This document shows positions 1 through 64,000 of a DNA stretch of 64,000 nt, piece by piece. Made by a program: the position numbers and the translations under genes. The notes beneath the pieces were generated by a model. It was not told the origin of the DNA and searched no databases. It saw only the letters and a program-made list of their open reading frames with translations. Numbering within the stretch: the stretch's first letter is position 1; every line of letters starts with the position of its first letter. Origin of the DNA: Actinopolyspora saharensis (GTDB lineage Bacteria; Actinomycetota; Actinomycetes; Mycobacteriales; Pseudonocardiaceae); contig NZ_FNKO01000002.1 in the NCBI RefSeq assembly GCF_900100925.1, positions 1,550,001-1,614,000 of the forward strand, written 5' to 3'.

Positions 1-471
1 GAGCTGCGGCGGCTGCGGAGCGGAGTCGTCGGGGCTGACGGCCATCCTGCGGTACTCGCCGAGCACGAGCCCGGCCAGCCCCGCCGTGAACACGGCGTCA
101 CCGACCGCGGTGCGCCGCACCGCGTCCACCAGCTCCTCCACCGAAGCCGACTTGACCAGGTAGCCGGAAGCCCCGGCCTTGACCGCCTCCAGCACGTCGG
201 CGTGCTCCCCGCTGGCCGAGAGCACCAGCACCCGGGTGCCCGAGATCTCCTGGGTGATCTGCCTGGTCGCCTCCACCCCGGAGGTGTCGCCGAGGTTGAG
301 GTCCATCAGCACCACGTCGGGACGCACCGTCCGCGCGATCCGCAGCGCCGAGACGGCGTCGCCCGTGGTCGCACCAACCTCGAAGCCGCGCTCGGTGAGG
401 TCCCGTGCGACACCGTCCCGCCAGATCGGGTGGTCGTCGACCACCATCACCGAAGTCTCCGAGCCAGTCAT
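1..471 (-). CDS. NarL/LuxR-family response regulator, 3' part cut by window edge
   Basis: Receiver half of a DNA-binding response regulator. It reads from an ATG at 471 through the left edge without a stop (157 codons). The start of the protein has the acidic pocket (VVDDH), the phospho-acceptor is Asp57 in the LMDLNLGD context, and the conserved Lys lies in GYLVKSAS. After the receiver domain a Pro/Gln-rich linker begins; the LuxR-type helix-turn-helix expected next lies outside the window. The start overlaps the stop of the upstream sensor kinase by ATGA, so the two are translationally coupled and should form a kinase/regulator pair. By family knowledge the kinase is MacS-like, which would make this a MacR-like regulator. 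The receiver assignment is firm; the name is inference. Confidence 0.88.
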   Translation of the reverse strand, partial: MTGSETSVMVVDDHPIWRDGVARDLTERGFEVGATTGDAVSALRIARTVRPDVVLMDLNLGDTSGVEATRQITQEISGTRVLVLSASGEHADVLEAVKAGASGYLVKSASVEELVDAVRRTAVGDAVFTAGLAGLVLGEYRRMAVSPDDSAPQPPQL

Positions 472-1793
472 GCCGTCGCTCCTCCGTGCTGCCCCCGTGC
501 CCGATCCCCGTCGTGCGCGGAATCGCCACGTTTCGTTCCGGAGCGGGGGACGTGGATCTCCCACTCGGTCCCCTCGCCCTCGGCCGTGTCCAAAGTGATC
601 GTCCCACCCAGACTCTCCACGCGGCCACGGATCGACTGGGCCACACCCATCCTGCCCTCGGAGGCGGCCCGCTCCAACCGCCCCTCGGGGATGCCCGGGC
701 CGTCGTCGCGGATGCTGAGCACCACCTCGTCACCGAGGTCCTCCAGCAGCAGCCAGGCCTGGGCCTGCGCCCCGGCGTGCTCCTCGACGTTGTTCAGCGC
801 TTCCCTGGCCGCGGAGAACAGCGCCGAGGCGTCGGCGGCGGGAAGGGCGACCTTCGTGGCGGGAACGGAGACGTTGACCCGGGCGCTGTCGAGCGCCCTC
901 AGCTGCGCTGCCAAGTCCGTGCTCCCGTTCGAGGTCTCGGCCGGACCGGTGGAGACCAGCGCGCGCAGCGCCGTCTCCTGCTCACCCGCCAGCGCGGCGA
1001 GCTCGGCGGCCTCCCCGCCCAGCTCGCGCCCGCGTCCGCGCACCCGCGCGAGCACCTGGAGCACGCTGTCGTGGATGTCGCGGGCCAGCCGCTCCCGCTC
1101 AGCCGTGGCCGCCTCGGTGCGCAGGGCACGAGCCAGCCGTTCCGTGGAGATCCGCGCCGTGTCCGAGGCCAGTCCGAGCAGCAGCCCTATGGTCACGTGC
1201 AGGATCGTGTCCATCCACATGTTGGGGTCGATGTAGCCGCGCATGGCGAAGTTGGCTGCAGCGGCGACGGCACCGCTGAGCAGGCCGCGGAACGTTCCCC
1301 ACTGCACCGCGGCCACCGTGACCATCGAGGCGTGCCAGATGGTGACCACGGTTGGCCTGCCGCTTTCCAGCTGCTGCTCGGTCAGCACCAGGTAGCACGC
1401 CGCGAACAGCGCCATGGTCACGACCTGGTCCACCGCGACGAGGAGGTCGGTCCGGCCGGAGGGTTTGCTGTAGCGCCAGAACGTGAAGCCGGTCCACAGG
1501 ATCATCCCCGCCATGACCACCACCGCGAGCGCGGGGCGCTCGTAAGCGGGGAACATGATCAAGAACCACACGAGCGCGTAGAGCAGCGCTATGACGCGGA
1601 GCCCGTTGTGCGCCCTCCACAGCGGGATCCGTCCGTCGGTGACCGTCTCCCCCGCCGCGGAATCCGAGTTCCCGGAAGCGGTCTCCGGGGTGCCGCGTGC
1701 CACGATCGTCCGTAACAACCCCGATTCCTCCTTCCGGGACGACTCACCGGTCGGCCCGCCCGTGTCCGTTCGACGACTGCCCACGCTGCCCAC
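468..1793 (-). CDS. macS: MacS-family sensor histidine kinase
   Basis: Membrane sensor kinase of 441 residues, probably starting with GTG at 1793 behind a weak AGGA. The N-terminal half carries about five hydrophobic segments (from about residue 65 to 195, beginning RVIALLYALVWFLI), matching the DUF5931 sensor domain of MacS proteins. A HisKA_3 dimerisation helix follows, with the phosphorylated His241 in the ERERLARDIHDS motif. A HATPase_c domain ends the protein, with N box AREALNNVEEHA and G box DDGPGIP. It should autophosphorylate and transfer phosphate to the overlapping downstream response regulator. In Streptomyces, MacRS influences morphogenesis and actinorhodin production. The stimulus cannot be read from the sequence. 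Family assignment is good; the symbol is by similarity only. Confidence 0.85.
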   Translation of the reverse strand: MGSVGSRRTDTGGPTGESSRKEESGLLRTIVARGTPETASGNSDSAAGETVTDGRIPLWRAHNGLRVIALLYALVWFLIMFPAYERPALAVVVMAGMILWTGFTFWRYSKPSGRTDLLVAVDQVVTMALFAACYLVLTEQQLESGRPTVVTIWHASMVTVAAVQWGTFRGLLSGAVAAAANFAMRGYIDPNMWMDTILHVTIGLLLGLASDTARISTERLARALRTEAATAERERLARDIHDSVLQVLARVRGRGRELGGEAAELAALAGEQETALRALVSTGPAETSNGSTDLAAQLRALDSARVNVSVPATKVALPAADASALFSAAREALNNVEEHAGAQAQAWLLLEDLGDEVVLSIRDDGPGIPEGRLERAASEGRMGVAQSIRGRVESLGGTITLDTAEGEGTEWEIHVPRSGTKRGDSAHDGDRARGQHGGATA

Positions 1794-2163
1794 CTTCGGA
1801 AGTCCTTTCCGGTTGACTCGCCAAGGGCTCGCTCCCTTCGACGGTTGCGCTCAACCGTGCGTTCCACCGGCGCGGGACTCGTGGAGATCCGTGAGACATC
1901 CTGCCGCAGTGCCGGAAGGAACCGCGGAGAGCCCGCAACCGTCCACGAAGCGGGACACCTCGCGAAGTCGGTGGGCAACTCCGGCTCGCGGCCGGTGTGG
2001 CGCGTCGTGGAGCGGCACTCGGTGCGGAAAGCGCTTCCCAAGAGGGGTGGCAGGGTTGGAGTGATTGTGCACACTGTCCCTCCGGGCGGTGTACGGAACT
2101 CGGACCGCGTTCCCGGCCGGTGTTCGCACGAGGATTCCCGCAGAGGAGCAAGGGGAGGAAACC
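1794..2163. other. 370-bp divergent intergenic region
   Basis: Lies between the minus-strand sensor kinase and the plus-strand diguanylate cyclase and must hold both promoters. Open frames here are short and not coding-like. A small hairpin (CGGAA-GTCC-TTTCCG) sits just before the kinase start. The plus-strand ribosome site GGGGAGG at 2152-2158 precedes the GTG at 2164. I see no clear operator or riboswitch. Confidence 0.4.
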
Positions 2164-3360
2164 GTGGGGGAATGGCCACTGTGGAGACTGCGGCCGGCTG
2201 CCCTGTGGTACGTGCTCGCGGTGCAGCTCACGGCGGTCGCGTCGGTCGCGGTCGTGGTCGCGGTGACCGAACGCCCCACCGCGGAGCAGCTGCACGAATT
2301 CGGCCTGCTCGCCGTGACCGGCGGCGCGGTGATCGTGGGGACCTCGCTGTCGATCCACCTGCGGGACGGCATCAGGCGCAACCCGTGGACCATCCACATC
2401 TGCTACCTCGTCGCCGGTCTGCTGGTCCTGCCCCCGAACCTGCTCGTGCTGCTGCTGCTCGGACCGGCGCTGCACGGGGTGCTCGACGCGCGGGAGGCTC
2501 CCCACCGCTGGATGTTCATCAACGCGGCCACCGTGCTGGCCACGTTCGCCGCACGAGCCGTGCTGGGCTGGGAAAGCCCACACTGGTCTCCCTGGGCGCT
2601 GGTCGCCGCCGGCGCCACCCTGCTGCTGACGCGCGCCGCGCTCGTCGCGGCCGGTTTACGGCTACGCAGCCCGCGGGCCGACAAGTCCGATGTGCTCGGT
2701 GACCCCATAGACGTGCTGCTGGGCATCGTCGCGGTCAGCCTCGGGATGCTGATCGCCGTGGCGGTCGAGTTCCGCGCGGCGAGCGCGCTGCTCGCGGCCC
2801 CGCCGATGGCGCTGCTCGACCTCGCCGGTCAGCTCCCGCAGTGGCGGCGCTCGGCGCAACGGGACGGAAAGACCGGCCTGGTGAACGCGATGCACTGGGA
2901 CAAGCTCGCCCGCGCCGAACTGGCCAAAGCGAGCTCGCGCGGCCAGGACGTCACCGTGCTGCTGCTGGACCTGGACCACTTCAAACGCGTCAACGACGAA
3001 CTCGGGCACCTCGCGGGCGACGCGGCGCTGGCCTCGGTGGCGCTGATGCTGCGCGGCAGCGTGCGCAAGGGCGACCTGGTGGGCCGGTTCGGCGGGGAGG
3101 AGTTCGTGGTGCTGCTGCCCGAAGCCGACACCGATGCCGCGGGCGAAGTCGCCCACCGGATCAGGAGAGCCACCGCCTCGCTGTCCGTGCCGGTCAGGGA
3201 CACGGCAGGTGTGCAGCACCGACTCGACGACCTGACCATCAGCATCGGAGTGGCCGGAACCGCGCGCCTCGGCTACGAACTGGGCGACCTGCTCGTGGCC
3301 GCCGACGCGGCGCTGCTGGAGGCCAAGGCGGCAGGCAGGAATGCCGTCACCCTGGCTTAG
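2164..3360 (+). CDS. Membrane-bound diguanylate cyclase (GGDEF)
   Basis: Makes cyclic di-GMP from two GTP. The 398-residue protein starts at GTG 2164, chosen because GGGGAGG sits about six bases upstream and the sequence before it has no coding character. Residues 10-200 hold six or so hydrophobic segments, forming an uncharacterised membrane sensor domain. The GGDEF domain occupies about residues 230-395. It has the substrate/metal region LLLDLDHFKRVNDELGH, an intact active-site GGEEF at residues 310-314, and an inhibitory-site RxxD (RKGD) exactly five residues before it, so feedback inhibition by c-di-GMP is likely. There is no EAL domain. It stands alone on the plus strand and is followed by the palindromic repeats. 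Activity is predicted from intact motifs; its signal and target are unknown. Confidence 0.9.
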   Translation: MGEWPLWRLRPAALWYVLAVQLTAVASVAVVVAVTERPTAEQLHEFGLLAVTGGAVIVGTSLSIHLRDGIRRNPWTIHICYLVAGLLVLPPNLLVLLLLGPALHGVLDAREAPHRWMFINAATVLATFAARAVLGWESPHWSPWALVAAGATLLLTRAALVAAGLRLRSPRADKSDVLGDPIDVLLGIVAVSLGMLIAVAVEFRAASALLAAPPMALLDLAGQLPQWRRSAQRDGKTGLVNAMHWDKLARAELAKASSRGQDVTVLLLDLDHFKRVNDELGHLAGDAALASVALMLRGSVRKGDLVGRFGGEEFVVLLPEADTDAAGEVAHRIRRATASLSVPVRDTAGVQHRLDDLTISIGVAGTARLGYELGDLLVAADAALLEAKAAGRNAVTLA

Positions 3361-3370
3361 GAAGTTCTTC

Positions 3371-3654
3371 GGCGGTGCCGGTTGCTGAGGTGGTTGGTTA
3401 GCCGTCACGTGAGTCGGCGCCTTGCTGTGTTGGGCCGCTCTTGAGTAGCGACCTACGCTGCGAGCGGCCCGGCCTTGCAATGCATCCGACTCACGCACCG
3501 GAGCTTCTCGTTCTGCGTGGGCTCAGAGCATCTGCGTTGGGGTGAGGCCTTTCCGGCGGTGCCGGTTGCTGAGGTGGTTGCTTGGCCGGCACGTGAGTCG
3601 GCGCCTCGGGAGTGTTGGGCCGCTACGGACGCCGGAGCCGGCTTTCGCCAGCTC
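3371..3654. repeat. Tandem intergenic repeat, unit of about 184 bp
   Basis: The gap between the cyclase stop and the convergent deacetylase is filled by a repeat. The block GGCGGTGCCGGTTGCTGAGG begins at 3371 and again at 3555. In both copies it runs on through GTGGTTG and a CGTGAGTCGGCGCC block (CGTGAGTCGG at 3408 and 3592). The first unit carries a complete nested palindrome (3408-3495). The second is cut after its left half, just before the deacetylase stop at 3655. A connecting block CTGCGTTGGGGTGAGG at about 3531 recurs near 31503. Related copies lie at 22.8 and 31.4 kb. No coding potential is evident. Confidence 0.75.
3408..3495. repeat. Nested-palindrome element, copy 1 (88 bp)
   Basis: Three inverted repeats lie one inside another. 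The outer arms are CGTGAGTCGG (3408-3417) and CCGACTCACG (3486-3495). The middle arms are GGGCCGCTC (3432-3440) and GAGCGGCCC (3462-3470). The apical hairpin is GTAG-CGAC-CTAC (3445-3456). All pairings are perfect. The element can form a long cruciform, or an RNA stem on either strand, and could end transcription of the two convergent genes. The same plan recurs at 22748-22838, 31378-31464 and 31564-31650 with different stem sequences. Confidence 0.8.
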
Positions 3655-4317
3655 TCAACACCCCGGCACGGGACGGAACTCGTAGCCCTCGGCGCGCAAC
3701 TCGGGCAGGGCGGTGCGCAGTGCCTGGATGGTTTTCTCGCGGTTGCCTCCGCCGTCGTGCAGTAGCACCACGGCGCGTGGGGAGGCCGCCTCCACCAAGC
3801 GGTCGGCGAGCGCCTCGGCATCCGGGCGCTTCCAGTCCTTCGGGTCGACGTTCCACAGGACCGACCGCAGGTCGTGTTCGGCGAGCGCATCCTGGACGGC
3901 ATCGTTGGTGGCGCCGTACGGGGGGCGTATGCAGTCGCTGTCCGAGCCGACGGCACGCACCTCGTCCACGGAGCGCCGTAACTGGCTGTCCAGCTCCGCG
4001 GGGCTGAGCTTGGTGAGGTTTCGGTGGTTCCAGGTGTGCGTCGCCACGACGTGGCCCTCGGCCAGCATGCGCTGAGCGAGCTCGTGATTTCCGGCCAGGT
4101 TCTCGCCGAGCGCGAAGAACGTCGCCCGGACGTCATTGTCGTTCAGCACGGTCAGGATCTCGTCGGTGTCGTTCGACGGCCCGTCGTCGAAGGTCAGGTA
4201 CAGCGGTTTGGCCTCGCTGTCTGCCTGTGTGGGCGCGACGCATCCGGCGAGCACAACGGCGCACAGGAGCGGGATCAGTCCGGTAGCGACACGGCGCCAC
4301 GACGTGGTCTTGGTCAT
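3655..4317 (-). CDS. NodB-type polysaccharide deacetylase lipoprotein
   Basis: Predicted exported carbohydrate de-N-acetylase of 220 residues. The ATG at 4317 is preferred over an upstream in-frame ATG because it places a basic n-region directly before the hydrophobic stretch and the lipobox VLAGC, indicating a lipid-anchored protein outside the membrane. The NodB fold motifs are intact: TFDDGP (catalytic Asp and first metal ligand), the metal-binding HTWNH, RPPYG, and a C-terminal LLHDGGG carrying the catalytic His. Such enzymes remove acetyl groups from peptidoglycan or other N-acetylated glycans; the substrate cannot be told. It is divergent from the AfsQ1-like regulator, with 113 bp between them, so the two may share control. 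Its 3' end abuts the truncated repeat unit. Confidence 0.87.
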   Translation of the reverse strand: MTKTTSWRRVATGLIPLLCAVVLAGCVAPTQADSEAKPLYLTFDDGPSNDTDEILTVLNDNDVRATFFALGENLAGNHELAQRMLAEGHVVATHTWNHRNLTKLSPAELDSQLRRSVDEVRAVGSDSDCIRPPYGATNDAVQDALAEHDLRSVLWNVDPKDWKRPDAEALADRLVEAASPRAVVLLHDGGGNREKTIQALRTALPELRAEGYEFRPVPGC

Positions 4318-4430
4318 GGAACCGAAGGTCCGCCACGACCTTGGCGATCCGGTCGTCGTGATGTCCCGATCGTGTCGCAATCAGGCCCCGCTCCCGCAAG
4401 AACGGTCCGTTTTCCCCGAAAATCGCGGTA

Positions 4431-5108
4431 ATGGCGCAGATCTTGTTGATCGAGGATGATCAGTCCATCCGTACCAGCCTCGCGCTCGCCCTCGGCAGGC
4501 ACGGGCACCAGACGCGCGAAGCGGACACCGGAGAGGACGGTCTCCGCATGCTGGCCTCGGCGGAACCGGATGTCGTGGTGCTGGATCTGATGCTGCCCGG
4601 AATGGACGGCTTCGAGGTGTGTCGGCGCATCCGCGCGAAGTCCGCAGTACCCGTCATCATGCTCACCGCGCGCGGTGATGACTTCGATGTGGTCGGCGGC
4701 CTCGAGGCCGGTGCGGACGACTACGTGATCAAACCCGTACAACCGAGGGTGCTCGACGCGCGCATTCGTGCGGTGTTGCGCAGGGGGACGTTCGCCGAGC
4801 AGACGCAGTCCGACCGCTACCGCGACCTGACCATCGACCGCGCCGCGCTCACCGTCACCAAGGGTGATCAGCAGCTCGCGCTGACTCCGACCGAGCTGCG
4901 CGTGCTGCTGGAACTGTCCCGCTCGCCCGGTCAGGTGCTCAGTCGCATGCAGCTGCTCGAGCTGGTGTGGGAGTACGACTACCTCGGCGACTCCCGCCTG
5001 GTGGACAACTGCGTGCAGCGGTTGCGCGCGAAGATCGAGGACGAGCCCGCGCGGCCGGTGTTCGTGCAGACGGTGCGCGGGTTCGGCTACCGGTTCGGGC
5101 CGGTATGA
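4431..5108 (+). CDS. afsQ1: AfsQ1-like OmpR-family response regulator
   Basis: A 225-residue two-domain response regulator. The receiver domain (1-115) has the acidic pair IEDD, phospho-acceptor Asp52 in VLDLMLPGMDG, and the conserved Lys in DDYVIKPVQ. The C-terminal winged helix (about 130-225) carries LTPTELRVLLELSR and the recognition region GDSRLVDNCVQRLRAK. The KPVQ.RVLDARIRAVLRR and WEYDYLGDSRLVD stretches resemble Streptomyces AfsQ1 rather than CseB, by recollection. It overlaps the next gene, a sensor kinase, by ATGA, so the pair is cotranslated. AfsQ1/Q2 respond to nitrogen supply and steer antibiotic production and development in streptomycetes; whether that holds here is unknown. 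Confidence 0.88.
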   Translation: MAQILLIEDDQSIRTSLALALGRHGHQTREADTGEDGLRMLASAEPDVVVLDLMLPGMDGFEVCRRIRAKSAVPVIMLTARGDDFDVVGGLEAGADDYVIKPVQPRVLDARIRAVLRRGTFAEQTQSDRYRDLTIDRAALTVTKGDQQLALTPTELRVLLELSRSPGQVLSRMQLLELVWEYDYLGDSRLVDNCVQRLRAKIEDEPARPVFVQTVRGFGYRFGPV

Positions 5109-6538
5109 GGAGACGTGCGTCGCGTGATGTGCGTGCGCCGCGGGTGCTGCGCGGGCTGCGCGCCAGACTGATCGCCGCGTGCGTCGCGGTTGCCGTGCTC
5201 GCAGCCGCGACGGCGTCCTTGGTGAGTGCGGCCTCGGCCGGCAACTCGCTGCTGCGGTCGGCCCAACAGCGGATCGCGGACACCGCTGCGCGGCGGATCA
5301 CCGACACCGCGCCTGCGCTCGTCTACCCGCCGGACACCGGTGACCTGCGCAAGATCCGGGATGCCCTCGACGGGCCTGTCGTGGTGACGTACGAGTCGCT
5401 GCGCGTACACACCGGTGAGACAGCGGCGATCACCGAGCAACTGCGCACCGCCGTACATGACGGAGACCAACTCGCGCTGCAGCGGGTGGACTCCGCCACC
5501 GGGATGAAGCTGCTCATCGGCGTCCCGGTGCTGATCACCGGTGTGGACGGGCAGCAGCGGCCGTCCGGGATCGAGGTGTACCTGGTGCGTGACCTCGGTG
5601 ACGTGGTGCGGGAGGCGAACGCGCTCACCCGGAACGCGATATGGACGAGCGCGCTCGCGCTGCCGGTCGCCGTGCTGCTGGCCCTGCTGGCGGCGCGTGG
5701 CGTGCTGCGGCCGGTGCGCGAGCTCCGCGGAACCGCGCGCAAACTGGCCGCGGGCGACCTCGACGCCCGGTTGCGGCCCAGCGGCGCCGACGAGTTGGCC
5801 GAGCTCGCCACCACGTTCAACGACACCGCGGCCTCGTTGCAGTCCTCCATCGGCGAGCTGGCCAGAATGGAAGCCGACTCCCGCCGGTTCGTCGCCGACG
5901 TGTCACACGAGCTACGCACGCCACTCACCACCCTGACCTCCGTTGCCGAGATGCTGGAAGAGGATCTGGAGCGGATGCCGTCCGACGCACGGGCCTCCAT
6001 CGAGCTTGCCATCGCCGAAACCCGGCGACTGGCGTCGCTCGTCGAGGACCTGATGGAGATCGCCCGGTTCGATGCGGGCGCCGCGCAACCGCACCTGGAA
6101 CGGGTGGACATGCCCGGTGCGGTGCGGGAGTGCCTGCGGTCGCGCTCCTGGACCGAGCAGGTGCGGCTGGACTCGCCGGAGGAGCTGGCCGCCGTGCTGG
6201 ATCGGCGCCGACTGGATGTGATCGTGGCGAACCTCGTCGGCAATGCACTCCGGCACGGGGAACCACCGGTATTGGTGCGGTTGAGCGCGGACGAGCAGGA
6301 GGTGCACCTCGAGGTGATCGACAACGGCCCGGGACTGCCGGAGGAGGGCGCGGCGCAGCTGTTCGACCGCTTCTACAAGGCGGACTCCTCGCGCGGCCGG
6401 TCCGCGGGCAGCGGTCTCGGGATGGCGATCACCGCGGAGAACGTGTGGCTGCACGGCGGCACCGTCGAGGCGGGCGATGCCGACGGTGCGGGAGCCCGGT
6501 TCGCGGTCAGGCTGCCGCGCTGGTCGGAGGAAACATGA
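5105..6538 (+). CDS. afsQ2: AfsQ2-like sensor histidine kinase
   Basis: A 477-residue membrane kinase starting at the ATG that overlaps the regulator stop. A basic N-terminus leads into a first membrane helix (about 20-40). An extracytoplasmic sensor of about 130 residues follows, then a second helix (about 180-200) and a HAMP linker (PVRELRGTARKLAAGDL). The HisKA helix carries His268 in DVSHELRTPLTTL. The HATPase domain shows the N box (IVANLVGNALRHG) and G boxes (DNGPGLPEEG, GSGLGMAI). It should phosphorylate the AfsQ1-like partner. Its stop is overlapped by the start of the lipoprotein gene, giving a three-gene coupled operon in which the lipoprotein may tune sensing from outside the membrane. 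That role is inference. Confidence 0.88.
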   Translation: MRRRASRDVRAPRVLRGLRARLIAACVAVAVLAAATASLVSAASAGNSLLRSAQQRIADTAARRITDTAPALVYPPDTGDLRKIRDALDGPVVVTYESLRVHTGETAAITEQLRTAVHDGDQLALQRVDSATGMKLLIGVPVLITGVDGQQRPSGIEVYLVRDLGDVVREANALTRNAIWTSALALPVAVLLALLAARGVLRPVRELRGTARKLAAGDLDARLRPSGADELAELATTFNDTAASLQSSIGELARMEADSRRFVADVSHELRTPLTTLTSVAEMLEEDLERMPSDARASIELAIAETRRLASLVEDLMEIARFDAGAAQPHLERVDMPGAVRECLRSRSWTEQVRLDSPEELAAVLDRRRLDVIVANLVGNALRHGEPPVLVRLSADEQEVHLEVIDNGPGLPEEGAAQLFDRFYKADSSRGRSAGSGLGMAITAENVWLHGGTVEAGDADGAGARFAVRLPRWSEET

Positions 6539-7029
6539 AACGAACGGCCTCGGCGCTGTGCGTGCTGCTGGTGGTGCTGCTCACCGGATGCACGGTGCGT
6601 CCGAGCGAGGTGTTCAACGGGGGAGATGCGGCGACGGGCATCGCGAAGGGCACTCCCGTGTACCTGCTGGACTCCGAAGGGAACCTGGTGCTACGGCGAC
6701 CGACGAGCAGCCTCGGCACCATCGGACAGGCCCTGCGGCTGCTGCTCACCGGAACGGATCCCGATGCGGGATCCCTGCACTCCCGCGTGCATCTGGACTC
6801 CGTGCCTACTGCGCTGGACATTCCGGTGACCACTTCGGGCGACACGATCACGGTTCGGCTACCGATACCGCGCCGGAGGGTTCACGGGGCCAAAGGTATC
6901 GATCAGATCGTGTGCACCGTGCTCGCCGTACACATCCAGCGCGGTGGGGACCCCTCCAGCAAGGTGGTGCTGACGTTCACCACGGACAGGCCGACCGAAC
7001 CGCGCACCTGTCCAGTACTGGGGCGGTAG
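6535..7029 (+). CDS. GerMN-like lipoprotein of the afsQ operon
   Basis: A 164-residue lipoprotein whose ATG overlaps the kinase stop (ATGA). The signal sequence ends in the lipobox LLTGC, so the mature protein should be anchored on the outer face of the membrane. The remainder (GTPVYLLDSEGNLVLRRP, then a helix GQALRLLLTG, then a VPTALDIPVT strand region) resembles the GerMN fold found in actinobacterial lipoproteins and sporulation proteins. That is a judgement from pattern, not a search. Two cysteines near the C-terminus (IVCTV, RTCPV) could form a disulfide. Its fixed place behind the kinase suggests it senses or modulates envelope state for the AfsQ-like pair. Confidence 0.75.
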   Translation: MKRTASALCVLLVVLLTGCTVRPSEVFNGGDAATGIAKGTPVYLLDSEGNLVLRRPTSSLGTIGQALRLLLTGTDPDAGSLHSRVHLDSVPTALDIPVTTSGDTITVRLPIPRRRVHGAKGIDQIVCTVLAVHIQRGGDPSSKVVLTFTTDRPTEPRTCPVLGR

Positions 7030-7110
7030 CACCCCGCGAACACCCGGTTGCGACAAACCCGCGACATGACGCGGACGGCATCCTGACACGGGCGCAGCAC
7101 AGTGGATGCC

Positions 7111-8322
7111 ATGACGAAGGTCCAACCGAGTACGGCTGCTCAACCGAAGGCGGGCAAGCCGTATCAACCCGCGCTGGACGGGCTGCGCGGCATCGCGATA
7201 CTGGGTGTGCTGCTGTTTCACACCGACCACCTGCCCGGTGGTTTCCTCGGTGTGGACCTGTTCTTCGCGTTGTCCGGGTATCTCATCACCGAGTTGCTGC
7301 TGCGGGAAGTCGAGACAACGGGAACGGTGTCGCTGGTCGCCTTCTGGGGCAGGCGGATCCGCAGGCTGCTGCCCGCGCTCGCGACGGTGCTCGTCGGTGT
7401 CACCGTGCTGGTATGGCTGGTGGCAACACCCGGCATGGTGCGCACGACACTCGCGGACGCCCCGTGGGTGCAGCTGAACCTGATGAACTGGCACCTGCTG
7501 GCGGAATCGGCCAGCTACTGGGACAGCTTCGGGCAGGAGCGGGTGTTCGAACACCTGTGGAGCATCGCGGTCGAGGAGCAGTTCTACCTCGTGTGGCCGG
7601 CGCTGCTGTTGCTCGTCACTCGGGGAGTCCTGCGGGTGGATCGCCGGGTCGCCGTGGTCGCTGCCGCGTGTTCGGCCATCTCCCTGGTGTTGATGATCGT
7701 GCTGGTCAGCCCGGTGGATCCGACGCGCGTCTACACCGGAACCGACACCAGGGCCTTCTCGCTGTTGCTCGGCGCCGTGGTCGCCACCCCGTGGGCGCGT
7801 GCCGTGCTGGCCCGCGCGGTCGGCCGTTGGGCGGGTGCCGCGCTGGTGGTGCTGGCGGTCGGAATCGGCGCCATATGGGCGCTTGCCGCCGGTAAGGAGT
7901 CGCTGTGGCTGTACAACGGCGGACTCTTCGCGCACTCCCTGGCCGCTGCCTTGCTGATCGGGCTGTGCGCGCGGACACCGCACGCGCTGCTCGCCAAGGT
8001 CCTCGCCTGGCAGCCGCTGCGGTGGCTGGGACTGATCTCCTACAGCCTGTACCTGTGGCACTGGCCCGTCATCGTGCTGCTGCCTCCGGAGCGGACCGGG
8101 CTCGACGGGTGGGCGCTGACCGCCGTGGTGTGCGCTGTCTCGATCGGCTTGGCCGCGCTCTCGAAGTACCTGATCGAGGACCCGATCCGATTCCGCGCCG
8201 AGTGGGCTAGGGGGCGCAAGGGGGTGGTCGCGTTCGTTGCGCTCATGGCCGGGATGGCGGTGCTGTGGCTGACACTGCCCACTCCCGATCCGTCCACGGT
8301 CGACGTCAGCAACCTGGACTGA
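7111..8322 (+). CDS. OafA/YrhL-type membrane acyltransferase
   Basis: Acyltransferase family 3 protein of 403 residues from ATG 7111 (a GTG at 7102 is an alternative). It has about ten membrane helices. The family landmarks are present: the N-terminal YQPALDGLRGIAILGVLLFH with the conserved Arg and His, FFALSGYLITELL, the RRIRRLLPA block, and EHLWSIAVEEQFYLVWP with the second conserved block. It lacks the C-terminal SGNH domain that many relatives carry and ends shortly after the last helix (LWLTLPTP). A separate SGNH lipoprotein is encoded about 2 kb downstream on the other strand and could supply that half. Members O-acylate cell-surface glycans; the acceptor here is unknown. The 3' end overlaps the convergent LysR gene by 17 bp. 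Confidence 0.86.
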   Translation: MTKVQPSTAAQPKAGKPYQPALDGLRGIAILGVLLFHTDHLPGGFLGVDLFFALSGYLITELLLREVETTGTVSLVAFWGRRIRRLLPALATVLVGVTVLVWLVATPGMVRTTLADAPWVQLNLMNWHLLAESASYWDSFGQERVFEHLWSIAVEEQFYLVWPALLLLVTRGVLRVDRRVAVVAAACSAISLVLMIVLVSPVDPTRVYTGTDTRAFSLLLGAVVATPWARAVLARAVGRWAGAALVVLAVGIGAIWALAAGKESLWLYNGGLFAHSLAAALLIGLCARTPHALLAKVLAWQPLRWLGLISYSLYLWHWPVIVLLPPERTGLDGWALTAVVCAVSIGLAALSKYLIEDPIRFRAEWARGRKGVVAFVALMAGMAVLWLTLPTPDPSTVDVSNLD

Positions 8323-9211
8323 CGGGGTCCGGCGTGCCGCCGTCCGGCGGTGCGCCGGCCGCGACAGTCGTGGCGGCACGGACGAATGCTGCGACGGCGT
8401 GCGAGCGGGAGTCGCTGGGCCACGCCACGGACAGGGTGCTCGGTTCGAGATCCGTGACAGTTCTGTAGGCGATTCCCGTGCGCGGGTAGCGGTGTGCCAG
8501 CGAGGCGGGCGGGAACAGCACCATGTCGCCCAGTTCGACCAGACTGAAGATCTGGGTGAGGTCGAGGTGGTTGGTCCGGGTCCGGTTCCCCGGACCCGCC
8601 GACGGCCCCTGTTCGGCCGGAGTGCCGTCGGGCAGTGCTCTGCCCGCCAAGTCGGCCAGGCCCAGGGAATCCCTGGCGGCCAGCGGGTCGTCCGCCGGTA
8701 ATGCCACCAGGCGCGGTTCGGTCAGCAGCGGTTCTGCGTCCAGTCCCCGGTCGTCGAAGGGAGTCAGCAGCAGTGCGACGTCCGCACGGCCGTCGAGCAG
8801 CGCCGGTACCTGCTGCCCCAGCCCGCCCATCAGCAGCTCGACCGGCAGCGCCGCGTCGTCCCGTTCGTAAGTGGTGCGAATGCCGGGCAGCAGGCCCGCA
8901 TCGCAGTCGGCCTTGAACGCGACCCGCAGCGTGGGCGTGTCCCCGCCCGCGTTCCGCGCTCGCCGAGCAGCCGCCGTGACCGCGTCGAGTGCGCTGCGTG
9001 CGTCCCGCAGGAATCCTTCCCCCGCTGGGGTCAACGTGACCTGTCGCGTGGTGCGTTCCAGCAGCCGCGCGCCCAGTTGGCGCTCCAGCTCGCGGATCGC
9101 CCGCGAGAGGGGCGGTTGTGCGATGCCGAGTCGGCCGGCGGCACGTCCGAAGTGCAGCTCCTCGGCGACGGCCACGAAGTACCGCAGCTGGCGCACATCC
9201 GGCTCGCCCAT
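8306..9211 (-). CDS. LysR-family transcriptional regulator
   Basis: A 301-residue LysR regulator. The N-terminal winged helix reads DVRQLRYFVAVAEELHFGRA, then AQPPLSRAIRELERQLG, then LLERTTRQVTLTPAG, the standard family signature. The rest is the periplasmic-binding-like effector domain (about 95-295). It is divergent from the NAD(P)-binding oxidoreductase gene, with about 150 bp between the starts, the usual arrangement for a LysR regulator and its target, so control of that gene is likely. A Pro/Gly-rich tail of about 15 residues overlaps the end of the acyltransferase gene. The effector ligand cannot be predicted. Confidence 0.9.
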   Translation of the reverse strand: MGEPDVRQLRYFVAVAEELHFGRAAGRLGIAQPPLSRAIRELERQLGARLLERTTRQVTLTPAGEGFLRDARSALDAVTAAARRARNAGGDTPTLRVAFKADCDAGLLPGIRTTYERDDAALPVELLMGGLGQQVPALLDGRADVALLLTPFDDRGLDAEPLLTEPRLVALPADDPLAARDSLGLADLAGRALPDGTPAEQGPSAGPGNRTRTNHLDLTQIFSLVELGDMVLFPPASLAHRYPRTGIAYRTVTDLEPSTLSVAWPSDSRSHAVAAFVRAATTVAAGAPPDGGTPDPVSPGC

Positions 9212-9359
9212 ACCGACAGGGTATCAATATCGGCCGGATCGGTCCTTCACGCTGCCGAGCCCGCTGGGTTGACTGGGTGCTGCCGCTCGCGCTGCCAGGA
9301 CAGCCCGCGAAGTCGGCTCGTCTCGCATGTACGACAACGACACCCAGCTGGAGAGTCTC

Positions 9360-10241
9360 TTGATCGTTATCACGGCACCCACCAGCCAGATCGGCCGCCA
9401 GGTCCTCGACGGGCTGCTCGCGGCGGACGAGAAGCTACGAGTGGTCGCACGCGACCCGGCACGACTACCGGACCGCGCACGGAACCGCGTCGAGATCGTG
9501 CAGGGTTCGCACGGTGATCCTGCGGTGGTCGACCGGGCGTTCGCGGGGGCCGACACCGTCTTCTGGTTGGCGCCCCCGAACCCGCGGGCGGACAGCGTCG
9601 AGGCGGCCTACCTCGACTTCACGCGGCCCGCGTGCGAGGCGTTCGCCCGCCACGGCGTTCAGCGGGTAGTCGGCATCTCCGCCCTCGGGCGCGGCACGCC
9701 GCAGGCCGAACACGCCGGGCTGGTCACCGCGTCGCTGGCCATGGACGACATGATCGCGAGCAGTGGCGTGCACTACCGCGCACTGACCATGCCCTCGTTC
9801 ATGGACAACATCCTCAATCAGACCGACGTGTTGAACAGCGGTGTGCTCACCTCCCCGATGTCCGGAGAGCGCAGCGCTCCCGTCTGCGCCACGCGGGACA
9901 TCGCCGGGGCGGCCGCCGCGCTGCTGGGCGACGACTCCTGGACCGGCAACGGCAGCGTTCCGGTTCTCGGGCCGGAGGACCTGTCGTTCCGTGACATGGC
10001 AGGGATCATCTCCGAGGTGCTGGCACGCCCGATCGACTTCCAACGGATCAGCGGGGAGACACTCCGGGAAAACCTCAACGGGCACGGCATGTCCGAGGCA
10101 ATGGCTCAGGGCATGGTCGACATGATGCTGGCCAAGAACGACGGTCTGGACAACGCGGAACCGCGCACTCCGGAATCCACCACACCCACGAGTTTCCGCC
10201 AGTGGTGCGAGGAGGTACTGAAGCCCGCCGACACACGCTGA
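9360..10241 (+). CDS. NmrA/QorB-like NAD(P)-binding protein
   Basis: Atypical short-chain dehydrogenase of 293 residues. The TTG at 9360 behind GGAGAG is preferred because it begins the protein as (M)IVITAPTSQIGRQV, the usual family N-terminus. An ATG at 9327 would add 11 residues. The Rossmann motif is TAPTSQIG, a variant of GxTGxxG. The segment RVVARDPARL should bind the NADP phosphate, and the conserved RVVGISALG strand follows. The C-terminal half (FMDNILNQ, FRDMAGIISEVLARPIDF) fits NmrA-like and quinone-oxidoreductase-like proteins. These act as redox sensors or NADPH-dependent quinone reductases; which applies is unclear. The divergent LysR gene probably regulates it. Confidence 0.82.
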   Translation: MIVITAPTSQIGRQVLDGLLAADEKLRVVARDPARLPDRARNRVEIVQGSHGDPAVVDRAFAGADTVFWLAPPNPRADSVEAAYLDFTRPACEAFARHGVQRVVGISALGRGTPQAEHAGLVTASLAMDDMIASSGVHYRALTMPSFMDNILNQTDVLNSGVLTSPMSGERSAPVCATRDIAGAAAALLGDDSWTGNGSVPVLGPEDLSFRDMAGIISEVLARPIDFQRISGETLRENLNGHGMSEAMAQGMVDMMLAKNDGLDNAEPRTPESTTPTSFRQWCEEVLKPADTR

Positions 10242-10378
10242 ATGCGGCAGCAGGCACGCCGAAGCAGGAGTCAGCCAGTCGTGGGCCGACTCCGCAGGTC
10301 GGTGCTGGATATCTTCCGACGATTCCGTCGGCTCCGCATGATTCCTGCCATGAAACCGTGGTGAAGCTGATGCGCGAA

Positions 10379-10421
10379 TTCGGCATGTCGCGCACCGGGA
10401 GTCAGTGCGCGACATGCCGAA
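10379..10421. terminator. Bidirectional terminator with perfect 17-bp stem
   Basis: TTCGGCATGTCGCGCAC (10379-10395) pairs perfectly with 10405-10421 around a 9-base loop. It lies between the convergent oxidoreductase and SGNH lipoprotein genes. The right arm is followed by AAGC and the left arm preceded by CGAA, so there is no long U run on either strand, as is common in actinobacteria. Confidence 0.8.
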
Positions 10422-10452
10422 AGCGGCACTCAGCAGCCAGTGGACGCGGCGG

Positions 10453-11232
10453 TCAGGCCCCGGTTTGGCAACCTTCGAACTTGGAATCGCCGGACCAGCC
10501 CGCGTTGGCCCAGGACTCGGGATTCGCGGCGGTGATCCCGCCGAACTGCTCGGCGAGCTCCCCCAGCAGCCAGTCGGTGAACTGAGCCGCTCCCTGCGGG
10601 CAGGTGTGGATGCCGTCGGACTTGCGGTAAAGTTCGCCGTCGCGCTTCTTCTGGAACTCTTCACCCCACACCTGTGCGCTGTCGAAGACCACGGCCTCGT
10701 CGTCCGAGCCCGCGGCCACCTCCTCAACCAATCGGGTGGTGCGCTCGAGCTCGTCCATGTGGTCCTTGTAGAAGTCATCGGGTTTGATCGGGGGCATCGT
10801 CACGATCGCGAGCTTCGCGCCGGAGTCCGCGACTGTCCTCAGTAGCTTTTCGTACGCCGCGCGCTGCTCCTTTTCGGTCCCCCAGTCGTACGTGGATACC
10901 TGGTAGGTCACCACGTCCGGGTTGTACGAGTCCAGTGCCTTGTTCAGGCGCTGAAATGTTGATTGCGTCAGTTTCTCGCGTCCCGACACGTTGCCGCCGC
11001 CCGCGGCGGCGATGGACTTGAACGGTAGTTCACTGGCCTCGGCGGCGGCGGTGAGCGGTTTCGCCAGCTGCGCTGCCACCGAGTCCCCGACCCACAACAC
11101 CTTGGGCGCCTGCTCGGACGAGGACGTCCCGTCGGCAGCGGACGTGTCGGCTCGGTTGCTCTGCGCACACGCACCGACAGTCGCTAGCAACAGCGCACAC
11201 GTAGCGGTCAGCAGCTTCGTAGCTTTGCTCAT
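10453..11232 (-). CDS. SGNH/GDSL-hydrolase lipoprotein
   Basis: Predicted exported esterase/acyl-hydrolase of 259 residues. The ATG at 11232 is chosen because it begins a signal sequence ending in the lipobox TVGAC; an open frame extends upstream but without coding character. SGNH block I appears as VLWVGDSVA with the nucleophile Ser. A GGGNVSG loop supplies the Gly of block II, and block V is SDGIHTC, providing the Asp and His. Cys in GIHTC and EGCQTG may form a disulfide. Such domains often act with, or are fused to, family 3 acyltransferases; the nearby OafA-type protein lacks one, so a partnership is plausible but unproven. The substrate is unknown. Confidence 0.82.
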   Translation of the reverse strand: MSKATKLLTATCALLLATVGACAQSNRADTSAADGTSSSEQAPKVLWVGDSVAAQLAKPLTAAAEASELPFKSIAAAGGGNVSGREKLTQSTFQRLNKALDSYNPDVVTYQVSTYDWGTEKEQRAAYEKLLRTVADSGAKLAIVTMPPIKPDDFYKDHMDELERTTRLVEEVAAGSDDEAVVFDSAQVWGEEFQKKRDGELYRKSDGIHTCPQGAAQFTDWLLGELAEQFGGITAANPESWANAGWSGDSKFEGCQTGA

Positions 11233-11329
11233 GCAGTCGACGTTCCCGAACCCATGTCCGAATGACATCCATGAAATGTCACCGTCGTGTCGCAGCTGGC
11301 AGCCGGCGGCCGAGACGGCGACAGCTCGT

Positions 11330-11770
11330 GACACCAAGTGTCGAGGTCCGCAGCGGCAGCACGACGCGCTCGACTCGGTCCGGGTGCGGGTGTTCGCGGA
11401 AGCGATCAGCGGCACCAGCAAGGCCACCGACCGGACCGGCTTGCGTGACGCGTTGGATCATCTCCGCCCCGGCGACCTGCTCACCGTCCAAGAGGTCGAC
11501 CGACTGGGAGGCAACCTCCTGGACGGGTTGCTGACGCCGTCCGAGCTGTTCCAGCGCGGCATCAGCGTCAAGGTGCTGGACGGCATCGCCGCCGGCGAGC
11601 ACACCGAACGCTCCCCGACCTTGGAGCTAGCGCTCGCGTTGGCCGAGGCTCGCCGTCGCGACATCTCCCGCAAAGCGAAGAACGGGCTGGACGCCGCGGC
11701 CAAGTGGCTGCTCGACGGGCGCGCTCCCGCAGCCGGGCGCCGACCGAAGTTCCGCCAAGCGACCGCCTAC
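11330..11770 (+). pseudogene. Serine recombinase (resolvase) remnant
   Basis: An open frame here translates to the middle and end of a resolvase catalytic domain. It shows the RQHDAL box, VFAEAISGTS, the LTVQEVDRLGGN helix and the end of the domain at GLDAAAKWL, followed by the start of the hinge (GRRPKF). The first forty or so residues, with the catalytic Ser and the YxRVS motif, are absent, and I find no credible start codon. The C-terminal helix-turn-helix is also missing because the frame runs into the 3' end of the AI-2E transporter gene. It is a broken relic of a mobile element or integron-like insertion. No terminal repeats or target duplication are visible. Confidence 0.78.
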
Positions 11771-12897
11771 TCCGGCCGAGCCACCGACTCCTCCGCTTCC
11801 TCGTCATCCGCTTCGCCTTCCTCCTCCTCGGAGGAACCGGCCAGGGAACGCACGGCTGAGTTGAGCATCGCCATCACCGGAACGGCCAGCAGAGCCCCGA
11901 TGATCCCCCCGGCTATGACGCCGACGCTGATCGCCAGCACCACCGCGAGCGGGTGCAGCCGCACCGCGCGCCCGATCAGCAGCGGCTGGAGCACGTTGCC
12001 CTCCAGCTGCTGCACCCCGAGCACCACGGCCAGCACCAGCAGCGCCGCGATGGGGCCGTTGGCCACCAGCGCGACGAGGATGGCGACGGCGCCGGAGGCC
12101 ACCGCTCCGACGATGGGGATGAACGCGGCCAGGAAGACCAGTGCGGCCAGTGGAACGACCAGCGGGACCCCGATGATCGCGAGCCCGATGCCGATGCCGA
12201 GCGCGTCACCGACCGCGACCAGACCGGTGGCGCGGATGTAGCCGATCAGGGAATCGAAACCGCGCGAGCCGGCCAGATCGATCCGGGGGCGCACCGATTC
12301 CGGCAGCGGGTTTATCAGGAAGAGCCAGATCCTGCGCCCGTCGTGCAGGAAGAAGATCAGCGTGAACAGCATCAGCAGCAGCCCGGTCAGGAAGTTTCCC
12401 ACCGTGGTCGCCGTGGCCAGCGCCCCGCTGGTCAGCTGCTGCTGGTTGTCCTCCAACCAGGTGCCCATCTGGTCGATGTACCTGTTGATCTGCTCCTGCC
12501 CCAGGTGCAGCGGGCCGCTGGACAGCCATTCCCGGATGGTGTTCAGGCTCGCGGTCAGCTGCTGCTGCAGGCGGGGCAGGCCGGCGATGAAGGCGTTGAT
12601 GACGAAGGTCAGCACGCCGCCGACGGCCGCCAGCCCCCCGACGAGCACCACCGCCGTGGCCAACCCTCTGGGCACGCGCATTCGGGTGAGCAGCGACACC
12701 GCCGGAGCGAGCAGGGCGGACAGCAGGAGTGCGATCGCGACGGGGATCAGCACGACGGAAAGCTTGCCCACGATCCACCCGAGGGCGTACAGCATCCCGA
12801 AGATGATCAACATGCGCCAGCCGATGGCGGCGGTCAGGCGGATCGCGGGTGGGACCCGGGCGGCCTCGTCGGAATTCGTGACCTTGGTGGCACTCAC
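11767..12897 (-). CDS. AI-2E-family transporter, paralogue 1
   Basis: Membrane protein of 376 residues in the AI-2 exporter/TqsA superfamily. GTG 12897 is the likeliest start; there is no strong ribosome site. It has about eight membrane helices: a first pair (MLIIFGMLYALGWIVG, VLIPVAIALLLSALL), a soluble amphipathic stretch rich in Gln (about 110-185), then a dense helical C-terminal half. The conserved family segment VQQLEGNVLQPLLIGRAVRLHP is present (only its core is needed for recognition). The C-terminal tail is a run of Glu/Asp. Family members export AI-2, sodium or other small solutes; no substrate can be assigned. A second copy lies at 32855-34009. The stop codon overlaps the resolvase relic. 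Confidence 0.82.
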   Translation of the reverse strand: MSATKVTNSDEAARVPPAIRLTAAIGWRMLIIFGMLYALGWIVGKLSVVLIPVAIALLLSALLAPAVSLLTRMRVPRGLATAVVLVGGLAAVGGVLTFVINAFIAGLPRLQQQLTASLNTIREWLSSGPLHLGQEQINRYIDQMGTWLEDNQQQLTSGALATATTVGNFLTGLLLMLFTLIFFLHDGRRIWLFLINPLPESVRPRIDLAGSRGFDSLIGYIRATGLVAVGDALGIGIGLAIIGVPLVVPLAALVFLAAFIPIVGAVASGAVAILVALVANGPIAALLVLAVVLGVQQLEGNVLQPLLIGRAVRLHPLAVVLAISVGVIAGGIIGALLAVPVMAMLNSAVRSLAGSSEEEEGEADDEEAEESVARPE

Positions 12898-13307
12898 ACC
12901 GCAACCGTATCTGCGTTCCGGGGGCGGTTGGTACGACCAGTCGTGTTCGGACGTACTCGGGGCGCGTTCCCGCTCCGTCCGCGGGCCCGCGCGGAGGTGC
13001 GCCCCCGTCCGCGGGCCCGGGCGGGCGAGAGGACTCCGGAGTGAATGCTCGGAGTGCTGACCCACTCACACGATGTGAGTAACTCGGCGCGGAGTGGATG
13101 CGTTCCCCGGAGTCGTTTTGGAAGAGTGATCCTCGGTAATCCGCTTGGAACACCTCGCTTCCGTGAGGTTCCCACGGTCCGGAGAGAACAGTCCGGAGAA
13201 GAGCCGTGCGGAGCACGATCACGGGCCCGGGTGGCCGGACGGCAGCGTCCGGACTCGCTCGGCGGTGTTCCGGCGGGAACGCTCTCCGAAGGAGGCCGCG
13301 GAGTCCG
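12898..13307. other. 410-bp intergenic region with operator-like palindrome
   Basis: Separates the minus-strand AI-2E gene from the plus-strand secreted protein gene. A duplicated CCGTCCGCGGGCCCG block lies at about 12976-13025. A perfect palindrome, ACTCACA-CGA-TGTGAGT, occupies 13064-13080 and resembles a repressor operator. AAGGAGG at 13289-13295 precedes the next ATG at 13308. No gene is evident. Confidence 0.45.
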
Positions 13308-14378
13308 ATGTCCGTTGACGATCAGTCTTCGGCAGGTAACCGCCAACGGCGGTGGCTGTGCCGTGCGCTGATCGTGGTCGGTGGCACGGTGGCCGGCATA
13401 TCGGCCGCCTGCTTGTTCGGATCCGCCCAGGCCGCCGCTTCCGGAACGGACTCCGTGGAGGACCGCGGAGCGCTCATTCGACTCGACAGCTCCTCCGTCG
13501 CGGAGGAGGAGAACCCCGAAGACGGCCGGCGGACCGATCGTGCCGACGGTCCGTTGCGGAACCTCGCGCGCACGCTGACCGGAAAGGACGGTGGGCAGGA
13601 CCGTTCCGCCACGCGGGAGTCCTCCGCCCCGGACGGTCGGCAACCTGGTCCCGAGGCCGGCACGGACTCCACCGGCGCTTCCGGCGGGCAGCACCGGCAC
13701 AGCAGTGACTCGAAGCGGGAGACCTCCCTGGATCCGGTGCTCGAACCCGTTTCCGAAGGAGTGGAGACGGTGCGGAGCGGAGCCGAGCCGGTGCTGCGGC
13801 CCGTCGGCCACGTCACCGGCACGGTGCTGTCCGGCGCGACCGGCGAGGAATCGGTGACCGGAGCCGTGGAGTCGGGTCTCGGCAGGGTGAACGACTCGCT
13901 GGGGGCGGGTGCGCCGGACAACGTGCCGTCCGCGGACGAGCAAACCCCCGAAGATCGCCCGCACGACGACTCCGAGCGGGCTCCGAGCCCGAACCCGAGC
14001 CTGAGCCCGAACCCGAGCCTGAACACCACTGCGGACCCCCGTCCCGACGCCCCCGAGCTCTCCGAGCGGGAACCGAACCTCGCGAAACGTTCGTTCACCG
14101 CCACGGCTGAGGACCGCGGTGCCGCCGACGCCGACGAGCGCGGTGGACAGGACCACAACTCCCCCCACCCCGGTGAGCTGCCCCCGTTCCCGTCCGGCGG
14201 TTGCGGCTGCGGCCCCGACGCGAGCACGCCGGGCGGCGGCAATTCCCCCGGATTCGGGCTGACCGGGCGGACGCCGGCCCTGCCGACCGACACGCAGGAA
14301 TTCGACTCGCCGAGGATCGCGGGAGTCAACGCTCCCGTGGAGTCCGACGGCCCCCAACCGGGAACCACCCCCGACTGA
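13308..14378 (+). CDS. Secreted acidic low-complexity protein
   Basis: A 356-residue protein that I do not recognise. A cationic N-terminus is followed by a hydrophobic stretch (LIVVGGTVAGISAACLFG) and a probable cleavage after AQAA, so it should be exported. The mature part is poor in aromatic residues and rich in Asp, Glu, Pro, Ser and Gly, with little predicted fold. One amphipathic block (LDPVLEPVSEGVETVRSGAE) is helical and repeated loosely as VLRPVGHVTGTVLSG. A short repeat PSPNPSLSPNPSLN follows. Near the C-terminus a Gly/Cys motif (GGCGCGP) supplies the only cysteines outside the signal region. It lies directly before a second secreted acidic protein on the same strand. A cell-surface or spore-surface role is a guess. 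Confidence 0.72.
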   Translation: MSVDDQSSAGNRQRRWLCRALIVVGGTVAGISAACLFGSAQAAASGTDSVEDRGALIRLDSSSVAEEENPEDGRRTDRADGPLRNLARTLTGKDGGQDRSATRESSAPDGRQPGPEAGTDSTGASGGQHRHSSDSKRETSLDPVLEPVSEGVETVRSGAEPVLRPVGHVTGTVLSGATGEESVTGAVESGLGRVNDSLGAGAPDNVPSADEQTPEDRPHDDSERAPSPNPSLSPNPSLNTTADPRPDAPELSEREPNLAKRSFTATAEDRGAADADERGGQDHNSPHPGELPPFPSGGCGCGPDASTPGGGNSPGFGLTGRTPALPTDTQEFDSPRIAGVNAPVESDGPQPGTTPD

Positions 14379-14611
14379 CCCCCTTCCGGCCGCCGAGGCG
14401 ACGCGTCCACACGCGGTTCGTCCCCGGACGGGACATCCCGAGCCTTCCGGAGCGACGCACGCGTACGCCCGCGGCACGACCGAAGCCCGGAAAAGTCCGA
14501 CAGCGGCTCGAGCACCGCGAGTGCTCCCCCAGTTGTTCACGCGATTTCAGCAGCAGACTTGCGTATCAGGACTCATTCCTGACGCGGGAGAAAAGTCCGA
14601 AGGAGAGTTTC

Positions 14612-16141
14612 ATGCAGACTTGGGCCAGGCGAGGCGTGCAGGCAGCACTGGTCACCGGCGGAATGCTCGCGGCCGGTACCGGTGTCGCGTCGGCCTCGGG
14701 AGAGTGCCCCGATCGTCCGAACTCCCCGTTCGACGAGCCACTGACCCCGGCCGAGGCCTCGGGTGACGGCACCCCCAGCCGAAGTGGACTGTGCTTCGCG
14801 GGCGAGCTGTTCCCCGATCAGGAAGAAACGCGGATCCTGCCCGCGCTGGGGAGCGAGCGGGAGTTCGACACCAGAATGTCCGAGGCGGACACCCTGGTCG
14901 GCACCATCGCCCCGATCACCGACGAGCCCGTCGAGGCAGACAGCGAGCGGACGCTGCGGATCCCGCACATCACGGAGGAGCGGGCTGCCGACCCCGCGGC
15001 CGCGACCGAGCGGCAGTGGATCCCGCCCCAGGACCTTCCGCAGCCGCACCGCCCGAACGAGGCTCCCGCCCCGGGACCGGCCCCCGCGGCAGCGGACTCC
15101 CCCGAGGCGACGTCCGCGCCCCACCTCACCCGCGGGCACGTGTCCACGGGCAAGCAGCCCAGGGGGAGGTCCCGCGGCAGGCACGCGGCGCACTCAAGAG
15201 AGCCGAAACCGGCCGAGGGGTTCCACCGCTCGCTGAGCTGGTCGGGTCCCCTCGGAAGCGTCTCCGAGGGCGCGCCCTCCGGCGAGGTGGAGAACGTCGA
15301 CGGCGCCGAGCAGCGCGGTTCCGCCCTGGTGGTTCCGAGCACCGACCCCGCGAAGTCCCCCGGGCTCGCGGAGAACTCGGGAGGGCTCCTGTCGCTGTGG
15401 CGGCAGGCCAACTCGGAGGGGATGCTGGCCACAAGCGCGGTCGACCTGACCAGCGTGGGCTTCGAAACCGGCCCGGACCTGCGCACCGTTCCGGACGAGG
15501 TCTTCCGCGCGGCGCTGTCCTCCCGGAGCGACCGGCGGGCCGGTGCGGCCGGGGATTCCGCACCGCTCGAACTGCCCGGCGAGGTGCACCAGCGGGTGGA
15601 GGAGGTCCCGGCCGAGGTCGACCCGGAGCTGCTGTTCTCCGAACTCCCCGAGCAGTCCGCTGCCGAACCCGCCGGGGTCCCGGATACCGGGAACACCTTG
15701 CCCGGATTCGACGAGCTCAACACCCTGGGAGGAAATTCTGCGGCGGGCGAGCTCTCCAGGGTCGCCAGGGCCCTGAACGTCGAGGCTCCCGCCGACGAGC
15801 TGAGCGAGAACGACGCGGGGGAGGAAGTCCGGTTCTCCACCGCTCCCGAGCTCTCCCCGGCGACGGCGCTGCCGGTCGACGAGCTGGCCGCTGCCATGCC
15901 GGAGCGCAAACTGGTGGCCTCCAACCCGTTCCGGGAGACCACGACCACGCGGAACTCGGACGAGGACGCGCAGCGGGGTGCGAACGGGGGCATGGCACTT
16001 CCCGTGCTGGGGAAGGCGCTGAGCTTCCGAGCCGCCGAGGGCGTGACCATGCCGCTGCCCGCGCTCGATGCCAACGGCACGCCGAAGTTCGGCGCGCCGG
16101 ACACCGCGGCGGTGCCGCGGGGTGCCTACGTCCGGGCCTGA
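14612..16141 (+). CDS. Large secreted acidic protein of unknown function
   Basis: A 509-residue exported protein with an excellent ribosome site (AAGGAGAG, 14600-14607). The signal peptide (MQTWARRGVQAALVTGGMLA) ends in AGTGVASASG. The start of the mature chain has two Cys (GECPDRP, GLCFAG). The N-terminus resembles a family of actinomycete secreted proteins that I recall from Pseudonocardiales, but I cannot name a function. The body is acidic and Pro/Ala/Glu-rich, with a basic patch of Arg and His around residues 180-200. A C-terminal region then reads VLGKALSFRAAEGVTMPLPALDANG. No catalytic motif is visible. It follows the other secreted protein by about 230 bp and ends before a strong terminator, so the two may be coexpressed. 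Confidence 0.75.
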   Translation: MQTWARRGVQAALVTGGMLAAGTGVASASGECPDRPNSPFDEPLTPAEASGDGTPSRSGLCFAGELFPDQEETRILPALGSEREFDTRMSEADTLVGTIAPITDEPVEADSERTLRIPHITEERAADPAAATERQWIPPQDLPQPHRPNEAPAPGPAPAAADSPEATSAPHLTRGHVSTGKQPRGRSRGRHAAHSREPKPAEGFHRSLSWSGPLGSVSEGAPSGEVENVDGAEQRGSALVVPSTDPAKSPGLAENSGGLLSLWRQANSEGMLATSAVDLTSVGFETGPDLRTVPDEVFRAALSSRSDRRAGAAGDSAPLELPGEVHQRVEEVPAEVDPELLFSELPEQSAAEPAGVPDTGNTLPGFDELNTLGGNSAAGELSRVARALNVEAPADELSENDAGEEVRFSTAPELSPATALPVDELAAAMPERKLVASNPFRETTTTRNSDEDAQRGANGGMALPVLGKALSFRAAEGVTMPLPALDANGTPKFGAPDTAAVPRGAYVRA

Positions 16142-16220
16142 CCACACCGGACGTACGCACCCGCCCCGCGCGGCGGTGACCGTTTCGGCGATTGTCGGTC
16201 ACCGCTTGCCGCGGGGTGCA

Positions 16221-16257
16221 GGCCCGGGGAGCAGTTCGCTGCTCCCCGGGCCTTTTT
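16221..16257 (+). terminator. Strong intrinsic terminator
   Basis: A perfect 14-bp GC-rich stem (16221-16234 with 16239-16252) closed by a TTCG tetraloop and followed at once by five T (16253-16257). It ends transcription of the secreted-protein gene at 14612-16141. It is the clearest rho-independent terminator in the window. The rest of 16142-16461 holds nothing I can identify. Confidence 0.93.
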
Positions 16258-16461
16258 CGTGGCCAGTCCGGTGTGGTTCGTGCGACCGGTGCGAGTTGCT
16301 CGGTGGGATGAGCGGTTGGCACCGGTCGATCGGTCGGAGGCCCCGGCAACTTCGGGACGCGGTGGGCACGCCGCGCACGAACCGTCCCCACCGCGTGCCC
16401 CCGCTGGTGGTTGCGGTGCGCCGGGCCGGAGCGCTCAGCGACTCAGCCGGGCGAGAGCCGG

Positions 16462-17862
16462 CTACGAGTTCCGGGCGCTGGCCTGCTCGGTTGAGTCCAG
16501 CGGGGATGAATCCAGCGGAGGCGTGTCCGAGAGCCCGCCGGACTTCCGATCCACGAAACCGCGCCAAGCGTGGTACACGAGGAAGCCGAGCCCGAGGTAG
16601 ACGTAGGAGTTGCCGATCAGGTGTTCGAAGAAGCCCCAGGTGAGCTCCTTGCCCTCGCCCTGCGGCACCGACCAGTGCGGGCCGATCACGTACAGTTCCG
16701 CGGCCAGCGCCGTGGCGATCAGCAGCGGCCAGTCCCGCCGCGCGTAGCCCTTGCCGAACAGCAGCACCAGTCCCGGAACGATCCAGACCCAGTGGTGCGA
16801 CCACGAGATCGGCGAGATCAGCAGGCCGAACACGGCGTTGAGCACGAGCGCCGTGGGAAGATCCCGCTTCCCTGTCCTGGGGGACAGCGCGGCCAGCATC
16901 CCGAAGACGGTCAACGCCGCTGCGAGCAGGATCAGCACGGCCAGCGCACCGGTCTGCCACGGCTCGGGGACGGCGAGCTTGGCAAGCAGGGAACGCAGCG
17001 ATACGTTGCCCGCGTAGATGGACGCGTCGCCCTCGAACTGGGGGCCGAAGGAAACGTCTCTGCTGCTGAGGACCTCGTGGAGCCAGAACCTGCGCGCATC
17101 GTCGAAGGCGAGCAGGAACCCCAGCGCGACCGTTCCGAGAAAGCTCACCAGCGCGGTGACGATCGTGCGGACGTCCCGGCGCAGCAGCGGCAGCAGCAGG
17201 AAGACCGCGGGGGTCAGCTTGAGACCCGCGGCGATTCCGATCAGCAGGCCGCGCGGGTAGGGCAGTTTGCGCCGCCCGTCGATGCGCCACAGCGAGTCGA
17301 TCGCCACCAGCGCCATCAGCACCAGGTTGATCTGCGCGTAGGTCAGTGTCTCGCGGACGGGCTCGAGGATCGTGGCCAGCGGCAGCACCGCCGCGGTGAG
17401 CAGCATGGTCCGCTCACGGCGGCGTGCGCTGAACGGCGCCGCCCGCAGCACCACGTAGAGCGTGCTCAGCAGCGCCAGGTGGCTGACGAGCATGATCGCG
17501 GTGACGGCCTTCGCCTTGGACACCAGCGCCAGCGGGGTGAACACGATCGCGGCGAACGGCGGGTAGATGAACGGCAGGCTCAGCCCCGACTGCGTGGGGG
17601 GAAGGTCCTGGTAGATGGGCATCCCGTCGAGCCAGGCCCGCGCCCCGAGCTGGTACACCTCCCCGTCTATGTGCGCGTGCGGGTTGATCGCCGAGACCAT
17701 GACCAGGGCGAAGAACTCGCACAGCAGGATCACCGGGATGATCCTGCGGTGTTCGTGGATCAGTCTTGCAAGGGGTCCCCTGCCGGGGGGAGGCTCCGTA
17801 GGCCGCACTCTTCCACCGCCCGTAGATTCCGCTCGGGTGCCGACTGCTGTCGAGAACGACAC
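16462..17862 (-). CDS. GT87 (PimE-like) membrane glycosyltransferase
   Basis: Integral membrane glycosyltransferase of 466 residues, GTG start at 17862 with no evident ribosome site, so the start may lie further in. About ten to twelve membrane helices are seen. The early loop after the first helix carries the acidic pair region HIDGEVYQLGARAWLDG and then YPPFAAIVFTPLAL, typical of GT87 (formerly DUF2029). GLKLTPAVFLLLPLL and the SWSHHWVWIVPGLVLL block further support the family. GT87 enzymes such as mycobacterial PimE use polyprenol-phosphate mannose to extend phosphatidylinositol mannosides or lipoglycans on the outer membrane face. The acceptor here is not determined. The Ser/Thr-rich cytoplasmic ends are not conserved. 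Confidence 0.86.
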   Translation of the reverse strand: MSFSTAVGTRAESTGGGRVRPTEPPPGRGPLARLIHEHRRIIPVILLCEFFALVMVSAINPHAHIDGEVYQLGARAWLDGMPIYQDLPPTQSGLSLPFIYPPFAAIVFTPLALVSKAKAVTAIMLVSHLALLSTLYVVLRAAPFSARRRERTMLLTAAVLPLATILEPVRETLTYAQINLVLMALVAIDSLWRIDGRRKLPYPRGLLIGIAAGLKLTPAVFLLLPLLRRDVRTIVTALVSFLGTVALGFLLAFDDARRFWLHEVLSSRDVSFGPQFEGDASIYAGNVSLRSLLAKLAVPEPWQTGALAVLILLAAALTVFGMLAALSPRTGKRDLPTALVLNAVFGLLISPISWSHHWVWIVPGLVLLFGKGYARRDWPLLIATALAAELYVIGPHWSVPQGEGKELTWGFFEHLIGNSYVYLGLGFLVYHAWRGFVDRKSGGLSDTPPLDSSPLDSTEQASARNS

Positions 17863-18105
17863 CAGATTAGGAGGTCAGCTCCCCCGGCCAGAGTTCCCCA
17901 CCGTGTTCACGCACTTGTTGTGGAACCGTTGTCCTGTGGGGCAAAATCGATCATTAGGAGTGCTCTTCCCGGCGTTTTGTTGACGCTACGTAAATAGCAC
18001 AACGAAAAAACACCATGACGTGTGGTAGTTGGACTCTTGAATTTGGTCCCGCCACCAGGGGAGGCTCAAATTCACTGCTCCATCTGGTGGGGAGGGTAGC
18101 TCCGA

Positions 18106-18957
18106 ATGAGTGTTGTCTATGCCACTAGCGCATCCCAGCTCACCGGAGTGTGGGATGAACTCATCATGGGACTGACCGCCGGATTCATGCTCACCGACGA
18201 GCGGGGTCAGGTGCTGGCCACCAACGACGCCGCCGCGGACCTGCTGCGGCTGGATCGCACCGAGCTGCTTACCGGGTCACGTCCCGATGGTTGGGCCATG
18301 CGGGACAGCGCGGGCGCGCACCTGCCGGACTGGTCGGATCTGACCAGCCAGGTGCTGCGTACCGGCACTCGCATGTCCACTCCGGTGGTCGTTACCGAGC
18401 ACGACGTGCCGAGCGGGCACGTCTGGATGGATTACCAGCCCGTCCGGATGCACTCGCAACAACGCGTGCTGATGTTCCTGCAACCGGTGGACACCGACGT
18501 CTCGCACTCGCGGGGGATGGTGGATCCGCTGACCGGTCTTCCCGGGCGTGTGCTGCTGCTCGACCGGCTGGACCAGGCACTGGCCAGGGCGCGTTGTCGC
18601 GGGACGCTGGCGACGCTGGTGCTGGCCGACATCCGCAGGCTCGAGCAGTTCAACGTGGAGCACGGCTTCGCCCAGGGCGACGAGCTGTTGACCGTGCTGG
18701 CGGGGCGGCTGCGGCAGAGCCTCAGCGACGAGCACACCGTCGCGCGCTACGGGGGCGACGAGTTCGCCCTGGTGGTGGAACACCCCAGCGGGACGGGATC
18801 CGAGATCGCCGAGCGGGCCCGCGGTGCCGTGGCCCGGCCGATGCGGTTGGAGAACAAGCAGATCCGGCCGAGCGTTCGGGTCTCCTGGGTGACCAGCGAC
18901 GGCAACGCCTCGGTCCATTCGGTGATCAGTCGTGCCGAGCAGCAGTTGGAGAGCTGA
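18106..18957 (+). CDS. PAS-GGDEF diguanylate cyclase
   Basis: A 283-residue soluble protein starting at ATG 18106 behind GGGGAGGG. An N-terminal PAS domain (about 10-125; GLTAGFMLTDERGQVLATND) precedes a GGDEF domain (about 135-283). The active-site GGDEF is intact at residues 216-220, and the upstream substrate region reads VLADIRRLEQFNVEHGFAQGDE, keeping the key Asp, Asn and Asp positions. The inhibitory RxxD site is absent (SDEH at that position), so product inhibition is unlikely. The C-terminal part of the domain is short. It should make c-di-GMP in response to a PAS-sensed cue. It is convergent with the PAS-GGDEF-EAL gene 139 bp away. The 240 bp upstream is comparatively AT-rich and holds the promoter. 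Confidence 0.88.
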   Translation: MSVVYATSASQLTGVWDELIMGLTAGFMLTDERGQVLATNDAAADLLRLDRTELLTGSRPDGWAMRDSAGAHLPDWSDLTSQVLRTGTRMSTPVVVTEHDVPSGHVWMDYQPVRMHSQQRVLMFLQPVDTDVSHSRGMVDPLTGLPGRVLLLDRLDQALARARCRGTLATLVLADIRRLEQFNVEHGFAQGDELLTVLAGRLRQSLSDEHTVARYGGDEFALVVEHPSGTGSEIAERARGAVARPMRLENKQIRPSVRVSWVTSDGNASVHSVISRAEQQLES

Positions 18958-19095
18958 CCGATGCTTTCCGGTCGGGTTGTCGGTCGGCCCGGTCCCTCTT
19001 CGGCGCCGCCCGCGCCGAAACACACCGCCCCGGCGGGCCGGCCGCCCACGACCGGGGAGAACGTCAACGCCGCGCAGCGGGGCCCGCGGCCCCGA

Positions 19096-21285
19096 TTACA
19101 ACCACCGGGCGTTTTCCTCCGGTGAGGCCAGCAGCCCCCGGACCTCGCCCGGCGCGTCGGGCTTGGCGAAGAACCAGCCCTGACCCGTCTCGCAGCCGAT
19201 CTCGCTCATCCGCTCCGCCTGAGTCCGGGTCTCCACCCCTTCCGCGGTGACCGTCAACCCCAGGGTGTGCGAGAGGTCCACCAGCGTGCCGACGATCCTG
19301 GCGTCCACCGGGTCGATGTTGCCGCCGTCGGCGAGGCCCTCCATGAAGGAGCCGGCGATCTTGAGCTCGTGGACCGGAAGGTGCTTGAGGTAGGCGAGGT
19401 TGGAATAGCCGGTGCCGAAGTCGTCTATCGCGATGCGGACCCCCATGCGCGCGAGGGCGCGCAGCTTCTCGAGCGGCTCGTCCGCGGTGCTCATGATCGC
19501 GCTTTCCGTCAGCTCGAGCTGAAGCATGGCCGGATCCAGCCCGGTCTCCTCGAGGATCCCGGCCACGTCGGAGACGATGTTGGGGTCCCTGGACTGGCGG
19601 ACAGCCAGGTTGACGCTCATGAACGGGGCGTCCCGCCCGAACTCGTCCTGCCACGCCTTGGCCTGCTTGCAGGCCTCGCGCAGCACCCAGCGGCCGAGCG
19701 GGACGATCATCCCGGTCTCCTCGGCGAGGCCGATGAACTTGTCGGGGCCGAGTCTGCCGAGCTCGGGGTGCCACCACCGCACCAGCGCCTCCACGCCCGA
19801 TACCCGGTACTGCCCGAGACCGACCAGGGGTTGGTACTCGACGTAGAATTCGTTGCGCTCCAGAGCCGCGGGCATGGTGGCCGACAGCCTGAACTGGGCG
19901 ACCTCGCTGGCGTTGCGCTCGGTGTCGAACAGCGCCCACTGGTTCTTGCCCTCGGCCTTGGCCCAGTAGAGCGTGACGTCGGCGTCGCGCATCAGCTCGG
20001 AGGCGGTCTGCCCCGTCACGGGGCGTTCCAGGATGCCGATGCTCGCCGAGACGGACAGCTCCTGGTTGCCCACCCGAATGGTGGGGCTCAGGGTTTCCAG
20101 GACCCGGTCGGCCACGTCGATGGCCTGCTGGGTTCCCCGGGAACCCTCTATGAGGATCACGAACTCGTCGCCACCCATGCGCGCGACCATCCGGTCCTCG
20201 CCGTTCACGGTCGCCGCCAGCCGCTGCGCGACCGTCACCAGCAGGTCGTCACCGACGTGATGGCCGAGGCTGTCGTTGATGACCTTGAAGCCGTCCAGGT
20301 CCAGGTAGCACAGCGCCACGCGCCTGGGTTCCTCGTCCGGACCCGACTTCTCGCGCAGCGCCTCGTTGATGCGTTCGAGGAACAGCGCGCGGTTCGGCAG
20401 CCCGGTGAGCGGGTCGTGCAGCGCCTGGTGCCGCAGCCTGTCCTGCAGCCTCTTGCGGTCGGTGACGTCCTCCATCAGGGCCACCTGGTACAGCGGCAGG
20501 CCGTCGTCGCCGCGCACCAGGGACACGATCAGCTCCGTCCAGGACTTGCTCCCGTCGGGGCGGCTGAACTGCTTCTCCACCCGGTACTGCTCCCGCTCGC
20601 CGCGGATGAGCTCCTCGTGGGTCCGCCAGATGGAGTCGCTGTCCTCCGGCTCCATGAGGTCGTGGACCATCAGGCCGTTCATCTCCTCGGAGGTGCGTCC
20701 GAGGATGCGGCGCAGCGAGTCGTTGGCCTCCAGGATCCGGCCCTCGGTGTCGGCGACGCCGATGCCGAGGGCGGCCTCGGAGAAGATGGCCCTGAACCTG
20801 GCCTCGCTGGTCCGCAGGGCCTGCTCGACCGAGTCGCGGGCGTCCAGGACCGCCTGGCGGATCGCCTCCTGCTCGTCCAGGGTGCGCTTCCGCGCGGCAT
20901 GCATGAAGCCCGCGCTTATCGCCGCCTGCACAGCGGAGACGCGGGAGCGCAGCTCGGGGCTCTCGGGGAGGCCGAACAGCGGAAGCATCCGCTCCCCGAC
21001 GCACTCCACCGTCCTGGCCAGTGATTCCGCACCGGTGAAGTGCGCCGACACGAGGTCGGAGCCCACTTCGCGAGCGCCTTCGGTGTTCTGCGGTCGGCCG
21101 AGCAGCGCTTCGGCCAGCCGGGCGGTGTAGGCCTCCAGCTGTTCCTCCACCTCGGCTCCGGTCATCGGGACGTAGCTGGTCCCGACCAGAGCCCGGGTCC
21201 AAGCCGCGGCGAACTCCCGCCTGCGTTCCCCGTCCACATCAGTCACGTCCTGAGCGCTCGATACAGGCGCTGTCCAGCCGGTCAT
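19096..21285 (-). CDS. PAS-GGDEF-EAL c-di-GMP turnover protein
   Basis: A 729-residue protein from ATG 21285 (an upstream start at 21354 would add 23 residues). An N-terminal helical domain of about 140 residues of unknown role is followed by a PAS/PAC domain (about 165-290), a GGDEF domain with intact GGDEF at 371-375, and an EAL domain with EAL at 499-501. In the phosphodiesterase domain the metal and substrate residues in SVNLAV, LELTES, IDDFGTG and TAEGVET are present. The usual LKID motif, however, reads LKIA, replacing an acidic residue at position 644 that matters for activity in known EAL enzymes. The domain order recalls Streptomyces RmdA/RmdB. The protein may therefore be a cyclase with a weak or regulatory EAL domain. 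It has no membrane segment. Confidence 0.88.
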   Translation of the reverse strand: MTGWTAPVSSAQDVTDVDGERRREFAAAWTRALVGTSYVPMTGAEVEEQLEAYTARLAEALLGRPQNTEGAREVGSDLVSAHFTGAESLARTVECVGERMLPLFGLPESPELRSRVSAVQAAISAGFMHAARKRTLDEQEAIRQAVLDARDSVEQALRTSEARFRAIFSEAALGIGVADTEGRILEANDSLRRILGRTSEEMNGLMVHDLMEPEDSDSIWRTHEELIRGEREQYRVEKQFSRPDGSKSWTELIVSLVRGDDGLPLYQVALMEDVTDRKRLQDRLRHQALHDPLTGLPNRALFLERINEALREKSGPDEEPRRVALCYLDLDGFKVINDSLGHHVGDDLLVTVAQRLAATVNGEDRMVARMGGDEFVILIEGSRGTQQAIDVADRVLETLSPTIRVGNQELSVSASIGILERPVTGQTASELMRDADVTLYWAKAEGKNQWALFDTERNASEVAQFRLSATMPAALERNEFYVEYQPLVGLGQYRVSGVEALVRWWHPELGRLGPDKFIGLAEETGMIVPLGRWVLREACKQAKAWQDEFGRDAPFMSVNLAVRQSRDPNIVSDVAGILEETGLDPAMLQLELTESAIMSTADEPLEKLRALARMGVRIAIDDFGTGYSNLAYLKHLPVHELKIAGSFMEGLADGGNIDPVDARIVGTLVDLSHTLGLTVTAEGVETRTQAERMSEIGCETGQGWFFAKPDAPGEVRGLLASPEENARWL

Positions 21286-21677
21286 GCCTGCGGCGCCCTC
21301 CGCTCGTCGTAGTCGCCCGCGCAAGGTACTCGGGGAGCATACGGCCGATGCCACCCGTCGGTCGAACGCGGAACCTGCTGTCGTCCAGGGTAGCTATCCC
21401 CACGGGGTCGGCAGGAGATGCGGACCAAGATCGAAACCGACGTTCATGTCACTCGAACAGGTCGAATTTTGCCGATTGAGCGTTGTCCGTTTTGCCTCGT
21501 TGTGGTCAAACGGTAACACGACACCTGGTGGAAGCAGTGAAACGCTCGCTCCGCACGCCACGCAACCGAGACCCGACAACGGCAGTCACCGCAGGACCGC
21601 GGATGCAGTGGAGCACCAGCACAGCGCGCAACCCGACCACTCGAGCAAGGTTTTGTGTAAGTTCTAAGGGGAAACGC
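21286..21677. other. 392-bp divergent promoter region
   Basis: Lies between the PAS-GGDEF-EAL gene and the GH25 lysozyme gene. It contains a locally AT-richer block (about 21440-21525) that probably holds the promoters. AAGGGG lies just before the lysozyme ATG. I looked for a c-di-AMP (ydaO-type) riboswitch, common before actinobacterial wall hydrolases, and did not find its conserved boxes. Confidence 0.4.
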
Positions 21678-22499
21678 ATGCACCGTTCAGTCAGATCCGG
21701 GCGCGCCGGCGCGTTGACCTACGGATTATCAGCGATCTTCAGCGCGGTCCTGCTGCTGAGCACCTCCGCGTACGCGGCGAGCTCCTCGTCCGCGGGGCGG
21801 CAGGTCGGTGGCCACTCGATGGGCTCACAGATCCGGAAGCACGAGGAGACCGTCCCCCGGAAGGGGCCGAACACCCTGAAGAACGCCTCCGTGCGCGGCA
21901 TGGACGTCAGCGGTCACCAGAACAGGGTCGACTGGCAGCACTGGTGGGGCAAGGGGATGCGTTTCACCTACGTGAAGGCGACCGAGGGCACCGGCTACAC
22001 CAGCCCGGACTTCAACCACCAGTACAACGGCTCGTACCAGGTGGGCATGATCAGGGGCGCCTATCACTTCGCCCTGCCGGACCGCTCCAGCGGAGCCGTT
22101 CAGGCGCGGCACTTCGTCCGCAACGGCGGAGGCTGGTCCGCCGACGGCAAAACGCTGCCCGGGGCTCTGGACATCGAGTACAACCCGTACGGGCCCACCT
22201 GCTACGGGAAGAGCCGAGGGCAGATGACCGCCTGGATCCGCGACTTCAGCGACACCTACCGGAAGCTCACCGGCAGGTACCCCACCATCTACACGAGCAC
22301 CCGCTGGTGGAACAAGTGCGTCGACGGCGAGTTCGGCTCGACGAACCCGCTGTGGATCGCGCGGTACAACGACTTCATCGGGGAACTGCCCAAGGGCTGG
22401 GGGTTCCACACGTTCTGGCAGTACACGTCCTCACCGCTGGATCAGAACCTGTTCAACGGCACCTACGAGCAGTTGAGGCGGCTGGCGCTCAACAAGTGA
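21678..22499 (+). CDS. Secreted GH25 lysozyme (muramidase)
   Basis: A 273-residue exported wall hydrolase that cleaves the N-acetylmuramyl-beta-1,4-N-acetylglucosamine bond of peptidoglycan. The signal peptide covers about residues 1-34 (cleavage near AYAAS). The GH25 barrel spans about 72-270. It begins with MDVSGHQ, with Asp76 of the family motif, and has FTYVKATEG and the catalytic pair in LDIEY (Asp165, Glu167). YTSTRWWNKC, PLWIARY and FWQYTSS follow near the end. Two cysteines (PTCYG, NKCVDG) may form a disulfide. The 40 residues between signal and catalytic domain are Ser- and Lys-rich and may bind the wall. It lies divergent from a c-di-GMP enzyme; any functional link is speculation. 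A hairpin terminator follows immediately. Confidence 0.92.
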   Translation: MHRSVRSGRAGALTYGLSAIFSAVLLLSTSAYAASSSSAGRQVGGHSMGSQIRKHEETVPRKGPNTLKNASVRGMDVSGHQNRVDWQHWWGKGMRFTYVKATEGTGYTSPDFNHQYNGSYQVGMIRGAYHFALPDRSSGAVQARHFVRNGGGWSADGKTLPGALDIEYNPYGPTCYGKSRGQMTAWIRDFSDTYRKLTGRYPTIYTSTRWWNKCVDGEFGSTNPLWIARYNDFIGELPKGWGFHTFWQYTSSPLDQNLFNGTYEQLRRLALNK

Positions 22500-22501
22500 G
22501 C

Positions 22502-22536
22502 GACGGCGCCGACCGTGCGCGCACGGCCGGCGCGTC
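22502..22536 (+). terminator. Terminator after the GH25 lysozyme
   Basis: Directly after the stop codon, CGCCG-a-CCGTG pairs with CACGG-c-CGGCG around a CGCG loop (22507-22532). The stem is extended by GACG/CGTC at its base. It is GC-rich with no U run. Confidence 0.72.
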
Positions 22537-22747
22537 GTGAGCCCCGGACGAATCGTCCGCTCGGAAAGCGGTGCTCGGGGCGGGGTTCGCTTCGGCGCTG
22601 CCCGCGCCGAAGCGGTGGCACTGCCCGCCGGAACGTCCGCAGGCGCCGCTGGCACTGAGAACGATCCACTGCACGAGTCGAGTTCCCGGAAAACCCTCCG
22701 CACGAGGTGAGCGCTTACGAGCCCGTGCAGGAGGAGAAGCCCCGGTG

Positions 22748-22838
22748 CGTGAGTCGGATGCATTGCAAGGCCGGAAGGGCACGTGGCGGAGGTCGCTGCT
22801 CGAGGTGCCCTCCAACGCTCCCGAAGCACCGACTCACG
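22748..22838. repeat. Nested-palindrome element, copy 2 (91 bp)
   Basis: Same plan as the element at 3408-3495, in the opposite orientation. The outer arms are CGTGAGTCGG (22748-22757) and CCGACTCACG (22829-22838). The middle stem is AGGGCAC with GTGCCCT, replacing the GGGCCGCTC/GAGCGGCCC of copy 1. The apical part GCGG-AGGTCG-CTGC still pairs using one G-T wobble. The flank GGATGCATTGCAAGGCCGG is shared with copy 1. It occupies the gap between the convergent lysozyme and purL genes. Confidence 0.78.
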
Positions 22839-22885
22839 TGCCCCGGCTACCGCGACCCACCCGCGCAGAGCTCTGCTGCGGGACG

Positions 22886-25210
22886 TCAGCCGAACAGGGC
22901 GGGCAGAGTTCCCTCCCAGGTGCTGCGCAGCTCGGACAGCGGGATGTCGCCGATTCCCTGGATCTCCAGCGACTGGGACTCGGTGTCGACGACCCCGATC
23001 TTCGTGCACGGCAGCTCCCTGGCGGAGCAGAGCTCGGTGAAGCGCAGCTCCTCACCGCGCGGCACCGAGACCACGGCCCGCCCGGCGGACTCGGAGAACA
23101 GCCACACGAAGGGGTCGGCTCCCTCGGGCAGCACGATCCGCGCCCCGGTCTCGCCGATCAGCGACATCTCCACCAGGGCCTGGGCCAGCCCGCCCTCGGA
23201 GAGGTCGTGCGCTGCCGAGACCAGCCCGTCCCGCGCACCGACGGCCAGGATGTCGCCGAGCAGCTTCTCCCCGGCGAGATCCACGGCCGGCGGCGTGCCA
23301 CCGAGGTGACCGTGAACCACCCCGGCCCACTCGGAGCCGCCGAACTCCTCGCGGGTGTCGCCGAGCAGCATCAGTGACTCACCGGGAGCCGCGCCGATCC
23401 CCGTGGGGATCCGGCGGGTGACGTCGTCGATCACCCCGAGCACTCCGACCACGGGGGTCGGCAGGATCGGGCTGCTGCCCGTCTGGTTGTAGAAGCTCAC
23501 GTTGCCGCCGGTGACCGGGATGCCCAGCTCGGCCGAGGCATCGGCCAGTCCGCGGACCGCCTGCTGGAACTGCCACATCACCGCGGGGTCCTCGGCCGAG
23601 CCGAAGTTGAGGCAGTTCGTCACCGCCACCGGCTTCGAACCGGTCACCGCCACGTTGCGGTAGGCCTCGGCCAGGGCGAGCTGGGCCCCCTGGTAGGGGT
23701 CGAGCCTGGTGTAACGGGCGTTGCAGTCGGTCGCCACGGCGATGCCGCGTCCGGTCTCCTCGTCGATCCGCAGCACCCCGCCGTCCGAGGGCTGCGCCAG
23801 CACGGTGTTGCCGCGGACGTAGTGGTCGTACTGGCTGGTCACCCAGTCGCGGGAGCACAGGTTGGGGGAGGCCGCCATGCGCAGCAGCGTCTCGCGCAGC
23901 TCCTCCGCGGTGGAGGGGCGGGCGAGCGTGTCCGGGTTGTCCGCGGTGATCAGGTCCTGCTCGGCCGGGCGCTGGACCGGGCGCTCGTAGACGGGCCCCT
24001 CGTCGGCCACCGTCCGGGGCGGGACGTCGACGACGCGCTGACCCTGCCAGTCGATCTCCAGGTTCTCCCCGTCGGTGACCTCACCGATGACGGTGGCGGT
24101 CACGTCCCACTTGCGGCAGACCTCCATGAAGCCTTCCACAGCGGAGGGACGCACGATCGCGCACATCCGCTCCTGCGACTCGCTGGACAGGATCTCCGCC
24201 GGATTCATCCCCTCCGCGCGCAGCGGCACCTCGTCCAGGTCGATCCACATCCCGCCGTCGCCCGCGGAGGCGAGCTCGGAGGTGGCGCAGGAGAGCCCGG
24301 CCCCTCCGAGGTCCTGCACACCGACCACGAGCCCGGAGCGGTACAGCTCCAGACAGCACTCGATGAGCACCTTCTCGGTGAACGGGTCCCCCACCTGCAC
24401 GCTGGGGAGCTTCTTGCGTCCGCCGCCGGTCTCGTCCCCGCTGAAGGTCTCCGAGGCGAGCACGGAAACCCCGCCGATGCCGTCCAGACCGGTGCGCGCG
24501 CCGAACAGGATCACCTTGTTGCCCGCGCCGCTGGCGTGGGCCAGCTGCACCTCGTCCGACTTGAGCACCCCGACGCACATGGCGTTGACCAGCGGATTGC
24601 TCGCGTAGGACTCGTCGAAGACGACCTCGCCGCCGATGTTGGGCAGCCCCAGGCAGTTGCCGTACCCGCCGATGCCCTCGACCACACCGGGCAGCACCCG
24701 CGCGGTGTCGGGAGCCTCGGCGGGGCCGAAGCGCAGCGGATCGGCCACCGCGACCGGGCGCGCCCCCATCGCCATGATGTCGCGGACGATGCCGCCGACA
24801 CCGGTCGCCGCGCCCTGATGCGGCTCGACGTAGGAGGGATGGTTGTGGCTTTCCACCTTGAAGGTGACCGCCCAGCCGTCGCCGACGTCGACGACCCCGG
24901 CGTTCTCCCCGATGCCCGCGATCATCTTGGACCGCATCTGCTCGGTGGTGGCCTCGCCGAAGTACTTCAGGTGGACCTTGGAGGACTTGTAGGAGCAGTG
25001 CTCGCTCCACATGACCGAGTACATCGCGAGCTCGGCCTCGGTGGGGCGGCGCCCGAGTATCCCGCGGATGCGCTCGTACTCGTCGTCGGCCAGTCCGAGC
25101 TCGCGGTAGGGCTGCGCGGCCTCGGGGGTCCGCGCGGCGTGCTCGGTGCTGTCCACGCGCTCGGAGTCGCCGTCGGCTCGTGCGGCGGGTTCGTGGGTGG
25201 TTTCGGTCAT
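22886..25210 (-). CDS. purL: Phosphoribosylformylglycinamidine synthase, large subunit PurL
   Basis: A 774-residue protein catalysing the ATP-dependent conversion of FGAR to FGAM in purine synthesis, using ammonia channelled from PurQ. It is the short (subunit II) form found with separate PurS and PurQ. Recognisable motifs are [16 protein letters not shown] near the N-terminus, [10 protein letters not shown] with the catalytic His region, [26 protein letters not shown] and, in the second half, NCLNFG and AHDLSEGGL. The length fits the family. A charged, non-conserved N-terminal extension of about 35 residues may reflect an acidic proteome. Its start overlaps the stop of purQ (ATGA). The 3' end faces the lysozyme gene across the palindromic repeat. 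Confidence 0.97.
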
Positions 25211-25893
25211 GCTGGCACCAGGGTGTCGAGAGCGGACAGGAACATGCCGAGGCCGTCGTCGGTGGGCCCGGTGAGCGGGTCGATCGCGTGCTCGGGGTGG
25301 GGCATCAGCCCCGCGACCCTGCCGCGCGCGTCGGTGATCCCCGCGATGTCGCGCCGCGAGCCGTTCGGGTTTCCGTCCACGTAGCGGAAGAGGACCCGGC
25401 CCTCGCCCTCGAGCTCGTCGAGCGTGGACTCGTCGGCCACGTAGCAGCCCTCACCGTGCTTGACGGGGATCAGCAGATCGGCGCCGGGCTCGTAGCGGGT
25501 GGTCCAGGTGCTCGTGGTGTTCTCCGCGCGCAGCCACTGGTCGCGGCAGACGTAGTGCAACCCCTCGTTGCGGGTCAGCACCCCGGGAAGCAGTCCGGCC
25601 TCGCAGAGCACCTGGAAGCCGTTGCACACCCCGAGCACCGGCATCCCCCGCTCGGCCGCGCGCACGACCTCGGTCATGACCGGTGCGAACTTGGCGATCG
25701 CCCCGCAGCGCAGGTAGTCGCCGTAGCTGAACCCGCCGGGGACGATCACGGCGTCCACGCCGTGCAGGTCGGCGTCGGCGTGCCACAGCGACACCGCGGA
25801 GGCCCCTGACCGGCGCACCGCGCGACGGGCGTCCCCGTCGTCCAGCGAGCCGGGGAAGGTGATCACGCCTATCCTGGCCCCCGCCGCGCTCAT
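25207..25893 (-). CDS. purQ: FGAM synthase glutaminase subunit PurQ
   Basis: A 228-residue class I glutamine amidotransferase that frees ammonia from glutamine for PurL. The nucleophile Cys90 sits in VLGVCNGFQ, and the His/Glu of the triad in [10 protein letters not shown]. The N-terminus [12 protein letters not shown] and the [16 protein letters not shown] segment are characteristic of PurQ. It overlaps purS upstream and purL downstream by four bases each, so the three subunits are made together in a fixed ratio. No sign of decay. Confidence 0.97.
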
Positions 25894-26129
25894 GATTCCA
25901 CCCGGCGCACGGCCCAGTCCTCGATCACGGGGTTAGCGAGGAAACTCTCGGCGATCTTGGCGAGCGTGTCGTCGTCGACGTCGTCGGCGACCTCCAGCTC
26001 GAACCGCTTTCCCTGGCGAACTTGCGAAATGCCTTCGAAACCCTGGCGGGGCAGCGCGTTGGCCACCGCCTGACCCTGCGGGTCGAGGATCTCCTGCTTC
26101 GGCATGACGTCGACAACGACTCGGGCCAC
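25890..26129 (-). CDS. purS: FGAM synthase accessory subunit PurS
   Basis: A 79-residue protein that bridges PurQ and PurL in the FGAM synthase complex. It begins at GTG 26129 ([19 protein letters not shown]) and shows the typical PurS pattern of a beta strand, the conserved PQGQAV segment and an acidic helix ([24 protein letters not shown]). First gene of the purSQL operon; the promoter lies in the 500-bp gap upstream. Confidence 0.96.
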
Positions 26130-26628
26130 GGGCGTCGCTCCCGGAACTTGTGCGGATCCGCCTCCGCAGTACGGCGACGGATGGTCGGCGTTACGAGTAA
26201 AGCGTAACTGAGCTGCGAGTTCCCTCCGCGCAGCCGGGGAGGCAGTGGGGTGGGGTGGGTCACGCTCGCGGCCGTGGAGCGCCCGGTCCGCTCGGGTGGC
26301 GCACCGCCCCCTCGCCGGGATCGTCCTCGGGACAGGACCGTTGCCGGGCCGCGCCCGCCGGGGGATGCCGGAAAACCGGCCGGTCAGGACCGGTGAGTCA
26401 CCCGACTCCGGGACGTGCCAACCGGCAGTGCGGCGGGACGGCCCCGCGGGGCGTAGGGTGGGAAGTGGTCGTTGTTCCGAGATCGTGTTTCAACATGCTC
26501 GCAGGATTCCGATGCGGGCGAGCTTCCGTCTTTAGTTCAGCTGGAGTAGGTGCCGTCTGAGATCCACGACCCGGGCTTCCACGAGGTGTGGTCGTTCGTT
26601 ATTCCGGCTCCGAAACAGGAGGTAGAAC
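26130..26628. other. 499-bp gap: pur promoter and cold-shock leader
   Basis: Lies between the divergent purSQL operon and the cold-shock gene. No convincing gene. A hairpin, GCTCGC (26497-26502) with GCGAGC (26518-26523), lies within the probable 5' untranslated leader of the cold-shock gene. CAGGAGGT at 26617-26624 is its ribosome site. Cold-shock genes often have long structured leaders, so this stretch may act in mRNA stability or temperature response; that is inference. Confidence 0.45.
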
Positions 26629-26832
26629 ATGGCACAGGGAACCGTGAAGTGGTTCAACTCGGAAAAGGGCTTCGGCTTCATCGCCCCGGACGAGGGCGGT
26701 CCTGACGTTTTCGTGCACTACTCGGCGATCGACGCCGACGGCTTCCGCAGCCTGGACGAGGACCAGCAGGTGACCTACGAGGTCACCCAGGGGCCCAAGG
26801 GTCCGCAGGCGGACATGGTGCGCGGACTGTAA
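26629..26832 (+). CDS. Cold-shock protein (CspA family)
   Basis: A 67-residue single cold-shock domain that binds single-stranded RNA and DNA. The RNA-binding motifs are intact: KGFGFI (RNP1) and VFVHYSAI (RNP2), preceded by [12 protein letters not shown]. Compared with common Csps it is acidic (DEGGPDV, DEDQQ), in line with other proteins in the window. The ribosome site CAGGAGGT lies five bases before the ATG. A long upstream leader and a following 14-bp hairpin indicate an independent transcript. Confidence 0.96.
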
Positions 26833-26849
26833 CTTCCGCGTTTCGCGTG

Positions 26850-26883
26850 ACGGTGGCTGCCGGCTCGCTCCGGCAGCCACCGT
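26850..26883 (+). terminator. Terminator of the cold-shock gene
   Basis: ACGGTGGCTGCCGG (26850-26863) pairs perfectly with 26870-26883 around a six-base loop. A second hairpin follows at 26890-26911 (GGTGAGCGG/CCGCTCACC), and a third around 26912-26943. No U run. Confidence 0.82.
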
Positions 26884-26999
26884 TCGCCCGGTGAGCGGAA
26901 CTCCGCTCACCGCCACGGACGGGCACTCGCCCGCTCCGTGGCGCTGTCGAAGGAACGCCACGGGCCTTTCGACCAGGCCCGGGCGGAGGAAGGAAATTT

Positions 27000-27272
27000 A
27001 TCTCCACAACGAAATCACCGTTCTCCGGTGAGCAGCTGCGTCGTGACGAGTCGGCGGAGACCCGCCGACCGGTTTCCCCCGAGCAGTCGCACGGGGTCGA
27101 CCGACGTGGCGCCCGGCGGAAGCAGTTCCCCCGCCGATACGATTCCGTGAGCCCGGTCCGGTTCATCGAGCCGGAACCGCTCGAGGGGTTCGAACCGGAA
27201 TCCGAGGCCGTCGATTACCGGCAGGCCGCGAAGGGCGGACTCAACAACCCCTTCGAACAACCCACCTCCTGA
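27000..27272 (+). CDS. Small acidic-tailed ORF with non-canonical start
   Basis: A frame open from before 26940 and ending at TGA 27270-27272 has strongly GC-biased third positions (most codons end in G or C), as expected for a real gene here. If translation begins at ATC 27000 the product has 90 residues. That position lies ten bases after a good ribosome site (GGAGG, 26985-26989) and would give a natural N-terminus (STTKSPFSGEQLRRDES). No ATG or TTG lies in frame; the only in-frame GTG is at 27147, leaving 41 residues. The middle is Arg-rich; the C-terminal part is acidic (FIEPEPLEGFEPESEAVDY) and ends GGLNNPFEQPTS. I do not recognise it. Either a rare ATC start or a sequence error at an original ATG would explain it. 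It is followed by a hairpin. Confidence 0.5.
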   Translation: MSTTKSPFSGEQLRRDESAETRRPVSPEQSHGVDRRGARRKQFPRRYDSVSPVRFIEPEPLEGFEPESEAVDYRQAAKGGLNNPFEQPTS

Positions 27273-27278
27273 GAGCTT

Positions 27279-27306
27279 CCACCCGCTCACGCGGTGGCGC
27301 GGGTGG
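27279..27306. terminator. Hairpin after the small ORF
   Basis: CCACCCGC (27279-27286) pairs with GCGGGTGG (27299-27306), a perfect 8-bp stem with a 12-base loop, seven bases after the stop of the small ORF. Another hairpin (GTCCTCG/CGAGGAC) lies around 27372-27396. These separate the ORF from the convergent dehydratase gene. Confidence 0.55.
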
Positions 27307-27489
27307 CGGAATCTCCCGCGGGCTCGAGCTCCGGGCCCCGACATCGAGCAGCACCCCACGTCACATCGAGGCGTCCTCGTGAGAGCAACGCGAGGACCCC
27401 GTGGCGGTGCGAGTTACCGGGGCCGCTTCGGCGTGGCAACGTCGGCCTCGAAGCGTTCCGGCGCTCGACTCGGGTGCCGGAGCAGCGAC

Positions 27490-28374
27490 CTATGCGGCGT
27501 CTCCCGCCTCGTTCCGGTGCAGCCGGCCCCGCAGATGGGTCCTGCCCGCGGTCGAGTGCAGCGCGAAGGACTTCTCCGCCGAGTCCGGGGCCGTCCGCTC
27601 GGTGAACTCCACCCGCGAGGGCAGCAGCACCGGCTTGGCGAACTCGACGTCCACGGTGCAGGCCGTGGGCAGCCGCCCCTCGAAGGCCGCCAGGCAGCGC
27701 GCCGCGGACCACATGCCGTGAGCGATCGTCCGGGGAAAGCCGAACGCCTTCGCCGTGAGCGGATGCAGGTGTATGGGATTGCGATCCCCGGACACCGCGG
27801 CGTAGCGCCTGCCCAGATCCCCGGGCAGTTTCCACACCGCGGTGGGCTGCCCCGCCTCGATCTCGGCGATGTCCTCCTGCCGGGGGGCTGACTCGTTCCT
27901 GGCCCCCCGGTGCAGGTAGGTGCTGGTCTCGGTCCACACGGTGCGTCCGCCGACACCGGTCTCGGTGACCACGTCGAACTGGATCCCCTTCGGGTGCGGA
28001 CGCGGACCGGCCAGGCGCACCCGCTGGGTCAGCGTGTCGGTCACCAGCAGCGGCTCGTGCCTGGTGATGCTGTTGGCCACGTGGACCAGACCGACCAGCG
28101 GGAACGGGAAGTCCCGGTCGGTCATCAGGCGCACCGCGAGCGGGAACGAAGTGATGTGCGGATAGGTGAGCGGCAGCTCGTCCCTGGTGCCGAACCCGCA
28201 GATCCGGTTGTACTCGGCCAGGTGCTCGCGGTCGACGGGGACGTCGGAGCGCACGTACTCGGTGCCCGGCAGGTCCTCCTCCGCCGAAGCTCCCCGGCGC
28301 AGCGGGGCCGTGGCCGCGGCCTTCAGGTACAGCGGGCCGAGTTTCGGGGACTCGGTGAGTTCTGCTGTCGACAT
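27490..28374 (-). CDS. MaoC-family (3R)-hydroxyacyl-thioester dehydratase, HtdX-like
   Basis: A 294-residue double hot-dog protein that hydrates or dehydrates enoyl/(3R)-hydroxyacyl thioesters. ATG 28374 lies behind AAGGTGG. The C-terminal half carries the hydratase-2 motif, with Asp and His in SGDRNPIHLHPLTAKAFGF followed by IAHGMW. The N-terminal half is the degenerate hot-dog. In Mycobacterium tuberculosis the homologous set is htdX-fabG4-fadA2-fadE5. Here the dehydratase lies downstream of FabG4 on the same strand after a 206-bp gap and near FadA2, so the same fatty-acid pathway is implied. The 206-bp gap suggests it may also have its own promoter. Confidence 0.88.
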   Translation of the reverse strand: MSTAELTESPKLGPLYLKAAATAPLRRGASAEEDLPGTEYVRSDVPVDREHLAEYNRICGFGTRDELPLTYPHITSFPLAVRLMTDRDFPFPLVGLVHVANSITRHEPLLVTDTLTQRVRLAGPRPHPKGIQFDVVTETGVGGRTVWTETSTYLHRGARNESAPRQEDIAEIEAGQPTAVWKLPGDLGRRYAAVSGDRNPIHLHPLTAKAFGFPRTIAHGMWSAARCLAAFEGRLPTACTVDVEFAKPVLLPSRVEFTERTAPDSAEKSFALHSTAGRTHLRGRLHRNEAGDAA

Positions 28375-28580
28375 CGCCGGTTTCCACCTTTCCGTTGGGG
28401 AGTGCGCGGTTTGATTCGCTCGGGTGGTTCCGCGGGGGAACCCGCGGCGGTGCCGGTGGGCGGGGTGATGCTTCGGCGCTGCCCCGCGCCGACAACACCG
28501 GTCGGACAGCGCATCGCCGTCACGTCGAGAGCTGGCGAGCACCACCGGAGGAGTTGCGTCCCTCCCCCTGGCGCCGCGGG

Positions 28581-29918
28581 TCAGGCGCCCAGCATGCTCT
28601 GCCCGCACACCCGGATCACGTTGCCGTTGACCCCGTCGGATCCGGGATCGGCGTAGAAGGCGACCGTCTCGGCCACGTCGATCGGCAACCCGCCCTGCGC
28701 GAGGCTGTTCATCCGCCTGCCCGCCTCGCGGATCACCAGCGGGACGGCCGCCGTCATCGCGGTCTCGATGAAACCGGGCGCCACGGCGTTGATCGTCACG
28801 CCGCGTTCGGCCGCGCGCTCCGCGAGCGCTTGCACGTGGCCGATCACCCCGGCTTTCGAGGTGGCGTAGTTCGCCTGACCGACGTTGCCCGCTATACCGC
28901 TTATCGAAGCCACCCCGATGAGCCTTCCTCCCCTGCGCAGCGGTGAGGAATCCGCGAGCAGCGCGGCGTTGAGGCGCTCCTGCGCCGCCAGGTTGACCGC
29001 GAGCACCGGCTCCCACCTGTCCGCGCTCATGCGCCCGATGGTCTTGTCCCGGGTGATGCCCGCGTTGTGCACCACGACGTCGAGACCCTCGTGGCGCTCG
29101 GTGAAGTGCTCGACGACGCGCTGCGGGGCGTCCTGCGCGGTGATGTCGAGCTGCAGCGCCGAACCGCCGATCCGGTTGGCCACCTTCGCCAGGTCCTCGC
29201 CCTGGGCCGGGACGTCCAGGCACACCACGTGGGCCCCGTCGCGGGCGAGGGTCTCGGCGATCGAAGCCCCTATGCCGCGGGAAGCGCCGGTGACCAGCGC
29301 GACCTTCCCGCGCAGCGGTTGCTGCCCGTCGGCCTCCCCGGTCCGCCGCGCCCCGACGCGGATCACCTGCCCGGAGACGAAGGCGGACTTGGCCGACAGC
29401 AGGAACCGCAGGCTGGAGTCGATAGCCTCCTCCCCGCCGCGCGAGACGTGGACGAGCTGGGCGGTCGCACCGCCCTTGAGTTCCTTGCCCGCGGTCCGCA
29501 CGAAGCCCTCAAGCGCGCGTTGCGCGGTCCGCTCCACCGGGTCCTCGATCTCCTCCGGTGGGGTGCCGAGCACGATCAGCCTTCCGCAGCGGGCCGTCCG
29601 GCGGATCACCGGGGAGAAGAAGTCGCGCAGCTGCCCCAGCCGGGTGCTGTCCGTGATTCCGGTGGCGTCGAAGACCAGTCCGGCGTAGCGCTCGTCCTCG
29701 GCCGGGGTCTCGTGGACCTCCGCGCGCACCGCCTCGAGGGTCCGCGTGAGCGAGGGGCCGAGCCGGGATCCCTCGGCCGCGCCGAGCAGCACCGGTCCGG
29801 AGACGACGGGGTCGCCGGGGCGGTACCTGCGCAGCGGGGTCGGGGCTGGCAGCCCGAGACGTCCGGCCAAGCGCCGTCCGAACTGCGCGGAGACGAGCTT
29901 GCTGTACGGGTCGGCCAT
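28581..29918 (-). CDS. fabG4: High-molecular-weight 3-oxoacyl-(ACP/CoA) reductase FabG4
   Basis: A 445-residue two-domain reductase. The C-terminal domain (about 205-445) is a classical SDR with cofactor motif TGASRGIG, the NAG strand (VVHNAGITRD) and the Ser-Tyr-Lys catalytic set in VASISGIAGNVGQANYATSK. The N-terminal 200 residues form the flavodoxin-like extension that defines the FabG4 class, which prefers NADH. It should reduce 3-oxoacyl thioesters in the pathway shared with the HtdX-like dehydratase and FadA2. The start (ATG 29918) has GAGGAG upstream and faces fadA2 across a 135-bp divergent promoter with a 22-bp palindrome. A TetR-type repressor probably controls both; no such regulator is in the window. 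Confidence 0.93.
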   Translation of the reverse strand: MADPYSKLVSAQFGRRLAGRLGLPAPTPLRRYRPGDPVVSGPVLLGAAEGSRLGPSLTRTLEAVRAEVHETPAEDERYAGLVFDATGITDSTRLGQLRDFFSPVIRRTARCGRLIVLGTPPEEIEDPVERTAQRALEGFVRTAGKELKGGATAQLVHVSRGGEEAIDSSLRFLLSAKSAFVSGQVIRVGARRTGEADGQQPLRGKVALVTGASRGIGASIAETLARDGAHVVCLDVPAQGEDLAKVANRIGGSALQLDITAQDAPQRVVEHFTERHEGLDVVVHNAGITRDKTIGRMSADRWEPVLAVNLAAQERLNAALLADSSPLRRGGRLIGVASISGIAGNVGQANYATSKAGVIGHVQALAERAAERGVTINAVAPGFIETAMTAAVPLVIREAGRRMNSLAQGGLPIDVAETVAFYADPGSDGVNGNVIRVCGQSMLGA

Positions 29919-29962
29919 GACTGAGACTCCTCAACGACGCGCGTGGTCCAGCACTCGACGCA

Positions 29963-29984
29963 TAAGCTACCCGTCGGTAGGTTA
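29963..29984. promoter_or_regulatory. Palindromic operator between fabG4 and fadA2
   Basis: Core CTACC-CGTC-GGTAG (29967-29980) flanked by TAAg and gTTA, giving a 22-bp palindrome with only two unpaired positions outside the centre. The TACC-N4-GGTA core is repeated in the promoter of the FadE5-like gene at 56626-56663. Position between two divergent lipid genes and symmetry fit a TetR-family binding site. Confidence 0.68.
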
Positions 29985-30053
29985 AGTTGCCAGCAGGCCG
30001 GGAACCTTCCTGGTGCCGGTATTCGTTGATCAGCTTCCGCGAAGGAGTCGGGC

Positions 30054-31331
30054 ATGTCCACAACTCGCCGTGTCGCCGTCGTCGGAGGGAACCGGATCCC
30101 GTTCGCGCGAGCGGGCGGCCCGTACGCGCACGCGTCCAACCAGGACATGCTCACGGCCGCCCTCGACGGGCTGCTGGCACGCCACGGGCTGTCCGGGCAG
30201 CGGGTCGGGGAGTTCGCGGCCGGGGCCGTGCTCAAGCACAGCCGCGACTTCAACCTGGCCCGCGAGGTCGTGCTCGGCTCGGGCCTCGACCCGCGCACCC
30301 CCGCGCACGACGTCCAGATGGCCTGCGCGACCGGTCTGGAAACCGTCGTCTCGATCGCCAACAAGATCGCGCTCGGCCAGCTCGAGTCGGGGATCGCCGG
30401 AGGAGTGGACTCGGCCAGCGACGCACCGATAGAGCTCAACGACGAGCTGCGCCGGGTGCTGCTGCGCGCCAACCACGCCAAGGGACCGGGTGGAAAGCTG
30501 CGCGCGCTGAGCGGGGTGCGACCCCAGCACGTCGTCCCGGGGATCCCGCGCAACGCGGAACCGCGCACCGGGCTCTCCATGGGCGAGCACGCCGCCAGGA
30601 CGGCAGCCGCCTGGCAGGTGGGGCGGGCCGAGCAGGACGAGCTCGCCGCGCGCAGCCACCAGCGCCTCGCGGACGCCTACGAACGGGGCTTCTTCGACGA
30701 CCTGATCACGCCCTTCCAAGGGCTGTCCCGCGACCAGAACCTGCGCCCGGACTCCTCGGAGGAGAAGCTGGCCAAGCTCGAACCGGTGTTCGGGCGCGGC
30801 GAGCAGGCCACCATGACCGCGGGCAACTCCACCCCGCTCTCCGACGGCGCCTCCACGGTGCTGCTGGCCAGCGAGGAGTGGGCGAATCACCACCGACTGC
30901 CCGTGCTCGCCTACCTCGAGGACTTCGTCTCCGGGGCCGTGGACTACGTCAGCGGTGACGAGGGCCTGCTGATGGCCCCCGCCTACGCGGTTCCCGAGCT
31001 GCTGGACCGCGCGGGCAACACGCTCGACCAGTTCGACTTCTACGAGATGCACGAGGCCTTCGCCTCGCAGGTGCTGTGCACGCTCAAGGCGTGGCAGGAC
31101 CGGGAGTTCTGCTCCCGGCGTCTCGGGCGCAGCGAGCCGCTGGGCGAGCTCGACACCGACCGGTTGAACGTGAACGGTTCCTCGTTGGCGGTGGGGCATC
31201 CCTTCGCGGCCACGGGCGGGCGGATCGTCGCCACGCTGGCCAAGCTGCTGGCCGAGAGCGGTTCCGGGCGCGGGTTGATCTCGATCTGCGCGGCTGGTGG
31301 GCAGGGGATTACCGCGATCGTCGAACGATGA
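30054..31331 (+). CDS. fadA2: Acetyl-CoA C-acetyltransferase FadA2-like thiolase
   Basis: A 425-residue thiolase cleaving or forming 3-oxoacyl-CoA. ATG 30054 has GAAGGAG upstream. The nucleophile is Cys91 in QMACATGLE. The catalytic His lies in EMHEAFA, the C-terminal GHPFAATGGR supplies the next conserved His, and the activating Cys is in CAAGGQG. The loop after residue 135 is longer than in short thiolases and matches the FadA2/trifunctional-like group. It is divergent from fabG4 and shares its palindromic operator. With FabG4 and the HtdX-like dehydratase it supplies the core reactions of a fatty-acid cycle; direction (degradation or elongation) cannot be told from sequence. Confidence 0.93.
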   Translation: MSTTRRVAVVGGNRIPFARAGGPYAHASNQDMLTAALDGLLARHGLSGQRVGEFAAGAVLKHSRDFNLAREVVLGSGLDPRTPAHDVQMACATGLETVVSIANKIALGQLESGIAGGVDSASDAPIELNDELRRVLLRANHAKGPGGKLRALSGVRPQHVVPGIPRNAEPRTGLSMGEHAARTAAAWQVGRAEQDELAARSHQRLADAYERGFFDDLITPFQGLSRDQNLRPDSSEEKLAKLEPVFGRGEQATMTAGNSTPLSDGASTVLLASEEWANHHRLPVLAYLEDFVSGAVDYVSGDEGLLMAPAYAVPELLDRAGNTLDQFDFYEMHEAFASQVLCTLKAWQDREFCSRRLGRSEPLGELDTDRLNVNGSSLAVGHPFAATGGRIVATLAKLLAESGSGRGLISICAAGGQGITAIVER

Positions 31332-31377
31332 GTGTGGGTCGGCGGCTCCTTTTGCTTGGTGGGTCGCTTGGCGGAAC

Positions 31378-31464
31378 CTCAGTCGGCGCCCGGCTGCGGG
31401 ATCCTCGACATCGGGTAGCGGCCTACACAACGTCGAGGCTGTCCTCGCCGGGCACTCGACTGAG
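31378..31464. repeat. Nested-palindrome element, copy 3 (87 bp)
   Basis: Outer arms CTCAGTCG (31378-31385) and CGACTGAG (31457-31464). Middle stem CCTCGAC (31403-31409) with GTCGAGG (31432-31438). Apical hairpin GTAG-CGGC-CTAC (31415-31426). The plan and spacing match the copy at 3408-3495, but all but the GTAG/CTAC tip have changed in step, so pairing is kept. It lies just after fadA2. Confidence 0.8.
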
Positions 31465-31563
31465 AACCCGCGGCGGTGCCGGATGCTCGGGTGTGTGAGC
31501 GGCTGCGTTGGGGTGGAGGCTTTTTCGGGGACTGGCTTGTCGTAGGTGGTTGCTTGGCGGTGC

Positions 31564-31650
31564 CTCGGTCGGCGCCCGGCTGCGGGATCCTCGACATCGG
31601 GTAGCGGCCTACACAACGTCGAGGCTGTCCTCGCCGGGTACTCGACTGAG
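31564..31650. repeat. Nested-palindrome element, copy 4 (87 bp)
   Basis: Nearly identical to the copy 186 bp upstream; about 126 bp (31551-31676) align with few differences. The left outer arm reads CTCGGTCG, so one outer pair becomes a G-T wobble; the other stems are unchanged. The link between the two units (CTGCGTTGGGGTGGAGGC, about 31503) matches the link in the 3.4-kb array. Confidence 0.8.
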
Positions 31651-32108
31651 AACCCGCGGCGGTGCCGGATGCTCGGGATCGGAAGTGCTCGCGGTGGTGG
31701 ACCTGATCGGAGGTTCCCGGCCGGATCTCGGCTGTTCGGTCCGCGCTGCGGCACCGCCTGCCGGCAGCCGGCGACCGGGGAGCGGGTGATCGCCGAACAG
31801 CGACTTCGTCGATCAGTCCACTGTGTTCTACCCTCGGCGCGCGGCGGGGCGAATCGTCACGGTTCACCCCTTTCGTCCTCTCCGGGAATGCGCGCTCGCC
31901 CCCGCCTCGTTGGCTCCGAGCAGTGGTGAGAGCCCGAGTGGCAGGGTCTCGTGATCGGCCGTTCCGACTCGGCGGACATGGTCGAGCACGTTCCGTGCCA
32001 GTCGTTCGGAGTGCCCGTCGCGGCGTTGCACGCACGATCAATAATGTGCCTTAGATCACATCATGTCGATGGTGTAACGCTTTGATGTACAGGCACGATG
32101 AACGGGGT

Positions 32109-32155
32109 GACTCCGTGATGCTGTCGGACCCCCGACCTGGCAGCATCACGGGGTC
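32109..32155 (+). ncRNA. Candidate structured leader RNA (long hairpin)
   Basis: A 15-bp stem with one G-T pair (32109-32123 with 32141-32155, core CCGTGATGCTG/CAGCATCACGG) encloses a small inner hairpin TCGG-ACCC-CCGA. A second hairpin downstream (TGCTCAT...ATGAGCA, about 32170-32198) and a third (GTGATC-AAAG-GATCAC, 32337-32352) follow before the small gene. The block could be a cis-acting leader or a separate small RNA. No known family is recognised. Confidence 0.4.
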
Positions 32156-32385
32156 GCCACACCCCCTTGCTCATTCTTCGGTCCACGGTGGATGAGCATT
32201 TCGAAACTTCCTCGCCCAACGGGTGGTTTCCACGCCGCCGGACGAGGTGTCTCTTCGTCGCGCGAGCGACGAGTCCGATAACTGACATTTCCCTGCCCCG
32301 CAGGGCGATGCCGCAGCCCAAGTATTACTACCGTGGGTGATCAAAGGATCACGTGCGGTCTCGGACAGCCCTAAGGAGAGGCACC

Positions 32386-32604
32386 ATGAACACCGCGATT
32401 GTGATGATGGGGGCGCTGCTGCCCATCTTGGCGGCCAGCGTGTTCTATGTGAGCGATCGCCGAGTGTCCCCCCAGGTCAGCAGTTCTTCCTCGATGAAGG
32501 GCGGGGCGAGCGCGGAAGGGGTTTCCGGCTCCGGTGAACCCGTCCTGGAGACAGCGGGCGAGTCGACAGCACCGGGGGAGACCGCCGGAGCCGAGCGATA
32601 CTGA
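32386..32604 (+). CDS. Small single-pass membrane protein
   Basis: A 72-residue product with a good ribosome site (AAGGAGAGG, 32373-32381). Residues 3-23 (AIVMMGALLPILAASVFYV) form one membrane helix or an uncleaved signal. The remaining 48 residues are hydrophilic, Ser/Gly-rich and acidic, ending in AGAERY. I do not recognise it. A long structured leader precedes it and a 9-bp hairpin follows about 70 bp after the stop, so it seems to be a stand-alone transcript. High GC at third positions and the ribosome site support it as a real gene. Confidence 0.68.
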   Translation: MNTAIVMMGALLPILAASVFYVSDRRVSPQVSSSSSMKGGASAEGVSGSGEPVLETAGESTAPGETAGAERY

Positions 32605-32676
32605 AGCGATGCGGCCGTTCGGCGGCCCGAGTCGGACGAAGAACGACTCGGAACGGTTTTCGCGAATCGGGGCCTG

Positions 32677-32702
32677 CCGTGCTCCGCGCTGCGGGAGCAC
32701 GG
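32677..32702. terminator. Hairpin between small protein and AI-2E gene
   Basis: CCGTGCTCC (32677-32685) pairs perfectly with GGAGCACGG (32694-32702). A second hairpin (GCTCGC 32771-32776 with GCGAGC 32792-32797, with an inner CATCGG/CCGATG pairing) lies closer to the minus-strand gene. They probably end the two convergent transcripts. Confidence 0.65.
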
Positions 32703-32854
32703 TAGCGCCCGGACGAATTAATTTTCGCTGAGAATCAGTTTCGGAATTTCTTGGAATTTCCTGAAATCTTGCTCGCATCGGGCCGATGCGGGCGAGCCGC
32801 CCGGGCCGGTGGGCTCCGCGGATCAGGAGCCGCTCCGCACCGGGAGGTTCAACC

Positions 32855-34009
32855 TCACCCCGAGCTCTGCTGCTCGGACTCCTCGTGCGGAACCAGCGCG
32901 AGGAACACGCAGCGGACGGTTATGACCACGGGCACGGCCAGCAGCGCCCCGATCACCCCGGTCACGAGCCCGCCCGCGGTCACGGCCAGCACGACGACCA
33001 GCGGGTGAACCCGGGCGGCGTCCCCGACCAGCCACGGTTGCAGCACGTTGCCCTCCAACTGCTGCACCACCACCACGATCGCCAACACGATGACCGCCGT
33101 GACCAGACCCTTGGTCACCAGGGTGATCAGCACCGCGATGACCCCGGACACCAGCGCCCCGAGCACGGGCAGGAACCCCCCGAGGAAGACCAGCGCGGTG
33201 AGCGGCCCGGCCAACGGGACGCCGAGGGCGAACAGCCCGATCCCGATCCCGATGGCGTCGGCGATCGCGACCACGGTCGTGGCGCGGGTGTAGGCGGTCA
33301 GCGAGCGGAACACGTCCCGACCCGCCCCTGCGACGCGCTCCCGGTGGCGCTCCGGCAGCACCCCGCAGGTCCTGCGCCACAGGCGCTCACCCTCGTACAG
33401 GAAGAACACGAGGGAGAACACCACGAGCAGCGCGCTCGTGAGCAGCGAACCGAGGGTGAAAACGGTCGACATCACCCCCTGGGTCAGCTGCTGCTGGTTT
33501 TGCTGCAGCCAGCCCAGCGCCTCCTGCTGCAGCCAGCCGATCCGCTCCGGGGCCAGTCCGAGCGGACCGTGCACGGCCCACTCGTGCAGGGAACGCACCA
33601 CCGTGGTCAGCTGGCGGAGCAGATCGGGCAGTCCGGCCAGAAAGGACATCACGACGAAACCGACCACGCCGCCCACCAGCGCCAGCCCACCCAGCAGCAC
33701 CGTCACCGCGGCCAGCCAACGCGGCCAACCCCAACCGCGCAGCTGCCGCACCACGGGCCCGAGCAGGGCGGCCAGCAGGATCGCGATGGCCACGGGCACG
33801 AGAATTCCCGTGACCTGCTTGCCCGCTTCGAACAGCGCCCAGAGCGCGAGCGCGATCAGCAGCCAGCGCATCGACCACGTGGCGACCAGGGAGAAGCCCC
33901 GCTCCGCCCCGGTCCGGTTGTCGTCTCCCGAAGAGCCGGTCATCTGGTGCGGAGTACCCGTGTCCCGCGCAGCGGAAACGGGTCGGGAAGTCACCGGCTC
34001 GATGGTCAC
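32855..34009 (-). CDS. AI-2E-family transporter, paralogue 2
   Basis: A 384-residue membrane protein of the same family as the one at 11767-12897, GTG start 34009. An N-terminal hydrophilic region of about 45 residues precedes the helices. The central Gln-rich amphipathic stretch (QQNQQQLTQGV) and the conserved VQQLEGNVLQPWL segment followed by RVHPLVVVLAV are present, as is the FSLVFFLYEGERLW region. It belongs to the run of minus-strand genes toward 37 kb. Substrate unknown. Two paralogues 20 kb apart in one window are noteworthy, but the family is often multi-copy in actinobacteria. Confidence 0.82.
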   Translation of the reverse strand: MTIEPVTSRPVSAARDTGTPHQMTGSSGDDNRTGAERGFSLVATWSMRWLLIALALWALFEAGKQVTGILVPVAIAILLAALLGPVVRQLRGWGWPRWLAAVTVLLGGLALVGGVVGFVVMSFLAGLPDLLRQLTTVVRSLHEWAVHGPLGLAPERIGWLQQEALGWLQQNQQQLTQGVMSTVFTLGSLLTSALLVVFSLVFFLYEGERLWRRTCGVLPERHRERVAGAGRDVFRSLTAYTRATTVVAIADAIGIGIGLFALGVPLAGPLTALVFLGGFLPVLGALVSGVIAVLITLVTKGLVTAVIVLAIVVVVQQLEGNVLQPWLVGDAARVHPLVVVLAVTAGGLVTGVIGALLAVPVVITVRCVFLALVPHEESEQQSSG

Positions 34010-34123
34010 CTGACCTGGCGGGCAGGAGGGTCACCAACCGGCGCGGACCGCACGTGACCCGGTCCGCACTCCGTTCCCCGGAGCGCCTGCCGCCCGGTGG
34101 GCGACCTCCGCGACGCGAGTGCC

Positions 34124-34510
34124 TCAGCCGCTCCCGGACTTGTTCCAGTCTCGGACAGCGTCCCGAACCCGGTCGAACAGCGCGGCCGGCGGCCCGGCCA
34201 GGACGTTGGCCGCTGCCGACTCCCCCGCCATGGGGTGCGGCCGAGTGGGTGCTATCGCCTCGGCGGTGCGTACCGCACCGGCCATGGAACCGAGCCGCTC
34301 CTCGGGCACGTTCTCCCTGAGCTGGGCGAACTCCTTCTGCTCCTCCCGGTCGGCGTGCGCCCTGACGGACTCGGCCAGCGAGTCGAACTTGGAGTCGAAG
34401 TCCGCGTGGTCCACGCCCAGGTTGTGGAGCTCGCTCAGTACGTGCTTGGCCTCGTCCTCCTCGTTCAGCCGGTCGTCGACCACCTGCTCACCGGATTCGA
34501 TGTTGCGCCG
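34124..34510 (-). pseudogene. Hemerythrin (HHE) domain remnant
   Basis: The frame encodes the C-terminal two thirds of an HHE protein: GEQVVDDRLNEEDEAKHVLSELHNLG, FDSKFDSLAESVRAHADREEQKEFAQLRE, then the tail AEAIAPTRPHP. The first helix pair, with two of the metal-ligand histidines, is missing, and the His normally found before AK is replaced by acidic residues. The frame is open upstream but reads through the antisense of nothing recognisable and overlaps the Rieske fragment in another frame. No start codon suits the domain edge. It is best read as the 3' end left by a deletion. Only the AHxxxEE ligand motif survives. Confidence 0.65.
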
Positions 34511-34900
34511 TGCCGCGGGGTGTGCGGCCCCCGCCTCCTGCGCACGTCCCAGGATCCGGGGCCGACGGGCTCGACGAAGTCGCTCCGCGCCACGAAGTAG
34601 CCTTCCTCGTTGACCGTTATGGGCAGTTGCGGCAGAGGACGGGTGGTCGGTCCGAAGACCGGCTTGGCCGACTCGGTTATGAGGAACTCCGACTGGTGGC
34701 ACGGGCAGAGGCTGACGTTGTTCTGCGCATCGTGCTGGGAGGCCGAACACCCCAGATGCGTGCAGATCTTGGAGAAGGCGTAGTGGTCCCCGTAGTTGAA
34801 GCCCTCCTGGCCCGGGCGCCCGGTGACCCTCGTTCCGGAACGCAGCCTGATGAGCATGACGGGCGCGTCCGAGGCGCGTTCGGCCGCCAGCAGCACGGCG
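34465..34900 (-). pseudogene. QcrA-type Rieske protein remnant
   Basis: The C-terminal cluster-binding domain of an actinobacterial cytochrome bc1 Rieske subunit is encoded here: VMLIRLRSG, GFNYGDHYAFSKICTHLGC, CPCHQSEF, then PVFGPTTRPLPQLPITVNEEGYF and VGPGSW near the natural C-terminus. Both Fe-S ligand pairs (CTH, CPCH) are intact. The three membrane helices and the rest of the N-terminal two thirds of QcrA are absent; the 50 codons before VMLIRL are Arg-rich and unlike QcrA. After GPGSWD the frame continues 23 codons into sequence belonging to the hemerythrin fragment. It is not next to qcrB or qcrC. Probably non-functional; a small soluble Rieske protein from an upstream start (up to 35064) is possible but less likely. 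Confidence 0.65.
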
Positions 34901-35005
34901 ACCAGCAACAACCGGGCGCTGCCGCGTCGCGGGTCCTGCGAACCCTCCACGGGAGAGAAGTTCCCCGCGCGGTTCCGGCGCACACGCCGAACCCGTCCGG
35001 GCTGG

Positions 35006-35761
35006 TCACCCGGGGTTCTCGGTCGCCCGGCGGCCCGGTTCCGCGGTGCGCTCGTCGACGACACCGGGAACGGGCCGAGTGCCGGTGAACTGCCCTGCCA
35101 TCTCGTCCACCCCGCGCTGCGGATGTGCCATCGGCAGCAGGCTCCGCCGGTGCGCGGCCCTGGACGCCGTGTCGAGACGCATGGCCCGGTCCCGGTGCCG
35201 GGACAGCTCCGGGCTGCACTCGCCCTCCCGGTTGAACGACCACATCAGCTTCGGCTCGTCCACTGGAAGCGCCGCTGCCGGCTCGCCGTCGTGACGTCCC
35301 GTGTGCCAGGTGTGCCACGTCTTGCCGTAGGAGTTCATCAGCAGCCTCATGAGCTCCTTCTCCGCGATCCGCGGCAGGCCGGGTGCGATCAGCTGTCCGG
35401 AGAGAACCTCGAAGTTGTGCGGGTGCCAGTAGGGCCTCTCCCGTTCCGGCAGGGTTCCGAACAGGTGAGCCGAGACGATGTACTCGACGCCGACCAGGTT
35501 GGCGTCCCCGGTGTTGCCGTCGAACAGCACGCACTGGAGCAGGTCGTCGTTGACGACCTTGCAGTAGTGGTGGGCCTCCATCTGGGAGCCGGGTTCGCCC
35601 TTGGCGCAGTGGAACCCGACCACGTAGACGTCGAACCCCCGCAGCGGATCGCTGCTCTGCAGCAGGCGGGCTCCGGTCGCGAGCACCGAGCGCAGCGCAC
35701 TCGTGGGGCCGCCCGCGGCGGTGACGGGCGGACGTCGTTTTCGGGCGAACGGTTTCACCAT
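35006..35761 (-). CDS. DUF1264 / oil-body-associated-protein family protein
   Basis: A 251-residue soluble protein. ATG 35761 is preferred because AGGAGG lies nine bases upstream. The DUF1264 (OBAP) core covers about 35-185. It includes VYVVGFHCAKGEPGSQMEAHHYCKVVNDDLLQCVLFDG (recognisable from EAHHYC and QCVLFDG), then GVEYIVSAHLF, ERPYWHPHNFEVLSG, and SYGKTWHTWH. The many His, Cys and Trp residues are family features; plant members (OBAP1) associate with oil bodies, and the bacterial function is unknown. The C-terminal 60 residues are not conserved. It is flanked by Rieske and hemerythrin relics on one side and an F420-type oxidoreductase on the other, within a stress-like gene region. Confidence 0.82.
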   Translation of the reverse strand: MVKPFARKRRPPVTAAGGPTSALRSVLATGARLLQSSDPLRGFDVYVVGFHCAKGEPGSQMEAHHYCKVVNDDLLQCVLFDGNTGDANLVGVEYIVSAHLFGTLPERERPYWHPHNFEVLSGQLIAPGLPRIAEKELMRLLMNSYGKTWHTWHTGRHDGEPAAALPVDEPKLMWSFNREGECSPELSRHRDRAMRLDTASRAAHRRSLLPMAHPQRGVDEMAGQFTGTRPVPGVVDERTAEPGRRATENPG

Positions 35762-35918
35762 CGGCAGCGGCCTCCTGCTCACGTGGTGGGGTCCACCGGA
35801 CGGAGCGCTCGGCTTCCCGCTCCGGTGCGGGGCAGCTTCCGCACCGGAAGGGCCGTCCGGCTCGGGTCACCGGCCCCGCCGGGACGCGCCTCGGGCCGGG
35901 GGCACGTCGCTGCGGATC

Positions 35919-36896
35919 TCACGGCGCGGCGGAACGCAGCGCGGGCAGCAGCTCGTTGCCCGCGAACGCGAAGAACCCGGCCGGGTCCTTGTCGACGCCC
36001 ACCTGAACCAGCGCCACGTCGGTGAAGCCCGCCTGCCAGAAGGCGGACACCGACTTCACGATCGGTTCCACGTCCGGGCCGCACGGGATCGCTGCGGCCA
36101 CGTCCTCCGGGCGCACGTACTGCGTGGCCGCGGCGAAGGACTGGGGGCTCGGCAGCTCGGAGTTGACCTTCCACCCGCCCGCGAACCAGCTGAACTGCTC
36201 GTGGGCGCGTTCCGTGGCCGCGGCGCGGTCGGGGTCCCAGCAGATGGGCAGTTGGCCGATCTTGCGGTCGCCCGATCCGCCGGATGACTGGTCCCACTCG
36301 CGGCAGAACGATTCCTGGGGCTCCACCGCGATCATCGCGTCGGCGGCCGGTGCGAACCGCCGCACCGACTGCGGTCCCGAGACCGCGGTGCCGATGGGAA
36401 CCCGCCTGTCCGGCAGGTCCCACAGCTTCGCGGAGTCCACCCGGTAGTGCCTGCCGAGGTAGTCGAGGCTGCCGCCGTCGAACAACCCGGAGATGATCTC
36501 CAGTGCCTCCGAGAGCATCTCGTGGCGCACGTTCACCGGCGGCCACCCCCGTCCGAGGAGGTGCTCGTTGAGGTTCTCGCCCGCACCCAGACCGAGCAGG
36601 AACCGGTCCCTGGACAACAGCCCCACGGTGGCGGCCTTCTGGGCCACCACGGCCGGGTGGTACCGCATGGTCGGAGCCGTCACGTAGGTCATCAACTCGA
36701 CGTCGCTGGTCACCTGGGCGACCGCGCCCAGGACGCTCCAGGCGTAGGGTGAGTGTCCCTGCGGCGTCAGCCAGGGGAAGGTGTGATCACTGATCACCTC
36801 GAAGTCGAACCCCGCCCGTTCCGCCGACGCCGAGTGCTCCACCAGCGAGCGCGGACCGGACTGCTCCGTCAACAGCGTGTAGCCGATTCCGACCAT
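35919..36896 (-). CDS. F420-dependent LLM-class oxidoreductase
   Basis: A 325-residue luciferase-like TIM-barrel oxidoreductase, probably using coenzyme F420. The family landmarks are the N-terminal IGYTLLTEQSGPRSLVEHSASAERAGF, the SDHTFPW strand, RYHPAVVAQKAAT, and RFLLGLGAGENLNEH with the conserved GxGxGE-like turn. The pattern fits the subgroup close to F420-dependent glucose-6-phosphate dehydrogenase-like proteins (TIGR03557). Its start lies two bases after the stop of the 93-residue gene, so they are cotranscribed. Substrate unknown. F420 use is inferred from the subfamily and the actinobacterial context. Confidence 0.86.
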   Translation of the reverse strand: MVGIGYTLLTEQSGPRSLVEHSASAERAGFDFEVISDHTFPWLTPQGHSPYAWSVLGAVAQVTSDVELMTYVTAPTMRYHPAVVAQKAATVGLLSRDRFLLGLGAGENLNEHLLGRGWPPVNVRHEMLSEALEIISGLFDGGSLDYLGRHYRVDSAKLWDLPDRRVPIGTAVSGPQSVRRFAPAADAMIAVEPQESFCREWDQSSGGSGDRKIGQLPICWDPDRAAATERAHEQFSWFAGGWKVNSELPSPQSFAAATQYVRPEDVAAAIPCGPDVEPIVKSVSAFWQAGFTDVALVQVGVDKDPAGFFAFAGNELLPALRSAAP

Positions 36897-36898
36897 GA

Positions 36899-37180
36899 TC
36901 AGCCTCCGAGTCGCGCGCGCAGTTCGGGGATGAATTCCTCGTCCCTGCTGCGTATCTCGCCGAGGTCGATGTCGTGCGGCAGCGAGGTGGAGGGCTCCTT
37001 CTCCAGCAGGTAACGCACCGACTCCGCGACCACCTCGTTCTCCGCGGGAGGCGGGGAGGTCAGGTCCTCCAGCGTGTCCTGCCCGAAGGTCACCCGGTGC
37101 TCGGTGGTCTGCTCACCCTCGTGCACTTCGGCGGCGTACCTGCGTTCGCCCAACCTAAGAACGTCGACCTGCTCGCTCAT
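36899..37180 (-). CDS. Small conserved-looking hypothetical protein
   Basis: A 93-residue acidic protein from ATG 37180 behind GGAGG. It begins MSEQVDVLRLGERRYAAEVHEGEQTTEHRVTF (strand-rich), followed by a helix-like acidic segment (NEVVAESVRYLLEKEPS) and IRSRDEEFIPELRARLGG. No cysteine, signal or membrane segment. I do not recognise a family; the pattern resembles small helper proteins encoded next to oxidoreductases. It is followed after two bases by the LLM oxidoreductase gene, so a functional link is likely. Confidence 0.72.
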   Translation of the reverse strand: MSEQVDVLRLGERRYAAEVHEGEQTTEHRVTFGQDTLEDLTSPPPAENEVVAESVRYLLEKEPSTSLPHDIDLGEIRSRDEEFIPELRARLGG

Positions 37181-37318
37181 CGCGACCTCCAGGTTCGAAG
37201 GGATTCGGTGCGCCGAACCGGTCCCGGCCCGGCAGGTGAGGTCTCCCGGCGGGTACCCGCTGCCTCCGGGCCGCGACACCTCCCCGGCGACATTTCCGTT
37301 CCGGATCGCCCGTGCGCA

Positions 37319-37814
37319 CTACCCCCGCAGTCGCGGGCGTCGCCGCAGTCTGGCACCGCCGACCCGTTTGACCTGGCCGTTCTTGTCGCGTTTCCAGTCC
37401 GTTCCGAGCGAGTCCGTGAAGCCCAGCTCGGGAACGGCGGGAGCGGTGTAGAGTTCCTGCTCGTCGACCTGGTCCTGGTGGAACGGCAGGTCCTTGGGGG
37501 CGGTCCTGCCCGGGGGGGACGATGGTCAGCGTCGTCTCGTAGTCGTCCTCGCTGTGCTCCAGGCTGAAGCGCAGGTGCACGTTGAACACGGGAGCGAAGC
37601 CGCCGTTGTAGACGCAGAACACCAGTCGGCCGTCGCGATCGTGGCGCTCTCCCGTGTCCATCCATGCGGCCACCGACTGCGCGGCCTGCTCCTGGCGCAC
37701 CTCGGGCTCGTCCTTGCGGTTGAGCAGCATGATCCACACGTAGGACGCGAAACCCAGCAGCGACCCGGCGCTGCCGATCGCGGTAACCCACTGCGCCGCC
37801 AGCTGTGCCGACAT
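37319..37814 (-). pseudogene. Single-helix membrane protein gene with a +1 frameshift
   Basis: From ATG 37814 (GGAGGGG five bases upstream) the frame reads a membrane helix (WVTAIGSAGSLLGFASYVWIMLL), a charged region, and a beta-rich domain (DGRLVFCVYNGGFAPVFNVHLRFSLE). At a run of seven G on the plus strand (37512-37518) the reading breaks. Downstream, the other frame continues sensibly: PPGRTAPKDLPFHQDQVDEQ, then ELGFTDSLGTDWKRDKNGQ and an Arg-rich end at TAG 37319-37321. With six bases in that run the gene would be a continuous product of about 164 residues. It is a frameshift in the strain, a sequencing slip, or a phase-variable tract. Function unknown; the sensing-type outer domain resembles nothing I can name. 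Confidence 0.68.
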
Positions 37815-37993
37815 GTGCCCCTCCACGACGCCCGTTCACGTCCGAGCGGTGGGGTGTCCGGTAAACCAAGTCACCCCCGACTACTCGATGAATACCCGGG
37901 GCAAGAGGGGGCGCACACCGACTGGCCCGCTTCCGCGGTCGCCCGGGTACCAGGCCGGTTCGGGGCCTCTGGATCGAGGGGTGGAGAAGAATC

Positions 37994-39043
37994 TCAGCGA
38001 GCCCTCCGAGGCGAGAGAGGCTCACCACGACCGGACCTGCCGCGACAGCGCGCCATCCCCGCGGCGACGGCCGAGCACACGGCGGCGAGCGCCGCCAGCA
38101 GCGCCCGTCTGCGCATAGACATCCACAACACGGGGTCGCCGGAGTGCGCCTGCTCGTCGAAGGATCCGTGCGCACCCCGATCGGCCTCCTCGTCCCGCGG
38201 CTCGAACAGGTTCGAACCCCAGCGGGGCAGCTGTCGGTCGGTCTGCTGCGAGTCCACCCCGGTGCGCCCGAGGAAGAGGTCGAGCAGCTTGGGGGCCAGC
38301 CGCTCCCCCAGGATCGTGTAGGCGGTGGAGATCCCCACCCACATGTTGTTCCGCGGACGTTCGGCCAGGAAGGCGATCGCCCTGCCCGCGAGTTCGGGCT
38401 GGTAGATCGGCGGCACGGGCATCGGATGACGCGGCATCCGCGAGGCGTTCCAGTCGAACTGCGGGGTGTTCAGCCCGGGCAGCTGCACCATGCACAGCTT
38501 CACCGCGCTGCGCTCGTGCACCAGTTCGGTCCGCACCGACTCGGTGAACCCCTTCACCGCGTGCTTGGCCCCGCAGTAGGCGGCCTGCAGCGGGATCGCC
38601 CGGTAGGCCATGGCCGAGGCGACGTTGACGATCACCCCGCTGTCGCGCGGGCGCATCCGCTCCAGCGCGGCCAGGGTCCCGTGCACCTGCCCGTAGTAGC
38701 TCACCTCCGTGACCCGCCGGAACTCGCTCGGATCGCTGTCGGTGGCGAAGGTCAGCGTCCCGACGAAGGCCGCGTTGACCCACACGGCGATCTCCCCGAG
38801 CGCCTCCTCGACCCGCCCGGCCGCCGCGCGCACGGCGGAGTGGTCGCTGACGTCGGTGGGCAGCGCCAGCGCCCTGCGGCCCGCCCCCTCGACGTCGGCC
38901 ACTGCGCCGTCCAGCCCGGCACGTCCCCTGGCCAGCACCGCCACGTCGTGGCCGGAGGCGGCGAGCGCGCGGACGGCGGCCCTGCCGACCCCGGCCGTTC
39001 CGCCCGTGACCACGGCCACTCCGCGTCCGGTCGTCGTGCTCAT
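37994..39043 (-). CDS. Short-chain dehydrogenase with C-terminal membrane tail
   Basis: A 349-residue SDR from ATG 39043 with AGGAGG upstream. The cofactor motif is TGGTAGVG, followed by the NAA strand (VWVNAAFVGT) and the catalytic Ser-Tyr-Lys in SAMAYRAIPLQAAYCGAKHA. Residues 1-260 form the Rossmann domain. Beyond it are a linker with GWGSNLFEP-type sequence and a final hydrophobic segment (RALLAALAAVCSAVAAGMA) that could anchor it to the membrane. It is the last of four minus-strand genes that begin with the TPP enzyme at 45795; it starts 43 bp after the GH15 gene. This SDR-GH15 pairing recurs in actinobacterial stress gene sets by my recollection. Substrate unknown. Confidence 0.85.
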   Translation of the reverse strand: MSTTTGRGVAVVTGGTAGVGRAAVRALAASGHDVAVLARGRAGLDGAVADVEGAGRRALALPTDVSDHSAVRAAAGRVEEALGEIAVWVNAAFVGTLTFATDSDPSEFRRVTEVSYYGQVHGTLAALERMRPRDSGVIVNVASAMAYRAIPLQAAYCGAKHAVKGFTESVRTELVHERSAVKLCMVQLPGLNTPQFDWNASRMPRHPMPVPPIYQPELAGRAIAFLAERPRNNMWVGISTAYTILGERLAPKLLDLFLGRTGVDSQQTDRQLPRWGSNLFEPRDEEADRGAHGSFDEQAHSGDPVLWMSMRRRALLAALAAVCSAVAAGMARCRGRSGRGEPLSPRRAR

Positions 39044-39086
39044 CCCGTCCTCCTCGTTCGTGCCGTGGTGTGCTTGTAGAGAGTGG

Positions 39087-40844
39087 TCAGTGCTCCACCC
39101 GGGGAGACGCCAGCCCCGAGGCCGTTTCGAACGTGAGCGCGTGCACGAACGCCTGGGGAAGGTTGCCCCGCAGCTGACGCTGGTTGACGTCGTACTCCTC
39201 CGAGTACAGTCCCGCGGGGCCGCAGGCGGCCCTGTTGCGTTCGAACCACGCCCGCGCCTCGGTCTCCCACCCCTGCTGGTGGGTGGCCAGCGCCGTGAAG
39301 AAACCGCAGAGCAGGAAAGCCCCCTCCGCCTCGTACAGCGGTCGCTGGTCGTGCCGGAACCTGTAGACGTAGCCGTCCTGGGCCAGCTCGTCTCGTACGG
39401 CGCGCAGCGTGGCCGTGCTGCGCGGGTCGGAAGCGGGCACGGCCCCGCGCACCGCTGCGAGCAGCAGCGCCGCGTCCACACCGGGATCGTCCGGGCAGCG
39501 TTGCCAACGTCCGGAGTGGTGCAGGCAGTCCCGGTTGGTGTCGGCGACGAGGGCATCGGCCAGGGAACTCAACGACGCGGCCCGCGCGGTCGTGACCTCC
39601 ACCGCGGCGAAGGAGCGCAGCCCCGCGGCGCAGATCAGCCGGGAATGCGCCCAGCGTGCCGGGGCGAGCTCCCACACCCCCGTGTCGGGCTCGGTCCACC
39701 GCCGCTCGATCGCGTTCACCGCGATCTCCATCGCGCGGCGGTGCCGGCTGTCCAGCCGGTCCTGGCGCGCGGCCGCGGCCAGCAGGAGCAGGGCCTCCCC
39801 GAACACGTCGAGCTGGAACTGCTCGGCCACGCTGTTGCCGACCCGGTTCCCACCGCCCGGGTAGCCGTGCACGCGCGGCAACCTGTGCATGTCGGGCATC
39901 CGACCCCCGGTGACCGTGTACGCCGGGCGCAGCTCCGAACCGTCCTCCAGCAGCCGTGCGGTGACGAATTCCACGGCGTCGTCCAGCAGCGGGTGCGGCC
40001 CGTCGGCGGCCACCGCCTGCCCCACGTAGCACTGATCGCGGATCCAGGTGTAGCGGTAGTCGTAGTTGCGTCCCGCCTCGGCCCGTTCGGGCAGCGAAGT
40101 GGTCACCGAGCCGACCGTTCCGCCGACGGAGCTGGTCAGCCCGCGCAGCACGGCGTAGGAGTGCTGGGCGTCCCGCTCCCCGACCACGCGGCCGAGCGCG
40201 GGAACCCCGCTCCTCCAACCGTGCTCGGTCGCCTCCCACGCGTGGAAGGCGACCACGGGATGCTCGGGAAGTGGGCGATCGGACAGCTCCAGCACCAGGT
40301 CGTGGGTGGAACCGGGCGGAACCCGCAGCGTGGTCAGCAGCCCGCCGTCGACCCGGCGGGCCTGTTCCACACCCGACCAGCGCAGGTGCAGCGGTCCGAC
40401 CCTGCCGGTCCACACGTCCCCTTCACGGGAGAGCGCGCCGAGGCTGTGCCGTCCGAAGTCGGCGCGCGGGTCGAGGCAGACCCGCACCTCGGCGGGACCT
40501 TCGAGGGCCCGGACGCGGCGGAGCACGACGGCGGTGTGCGGATCGGCGGGGAAGGCCAGCGCCTCACGACACTCGATCGCCCCGGAGGAGGTCATCCACC
40601 GGGAGTTCCAGATCAGCGAGGTCTCTTCGTAGTAACCGCCCCAGACGTACCAGGGGTCGCAGGGCGAGACCGCGTAGACGCCCGCTCCCCCGATCAGCGT
40701 GGAGAACACCGCTCCGGAGTCCCACCGCGGGGCGCACATCCAGACGATCTCGCCGTGCGGACCGATCAGCGCGCCCCGCTCCCCGTCGGCGAGCAGCGCG
40801 TACTCGCGCAGCACCTCCGGACGGAATCGGGGGCGCTCGCTCAT
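39087..40844 (-). CDS. GH15 glucoamylase/trehalase-like glycoside hydrolase
   Basis: A 585-residue cytoplasmic GH15 enzyme, without signal peptide. An N-terminal beta-rich domain of about 220 residues (starting LLADGERGALIGPHGEIVWMC) is followed by the alpha/alpha barrel. The barrel carries the conserved NYDYRYTWIRDQCY with the substrate-binding Arg-Asp, the first acidic catalytic region, and the C-terminal GLYSEEYD with the catalytic base Glu. NLPQAFVHAL near the end is also typical. Actinobacterial members include trehalases and alpha-glucosidases, so trehalose or maltodextrin hydrolysis is likely. Its ATG overlaps the TGA of the preceding FAD/Fe-S oxidoreductase gene, meaning coupled translation of two metabolically unlike enzymes. 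Confidence 0.9.
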   Translation of the reverse strand: MSERPRFRPEVLREYALLADGERGALIGPHGEIVWMCAPRWDSGAVFSTLIGGAGVYAVSPCDPWYVWGGYYEETSLIWNSRWMTSSGAIECREALAFPADPHTAVVLRRVRALEGPAEVRVCLDPRADFGRHSLGALSREGDVWTGRVGPLHLRWSGVEQARRVDGGLLTTLRVPPGSTHDLVLELSDRPLPEHPVVAFHAWEATEHGWRSGVPALGRVVGERDAQHSYAVLRGLTSSVGGTVGSVTTSLPERAEAGRNYDYRYTWIRDQCYVGQAVAADGPHPLLDDAVEFVTARLLEDGSELRPAYTVTGGRMPDMHRLPRVHGYPGGGNRVGNSVAEQFQLDVFGEALLLLAAAARQDRLDSRHRRAMEIAVNAIERRWTEPDTGVWELAPARWAHSRLICAAGLRSFAAVEVTTARAASLSSLADALVADTNRDCLHHSGRWQRCPDDPGVDAALLLAAVRGAVPASDPRSTATLRAVRDELAQDGYVYRFRHDQRPLYEAEGAFLLCGFFTALATHQQGWETEARAWFERNRAACGPAGLYSEEYDVNQRQLRGNLPQAFVHALTFETASGLASPRVEH

Positions 40845-43800
40845 AGCGGGCGCCGTGCCAGCCGCTGCCCCGCACCGACCGCGCCGGCGCCGAGCGCACC
40901 GAGCCCGGTGAGCAGTGCCGTCGTCCTGACCGCCCGCCTGCCCGCGCCGGCGGGCGGTCTCCCCGGTGGACTTCCGGGCGGGTGTTCTCCGGCGGAACCG
41001 TCCTCGGCCAGCCGCAGCACTTGGCCGCTGTGCATCGCCCGCCTCCGGCCGACCTGCTCGATCTGGCTGCGGCAGGAGAACCCGTCGGCGACGACGAGCG
41101 CGTCCTCGTCGGCTGCCCGCACCGCGGGCAGCAGGGCCTGCTCGCCGCAGTCCACCGAGAGCCCGAACTTGCCCTGCTCGTAGCCCCAGGCCCCGGCGAC
41201 CCCGCAGCAGCCGCCGCTGACCGGGTCCACCTCGACGCCCATCCGCTCCAGCATCCGCTGGTCGGGGTCGAGCCCGCCCGTGGCCAGGTGGTGACAGTGC
41301 CCCCACAGCAGCGCCCGGCCGGACAGCGCGGGCACGGGCAGCTCGAACCGCTGGCAGAACTCGGCGAAGTGGTAGGAGTTGGCCGCCAGCCTGCCCGCGT
41401 CGTCGTCGTACGGCAGCATCTTGCCCAGCTCGTCCCGGAACACGGCCAGACAGCTCGGTTCCATGCCGACGACGGGGGTGCCCGCCCTGATGTCCGCGCG
41501 CAGCGCGTCCAGCACGTTGTGCAAGTAGCGCCGGGCCACGTCGAGGAAGCCGTAGTCGTACAGCGGTCTTCCGCAGCAGACGTGCCGGTCGGGCATGACG
41601 ACCTGCCAGCCCGCGTTCTCCAGCGCTTCGACGCAGGCCACCCCGACGTCGGTGTGCAGGTGGTTGTTGAAGGTGTCGGGGAACAGCAGCACCCGGCGGC
41701 CGTGCGGGTTGGACGTTCCTCCGCGGTCGGCGAACCAGCGCCGCAGGGTGACGGGGGCGAAGCCGGGCAGTTCGCGGCGCTGGTCGATCCCGCCGAGCCA
41801 CTTGGCCGCCGAGCGCAGCACCGGCGTCCGGGTGACCGTGTTGACCACCCCCGGCATCAGCGCGGCGAGCCGGGCGACCTGATCGATGAACCCGAAGGCA
41901 TAGGCGTGGCGGGGTCTCCAGCGACGCAGCGACCTGTAGTGGTGGTGGCGGAACTCCGCCTTGTAGGAGGGCATGTCCACACCCACCGGACAGTCGCTGG
42001 TACAGCCCTTGCAGGCCAGGCACAGGTCCAGCGCCTCGGAGACCTCCCTGGACTGCCAACCGTCGGTGATGACCTCGCCCCGCAGCATCTCGAACAGCAG
42101 CCGTGCCCGTCCCCTGGTGGTGTGCTTCTCCTCGCGGGTCACCTGGTAGCTGGGGCACATGGTGTGCTCGGCCGAAGGGGTGCGGCAGGTGCCCACTCCC
42201 ACGCAGCGCAGCGCGGCGTGCGCGAAGTCCCCGCCGTCCTGCGGGTAGGCGAGCTTGACCTCGGGCCGCGCCGGGTTGTAGTCCTTGCCCAGCCGCAGGT
42301 TCTCGTCCAGCCGGTAGGCATCGACCACCTTGCCCGGGTTCATCTTCCAGTCCGGGGCCCAGATCCGCTTGAACTCGCGCATCGCCTCCATGAGCCGCGG
42401 GCCGTACTGCTTTTCCAGCAGTTCCCCGCGTTGCTGCCCGTCGCCGTGCTCGCCGGACAGCGTCCCCCCGTAGGAGGTGACCAGGTCGGCGGCGCGCTGC
42501 ATGAAGGACCGGTAGTCGCTCAGCCCTTCGGCGCTGACCAGGTCGAAGTCGATGCGCGAGTGAACGCAGCCCTCACCGAAGTGGCCGTACATCGCCCCGC
42601 GCAGCCCGTACTCGGCGTAGAGCTCCCGGAGCTCGCGCAGGTAGTCGCCGAGATGCTCGGGAGGCACCGCCGAGTCCTCCCAGCCGGGCCAGTGATCCTT
42701 CTCCCCGGGCGGGAAGGCCGTGGCGCCCAGGCCGCTCTCCCGGATGCTCCACAGCAGCTGGCTGTTGCCGCCTTCCTGAACGCTCCTGGAGATCACGATC
42801 CGGTCGGACTCGCAGCCGAGTTCGGTGCGCAACCACTCGACGAATCGCTCGGCGCGCTGCTGGGAGTGCCCCTCTGTGTCGGAGCCGAACTGCACCATCA
42901 ACCACGCGTGGTTGTCGCCCATGCGGGGGAGTTCGTGCAGTCCCTCCAGGTTGATCCGTTCCTGCTGCTGGTCGCGGACCAGCCGGGAGTCGATGCCCTC
43001 CAGCCCTATCGGCCCCCACTGCCTGATGCGGGTGACGTCCGCGGCCGCGGCGACGATGTCCGGGTACTCCACGATCACGGTGGTGCGGTGGGTCATCGCC
43101 GGGGTGAGCAGCAGCGTGGCGTTCAGGACAGTGGCGCAGGTCCCCTCGGTGCCGACCAGGGCGCGGGCGACGTTGAACCCCTTCTCCGGCAGCAGTTCGT
43201 CGAGGTTGAACCCCGAAACCCGCCGCGGCAGCTCGTCCACCGAGGGAAAGCCGGCTCTGATGTCCGCGGCGTAGCGGTCCCTGAGGTCGCGCAGCGCGGC
43301 GTAGATCTCGCCCTTGCGCCCGCCCGCCGCGATGATCTCGTCGAGGACCTGCTCCTCGTCGGTGCCCACCCGGAACCGCTCGCCGTCGTAGGTGAGCACC
43401 TCCAGCTCCCGCACGTTGTCGGAGGTGCGGGGGCCGGGGCCGTAGAAGTGGGCCTGCACCGAGTGGATGCCGCAGGAGTTGTTCCCGATGTTGCCGCCTA
43501 TGGTGCACCTGGAGTGCGAGGACGGGTCCGGGCCGAAGACGAGCCCGCGCTCCCCGGTGCTCCTGTTGAGCTCTTCGTTGATCACTCCCGGCTGCGCCGT
43601 GACCGTCCTCCGCGCGACGTCGACCTCCCCGGCGGAGGTCAGGTACTTGGAGAAGTCGACCACCACGGCGACGTTGACCGTCTCGCCGGACAGGCTCGTC
43701 CCGCCGCCGCGGGACAGCAGTGGTGCCCCGTAGCGGTGGCAGGCCACGGTCGTGGCGACCACGTCCTCGACCGTGGCGGGCAGCACCACCCCGAGCGGCA

Positions 43801-43987
43801 CCTGGCGGTAGTTCGACGCGTCGCTGGCGTACATCGCCCTCGTGCCGGAGTCGAAGCGCACCTCCCCGAGAACGTGCCTGCGCAGCTGCGCTTCGAGTCC
43901 CTTCACGTTGACCGCGTCCGTTCCGACCATCCCGGCCGAGAACCGGGCGTCCGGGTGCGCCGGAACGGTGGCGCTGCCGTCCGCCAT
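40841..43987 (-). CDS. FAD/Fe-S oxidoreductase (D-lactate/glycolate dehydrogenase type)
   Basis: A 1048-residue fusion of GlcD-like and GlpC/GlcF-like parts. Residues 30-570 hold the FAD-binding type 4 domain (PLLSRGGGTSLSGETVN, GLVFGPDPSS, GGNIGNNSCG) and the FAD-oxidase C domain with the GHFGEGCVHSRID metal/substrate region. Then follow a four-Cys ferredoxin motif (CLACKGCTSDCP) and two CCG domains (VCCGRPLYDYG, GGCCGVAGAWG). A Pro/Gly-rich segment and a last hydrophobic stretch suggest membrane contact. It should oxidise a 2-hydroxyacid such as D-lactate and pass electrons to quinone. The start overlaps the stop of the TPP enzyme by one base, so the pair could convert lactate to pyruvate and then to acetate. 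That pathway link is inference. Confidence 0.88.
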   Translation of the reverse strand: MADGSATVPAHPDARFSAGMVGTDAVNVKGLEAQLRRHVLGEVRFDSGTRAMYASDASNYRQVPLGVVLPATVEDVVATTVACHRYGAPLLSRGGGTSLSGETVNVAVVVDFSKYLTSAGEVDVARRTVTAQPGVINEELNRSTGERGLVFGPDPSSHSRCTIGGNIGNNSCGIHSVQAHFYGPGPRTSDNVRELEVLTYDGERFRVGTDEEQVLDEIIAAGGRKGEIYAALRDLRDRYAADIRAGFPSVDELPRRVSGFNLDELLPEKGFNVARALVGTEGTCATVLNATLLLTPAMTHRTTVIVEYPDIVAAAADVTRIRQWGPIGLEGIDSRLVRDQQQERINLEGLHELPRMGDNHAWLMVQFGSDTEGHSQQRAERFVEWLRTELGCESDRIVISRSVQEGGNSQLLWSIRESGLGATAFPPGEKDHWPGWEDSAVPPEHLGDYLRELRELYAEYGLRGAMYGHFGEGCVHSRIDFDLVSAEGLSDYRSFMQRAADLVTSYGGTLSGEHGDGQQRGELLEKQYGPRLMEAMREFKRIWAPDWKMNPGKVVDAYRLDENLRLGKDYNPARPEVKLAYPQDGGDFAHAALRCVGVGTCRTPSAEHTMCPSYQVTREEKHTTRGRARLLFEMLRGEVITDGWQSREVSEALDLCLACKGCTSDCPVGVDMPSYKAEFRHHHYRSLRRWRPRHAYAFGFIDQVARLAALMPGVVNTVTRTPVLRSAAKWLGGIDQRRELPGFAPVTLRRWFADRGGTSNPHGRRVLLFPDTFNNHLHTDVGVACVEALENAGWQVVMPDRHVCCGRPLYDYGFLDVARRYLHNVLDALRADIRAGTPVVGMEPSCLAVFRDELGKMLPYDDDAGRLAANSYHFAEFCQRFELPVPALSGRALLWGHCHHLATGGLDPDQRMLERMGVEVDPVSGGCCGVAGAWGYEQGKFGLSVDCGEQALLPAVRAADEDALVVADGFSCRSQIEQVGRRRAMHSGQVLRLAEDGSAGEHPPGSPPGRPPAGAGRRAVRTTALLTGLGALGAGAVGAGQRLARRPL

Positions 43988-45795
43988 CAGCGTTCCCTGT
44001 TCCGCACCGAGCTTTTGACTGACTCGGTGAACTCGTGCATCTTCTGCTTGGCGCCCTTGGCGACGATCCCCCAGGTCTGGGGATCGCCTTCGCGCAGCGC
44101 CTGGGCCACCTTCTGGGCCTGCATGCTCTTGATGTGCGGCGGAACCGGGGGGACCTCGCTGTCGACCACGGCCTCCAGCACGACCGGTCCCTCGGCCCGC
44201 AGAGCGCGGTCCCAGGCCGAGCCGATCTCGTCCGGACTGTCGCAGCGGATCCCGGTGAACCCGAGCAACCTCGCCCACTCGGCGTAGGGCACGTCGGGGA
44301 TGTCCTGCGAGCCGGGGAACTTCCGCTCACCGCCCATGGCCCGCTGCTCCCAGGTGACCTGGTTGAGGTCGCCGTTGTTGAACACGCAGAAGATCAGCGG
44401 GGAACGGTTCATCCGGTCCAGGTAGCGCTTGATGGTGATCAGTTCCAGCATGCCGTTCATCTGGAACGCGCCGTCACCGACCAGCGCTATGCACGGGCGG
44501 TCCGGATAGGCGAACTTGGCGCTGATCGCGTAGGGCGTTCCCGGTCCCATCGTGGCGAGGTTGCCGGAAAGGGAGGCCGACATCCCCCTGCGCAGCTTGA
44601 GGTGCCGCGCCCACCAGTTGGCCACCGAACCGGCGTCGGTGGTGATCACGCTGTTGTCCGGGAGCCGTTGGGACAGTTCGTGAACCACCAGCTCGGGGTT
44701 GAGCGGATCGGCCGAGTCGTGCGCGCGGTCGTCGAGCACCCGCCACCACTCGTCGACCTCGGTCTCGATCCTCTCCCGCCACGAGCGGTCCTGCTTGCGC
44801 TCGAGCATCGGGGAGAGCTCGCGCAGCGTTTCCCGCGAGTCCCCGATGAGCTGGGCGTCCATCGGGTAGCGGACGCCCATCATCCGCCCGTCGAGGTCGA
44901 TCTCCACGCCCTTGCACTGCCCCTCGGGCGGCAACCACTCCGCGTAGGGGAAGCTGGTGCCGACGAACAGCAGCGTGTCGGCGTTCATCATCATCTCGTG
45001 GCTGGCGGTGGAGCCGAGCAGGCCGATCGGCCCGGTGACGTAGGGCAGGTCGTCCGGCAGCACCTCCCGGCCCAGCGAGGTCTTGGCCACGCCCGCGCCC
45101 AGCTTCTCGGCCACCTCGACGACCTCGTCGGCGGCCTTGGCGGCCCCCTGGCCGACCAGCACGGCCACCCGCTGCCCCTCGTTGAGGACGTCGGCGGCCT
45201 TGCGCAGCTCCTCCTGGGCCGGGATCGTCCGCGAGGCGGCGTAGCCTGCCGTGGTGTAGACGCCGCCGTGCACGCGCGGCGGCGAGGTCTGCTGCTCCTC
45301 CATCGCCACGTCCTCGGGAACGATGACCGTGGCGACCGTCCTGTTGGCCAGCGCGACCTTGCACGCCCTGTCGATCAGCTGGCGGGCCTGCGCCGGGTGC
45401 ATGCAGGTCTGCACGTACTCCGAGACGTCCTTGTACAGCGTGTTCGGGTCGATCTCCTGCTGGTAGGCGCTGCCGAGCGAGATCCGCTTCTGCTGGCCGA
45501 CGACGGCGACCACCGGCTGGTGGTCGAGCTTGGCGTCGTAGAGGCCGTTGAGCAGGTGGATCGTTCCACCGCCCGACGTGGCCATGCAGCAGCCGAGCTC
45601 CCCGGTGAACTTGGCGTGGGCCGTGGCCATGAAGGCGCCCATCTCCTCGTGCCTGGGCTGGATCAGCTCAGGATCGCCGTCGGCGCGGTCCAGCGCGCCC
45701 AGCAGGGAGTTGATCCCGTCCCCCGGGTAGCCGAAGATCCGGTGGACGCCCCACTGGCGGAGTCGGTCCAGTATGAAGTCGGCCGTCTGTGGCAT
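43987..45795 (-). CDS. Thiamine-diphosphate enzyme, pyruvate oxidase (PoxB) type
   Basis: A 602-residue ThDP-dependent decarboxylase. The N-terminal Pyr domain has GYPGDGINSLLGAL and the cofactor-activating Glu in IQPRHEEMGAFMA. The central FAD/NAD-like domain follows (from about 200). The C-terminal PP domain has the ThDP motif GDGAFQMNG...FCVFNN. Overall it resembles pyruvate:quinone oxidoreductase (PoxB) and acetolactate-synthase-like stress enzymes more than IlvB. The C-terminal 30 residues are charged and amphipathic, as in PoxB, which binds membranes there. It is the first gene of a minus-strand run with the FAD/Fe-S oxidoreductase, GH15 and SDR genes, divergent by about 80 bp from an enolase-superfamily gene. 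Confidence 0.87.
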   Translation of the reverse strand: MPQTADFILDRLRQWGVHRIFGYPGDGINSLLGALDRADGDPELIQPRHEEMGAFMATAHAKFTGELGCCMATSGGGTIHLLNGLYDAKLDHQPVVAVVGQQKRISLGSAYQQEIDPNTLYKDVSEYVQTCMHPAQARQLIDRACKVALANRTVATVIVPEDVAMEEQQTSPPRVHGGVYTTAGYAASRTIPAQEELRKAADVLNEGQRVAVLVGQGAAKAADEVVEVAEKLGAGVAKTSLGREVLPDDLPYVTGPIGLLGSTASHEMMMNADTLLFVGTSFPYAEWLPPEGQCKGVEIDLDGRMMGVRYPMDAQLIGDSRETLRELSPMLERKQDRSWRERIETEVDEWWRVLDDRAHDSADPLNPELVVHELSQRLPDNSVITTDAGSVANWWARHLKLRRGMSASLSGNLATMGPGTPYAISAKFAYPDRPCIALVGDGAFQMNGMLELITIKRYLDRMNRSPLIFCVFNNGDLNQVTWEQRAMGGERKFPGSQDIPDVPYAEWARLLGFTGIRCDSPDEIGSAWDRALRAEGPVVLEAVVDSEVPPVPPHIKSMQAQKVAQALREGDPQTWGIVAKGAKQKMHEFTESVKSSVRNRER

Positions 45796-45874
45796 GGGTT
45801 TCGTCCCCCTCGGACGTGGTGACGGACGCGGTCCTGGTGTTACCCCCGGTGAGCGGCTGTGAAACGCGAGTGGC

Positions 45875-47020
45875 ATGTGCGCGCGGCCGTCGTGGTCCCC
45901 CGTGGTCGTGACGAGGTCGGCTGCGAACGCGATCCCGGTGGAGGAACTCGACGCCACGGCCTACGAGATCCCCACGGACCTGCCCGAGTCCGACGGCACG
46001 CTCAGCTGGGACTCGACGACGCTGGTGCTGGTCCGGGCGCGTGCCGGTGGTCGGTCCGGTATCGGCTACACCTGCGCGGGGCCGTCGGCGGCCACGGTGG
46101 TGCGCGGCGAGCTCTCCGAAGTGGTCCGGGGCGGGGACGCCCTGACTCCGCCCGCGTCGTGGCAGGCGATGCAGCGGGCCGTGCGCAACCTCGGCAAACC
46201 GGGCGTGGTGGCGGAGGCGATCTCTGCCGTGGACATCGCGCTGTGGGACCTGCACGCGCGGCTGCTCGACCTGCCGCTGTCGGTGGCCCTCGGCGCCATC
46301 CGCGCGGCCACGCCGATCTACGGCAGCGGCGGTTTCACCTCCTACGACGACGAGACCCTCGCCGAACAGCTCGCCGGGTGGGTGCGGGAGGGGATACCCC
46401 GGGTCAAGATGAAGGTCGGCCGCGAGCCGCGCGACGACCCGCGCAGGCTGGAGGTGGCCCGCTCGGCCATCGGCGAGCAACCGCAGCTGTTCGTGGACGC
46501 CAACGGGGCCTACGGCCGCACGGAGGCGGCCGGCCGGGCGGCTGAGTTCGCCGAGTTCGGGGTGAGCTGGTTGGAGGAACCGGTCACTTCGGACGACCTG
46601 GAAGGACTGCACCTGCTCCGGGATCGGGCTCCGGTGGGGATGGACATCGCCGCGGGCGAGTACGGCTACCACCTGCCCTGCTTCCACCGGATGCTCGCCG
46701 CCGAGGCCGTCGACTGCCTGCAGGCCGACGTCACCAGGTGCCTTGGGATCTCCGGGCCGCTGCGGACGGCCGCGCTGTGCGACGCGCGGGGCGTGGAGCT
46801 GTCACTGCACTGCGCGCCCCAGGTCAGCGCCCAGGTGGGGACTGCCGTGTGGCACCTGCGGCACCTCGAGCACTTCCACGACCACGTGCGCATCGAGCGG
46901 ATCGCCTTCGACGGTGCGCTCGTCCCCGAACCCGGAGGACTGCTGCGGCCGGACAGGTCCAGGCAGGGACTGGGGCTGGAGGTCAGGCACGCCGATCTCG
47001 AGAGGTTCCGCGTTCCCTGA
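45875..47020 (+). CDS. Enolase-superfamily enzyme (mandelate racemase/muconate lactonising group)
   Basis: A 381-residue TIM-barrel enzyme; ATG 45875 is used, but the first 18 residues are not conserved and a later start is possible. Landmarks are a capping domain to about residue 135 (DIALWDLHARLLDLPL), then the catalytic Lys pair in RVKMKVG. The three metal ligands follow: Asp in FVDANGAY, Glu in WLEEPV, and Glu in AAGEYG. A His near SLHCAPQ completes the set. Such enzymes abstract a proton alpha to a carboxylate (sugar-acid dehydratases, racemases). The exact substrate is unclear. It is divergent from the TPP-enzyme operon and is followed by a shared terminator with manganese catalase. Confidence 0.85.
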   Translation: MCARPSWSPVVVTRSAANAIPVEELDATAYEIPTDLPESDGTLSWDSTTLVLVRARAGGRSGIGYTCAGPSAATVVRGELSEVVRGGDALTPPASWQAMQRAVRNLGKPGVVAEAISAVDIALWDLHARLLDLPLSVALGAIRAATPIYGSGGFTSYDDETLAEQLAGWVREGIPRVKMKVGREPRDDPRRLEVARSAIGEQPQLFVDANGAYGRTEAAGRAAEFAEFGVSWLEEPVTSDDLEGLHLLRDRAPVGMDIAAGEYGYHLPCFHRMLAAEAVDCLQADVTRCLGISGPLRTAALCDARGVELSLHCAPQVSAQVGTAVWHLRHLEHFHDHVRIERIAFDGALVPEPGGLLRPDRSRQGLGLEVRHADLERFRVP

Positions 47021-47060
47021 GAGAGCGGGGCGGAGCCGCTTTCCGGTGCCGCTCGCGCGC

Positions 47061-47110
47061 GGTGCTGCCCTCCCGACGCCCCGGTGGGGGACGGCGGGAG
47101 GGGCAACACC
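47061..47110. terminator. Bidirectional terminator between enolase-type and catalase genes
   Basis: An interrupted stem: GGTG-c-TGCCC-TCCCG on the left pairs with CGGGA-GGGGCA-a-CACC on the right (47061-47110), with a GC-rich loop. Two convergent genes end at 47020 and 47125. Confidence 0.68.
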
Positions 47111-47124
47111 GGACAAGAGCGCGA

Positions 47125-48006
47125 TCAGCTCAGTTTGTCCTTGACCTTGCCCACGATTCCCCGGTCCTCGGTGTTGGGGGCCGTGGTCTCACTGGTCGCG
47201 TACAGGTAGGGGTCGGGCGGTGGCGCCGAGGCCAGATCACCGAGGGGATCCGGCTGGTCGAGGTAGCTGAATTCGTGCTGCCCGTCGGGAGCGGTGCCCG
47301 ATGCCCACTTGCCCTGGTCCGCGGTCGTGCCGTCCGAGAGCCCCCAGAGCGTGGAGTTGTGCTGCTGGTTCTCCTCGTCCAGCAGCGCGTTCGGGGCGAT
47401 CGTGCCTTCCAGGCCGTCCTCCTGGAGCTGCTCGATGGCGGACAGCCACTGCAACTGGTGCATGGTGTCCCGCGCCAGGTTGAACTTGAGCATTTCCTTG
47501 ACGCCGGGGTCGTCGGTCATGCGGTAGAGCCGTGCGGTCTGCAGACGTCCCTGGGACTCGGCGGCGACGTTGACCCGGAAATCCGCCAGCAGGTTACCGC
47601 TGGCGACGATGTACTTGCCGTTCCACGGAGTGCCGTCGCTGTCCACGGGCAGCGCCCCGCCGCCACCGACGATGGCCTGCTGCGGGTCCATGCCGCCCAC
47701 GATCGCGCCCAGCACCGGGTCGTTGTCGACCATTCCGGCTGTGGTCTCGGAGGGGGCTCCTTCCAGGAGCCGGGCGATCATCGTAGCGAGCATTTCCACG
47801 TGGCCGAGTTCCTCGGTTCCGATGTCGAGGATCATGTCCTTGTACTTTCCCGGAGCTCGGCAGTTCCACCCCTGGAACATGTACTGCATGGCAACGGTCA
47901 TCTCACCCCAGGCGCCCCCGACGAGTTCCTGAAGTTTCTTCGCGTAGAGCGGATCGGGCTGATCGGGTTTCGCCTCGAACTGCAAGCGCTGGGTGTGGCG
48001 GAACAT
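47125..48006 (-). CDS. Manganese catalase
   Basis: A 293-residue non-haem catalase that converts hydrogen peroxide to water and oxygen at a dinuclear manganese site. Metal ligands appear in order: Glu in VGGAWGEMTVAMQYM, Glu and His in IGTEELGHVEM, Glu in NVAAESQGR, and His in LARDTMHQLQW. The start (ATG 48006) has AAGGGGA upstream. The C-terminal region has the usual GKWASGTAPDGQHEFSY and PLGDLASAPPPDPYLYAT segments that wrap neighbouring subunits. Length is typical. It is divergent from the NHLRC2-like gene. With neighbouring stress-type genes it suggests an oxidative-stress or sporulation-related region. Confidence 0.94.
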   Translation of the reverse strand: MFRHTQRLQFEAKPDQPDPLYAKKLQELVGGAWGEMTVAMQYMFQGWNCRAPGKYKDMILDIGTEELGHVEMLATMIARLLEGAPSETTAGMVDNDPVLGAIVGGMDPQQAIVGGGGALPVDSDGTPWNGKYIVASGNLLADFRVNVAAESQGRLQTARLYRMTDDPGVKEMLKFNLARDTMHQLQWLSAIEQLQEDGLEGTIAPNALLDEENQQHNSTLWGLSDGTTADQGKWASGTAPDGQHEFSYLDQPDPLGDLASAPPPDPYLYATSETTAPNTEDRGIVGKVKDKLS

Positions 48007-48452
48007 GGAAGTCCCCTTCCTGGTGATTTGGTCGTGATCGTCGGTGGAATCCGTGTTTTTCTTCCGAATGGACGGTGGGGCATGCCGGCGCGGGGCGCAA
48101 CATCAAATATTCTGCTGATCGCGCGGCGCTCGTTCCGTGCTCTCGATCATTATCTCGAATCTATTTTCGCGTTAGCGGATCGAAAAAACTCTCCACTGTG
48201 CTCCTTTTTGCGCTCGCGGTGGATCGCGGTTATGTCTTTTCCGCTCCTGGTGATCGAATGGGCGCGCGGTCCGGTGCGACCGGCCGGAGGTCCCTCCGAG
48301 CGATCGCCGCAGATCTCGCGTGGATGCGGAACGGACCGGCCGGGTGCGCACCGCTCGAGGACTGCCCGCCCGCTGCCGGGTCGGGTGAGTCGTCCGCCAC
48401 CCGAGCGCCCCTCCGGGAACACCCCCGCTGCCCGTTGTTGTTGACTGTGCGT
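48007..48452. other. 446-bp divergent region before catalase and NHLRC2-like genes
   Basis: Unusually AT-rich for this window around 48100-48240 (runs such as TCAAATATTC, ATTATCTCGAATCTATTTTCGCG, GAAAAAACTC). It probably holds the catalase promoter and an upstream regulatory region. Frames across it are not coding-like. No clear ribosome site precedes the ATG at 48453, so that gene may be leaderless or start slightly further in. Confidence 0.45.
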
Positions 48453-50336
48453 ATGAGCACCGAGCAGCACACTCCCCGACGCGCCCGCGTCCGCGCTCCC
48501 GAGCCGACCGGGCGGGCATGGTTGAACACGGGCGGCGAGCAGCTGCGGCTGGCCGACCTGCGCGGAAAGATCGTGTTGCTGGACTTCTGGGCGTTCTGCT
48601 GCATCAACTGCCTGCACGTGCTCGACGAGCTGCGTCCGCTGGAACGCGAGTTCGCCGAGGAGCTGGTCACCATCGGGGTGCACTCGCCCAAGTTCGAGCA
48701 CGAGGCCGACGCCGACGCGCTGGCCGCGGCCGTCGAACGCTACGAGGTGGGTCACCCGGTGCTCGACGACCCCGAGCTGGCCACGTGGCGCGACTACGCG
48801 GTGAAGGCGTGGCCGACGCTGGTGCTGGTCGACCCCGAGGGCTACGTGGTGCACGAAGCCGCGGGGGAGGGGCACGCCGAGGCGCTGCGCAGGATCATCA
48901 CGGACCTGGTGGCCGAGCACGACGCGCGCGGCACCCTGCACCGGGGCAGCGGTCCGCGCGTCGTGGAGGAGAAACCGGACACCACGCTGCGCTACCCGAG
49001 CAAGGTGCTCGGCCTGGAAGGCGGCACGATGCTGGTCGCCGACTCGGCACGCCACTCGCTGGTCGAGTTCGCCGCCGACGGCGAGACCCCGCTGCGCCGC
49101 ATCGGGAACGGCTCGCGCGGAGCCGCGGACGGCGATCCGGACGCGGCCTCCTTCCGCGAACCCGGTGGGATGACGCTGCTCCCGGAGCACGTCGCGGCCA
49201 AGGTGGGCTACGACGTGGTCGTCGCCGACACGGTGAACCACCTGCTGCGCGGTGTCCGGCTGGCCGACGGCGCGGTCAGCACCGTGGCGGGCACGGGACG
49301 GCAGTGGCGTGACGAAGAGCACACCGGACCCGCGCTGAGCACCGCGCTGACCAGCCCGTGGGACGTGGCCTGGTGGGAACGCGCCGGGGGCGTGGTGATC
49401 GCGATGGCGGGCAACCACACCCTGGGGCTCTTCGACCCGCTCGAGGGCGCCGTCTCCCGCTTCGGCGGGACCACGGTGGAAGGGCTGCGCGACGGCCCCC
49501 TCGACGAGGCCTTCTTCGCCCAGACCTCCGGGCTCGCCGTCGATCGGGGCGAGCCGGAGTCGGAGGGCGACGACAGGCTCTGGCTCGTCGACTCCGAGAC
49601 CTCCGCGTTGCGGTGGGTGCGGCCCACCTCGGACGGCTTCGAGGTGCGCACCGCCGTCGGCAAGGGGCTGTTCGACTTCGGGCACGCGGACGGGCCCGCT
49701 CCCGAGGCCCTGCTGCAGCACCCGCTCGGGGTCGCTGTGCTGCCCGACGGGACGGTGGCGATCTGCGACACCTACAACGGCGCTATCCGCCGCTACGAGC
49801 CGGACAGCGACGCGGTTTCCACCCTGGCCACCGAGGTGGCCGAACCCTCGGGGGCGATCACCGCGGAAGGCGAGCTGGTGGTGGTGGCCGGTGCCGCGCA
49901 CCGGCTGGAGCGTCCGGTTCCGCCCGGAGTCACCGCGCGGCTGGTGGAAGGGGCCTCGCAGCGGGTGGCCCGCCCGGCCACCGAGATCGGACCGGGAGAG
50001 GTGGAACTCGTCGTGGTGTTCGACCCGCCCCCGGGGCAGAAGCTGGACGAGCGGTACGGCCCGTCGACTCGCCTGGAGGTGAGCTCCTCCCCGGAGGGGA
50101 TGCTGGTCTCCGGAGCCGGATCCGGGACCGGGCTGAGCAGGAGGCTGGTGCTGGGCGACGGCTTCGAGCACGGGGTCCTGCACGTGGTGGCGCAGGCGGC
50201 CAGCTGCGATGACGACAGCGGCGTCGAGCACCCGGCCTGCCGGTTGACCAGGCAGGACTGGGGCGTGCCGGTGCGGGTCACCCCCGATGGAGCGGACAGG
50301 CTTCCGCTGGTCATGGGCGGTCTCGACGCGCAGTGA
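48453..50336 (+). CDS. NHLRC2-like thioredoxin-NHL repeat protein
   Basis: A 627-residue soluble protein. Residues 20-165 form a thioredoxin-like domain whose active site reads FWAFCCINCLH (CxxC is Cys50-Cys53, preceded by Cys49). This is the signature of the NHLRC2 family rather than of ordinary thioredoxin. About residues 180-480 are NHL repeats forming a beta-propeller: VLGLEGGTMLVADSARHSLVEF, VADTVNHLLRGVRL, LLQHPLGVAVLPDGTVAICDTYNGAIRRY and others. The C-terminal 130 residues form an extra beta-strand domain. The biochemical role of the family is unsettled; a redox or scaffold function is likely. It lies divergent from manganese catalase. Confidence 0.88.
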   Translation: MSTEQHTPRRARVRAPEPTGRAWLNTGGEQLRLADLRGKIVLLDFWAFCCINCLHVLDELRPLEREFAEELVTIGVHSPKFEHEADADALAAAVERYEVGHPVLDDPELATWRDYAVKAWPTLVLVDPEGYVVHEAAGEGHAEALRRIITDLVAEHDARGTLHRGSGPRVVEEKPDTTLRYPSKVLGLEGGTMLVADSARHSLVEFAADGETPLRRIGNGSRGAADGDPDAASFREPGGMTLLPEHVAAKVGYDVVVADTVNHLLRGVRLADGAVSTVAGTGRQWRDEEHTGPALSTALTSPWDVAWWERAGGVVIAMAGNHTLGLFDPLEGAVSRFGGTTVEGLRDGPLDEAFFAQTSGLAVDRGEPESEGDDRLWLVDSETSALRWVRPTSDGFEVRTAVGKGLFDFGHADGPAPEALLQHPLGVAVLPDGTVAICDTYNGAIRRYEPDSDAVSTLATEVAEPSGAITAEGELVVVAGAAHRLERPVPPGVTARLVEGASQRVARPATEIGPGEVELVVVFDPPPGQKLDERYGPSTRLEVSSSPEGMLVSGAGSGTGLSRRLVLGDGFEHGVLHVVAQAASCDDDSGVEHPACRLTRQDWGVPVRVTPDGADRLPLVMGGLDAQ

Positions 50337-50469
50337 CCCCCGCCGTCCGCGTGGAGTGCGCAGCGCCGCGTCGCCCCGGCCGAGGGAGGAACACCGCGGG
50401 GTGAACGGTGTTCCAGCCGGGCAGGGCCTCGAGGAAGCCCTGCGGTCTCGGTCGGTTCGACGCGGCGCG

Positions 50470-50475
50470 TAAACT
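50470..50475 (+). promoter_or_regulatory. -10 element for a leaderless GroES-like gene
   Basis: TAAACT lies seven bases before the GTG at 50482, the spacing at which transcription would begin at or next to the start codon. No ribosome-binding site is present. This fits leaderless expression, common in actinobacteria. Confidence 0.55.
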
Positions 50476-50481
50476 TTCCGG

Positions 50482-50802
50482 GTGACCGATGCCAAGCTTG
50501 AGATCCAGATGCTGCATGACCGAGTCATGGTGCGGGTCTCCGAAGAATCCGGTGAACGTCGCAGTAGCGGCGGCATCGTCATCCCGGCGACCGCCCAGGT
50601 GGCCAAGAGGCTGCTCTGGGGCGAGGTCTACGGCGTGGGCAGTCACGTGCGGAGTGTCCAGGCCGGGGACCAGGTGCTGTTCAACCCCGAGGAGCAGTAC
50701 GAGGTCGAGGTTCAGGGTGATATCTACCTGGTGCTTCGGGAGCGAGACCTGCACGCCGTGGCTTCCGAGCAGACCGAACAGGGGACCGGACTGTATCTTT
50801 GA
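50482..50802 (+). CDS. GroES-family (Cpn10-like) protein
   Basis: A 106-residue protein with the GroES fold. IQMLHDRVMVRVSEESGERRSSGGIVIP matches the Cpn10 start and mobile loop, then the GEVYGVGSHVRSVQAGDQVLFNPEEQYEVEV barrel strands and GDIYLVLRERDLHAV. The C-terminal tail (ASEQTEQGTGLYL) is longer than in classical GroES. It is not next to groEL. It represents a separate actinobacterial Cpn10-like family whose chaperone role is not proven. It appears leaderless, starting at GTG 50482. Confidence 0.86.
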   Translation: MTDAKLEIQMLHDRVMVRVSEESGERRSSGGIVIPATAQVAKRLLWGEVYGVGSHVRSVQAGDQVLFNPEEQYEVEVQGDIYLVLRERDLHAVASEQTEQGTGLYL

Positions 50803-50831
50803 TCGAGGTGCGCCCGGTTCGATGCGGCCCT

Positions 50832-50849
50832 CGTGCGGCTGACCGCACG
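50832..50849 (+). terminator. Short hairpin after the GroES-like gene
   Basis: CGTGCGG (50832-50838) pairs with CCGCACG (50843-50849) around CTGA, 30 bp after the stop. A TAGGAT just downstream may be the -10 of the next gene. Confidence 0.55.
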
Positions 50850-50964
50850 TAGGATCAGGTCGGAAGCAGTGGAATGCCCCGCAGCCGGGCTGTACCGGTG
50901 ATGGTGGTCGGCTGGCTGCTGTTCGTCGCCGACCCCACCGCACGACCGAGGAGAAGAGGACGCG

Positions 50965-53337
50965 GTGCCGGAAGACCACGAACGCCCCGAACGCACCGAG
51001 GGTGATCGGGAACCGCGAGCGGACGAGCCGACCGAACGGATCCGGTTTCTTTCCGGTGATCTGAGCGAGAGCGCGGCATCCGGTGCCGCGGAAGGCGACC
51101 GGGACTCCAGCTCCGCTCCGCACCGGGACGAGGACGGTTCGCCGGAGGGCGCGGACGACCTTTCCGAACGGGACACCAAGCCCAGAATGCGGGCCCCGGA
51201 GCAGCTCGGCAGCACAGAGGCTGTGGAGGCCGTGCCGGACGAGCGCCCCGGCGGCTCCGGAAACGGCCCGGAAGCGGGCACGGGGACCGGTGCGCGGTCG
51301 GAGGAGGAGCCGGAGTCGGACAGCGAGCGCACCGACACGATCCCGGTGGTTCCCCCCGATCCCGTTCCAGCCGAGCAGGACACCGAGCGGACCGAGTCCA
51401 TCCCGGTGGTGACCGACAAGATCCCCGGTCCGGTGGCCGAGCCCGCCACCACCCAGGTGACCTCCGGTCAGGGGGTCTCCCCCCAGGCGGCCTTCGGACA
51501 CCCGGGCGGCGAACCGCCACAGCTGTCGGGGACCGAGCAGTACCGGGCCGGACAGGGCGGAGAACCCCCGTTCGGCATGGCCTGGGGGACACCCGGTGCG
51601 GGGCAGCAACCGGAGGCGGCAGGCGGCGGGGACTCCCGCCGCAACAGAACGCTGTTACGCGCGCTGGTCGCCGCGGGTTTCACGATCGGCCTGCTGGCGC
51701 TGCTCTACATCGGGGACCTGGCCTTCAGCAGCGGCGCCGTGCCGCGCGGCACCACGGTGGCCGGAGTGGACGTCGGCGGGCTGGACCGCGCGGCCGCCGA
51801 GCGGAAGCTGCGCTCCGAGCTCGACACGACGTTGAGCGAGCCCGTCGAGCTGCGCGTGGGCAAGGCCCAGAGCAGCATCGACCCGCAGGCGGCGGGGCTG
51901 TCGATGGACTGGAAGGCGACGCTGGACGAGGCCGGATCGCAACCGCTCAACCCGGTCACCCGGGTCACGTCCTTCTTCACCACCCGGGAAGTCACCCCGG
52001 TGAGCAATGTGGACCGGGAGAGCCTCCGGAACGAGCTGACCGAGGCGCGTTCCGATCTGCACCGCGAGCCGGTGGAGGGAACGATCCGCTTCGAGGGCTC
52101 CGAGCCCACGCCCGTGTTCCCCGTGACCGGGCGCAACGTCAACGTCGACCAGGCCATGAACGTGGTCGTGCGGGACTGGGCGAGCAAGGGGCCGGTCCAG
52201 CTGCCCTTCACCACGCAGGAGGTCAAAACCACCGAGGCCGGGGTGCGCAGGGCGCTGGAGAACGTCGCCAAGCCCGCCGTGTCCGGACCGGTGACCGTCA
52301 ACGGTGACGGGGTGCAGGCCACCCTCGCTCCGGCCGACATCGCTTCCGCGCTGCGCTTCGAGCCGAACGACTCGGGCGGACTCAAGTGGAACCTGGACGT
52401 TCCCAGTGCCAAGGAGGTCGCCCGGCCGCAGCTGAAGTCGACCCTCGAGGAGAGCAAGAGCGCCTCGTTCAAGTTCGAGGACGGCAAGCCGAAGGTCCAG
52501 CCCTCGAAGAAGGGCAGGAAGATCGACTGGAAGAAGACCTTCGCCCCGCTGGACAAGAAGCTGACCGAGTCCGGCTCCGACACCGTCGAGGCCGTCTACA
52601 CTGACGTCCCCGCGGAGCTGACCACCGAGAAGGCCAAGTCGCTCGGCATCAAGGAGAAGGTGAGCACCTTCACCACGAAGGGCTTCAGCAAGGACTCGGG
52701 GACGAACATCCGGCGGGTCGCCCAGGAGGTCGACGGAGCGATCGTCAAACCGGGTGAGACCTTCAGCCTCAACGGGCACACCGGTGTTCGGCAGAAGGAG
52801 CAGGGCTACATCGCCTCGGGCATCATCAAGAACGGACGCCCGGACGAGGCCGTCGGCGGTGGCATATCCCAGTTCGCGACGACCCTGTTCAACGCCTCCT
52901 ACTTCGCGGGGATGAAGGACGTCGAGCACTCCGAGCACAGCTACTACATAAGCCGCTACCCGATGGGGCGCGAGGCCACGGTGTTCCAGCGTCCCGACGG
53001 CACCAGCGTGATCGACGTGAAGTTCAAGAACGTCTCCGACAGCGGGATCCTGATCCGCACCAAGTGGACCCCGGACTCGATCACCGTCACCTTCTGGGGG
53101 ACCAAGCAGTACGACGTCAAGTCCAAGACCGGGGACAAGACCGACGTCGTCAAGCCCGAGAAGAAGAAGCTCCCCGCCGGGGAGGAATGCATCTCCACCA
53201 AGGGGAAGGAGGGCTTCACCGTGCACGACACCCGGGTTCGGAAGAACCTGAAAACCGGGGAGGTCACCAGGAACCGGGAGAAGACCGTTTACGAGCCGCA
53301 GCCGATCGTGGAGTGCGTCGAGAAGCCCAAGGAGTGA
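50965..53337 (+). CDS. VanW-family peptidoglycan-binding membrane protein
   Basis: A 790-residue protein from GTG 50965 with GAGGAGAAGAGGA upstream. The first 225 residues are a very acidic, disordered cytoplasmic region (many Glu, Asp, Pro) with imperfect repeats of ERTDTIPVV / ERTESIPVV. A single membrane helix spans about 230-250. Outside are one or two PG_binding_4 (YoaR-like) domains (GTTVAGVDVGGLDRAAAERKLR and a second around 380-560). A VanW domain follows (about 590-720; GTNIRRVAQEVDGAIVKPG, EAVGGGISQFATTLFNASY), then a Lys-rich tail with two Cys. Family members are wall-associated; VanW itself is linked to vancomycin clusters, but this is a generic housekeeping relative, not evidence of resistance. 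The acidic tail may be a phosphorylation target, an inference. Confidence 0.88.
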   Translation: MPEDHERPERTEGDREPRADEPTERIRFLSGDLSESAASGAAEGDRDSSSAPHRDEDGSPEGADDLSERDTKPRMRAPEQLGSTEAVEAVPDERPGGSGNGPEAGTGTGARSEEEPESDSERTDTIPVVPPDPVPAEQDTERTESIPVVTDKIPGPVAEPATTQVTSGQGVSPQAAFGHPGGEPPQLSGTEQYRAGQGGEPPFGMAWGTPGAGQQPEAAGGGDSRRNRTLLRALVAAGFTIGLLALLYIGDLAFSSGAVPRGTTVAGVDVGGLDRAAAERKLRSELDTTLSEPVELRVGKAQSSIDPQAAGLSMDWKATLDEAGSQPLNPVTRVTSFFTTREVTPVSNVDRESLRNELTEARSDLHREPVEGTIRFEGSEPTPVFPVTGRNVNVDQAMNVVVRDWASKGPVQLPFTTQEVKTTEAGVRRALENVAKPAVSGPVTVNGDGVQATLAPADIASALRFEPNDSGGLKWNLDVPSAKEVARPQLKSTLEESKSASFKFEDGKPKVQPSKKGRKIDWKKTFAPLDKKLTESGSDTVEAVYTDVPAELTTEKAKSLGIKEKVSTFTTKGFSKDSGTNIRRVAQEVDGAIVKPGETFSLNGHTGVRQKEQGYIASGIIKNGRPDEAVGGGISQFATTLFNASYFAGMKDVEHSEHSYYISRYPMGREATVFQRPDGTSVIDVKFKNVSDSGILIRTKWTPDSITVTFWGTKQYDVKSKTGDKTDVVKPEKKKLPAGEECISTKGKEGFTVHDTRVRKNLKTGEVTRNREKTVYEPQPIVECVEKPKE

Positions 53338-53342
53338 TCGTT

Positions 53343-53368
53343 CCACTGTGGGGCGCCTCCCACAGTGG
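53343..53368 (+). terminator. Terminator after the VanW-family gene
   Basis: CCACTGTGGG (53343-53352) pairs perfectly with CCCACAGTGG (53359-53368) around a six-base loop, immediately after the stop codon. Confidence 0.8.
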
Positions 53369-53456
53369 GATGTCACATAGCGTGTGCGGGAATCTCAGCG
53401 ATCGTTTCGGCGTGGGACCTCCTTGGAGGAGGTTCAACCCGAAACGGAGTGATTTC

Positions 53457-54491
53457 ATGCGTGCCGCTGTTATTCACGGTGCCGGAGACGTGCGGGTCGA
53501 ACAGGTCCCCGACCCGGTGTTGTCCGAACCGACCGACGCGATCGTGCGGGTCAGCCTGACCTGCATCTGCGGCAGCGATCTTTGGCCCTACCGCAGCATG
53601 GGCGAGGACCAGCCGAGCAGTCGGATCGGCCACGAGTTCGTGGGAGTGGTCGAGGAGGCCGGCTCCGAGGTGAGCGGGTTGCGTGCGGGCGACCTGGTGG
53701 TCTCCCCGTTCACGTGGTCCGACGGGGAGTGCACCCACTGCAGGGAACAGCTGTTCACCTCCTGCGTGAACGGAGGGCTGTGGGGCTCCGCCGGTTCGGA
53801 CGGTGCTCAGGGCGAGGCCGTCCGGGTCCCCCACGCGGAGGGAACCCTGGTCCGACTGCCGGTGGAGCACGACGCCGCGTCCCTTCCCGCGCTGCTGACC
53901 CTGGCAGACGTGCTGCCGACCGGACACCACGCCGCTGTGTCGGCCGGGGTGACCCCGGGAGGCACCGCCACCGTCGTCGGTGACGGCGCGGTCGGGCTGT
54001 GCGGGGTGATGGCGGCCCGCAGGCTCGGTGCCGAGCAGATCATCGTCATGGGCAGGCACACCGACCGCACGAACCTCGCCCTCGAGCTCGGCGCCACCCA
54101 CGTGGTTCCCGAGCGCGGGGACGAGGCAGTCGAGCACGTGCGGGAGCTGACGAAGGGCGAGGGCACCCGCTCGGTCCTGGAGTGCGTGGGCACCGGTGAC
54201 TCGCTGCGCACCTCGCTGCGGCTGGCACGCGACGGTGGCCGGGTCGGCTACGTCGGCGTCCCCCAGGACGGCGAGGGCGTGGACGTGCGCGAGCTGTTCG
54301 GACGCAACGTGGGGATCGCCGGCGGGGTCTGCCCCGCGCGGGCCTACATCCCCGAGCTGCTGCCCGACGTGCTTTACGGAAAGATCGACCCCGCGCGCGT
54401 GTTCGACCGGGAGACCGACCTCGACGGGGTCCCCGCCGGATACGAGGCCATGGTCCAGCGGGAGTCGTTGAAGGTGCTCGTCCGTCCCTGA
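53457..54491 (+). CDS. Zinc-dependent alcohol dehydrogenase (MDR superfamily)
   Basis: A 344-residue medium-chain dehydrogenase, ATG 53457. The catalytic zinc ligands are the Cys in CICGSD, the His-Glu of GHEFVGVVEEAG, and a later acidic/Cys position. The structural-zinc loop is reduced (ECTHCREQLFTSC has three Cys). The cofactor fold reads TATVVGDGAVGLCGVMAARRLGAEQIIVMGRH, GxGxVG-like with a following Gly-Arg-His that favours NADP. It stands alone between two terminators. Substrate is unknown; relatives act on small alcohols or formaldehyde adducts. Confidence 0.88.
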   Translation: MRAAVIHGAGDVRVEQVPDPVLSEPTDAIVRVSLTCICGSDLWPYRSMGEDQPSSRIGHEFVGVVEEAGSEVSGLRAGDLVVSPFTWSDGECTHCREQLFTSCVNGGLWGSAGSDGAQGEAVRVPHAEGTLVRLPVEHDAASLPALLTLADVLPTGHHAAVSAGVTPGGTATVVGDGAVGLCGVMAARRLGAEQIIVMGRHTDRTNLALELGATHVVPERGDEAVEHVRELTKGEGTRSVLECVGTGDSLRTSLRLARDGGRVGYVGVPQDGEGVDVRELFGRNVGIAGGVCPARAYIPELLPDVLYGKIDPARVFDRETDLDGVPAGYEAMVQRESLKVLVRP

Positions 54492-54551
54492 CTGAGGACG
54501 TTTCCCGCTCGGCTCGGTGCGGGCGGTTCGTTTCGGCACTGGAGTGCTGAA

Positions 54552-54599
54552 CGGAGTTCGTCCCCTCCGGTGCGTCGACACCGGAGGGGACGAACTCCG
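54552..54599. terminator. Bidirectional terminator with perfect 21-bp stem
   Basis: Positions 54552-54572 pair without mismatch with 54579-54599 around a six-base loop (CGTCGA). It lies between the convergent alcohol dehydrogenase and acyl-CoA dehydrogenase genes. Just beyond, CCGCCCGCAGGCGGAA is repeated in tandem (about 54662-54693), each copy a small hairpin. Confidence 0.85.
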
Positions 54600-54730
54600 C
54601 GAAGGCTCTCCGCTCGGGCGGTCGAGCTGTCCGTTCTCGGCGCGCCGGCACCGAAACTCACCCCGCCCGCAGGCGGAACCGCCCGCAGGCGGAACCAGCT
54701 GAGCAGACCGAGCCGTGCGCTCCGATCACC

Positions 54731-56575
54731 TCAGAAGGCGGACTCGTCGACCTCCATCAGGGAGTTGTCGGTGGACTCGATGACGCGGCGCCTGGCGGAG
54801 AGCTCGGGCAGCACGTTCTTGGCGAAGAAGCGGGCCACGGCCACCTTGCCGTTGTAGAACGCGGCGTCCCTGTCGGAGGCCCCGCCGTCGAGCGCCCGCA
54901 GCCCCAGCTCGGCCTGGCGCAGCAGCAGCCAGCCGATCACCAGGTCACCCATGCTCATCAGCAGGGTCACGGCCTGCTGCCCGACCTTGTAGATCTCGTT
55001 GACGTCCTCCTGCGCGGAAGTGGCGAAGCCGATCATCGCCCCGATCATGGCCTGGGCGTCGTCCAGCGCCTGGTTGAGCAGCTCCCTCTCCTCCTTGAGC
55101 CGCTCGTCGGCGTCGGAGGCTCCCAGGGTCCGCTGGATCTCGTTGGCGACGTGCCCGATGGCCTGGCCGTTGTTCTTCACGATCTTGCGGAAGAAGAAGT
55201 CCTGGGCCTGGATCGCGGTGGTGCCCTCGTAGAGGCTGTCGATCTTGGCGTCGCGGATGTACTGCTCGATCGGGTAGTCCTGGAGGTAGCCCGAACCACC
55301 GAGGGTCTGCAGGGAGAGCGTGAGCATCTCGTAGGCCCGCTCCGAGCCGACGCCCTTGACGATGGGCAGCAGCAGGTCGTTGATCTGCTCGTGGAGCGTC
55401 ACGTCCTCGCCGGACGCCTTGCCCTGGGCGATGCTGTCCTGGTAGGTCGCGGTGTAGCAGTAGACCGCGCGCAGCCCTTCCGCGTAGGCCTTCTGCAGCA
55501 TCAGGATGCGCCGGACGTCCGGGTGGTGCGTGATGGTCACGCGCGGGGCGCTCTTGTCGGCCGCCTGCGGCATGTCCGCGCTCTGCACCCTTTCCTTGGC
55601 GTATTCGAGCGCGTTCAGATAGCCGGTGGACAGCGTGCCGATCGCCTTGGTGCCCACCATCATCCTGGCGTACTCGATCACCTGGAACATCTGGGCGATC
55701 CCGTCGTGGACCTCGCCGAGCAGCCAGCCCTTGGCCGGGGTGCCGTGCTGCCCGAAGGTGAGCTCGCAGGTGGCCGAGACGTTGAGCCCCATCTTGTGCT
55801 CGACGTTGGTCACGAAGGCGCCGTTGCGCTCGCCGGGCTCACCGCTCTGGTCGTCGAAGTGGTACTTCGGCACGAGGAACAGGCTCAGGCCCTTGGTGCC
55901 CGGCTTGGGCTCGATTCCGGGGCCCTCGGGGCGGGCGAGCACCAGGTGCATGATGTTCTCGGTCATGTCCTGGTCGGCCGAGGTGATGAACCGCTTGACG
56001 CCCTCGAGGTGCCAGCTTCCGTCCTCCTGCTTGACGGCCTTGGTGCGCCCGGCGCCCACGTCGGACCCGGCGTCCGGCTCGGTGAGGACCATGGTGGCGC
56101 CCCACTGGCGGTCGATCATGAGCTCGGCCCAGCGCCGCTGCTGCTCGGTTCCGTTGCTCCAGAGGATGGTGGCGAAGCTCGGGCCTGCCATGTACATGAA
56201 GATGGCCGGGTTGGAGCCGAGCATCAGTTCGGAGGCCGCCCACTGCACGGACGGGGGAATGCCGTATCCGCCCAGCTCGTCCGGAAGACCGAGTCGCCAC
56301 CACTCGCCGTCCATGACCTGCTGGTAGGACTGCTTGAAGCCTTCGGGGAGCGTGACGGAGTGGGTGCTCGGGTCGAAGTGAGCGGGGTTGCGGTCACTCT
56401 CCTCGAAGGAGTCGGCCAATGGCCCGGTGGCGAGGGTGTTCAGTTCGGTGAGCACGCCGCGAGCTGCGTCCTCGTCGGCCTGTTCGAAGACTCCGGTGCC
56501 CAGTTGCTTCTGCACCTCGAACAGCTCGAAGAGGTTGAATTCGAGGTCGCGGAGGTTGCTCTTGTAGTGGCCCAT
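54731..56575 (-). CDS. Acyl-CoA dehydrogenase, FadE5-like
   Basis: A 614-residue flavin acyl-CoA dehydrogenase. ATG 56575 is chosen over an upstream ATG (56614) because it follows GAGGGAG and gives the family N-terminus [17 protein letters not shown]. The N-terminal helical domain, central beta domain ([20 protein letters not shown]) and C-terminal helices ([29 protein letters not shown], containing the catalytic Glu region) are all present, plus the 150-residue C-terminal extension of the FadE5 class. It oxidises acyl-CoA to enoyl-CoA with broad chain length. In mycobacteria FadE5 lies next to fadA2-fabG4-htdX. Here it is 25 kb away but keeps two copies of the same operator-like palindrome in its promoter. 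Confidence 0.92.
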
Positions 56576-56625
56576 GGCGTGGCTCCCTCGTGCTGAATCG
56601 TGTGGGCGGGCCAATCACCACGCCC

Positions 56626-56663
56626 TTACTCATCGGTAACCCGAGTATATTACCTAACGGTAA
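56626..56663. promoter_or_regulatory. Tandem operators before the FadE5-like gene
   Basis: Two palindromes spaced 24 bp centre to centre: TTACT-CATC-GGTAA (56626-56639, one mismatch) and TTACC-TAAC-GGTAA (56650-56663, perfect). They share the TACC-N4-GGTA core, including the C before GGTA, with the operator at 29967-29980 between fabG4 and fadA2. They lie 50-90 bp before the ATG, where a repressor would block transcription. Confidence 0.68.
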
Positions 56664-56789
56664 CTTCTGCCAAGAAAGCAGTGCCGCGGAGCGGAAGCTC
56701 CCCACCGGAAACCGTCGATCGGGCGGCGCTCCCTCGGCTGTTCGGATTACAGTTGCCGCACACCCACCGACGAACCCGGCGGAGGCGGC

Positions 56790-57812
56790 ATGGCGGAGTC
56801 ACCCGCGGTCAGCGCGCGGGCCCTGGTCAAGGACTTCGGCCCCAACCGCGCACTGGACGGTCTGGAACTGCGGGCCGAGAAGGGGCAGGTTCTCGGAGTG
56901 CTCGGCCCCAACGGCGCGGGCAAGACGACCGCGGTGCGGATCCTGACCACCCTGCTGCGGCCCGACTCGGGCCACGCGACCGTGGCCGGCCACGACGTGC
57001 GCTCCGAACCGCACGCGGTGCGCCGCTCGATAGGACTGTCCGGGCAGTACTCGGCCGTGGACCAGAACCTGACCGGTTACGAGAACCTGCACATGGTCAG
57101 CAGGCTGTACGGGATGTCCCGCTCCCGCGCAGCCGCACGCGCTCGCGAGCTGCTGGACGACTTCAAACTCGGCGAGGCCGCCGACCGCCCGGCCAAGGGG
57201 TACTCGGGCGGGATGCGCAGAAGGCTCGACCTCGCGGGAGCCCTAGTGGCCGAACCCCCCGTGGTGATCCTCGACGAACCGACCACCGGGCTGGACCCCA
57301 GGGGGCGCATGGACACCTGGCAGGTGATCTCGGAACTCGTGCGGGACGGAACCACCGTGTTGCTGACCACCCAGTACCTGGAGGAGGCCGACGCGCTCGC
57401 GGACGACATCGCCGTCATCGATCACGGCAGGGTCATAGCCCGGGGGACCTCCGGTGAGCTCAAGTCGCTGGTCGGCGGTGAACGACTCGGGATGGTGGCC
57501 GACACGGCGCACGAGCTGCCCCGGGTGGCCGAGGTGCTGGAGGAGGTCGGGACCGGATCCGTCCGGGTCGACGAGCGGGCCCTGCGGGCGCGGGTGGCCG
57601 TGGAGGCCGGCTCCAGGGCGTTGACGGAGGCGGTGCGTCGGCTGGACGCGCTGGGACTGGAAGCCCACGACATCGAACTGAGTCGTCCCACCCTGGACGA
57701 CGTCTTCCTCACACTGACCGGAGAGACGGCCGCGGCGGACGAGGAGGAGCAACGGGACGGCGAATCCGCCCGGCCCCCTTCCGAAGTCCGCTCGGCGGAA
57801 CGGGACGGATGA
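56790..57812 (+). CDS. DrrA-type ABC exporter ATPase
   Basis: A 340-residue ABC ATPase. Walker A is GPNGAGKTT (from residue 39), the signature is YSGGMRRRLDLA, Walker B with the catalytic Glu is VVILDEPTTGLDP, and the switch His region follows TTVLLTTQYLEEAD. The C-terminal 100 residues are the DrrA-type extension that contacts the permease. A hydrophilic acidic tail (ADEEEQRDGESA) is not conserved. The permease gene starts three bases after the stop. DrrAB systems export hydrophobic compounds such as daunorubicin; no resistance substrate can be named here, and no biosynthetic genes are nearby. Confidence 0.92.
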   Translation: MAESPAVSARALVKDFGPNRALDGLELRAEKGQVLGVLGPNGAGKTTAVRILTTLLRPDSGHATVAGHDVRSEPHAVRRSIGLSGQYSAVDQNLTGYENLHMVSRLYGMSRSRAAARARELLDDFKLGEAADRPAKGYSGGMRRRLDLAGALVAEPPVVILDEPTTGLDPRGRMDTWQVISELVRDGTTVLLTTQYLEEADALADDIAVIDHGRVIARGTSGELKSLVGGERLGMVADTAHELPRVAEVLEEVGTGSVRVDERALRARVAVEAGSRALTEAVRRLDALGLEAHDIELSRPTLDDVFLTLTGETAAADEEEQRDGESARPPSEVRSAERDG

Positions 57813-57815
57813 GCC

Positions 57816-58616
57816 ATGCCCAGAATGCCGGCGAGTCTGCGCGACAGCGGTGTGATCGCCAAGCGGAACCTGATCAACATAAAGCGCAATCCGGACTGGC
57901 TGCTCGAGGGCACGGTGCAGCCGATCATGTTCGTGCTGCTGTTCGCCTTCGTCTTCGGGGGAAGCCTGGGCGGGGAGCGCTACCGGGAGTTCCTGATCGC
58001 AGGCATCTTCGTGCAGACGGTCGCCTTCAACTCCTCTTTCACCGTGATCGGGCTGGCCAACGACCTGCAGCGGGGGATAGTCGAGCGGTTCCGCGCGCTG
58101 CCCATGTCCAGAGTGGCCGTGCTCCTGGGGCGCACCAGCTCGGACCTGGCCGTGAGCGTGCTGACCGTGGTGATCATGTCGGTGTGCGGTCTGCTGGTGG
58201 GGTGGCGGTTGCGCGGCGACTTCACCGACGTGGTGCTGGCCTACCTGGTCCTGCTGCTGTTCTCATTCGCCATGTCCTGGGTCGGGGCGTTCATAGGGCT
58301 CATCGCGCGCAGCGTCGAGGTGGCGCAGAGCGCTGGACTGCTGTGGTTGTTCCCCGTGACCTTCATATCCTCGGCCTTCGTTTCCGCCGAGGCGATGCCG
58401 ACGCCGCTGCGGGTGTTCGCGCAGTGGAACCCGATCACCGTGAACGCCGACCTGCTCCGGGAGTTGTTCGGCAATCCCGTGCGGGTCGGGATGCCCGCTC
58501 CGACGAGTTGGCCCGCCGAGCACGCGCTGCTCTACGCCGTGGGGTCCTCGGTGTTGATCGTGCTGATCTTCGTCCCGTTGGCGGTGGGGCGTTACCGCAA
58601 GGTGGCCAGTCGGTGA
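57816..58616 (+). CDS. DrrB-type ABC-2 permease
   Basis: A 266-residue ABC-2 family permease with six membrane helices. It shows the family features: cytoplasmic N-terminus with VIAKRNLINIKRNPDWLL, first helix PIMFVLLFAFVFGGSLGG, the amphipathic region after the second helix (LANDLQRGIVERFRALPMSR, the EAA-like loop that meets the ATPase), and the long loop before the last helix (FAQWNPITVNADLLRELFGNP). It partners the ATPase directly upstream. The rRNA operon follows about 550 bp downstream on the same strand. Confidence 0.92.
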   Translation: MPRMPASLRDSGVIAKRNLINIKRNPDWLLEGTVQPIMFVLLFAFVFGGSLGGERYREFLIAGIFVQTVAFNSSFTVIGLANDLQRGIVERFRALPMSRVAVLLGRTSSDLAVSVLTVVIMSVCGLLVGWRLRGDFTDVVLAYLVLLLFSFAMSWVGAFIGLIARSVEVAQSAGLLWLFPVTFISSAFVSAEAMPTPLRVFAQWNPITVNADLLRELFGNPVRVGMPAPTSWPAEHALLYAVGSSVLIVLIFVPLAVGRYRKVASR

Positions 58617-59171
58617 GCCTCACCGGAATCGGTGACGTATCGGGTTCACGCGTTTTCCTTTCGTGCGTGGACCGGAGTTGTGCTGGTGTTTGTGTGGTGG
58701 TGGGGGGTGGGTGTGGGGGCGTGTTGGGTGTGGGGGTAGTGTGGTGGTTGTCGGCACGGCGCGAGGCGCTGGTGGTGCTTTGGGTTGTGTTGATGGTGCT
58801 GGTGATTCTGGTGCTGCGAGGGCCCCCGGTTTTGTGGGGGTGTTTTCGGGGTGTTAGAGTTTCCGGTGTTGTTTGATTAATTGAATTCATTCTGGTGCCT
58901 GTTTTTCTCTGGCGTGGCTGCGTGCTGGTGCATGTGGTGTTGTTGGGGAAGTACTGGGGTGCCCCCGGGTGTTGGGGGTGCTGTGGTGGGGTGCTAGGGT
59001 GGATGTGCACCGGCCGCGGGGCTTTTTCGGTGAGTGTCGGAAGGGTTTCTGTGGTGGTGTGCCCACTGGTGTGGGTGTGTTCTTTGAGAATTCAACAGTG
59101 CCTTGACGCGTGTGTGGCTTCTTGTCTTTTTGTTTTTTTGTGTTTTTTGCTGGGGTTTTTTCTCTGGTTCA
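58617..59171 (+). promoter_or_regulatory. rRNA operon promoter and leader region
   Basis: Strikingly G+T-rich on the plus strand. Two promoter-like elements share one architecture: TTGTGG-N17-TAGAGT (58832-58860) and TTGGGG-N17-TAGGGT (58972-59000). Downstream, TTCTTTGAGAATTCAACAGTG (about 59081-59101) matches the conserved actinobacterial rrn leader/antitermination segment, followed by T-rich sequence up to the 16S start. No gene fits; minus-strand open frames here are composition artefacts. Confidence 0.72.

Positions 59172-64000
<4,829 letters not shown>

Follow-up and report, generated by a model that had tools for sequence, protein, structure and literature searches.

Dispersed nested-hairpin repeats behind the genes of Actinopolyspora saharensis, an apparently undescribed family with a possible role in ending or protecting transcripts

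ERIC/IRU, Correia/NEMIS and RUP are intergenic units of the MITE type, about 100–200 bp long and built on an inverted-repeat plan, which are dispersed between genes. Another group of repeats, the REP, BIME and REPIN elements, comprises extragenic, high-copy palindromes that are often situated downstream of genes, and two papers describe tandem clusters and heterodimers among them, as well as stems that occur in alternative complementary versions (PMC3733652, PMC3116915). In that literature the GTAG repeats of this group are recorded in Proteobacteria, Cyanobacteria, Chloroflexi and the PVC group, in a paper whose text contains no word that starts with 'actino', while a 2025 survey of REPs (PMC12306157) includes three Actinomycetota genomes in the accessible part of its table, with Pseudonocardiaceae absent by word search. 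Structured 3' ends are also described for an actinobacterium: in the part of the study that was available, Term-seq of Streptomyces clavuligerus revealed U-lacking ('I-shaped') terminators and, between genes on both strands, bidirectional 3' ends (PMC8269248).

More than 100 copies of a structured, non-coding hairpin lie between the genes of Actinopolyspora saharensis. Table 1 gives the copies found in the window, the 64-kb stretch of DNA that was analysed as a whole, together with the genes that precede them. A sequence-only reading of the window had pointed to four palindromes that fold as nested hairpins, and all four were recovered at the same places and fold in this way. They had been taken to follow one plan. 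The copies are indeed related but fall into two subfamilies, A and B, the palindrome at 22748 being a minus-strand variant of A and the pair at 31.4–31.65 kb representing B. Within the window, the B model matches the A copy at 3392–3509 (E 8.7e-8) and the A model matches B at 31362–31476 (E 2.5e-12), so each model recognises the other subfamily and the two are evidently related.

Table 1. Copies of the A and B elements in the 64-kb window, and the genes they follow (R1, covariance model of B; R2, covariance model of A)
Feature	Position	Strand	Evidence
GGDEF-domain protein, host gene of first A copy	2065-3360	+	Pfam PF00990
Element A, full copy	3393-3506, nested core 3408-3495	+	R2 E 8.3e-31 (copy included in model)
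Second A unit, 5' half only	~3554-3624	+	Direct repeat D7; BLAST match G000:C2:1553564-1553624
B element, 5' half	~11725-11787	-	Inverted repeats I2/I3, sequence, R1 at 11688-11765 E 0.0021
AI-2E family transporter, host gene of half B	11767-12897	-	Pfam PF01594
Element A, full copy, variant middle stem	22737-22855	-	R2 E 1e-19 (copy included in model); A2 alignment
PurL-like protein, host of second A copy	22886-25210	-	Pfam AIRS, AIRS_C, FGAR-AT linker domains
Degenerate B copy	27296-27410	+	R1 E 2.9e-10; = G000:C2:1577296-1577410; outside model set
Thiolase, host gene of B tandem	30054-31331	+	Pfam PF00108, PF02803
Element B, tandem unit 1	31361-31479	+	R1 E 3.8e-32 (copy included in model)
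Element B, tandem unit 2	31547-31665	+	R1 E 4.7e-30 (copy included in model); repeat D2

The placement of the four copies just past gene ends was also borne out. The first A element begins 33 nt after the stop codon of the GGDEF gene (3360), the second about 31 nt after that of the PurL-like gene (22886, minus strand) and the first B unit about 30 nt after that of the thiolase gene (31331); the fourth copy is unit two of a tandem whose period is 186 bp. The first A copy is likewise followed in tandem by the 5' half of another, at a spacing of 184 bp and in a region with a weak R2 match (3577–3681, E 0.0017), while the half B unit on the minus strand lies directly 3' of the stop codon of the AI-2E transporter gene. 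Fold z-scores of the four single copies were -3.5, -6.4 (the A copy at 3393–3506), -1.9 and -1.8. As the values are modest for two of the four, the evidence for structure comes from comparison among copies.

Three alignments were used for this comparison: A1, with 82 of the 83 unique full-length B matches (the degenerate window copy was left out); A2, with 73 of the 81 A matches; and A3, with 103 B-model matches from other genera, 97 of them distinct. The rows of A3 were aligned to the model and are hence biased toward it; two antisense rows were dropped for the counts of loops, wobble pairs and folding, tails and gene context, while covariation was scored on all 103. A B copy, reading GCGG-AAC-CTC..., runs through two variable stems to a short conserved helix (GGGA/TCCT) held between small internal loops. 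Distal to this helix come another variable stem, an internal loop that likewise varies and, at the apex, a stem closed by a short loop. In all, the B consensus counts six helices, with internal loops that are conserved, in a core of about 119 nt. Both sides change together at 13 of the 29 pairs in A1, giving 237 double-change cells against a shuffle mean of 81, and sliding the partner by 1–3 columns left only 19–40 such cells. In A3, 22 of the 29 pairs change on both sides (477 cells against 144 in shuffles), and in the A subfamily (A2) 6 of 26 do so. Paired cells amount to 97.8% in A1 and 95.1% in A3, compared with 87.7% and 75.3% in the respective shuffles. Neither measure was equalled by any of 500 shuffles in A1 or A3, and the joint change of the two sides of the stems, which the sequence-only reading had noticed in the four palindromes, is thus borne out.

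Paired changes of this kind could in principle be mainly mutational, produced by quasi-palindrome correction and gene conversion with no selection on structure. The stems do change in blocks, chimeric copies exist, and of the 115 nearest-neighbour substitutions of one Watson–Crick pair by another, 41 are double transitions, a share close to the one third expected from free replacement, which is only suggestive. This explanation is nevertheless considered very improbable, since blind correction would not be expected to spare the mismatched AAC/AAC loop, which is kept over genera, and since copies that follow orthologous genes differ in how they pair.

Two of the internal loops are constant across genera. 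Among the 101 rows of A3, AGAACC on the right side is present in 101, GGAACC on the left in 94 and TCCTC in 98, while the third loop, below the apical stem, takes many forms. GTAG-N4-CTAC, noticed earlier in three of the four palindromes, is no motif of the family as a whole: copies from other genera often have GTAT/ATAC, GAAT/ATTC, GACC/GGTC or GTGT/ACAC as their apical stem. The ends of B are GCGGAACC...AGAACCCGC, and GTAG is confined to the apical stem of some copies. A further hairpin often follows the core. Perfect hairpins of at least 6 bp occur within 110 nt on the 3' side in 75 of 97 cross-genus copies, at a median distance of 19 nt (mean of 12.6 copies with shuffled flanks), and in 69 of the 97 the hairpin starts 14–32 nt past the core (mean of 2.5 with shuffled flanks). 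It differs between copies as a pair, for example AAGCGGC/GCCGCTT, ATGCGCC/GGCGCAT and TCAGCGGC/GCCGCTGA. The three-tier plan of the earlier reading was therefore right as to nested hairpins but incomplete, missing the full set of six helices in B, the conserved internal loops and the tail hairpin seen at this spacing in 69 of 97 copies.

The genome of A. saharensis, a halophilic soil bacterium, comprises 4.68 Mb in 2 contigs. BLAST searches of it returned 42 matches to A within an E-value limit of 10, with 41 falling below 1e-14, and 56 to B at the same limit (49 at 1e-3 or less, including partial ones). The covariance-model scan of the genome that the sequence-only reading had proposed gave 124 B matches with E-values of 1e-3 or lower, among them a few A copies or antisense hits. 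The proposed extension to relatives was also productive, as the B model matched in 68 of 249 sampled Pseudonocardiaceae genomes, representing 14 of 46 genera, with at least 149 matches in the richest genome. The A model matched in 27 of the 249, 22 of which also carry B. By BLAST, A was present in 11 of 41 genomes, namely all 10 searched members of the genus (A. saharensis included) and one genome of another genus, and of 24 stretches that contain an exact A pattern, 21 belong to Actinopolyspora biskrensis, xinjiangensis and alba; the remaining three, from unrelated bacteria, look like chance matches. In a class-wide sample, B was matched in 2 of 394 genomes, A. saharensis itself and another member of the Pseudonocardiaceae.

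The position of the elements relative to genes was assessed with our own simple GC3-based gene caller on 209 distinct A and B copies with usable flanks. Copies less than 700 bases from the end of a locus, or identical in core and near flank, were left out, and the other copies of the window were counted through their loci and not as 'window' rows. The upstream gene is co-oriented with the element in 167 of the 209, and for 121 of these (121/209 overall) the co-oriented stop codon lies 20–39 nt before the start of the model match. Of 104 convergent sites, 89 have the co-oriented stop closer to the element than the opposing one (p 6e-14), and among copies between genes in tandem the ++ arrangement outnumbers -- by 62 to 35 (p 0.008). 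Only 5 of the 209 copies are found between divergent genes and 8 overlap a called gene. A cross-genus set of 98 copies, partly overlapping the first, gave a similar picture (++ 38, -- 13, divergent 6; convergent 31/37; median 29 nt). Selection against insertion into genes and promoters alone would give a location at 3' ends but not an orientation. Replication-strand bias of insertion was considered and rejected, as the switch in B strand along contig C2 is mirrored by that of the genes: 75 of 100 listed B copies compare with 163 of 246 genes in 20 sampled stretches (p 0.13; the count covers 100 of the 124 B matches, with 14 on contig C1 and the ten weakest excluded). The B strand bias does not differ from that of the genes, so orientation follows the genes. 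A search by protein motifs at 1.29–1.41 Mb of C2 did not find dnaA.

The reading favoured here, at about even confidence, is that the repeats would be a dispersed, sense-oriented 3'-end module of Pseudonocardiaceae, a nested hairpin serving termination, pausing or 3' protection. The way the copies are oriented and spaced, the small tail hairpin, the facing A–B pairs described below and the U-lacking 3' ends described for GC-rich Streptomyces agree with it. On this model, transcription of the gene would let a hairpin of about 110 nt form behind the terminating ribosome, usually joined in other genera by the tail hairpin, some 19 nt past it. The structure would pause or release RNA polymerase without a U-tract, block 3' exonucleases, or both, possibly with a putative protein bound to the conserved loops. 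An A element facing a B element would insulate two converging genes, and copies would be spread and homogenised by a putative mobiliser, by recombination among copies, or by both.

A canonical intrinsic terminator can be ruled out for the window copies at 3.4 and 31.4 kb, neither of which has a U-tract directly after the stem. Terminator-like sites were absent around the A copy, and the one found around the B copies is upstream of B. The I-shaped terminators of S. clavuligerus resemble the present elements in being GC-rich stems 3' of genes without a U-tract and in their two-sided arrangement between genes on both strands. That class, as far as the available text defines it, is a functional one of mapped 3' ends, grouped according to folding energy and number of U residues (PMC8269248), whereas the present elements form one homologous, dispersed family with fixed loops, identified by sequence. 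A test for RNA based on wobble pairs gave no consistent excess of G-T over A-C in the stems, the ratios being 33:16 in A1 and 24:41 in A3 (one conserved G-T column was left out). The antisense strand is on average the more stable, by 9.0 (A1), 2.3 (A2) and 5.4 (A3) kcal/mol, and the sense strand folds better in only 4 of 82, 19 of 73 and 11 of 95 copies, respectively. The wobble and folding results speak against plain selection on sense-strand RNA, whereas the sense orientation 3' of stop codons speaks for the transcript as substrate. Together with the missing U-tract, the wobble and folding results count against the 3'-end module and leave room for a role at the DNA level. The 35 of 209 copies in -- context and the 5 between divergent genes also count against the module.

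Some of these results also bear on the possibility that the element is a regulatory RNA acting in trans, such as a 3'-UTR-derived sRNA or a site for an RNA-binding protein, with any termination being incidental. Fixed internal loops between varying stems, matched in 14 genera, and the sense orientation would suit such a role. The better folding of the antisense strand would not, nor would a copy number reaching at least 149 matches in one genome or the unrelated nature of the host genes in the window; moreover, Rfam holds nothing similar, and a regulatory RNA with a putative binding partner is regarded as improbable. The whole window gave no Rfam match at gathering score, and permissive scans of both element regions returned only hits far below the gathering scores (best E 0.053), so a known RNA family was set aside. 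The open-licence literature searched, as far as its text was available, did not yield a family of this kind described from Actinopolyspora or the Pseudonocardiaceae. This agrees with the earlier statement that no described family is known to have this plan, and the family appears to be undescribed.

Elements that face each other in Actinopolyspora always consist of one A and one B (24 of 24 pairs), with no A–A or B–B pair seen. Genes called as convergent flank 13 of the 24, and at 11 of these 13 both stops are no more than 40 nt away; in 20 of the 24, a co-oriented stop is found at such a distance on one side or both. The 11 pairs outside convergent genes count against the 3'-end module. Linkers between facing elements measure 108–174 nt, and many are alike between loci. 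No two pairs are identical in sequence, yet some occupy orthologous sites in different species, and the 24 are therefore not independent. Tandem pairs in the genus comprise 14 AB, 4 BA, 4 BB and 0 AA.

The strict pairing of A with B also looks like the two different ends of one element, which would fit selfish DNA of the REPIN or MITE kind, whose folded single strand would be recognised by a transposase acting in trans, either lost or of another type. Location 3' of genes would then be where insertions are tolerated, with loops conserved and stems free to vary. This alternative is held to be reasonably probable, though less so than the 3'-end module. It would account for the high copy number and the tandem and mosaic clusters, for near-identical cores at five loci of genome G240, and for orthologous sites that lack a unit (L135 compared with L005, L150 with L011, L154 with L157 and L081 with L152). 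Many copies are flanked on either side by repeats resembling TGCGTNGG, which, like the lack of a consistent wobble excess in the stems, points the same way. An automatic search for empty sites produced many false cases, such as tandem neighbours or a locus held twice, and five pairs with long flanks were aligned; in these alignments of occupied and empty sites the breakpoints are blurred by flanking direct repeats and no clean target duplication is seen, which would speak against this alternative. Nor was a longer A...B unit enclosing a gene noticed among the matches listed, and carriage by viruses, phages or plasmids found no match with one exact pattern or, by blastn, with one G240 copy. The rule of orientation and spacing is not expected of selfish DNA. 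Near-identical cores, orthologous sites without a unit and a chimera of half B and half A at G000:C2:730852 together indicate that gain or loss, and exchange, of units have occurred.

In its organisation the family is high-copy, extragenic, clustered and located 3' of genes, which it shares with the REP/BIME/REPIN–RAYT systems (GTAG and CGTC super-families), and these are the nearest kind among the systems compared, to the extent that the available portions of the literature describe them. It differs in having a core of about 119 nt with six helices and conserved internal loops in place of a 20–40-bp palindrome, and in that the base of its palindrome bears no terminal tag, either GTAG or CGTC. 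It also differs in taxon, in its sense orientation 3' of stop codons and in the absence of the RAYT domain, Y1_Tnp (PF01797), from its own genome (0 matches). The domain is present in 21 of the 68 B-positive genomes and absent from 47, and although it is commoner there than in B-negative genomes (Fisher p 0.013), its absence from A. saharensis and from 47 of the 68 argues against mobilisation by RAYT. No mobilising enzyme was found in a transposase search that covered PF01797. ERIC/IRU, Correia/NEMIS and RUP are alike in size, inverted-repeat plan and intergenic dispersal, but the present family is without a recognised transposase partner or target duplication and has conserved mismatched loops and an orientation rule. 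The earlier interpretation stands insofar as it saw a single structured family with paired changes behind genes, while its suggestion of a MITE finds neither a known partner transposase nor a clean target duplication. Of the three outcomes it had named as refuting it, none came about: the genome holds more copies, covariation exceeds that of every shuffle, and Rfam has no match.

An explanation combining mobility and RNA would make the repeats a mobile class of structured RNA, a portable 3' end carried in the 3' UTR, with loops read by a putative host factor and A plus B forming a two-sided module to end and insulate convergent genes. It is judged unlikely; spread that was templated by RNA or coupled to transcription would explain the sense orientation. 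As a whole, the family belongs with the palindromic repeats dispersed between genes, but there is a genuine possibility that its RNA part forms a separate class. A high-copy structured element with so clear an anatomy of varying stems and fixed loops, and so marked a position 3' of stop codons, raises the questions of what ends transcripts without U-tracts in GC-rich actinobacteria and how hairpin repeats spread without RAYT.

Copies at orthologous gene ends illustrate both constancy of site and variation of stem. An A element follows the same gene in genome G006, A. biskrensis, A. saharensis and genome G004 (loci L069, L146, L018 and L076, respectively), and its stems differ between the four yet stay paired. 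In genus g50, a B copy is found 3' of gatB in four genomes (G118, G138, G091 and G169), the gene being identified by Pfam in the first three and recognised from the protein sequence in G169. Three of the four copies have intact though differently paired stems, while that of the remaining one (L213) is partly broken, and a fifth genome of the genus, G058, has its copy elsewhere and not at gatB; both of these cases, as well as the variable third loop, count against the favoured 3'-end module. The low-copy elements at the orthologous gatB sites are cases usable for genetics.

At L003, L007, L009–L012, L017, L018 and L061, the facing pairs of elements, in which a copy of subfamily A and a copy of subfamily B lie in opposed orientation, are joined by linkers of approximately 130 bp that resemble one another. 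Because of this likeness between loci, the A-linker-B composite may move, or be converted, as a single unit. Mosaic copies were also seen at L089 (G000:C2:730852–730955, on the A. saharensis contig carrying the window), L013 and L039, and these either combine a B left half with an A right half, joined at the apical hairpin, or mix B stems so that pairing is broken. The minus-strand match to the A covariance model listed below is possibly a further element remnant.

Additional features of the window
Feature	Window position (nt)	Strand	Score
Rfam RF01791 (F6 TB sRNA) match	32104–32160	+	67 bits, above gathering score
Weak partial A-model match	35914–35977	-	E 0.0026
16S and 23S rRNA genes	59172–64000	+	

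GC skew is strongly positive across the final 8 kb of the window. At about 1.45–1.65 Mb of the contig, both the sign of GC skew and the strand bias of sampled genes change, which suggests that the replication origin lies close to the window; a protein-motif search found no dnaA at 1.29–1.41 Mb. Two 300-bp stretches of the window (11919–12218, within the AI-2E family transporter gene, and 32971–33270) are 71% alike and are possibly paralogous genes.

In G240, a genome with five loci of near-identical B cores, the outer flanks of the copies at L181–L184 carry an additional imperfect inverted repeat (CTGTCTTTGAACT / AGTTCAAAGACAG-like). The flanks of the fifth, L185, are unlike these, yet a short inverted repeat is present there too.
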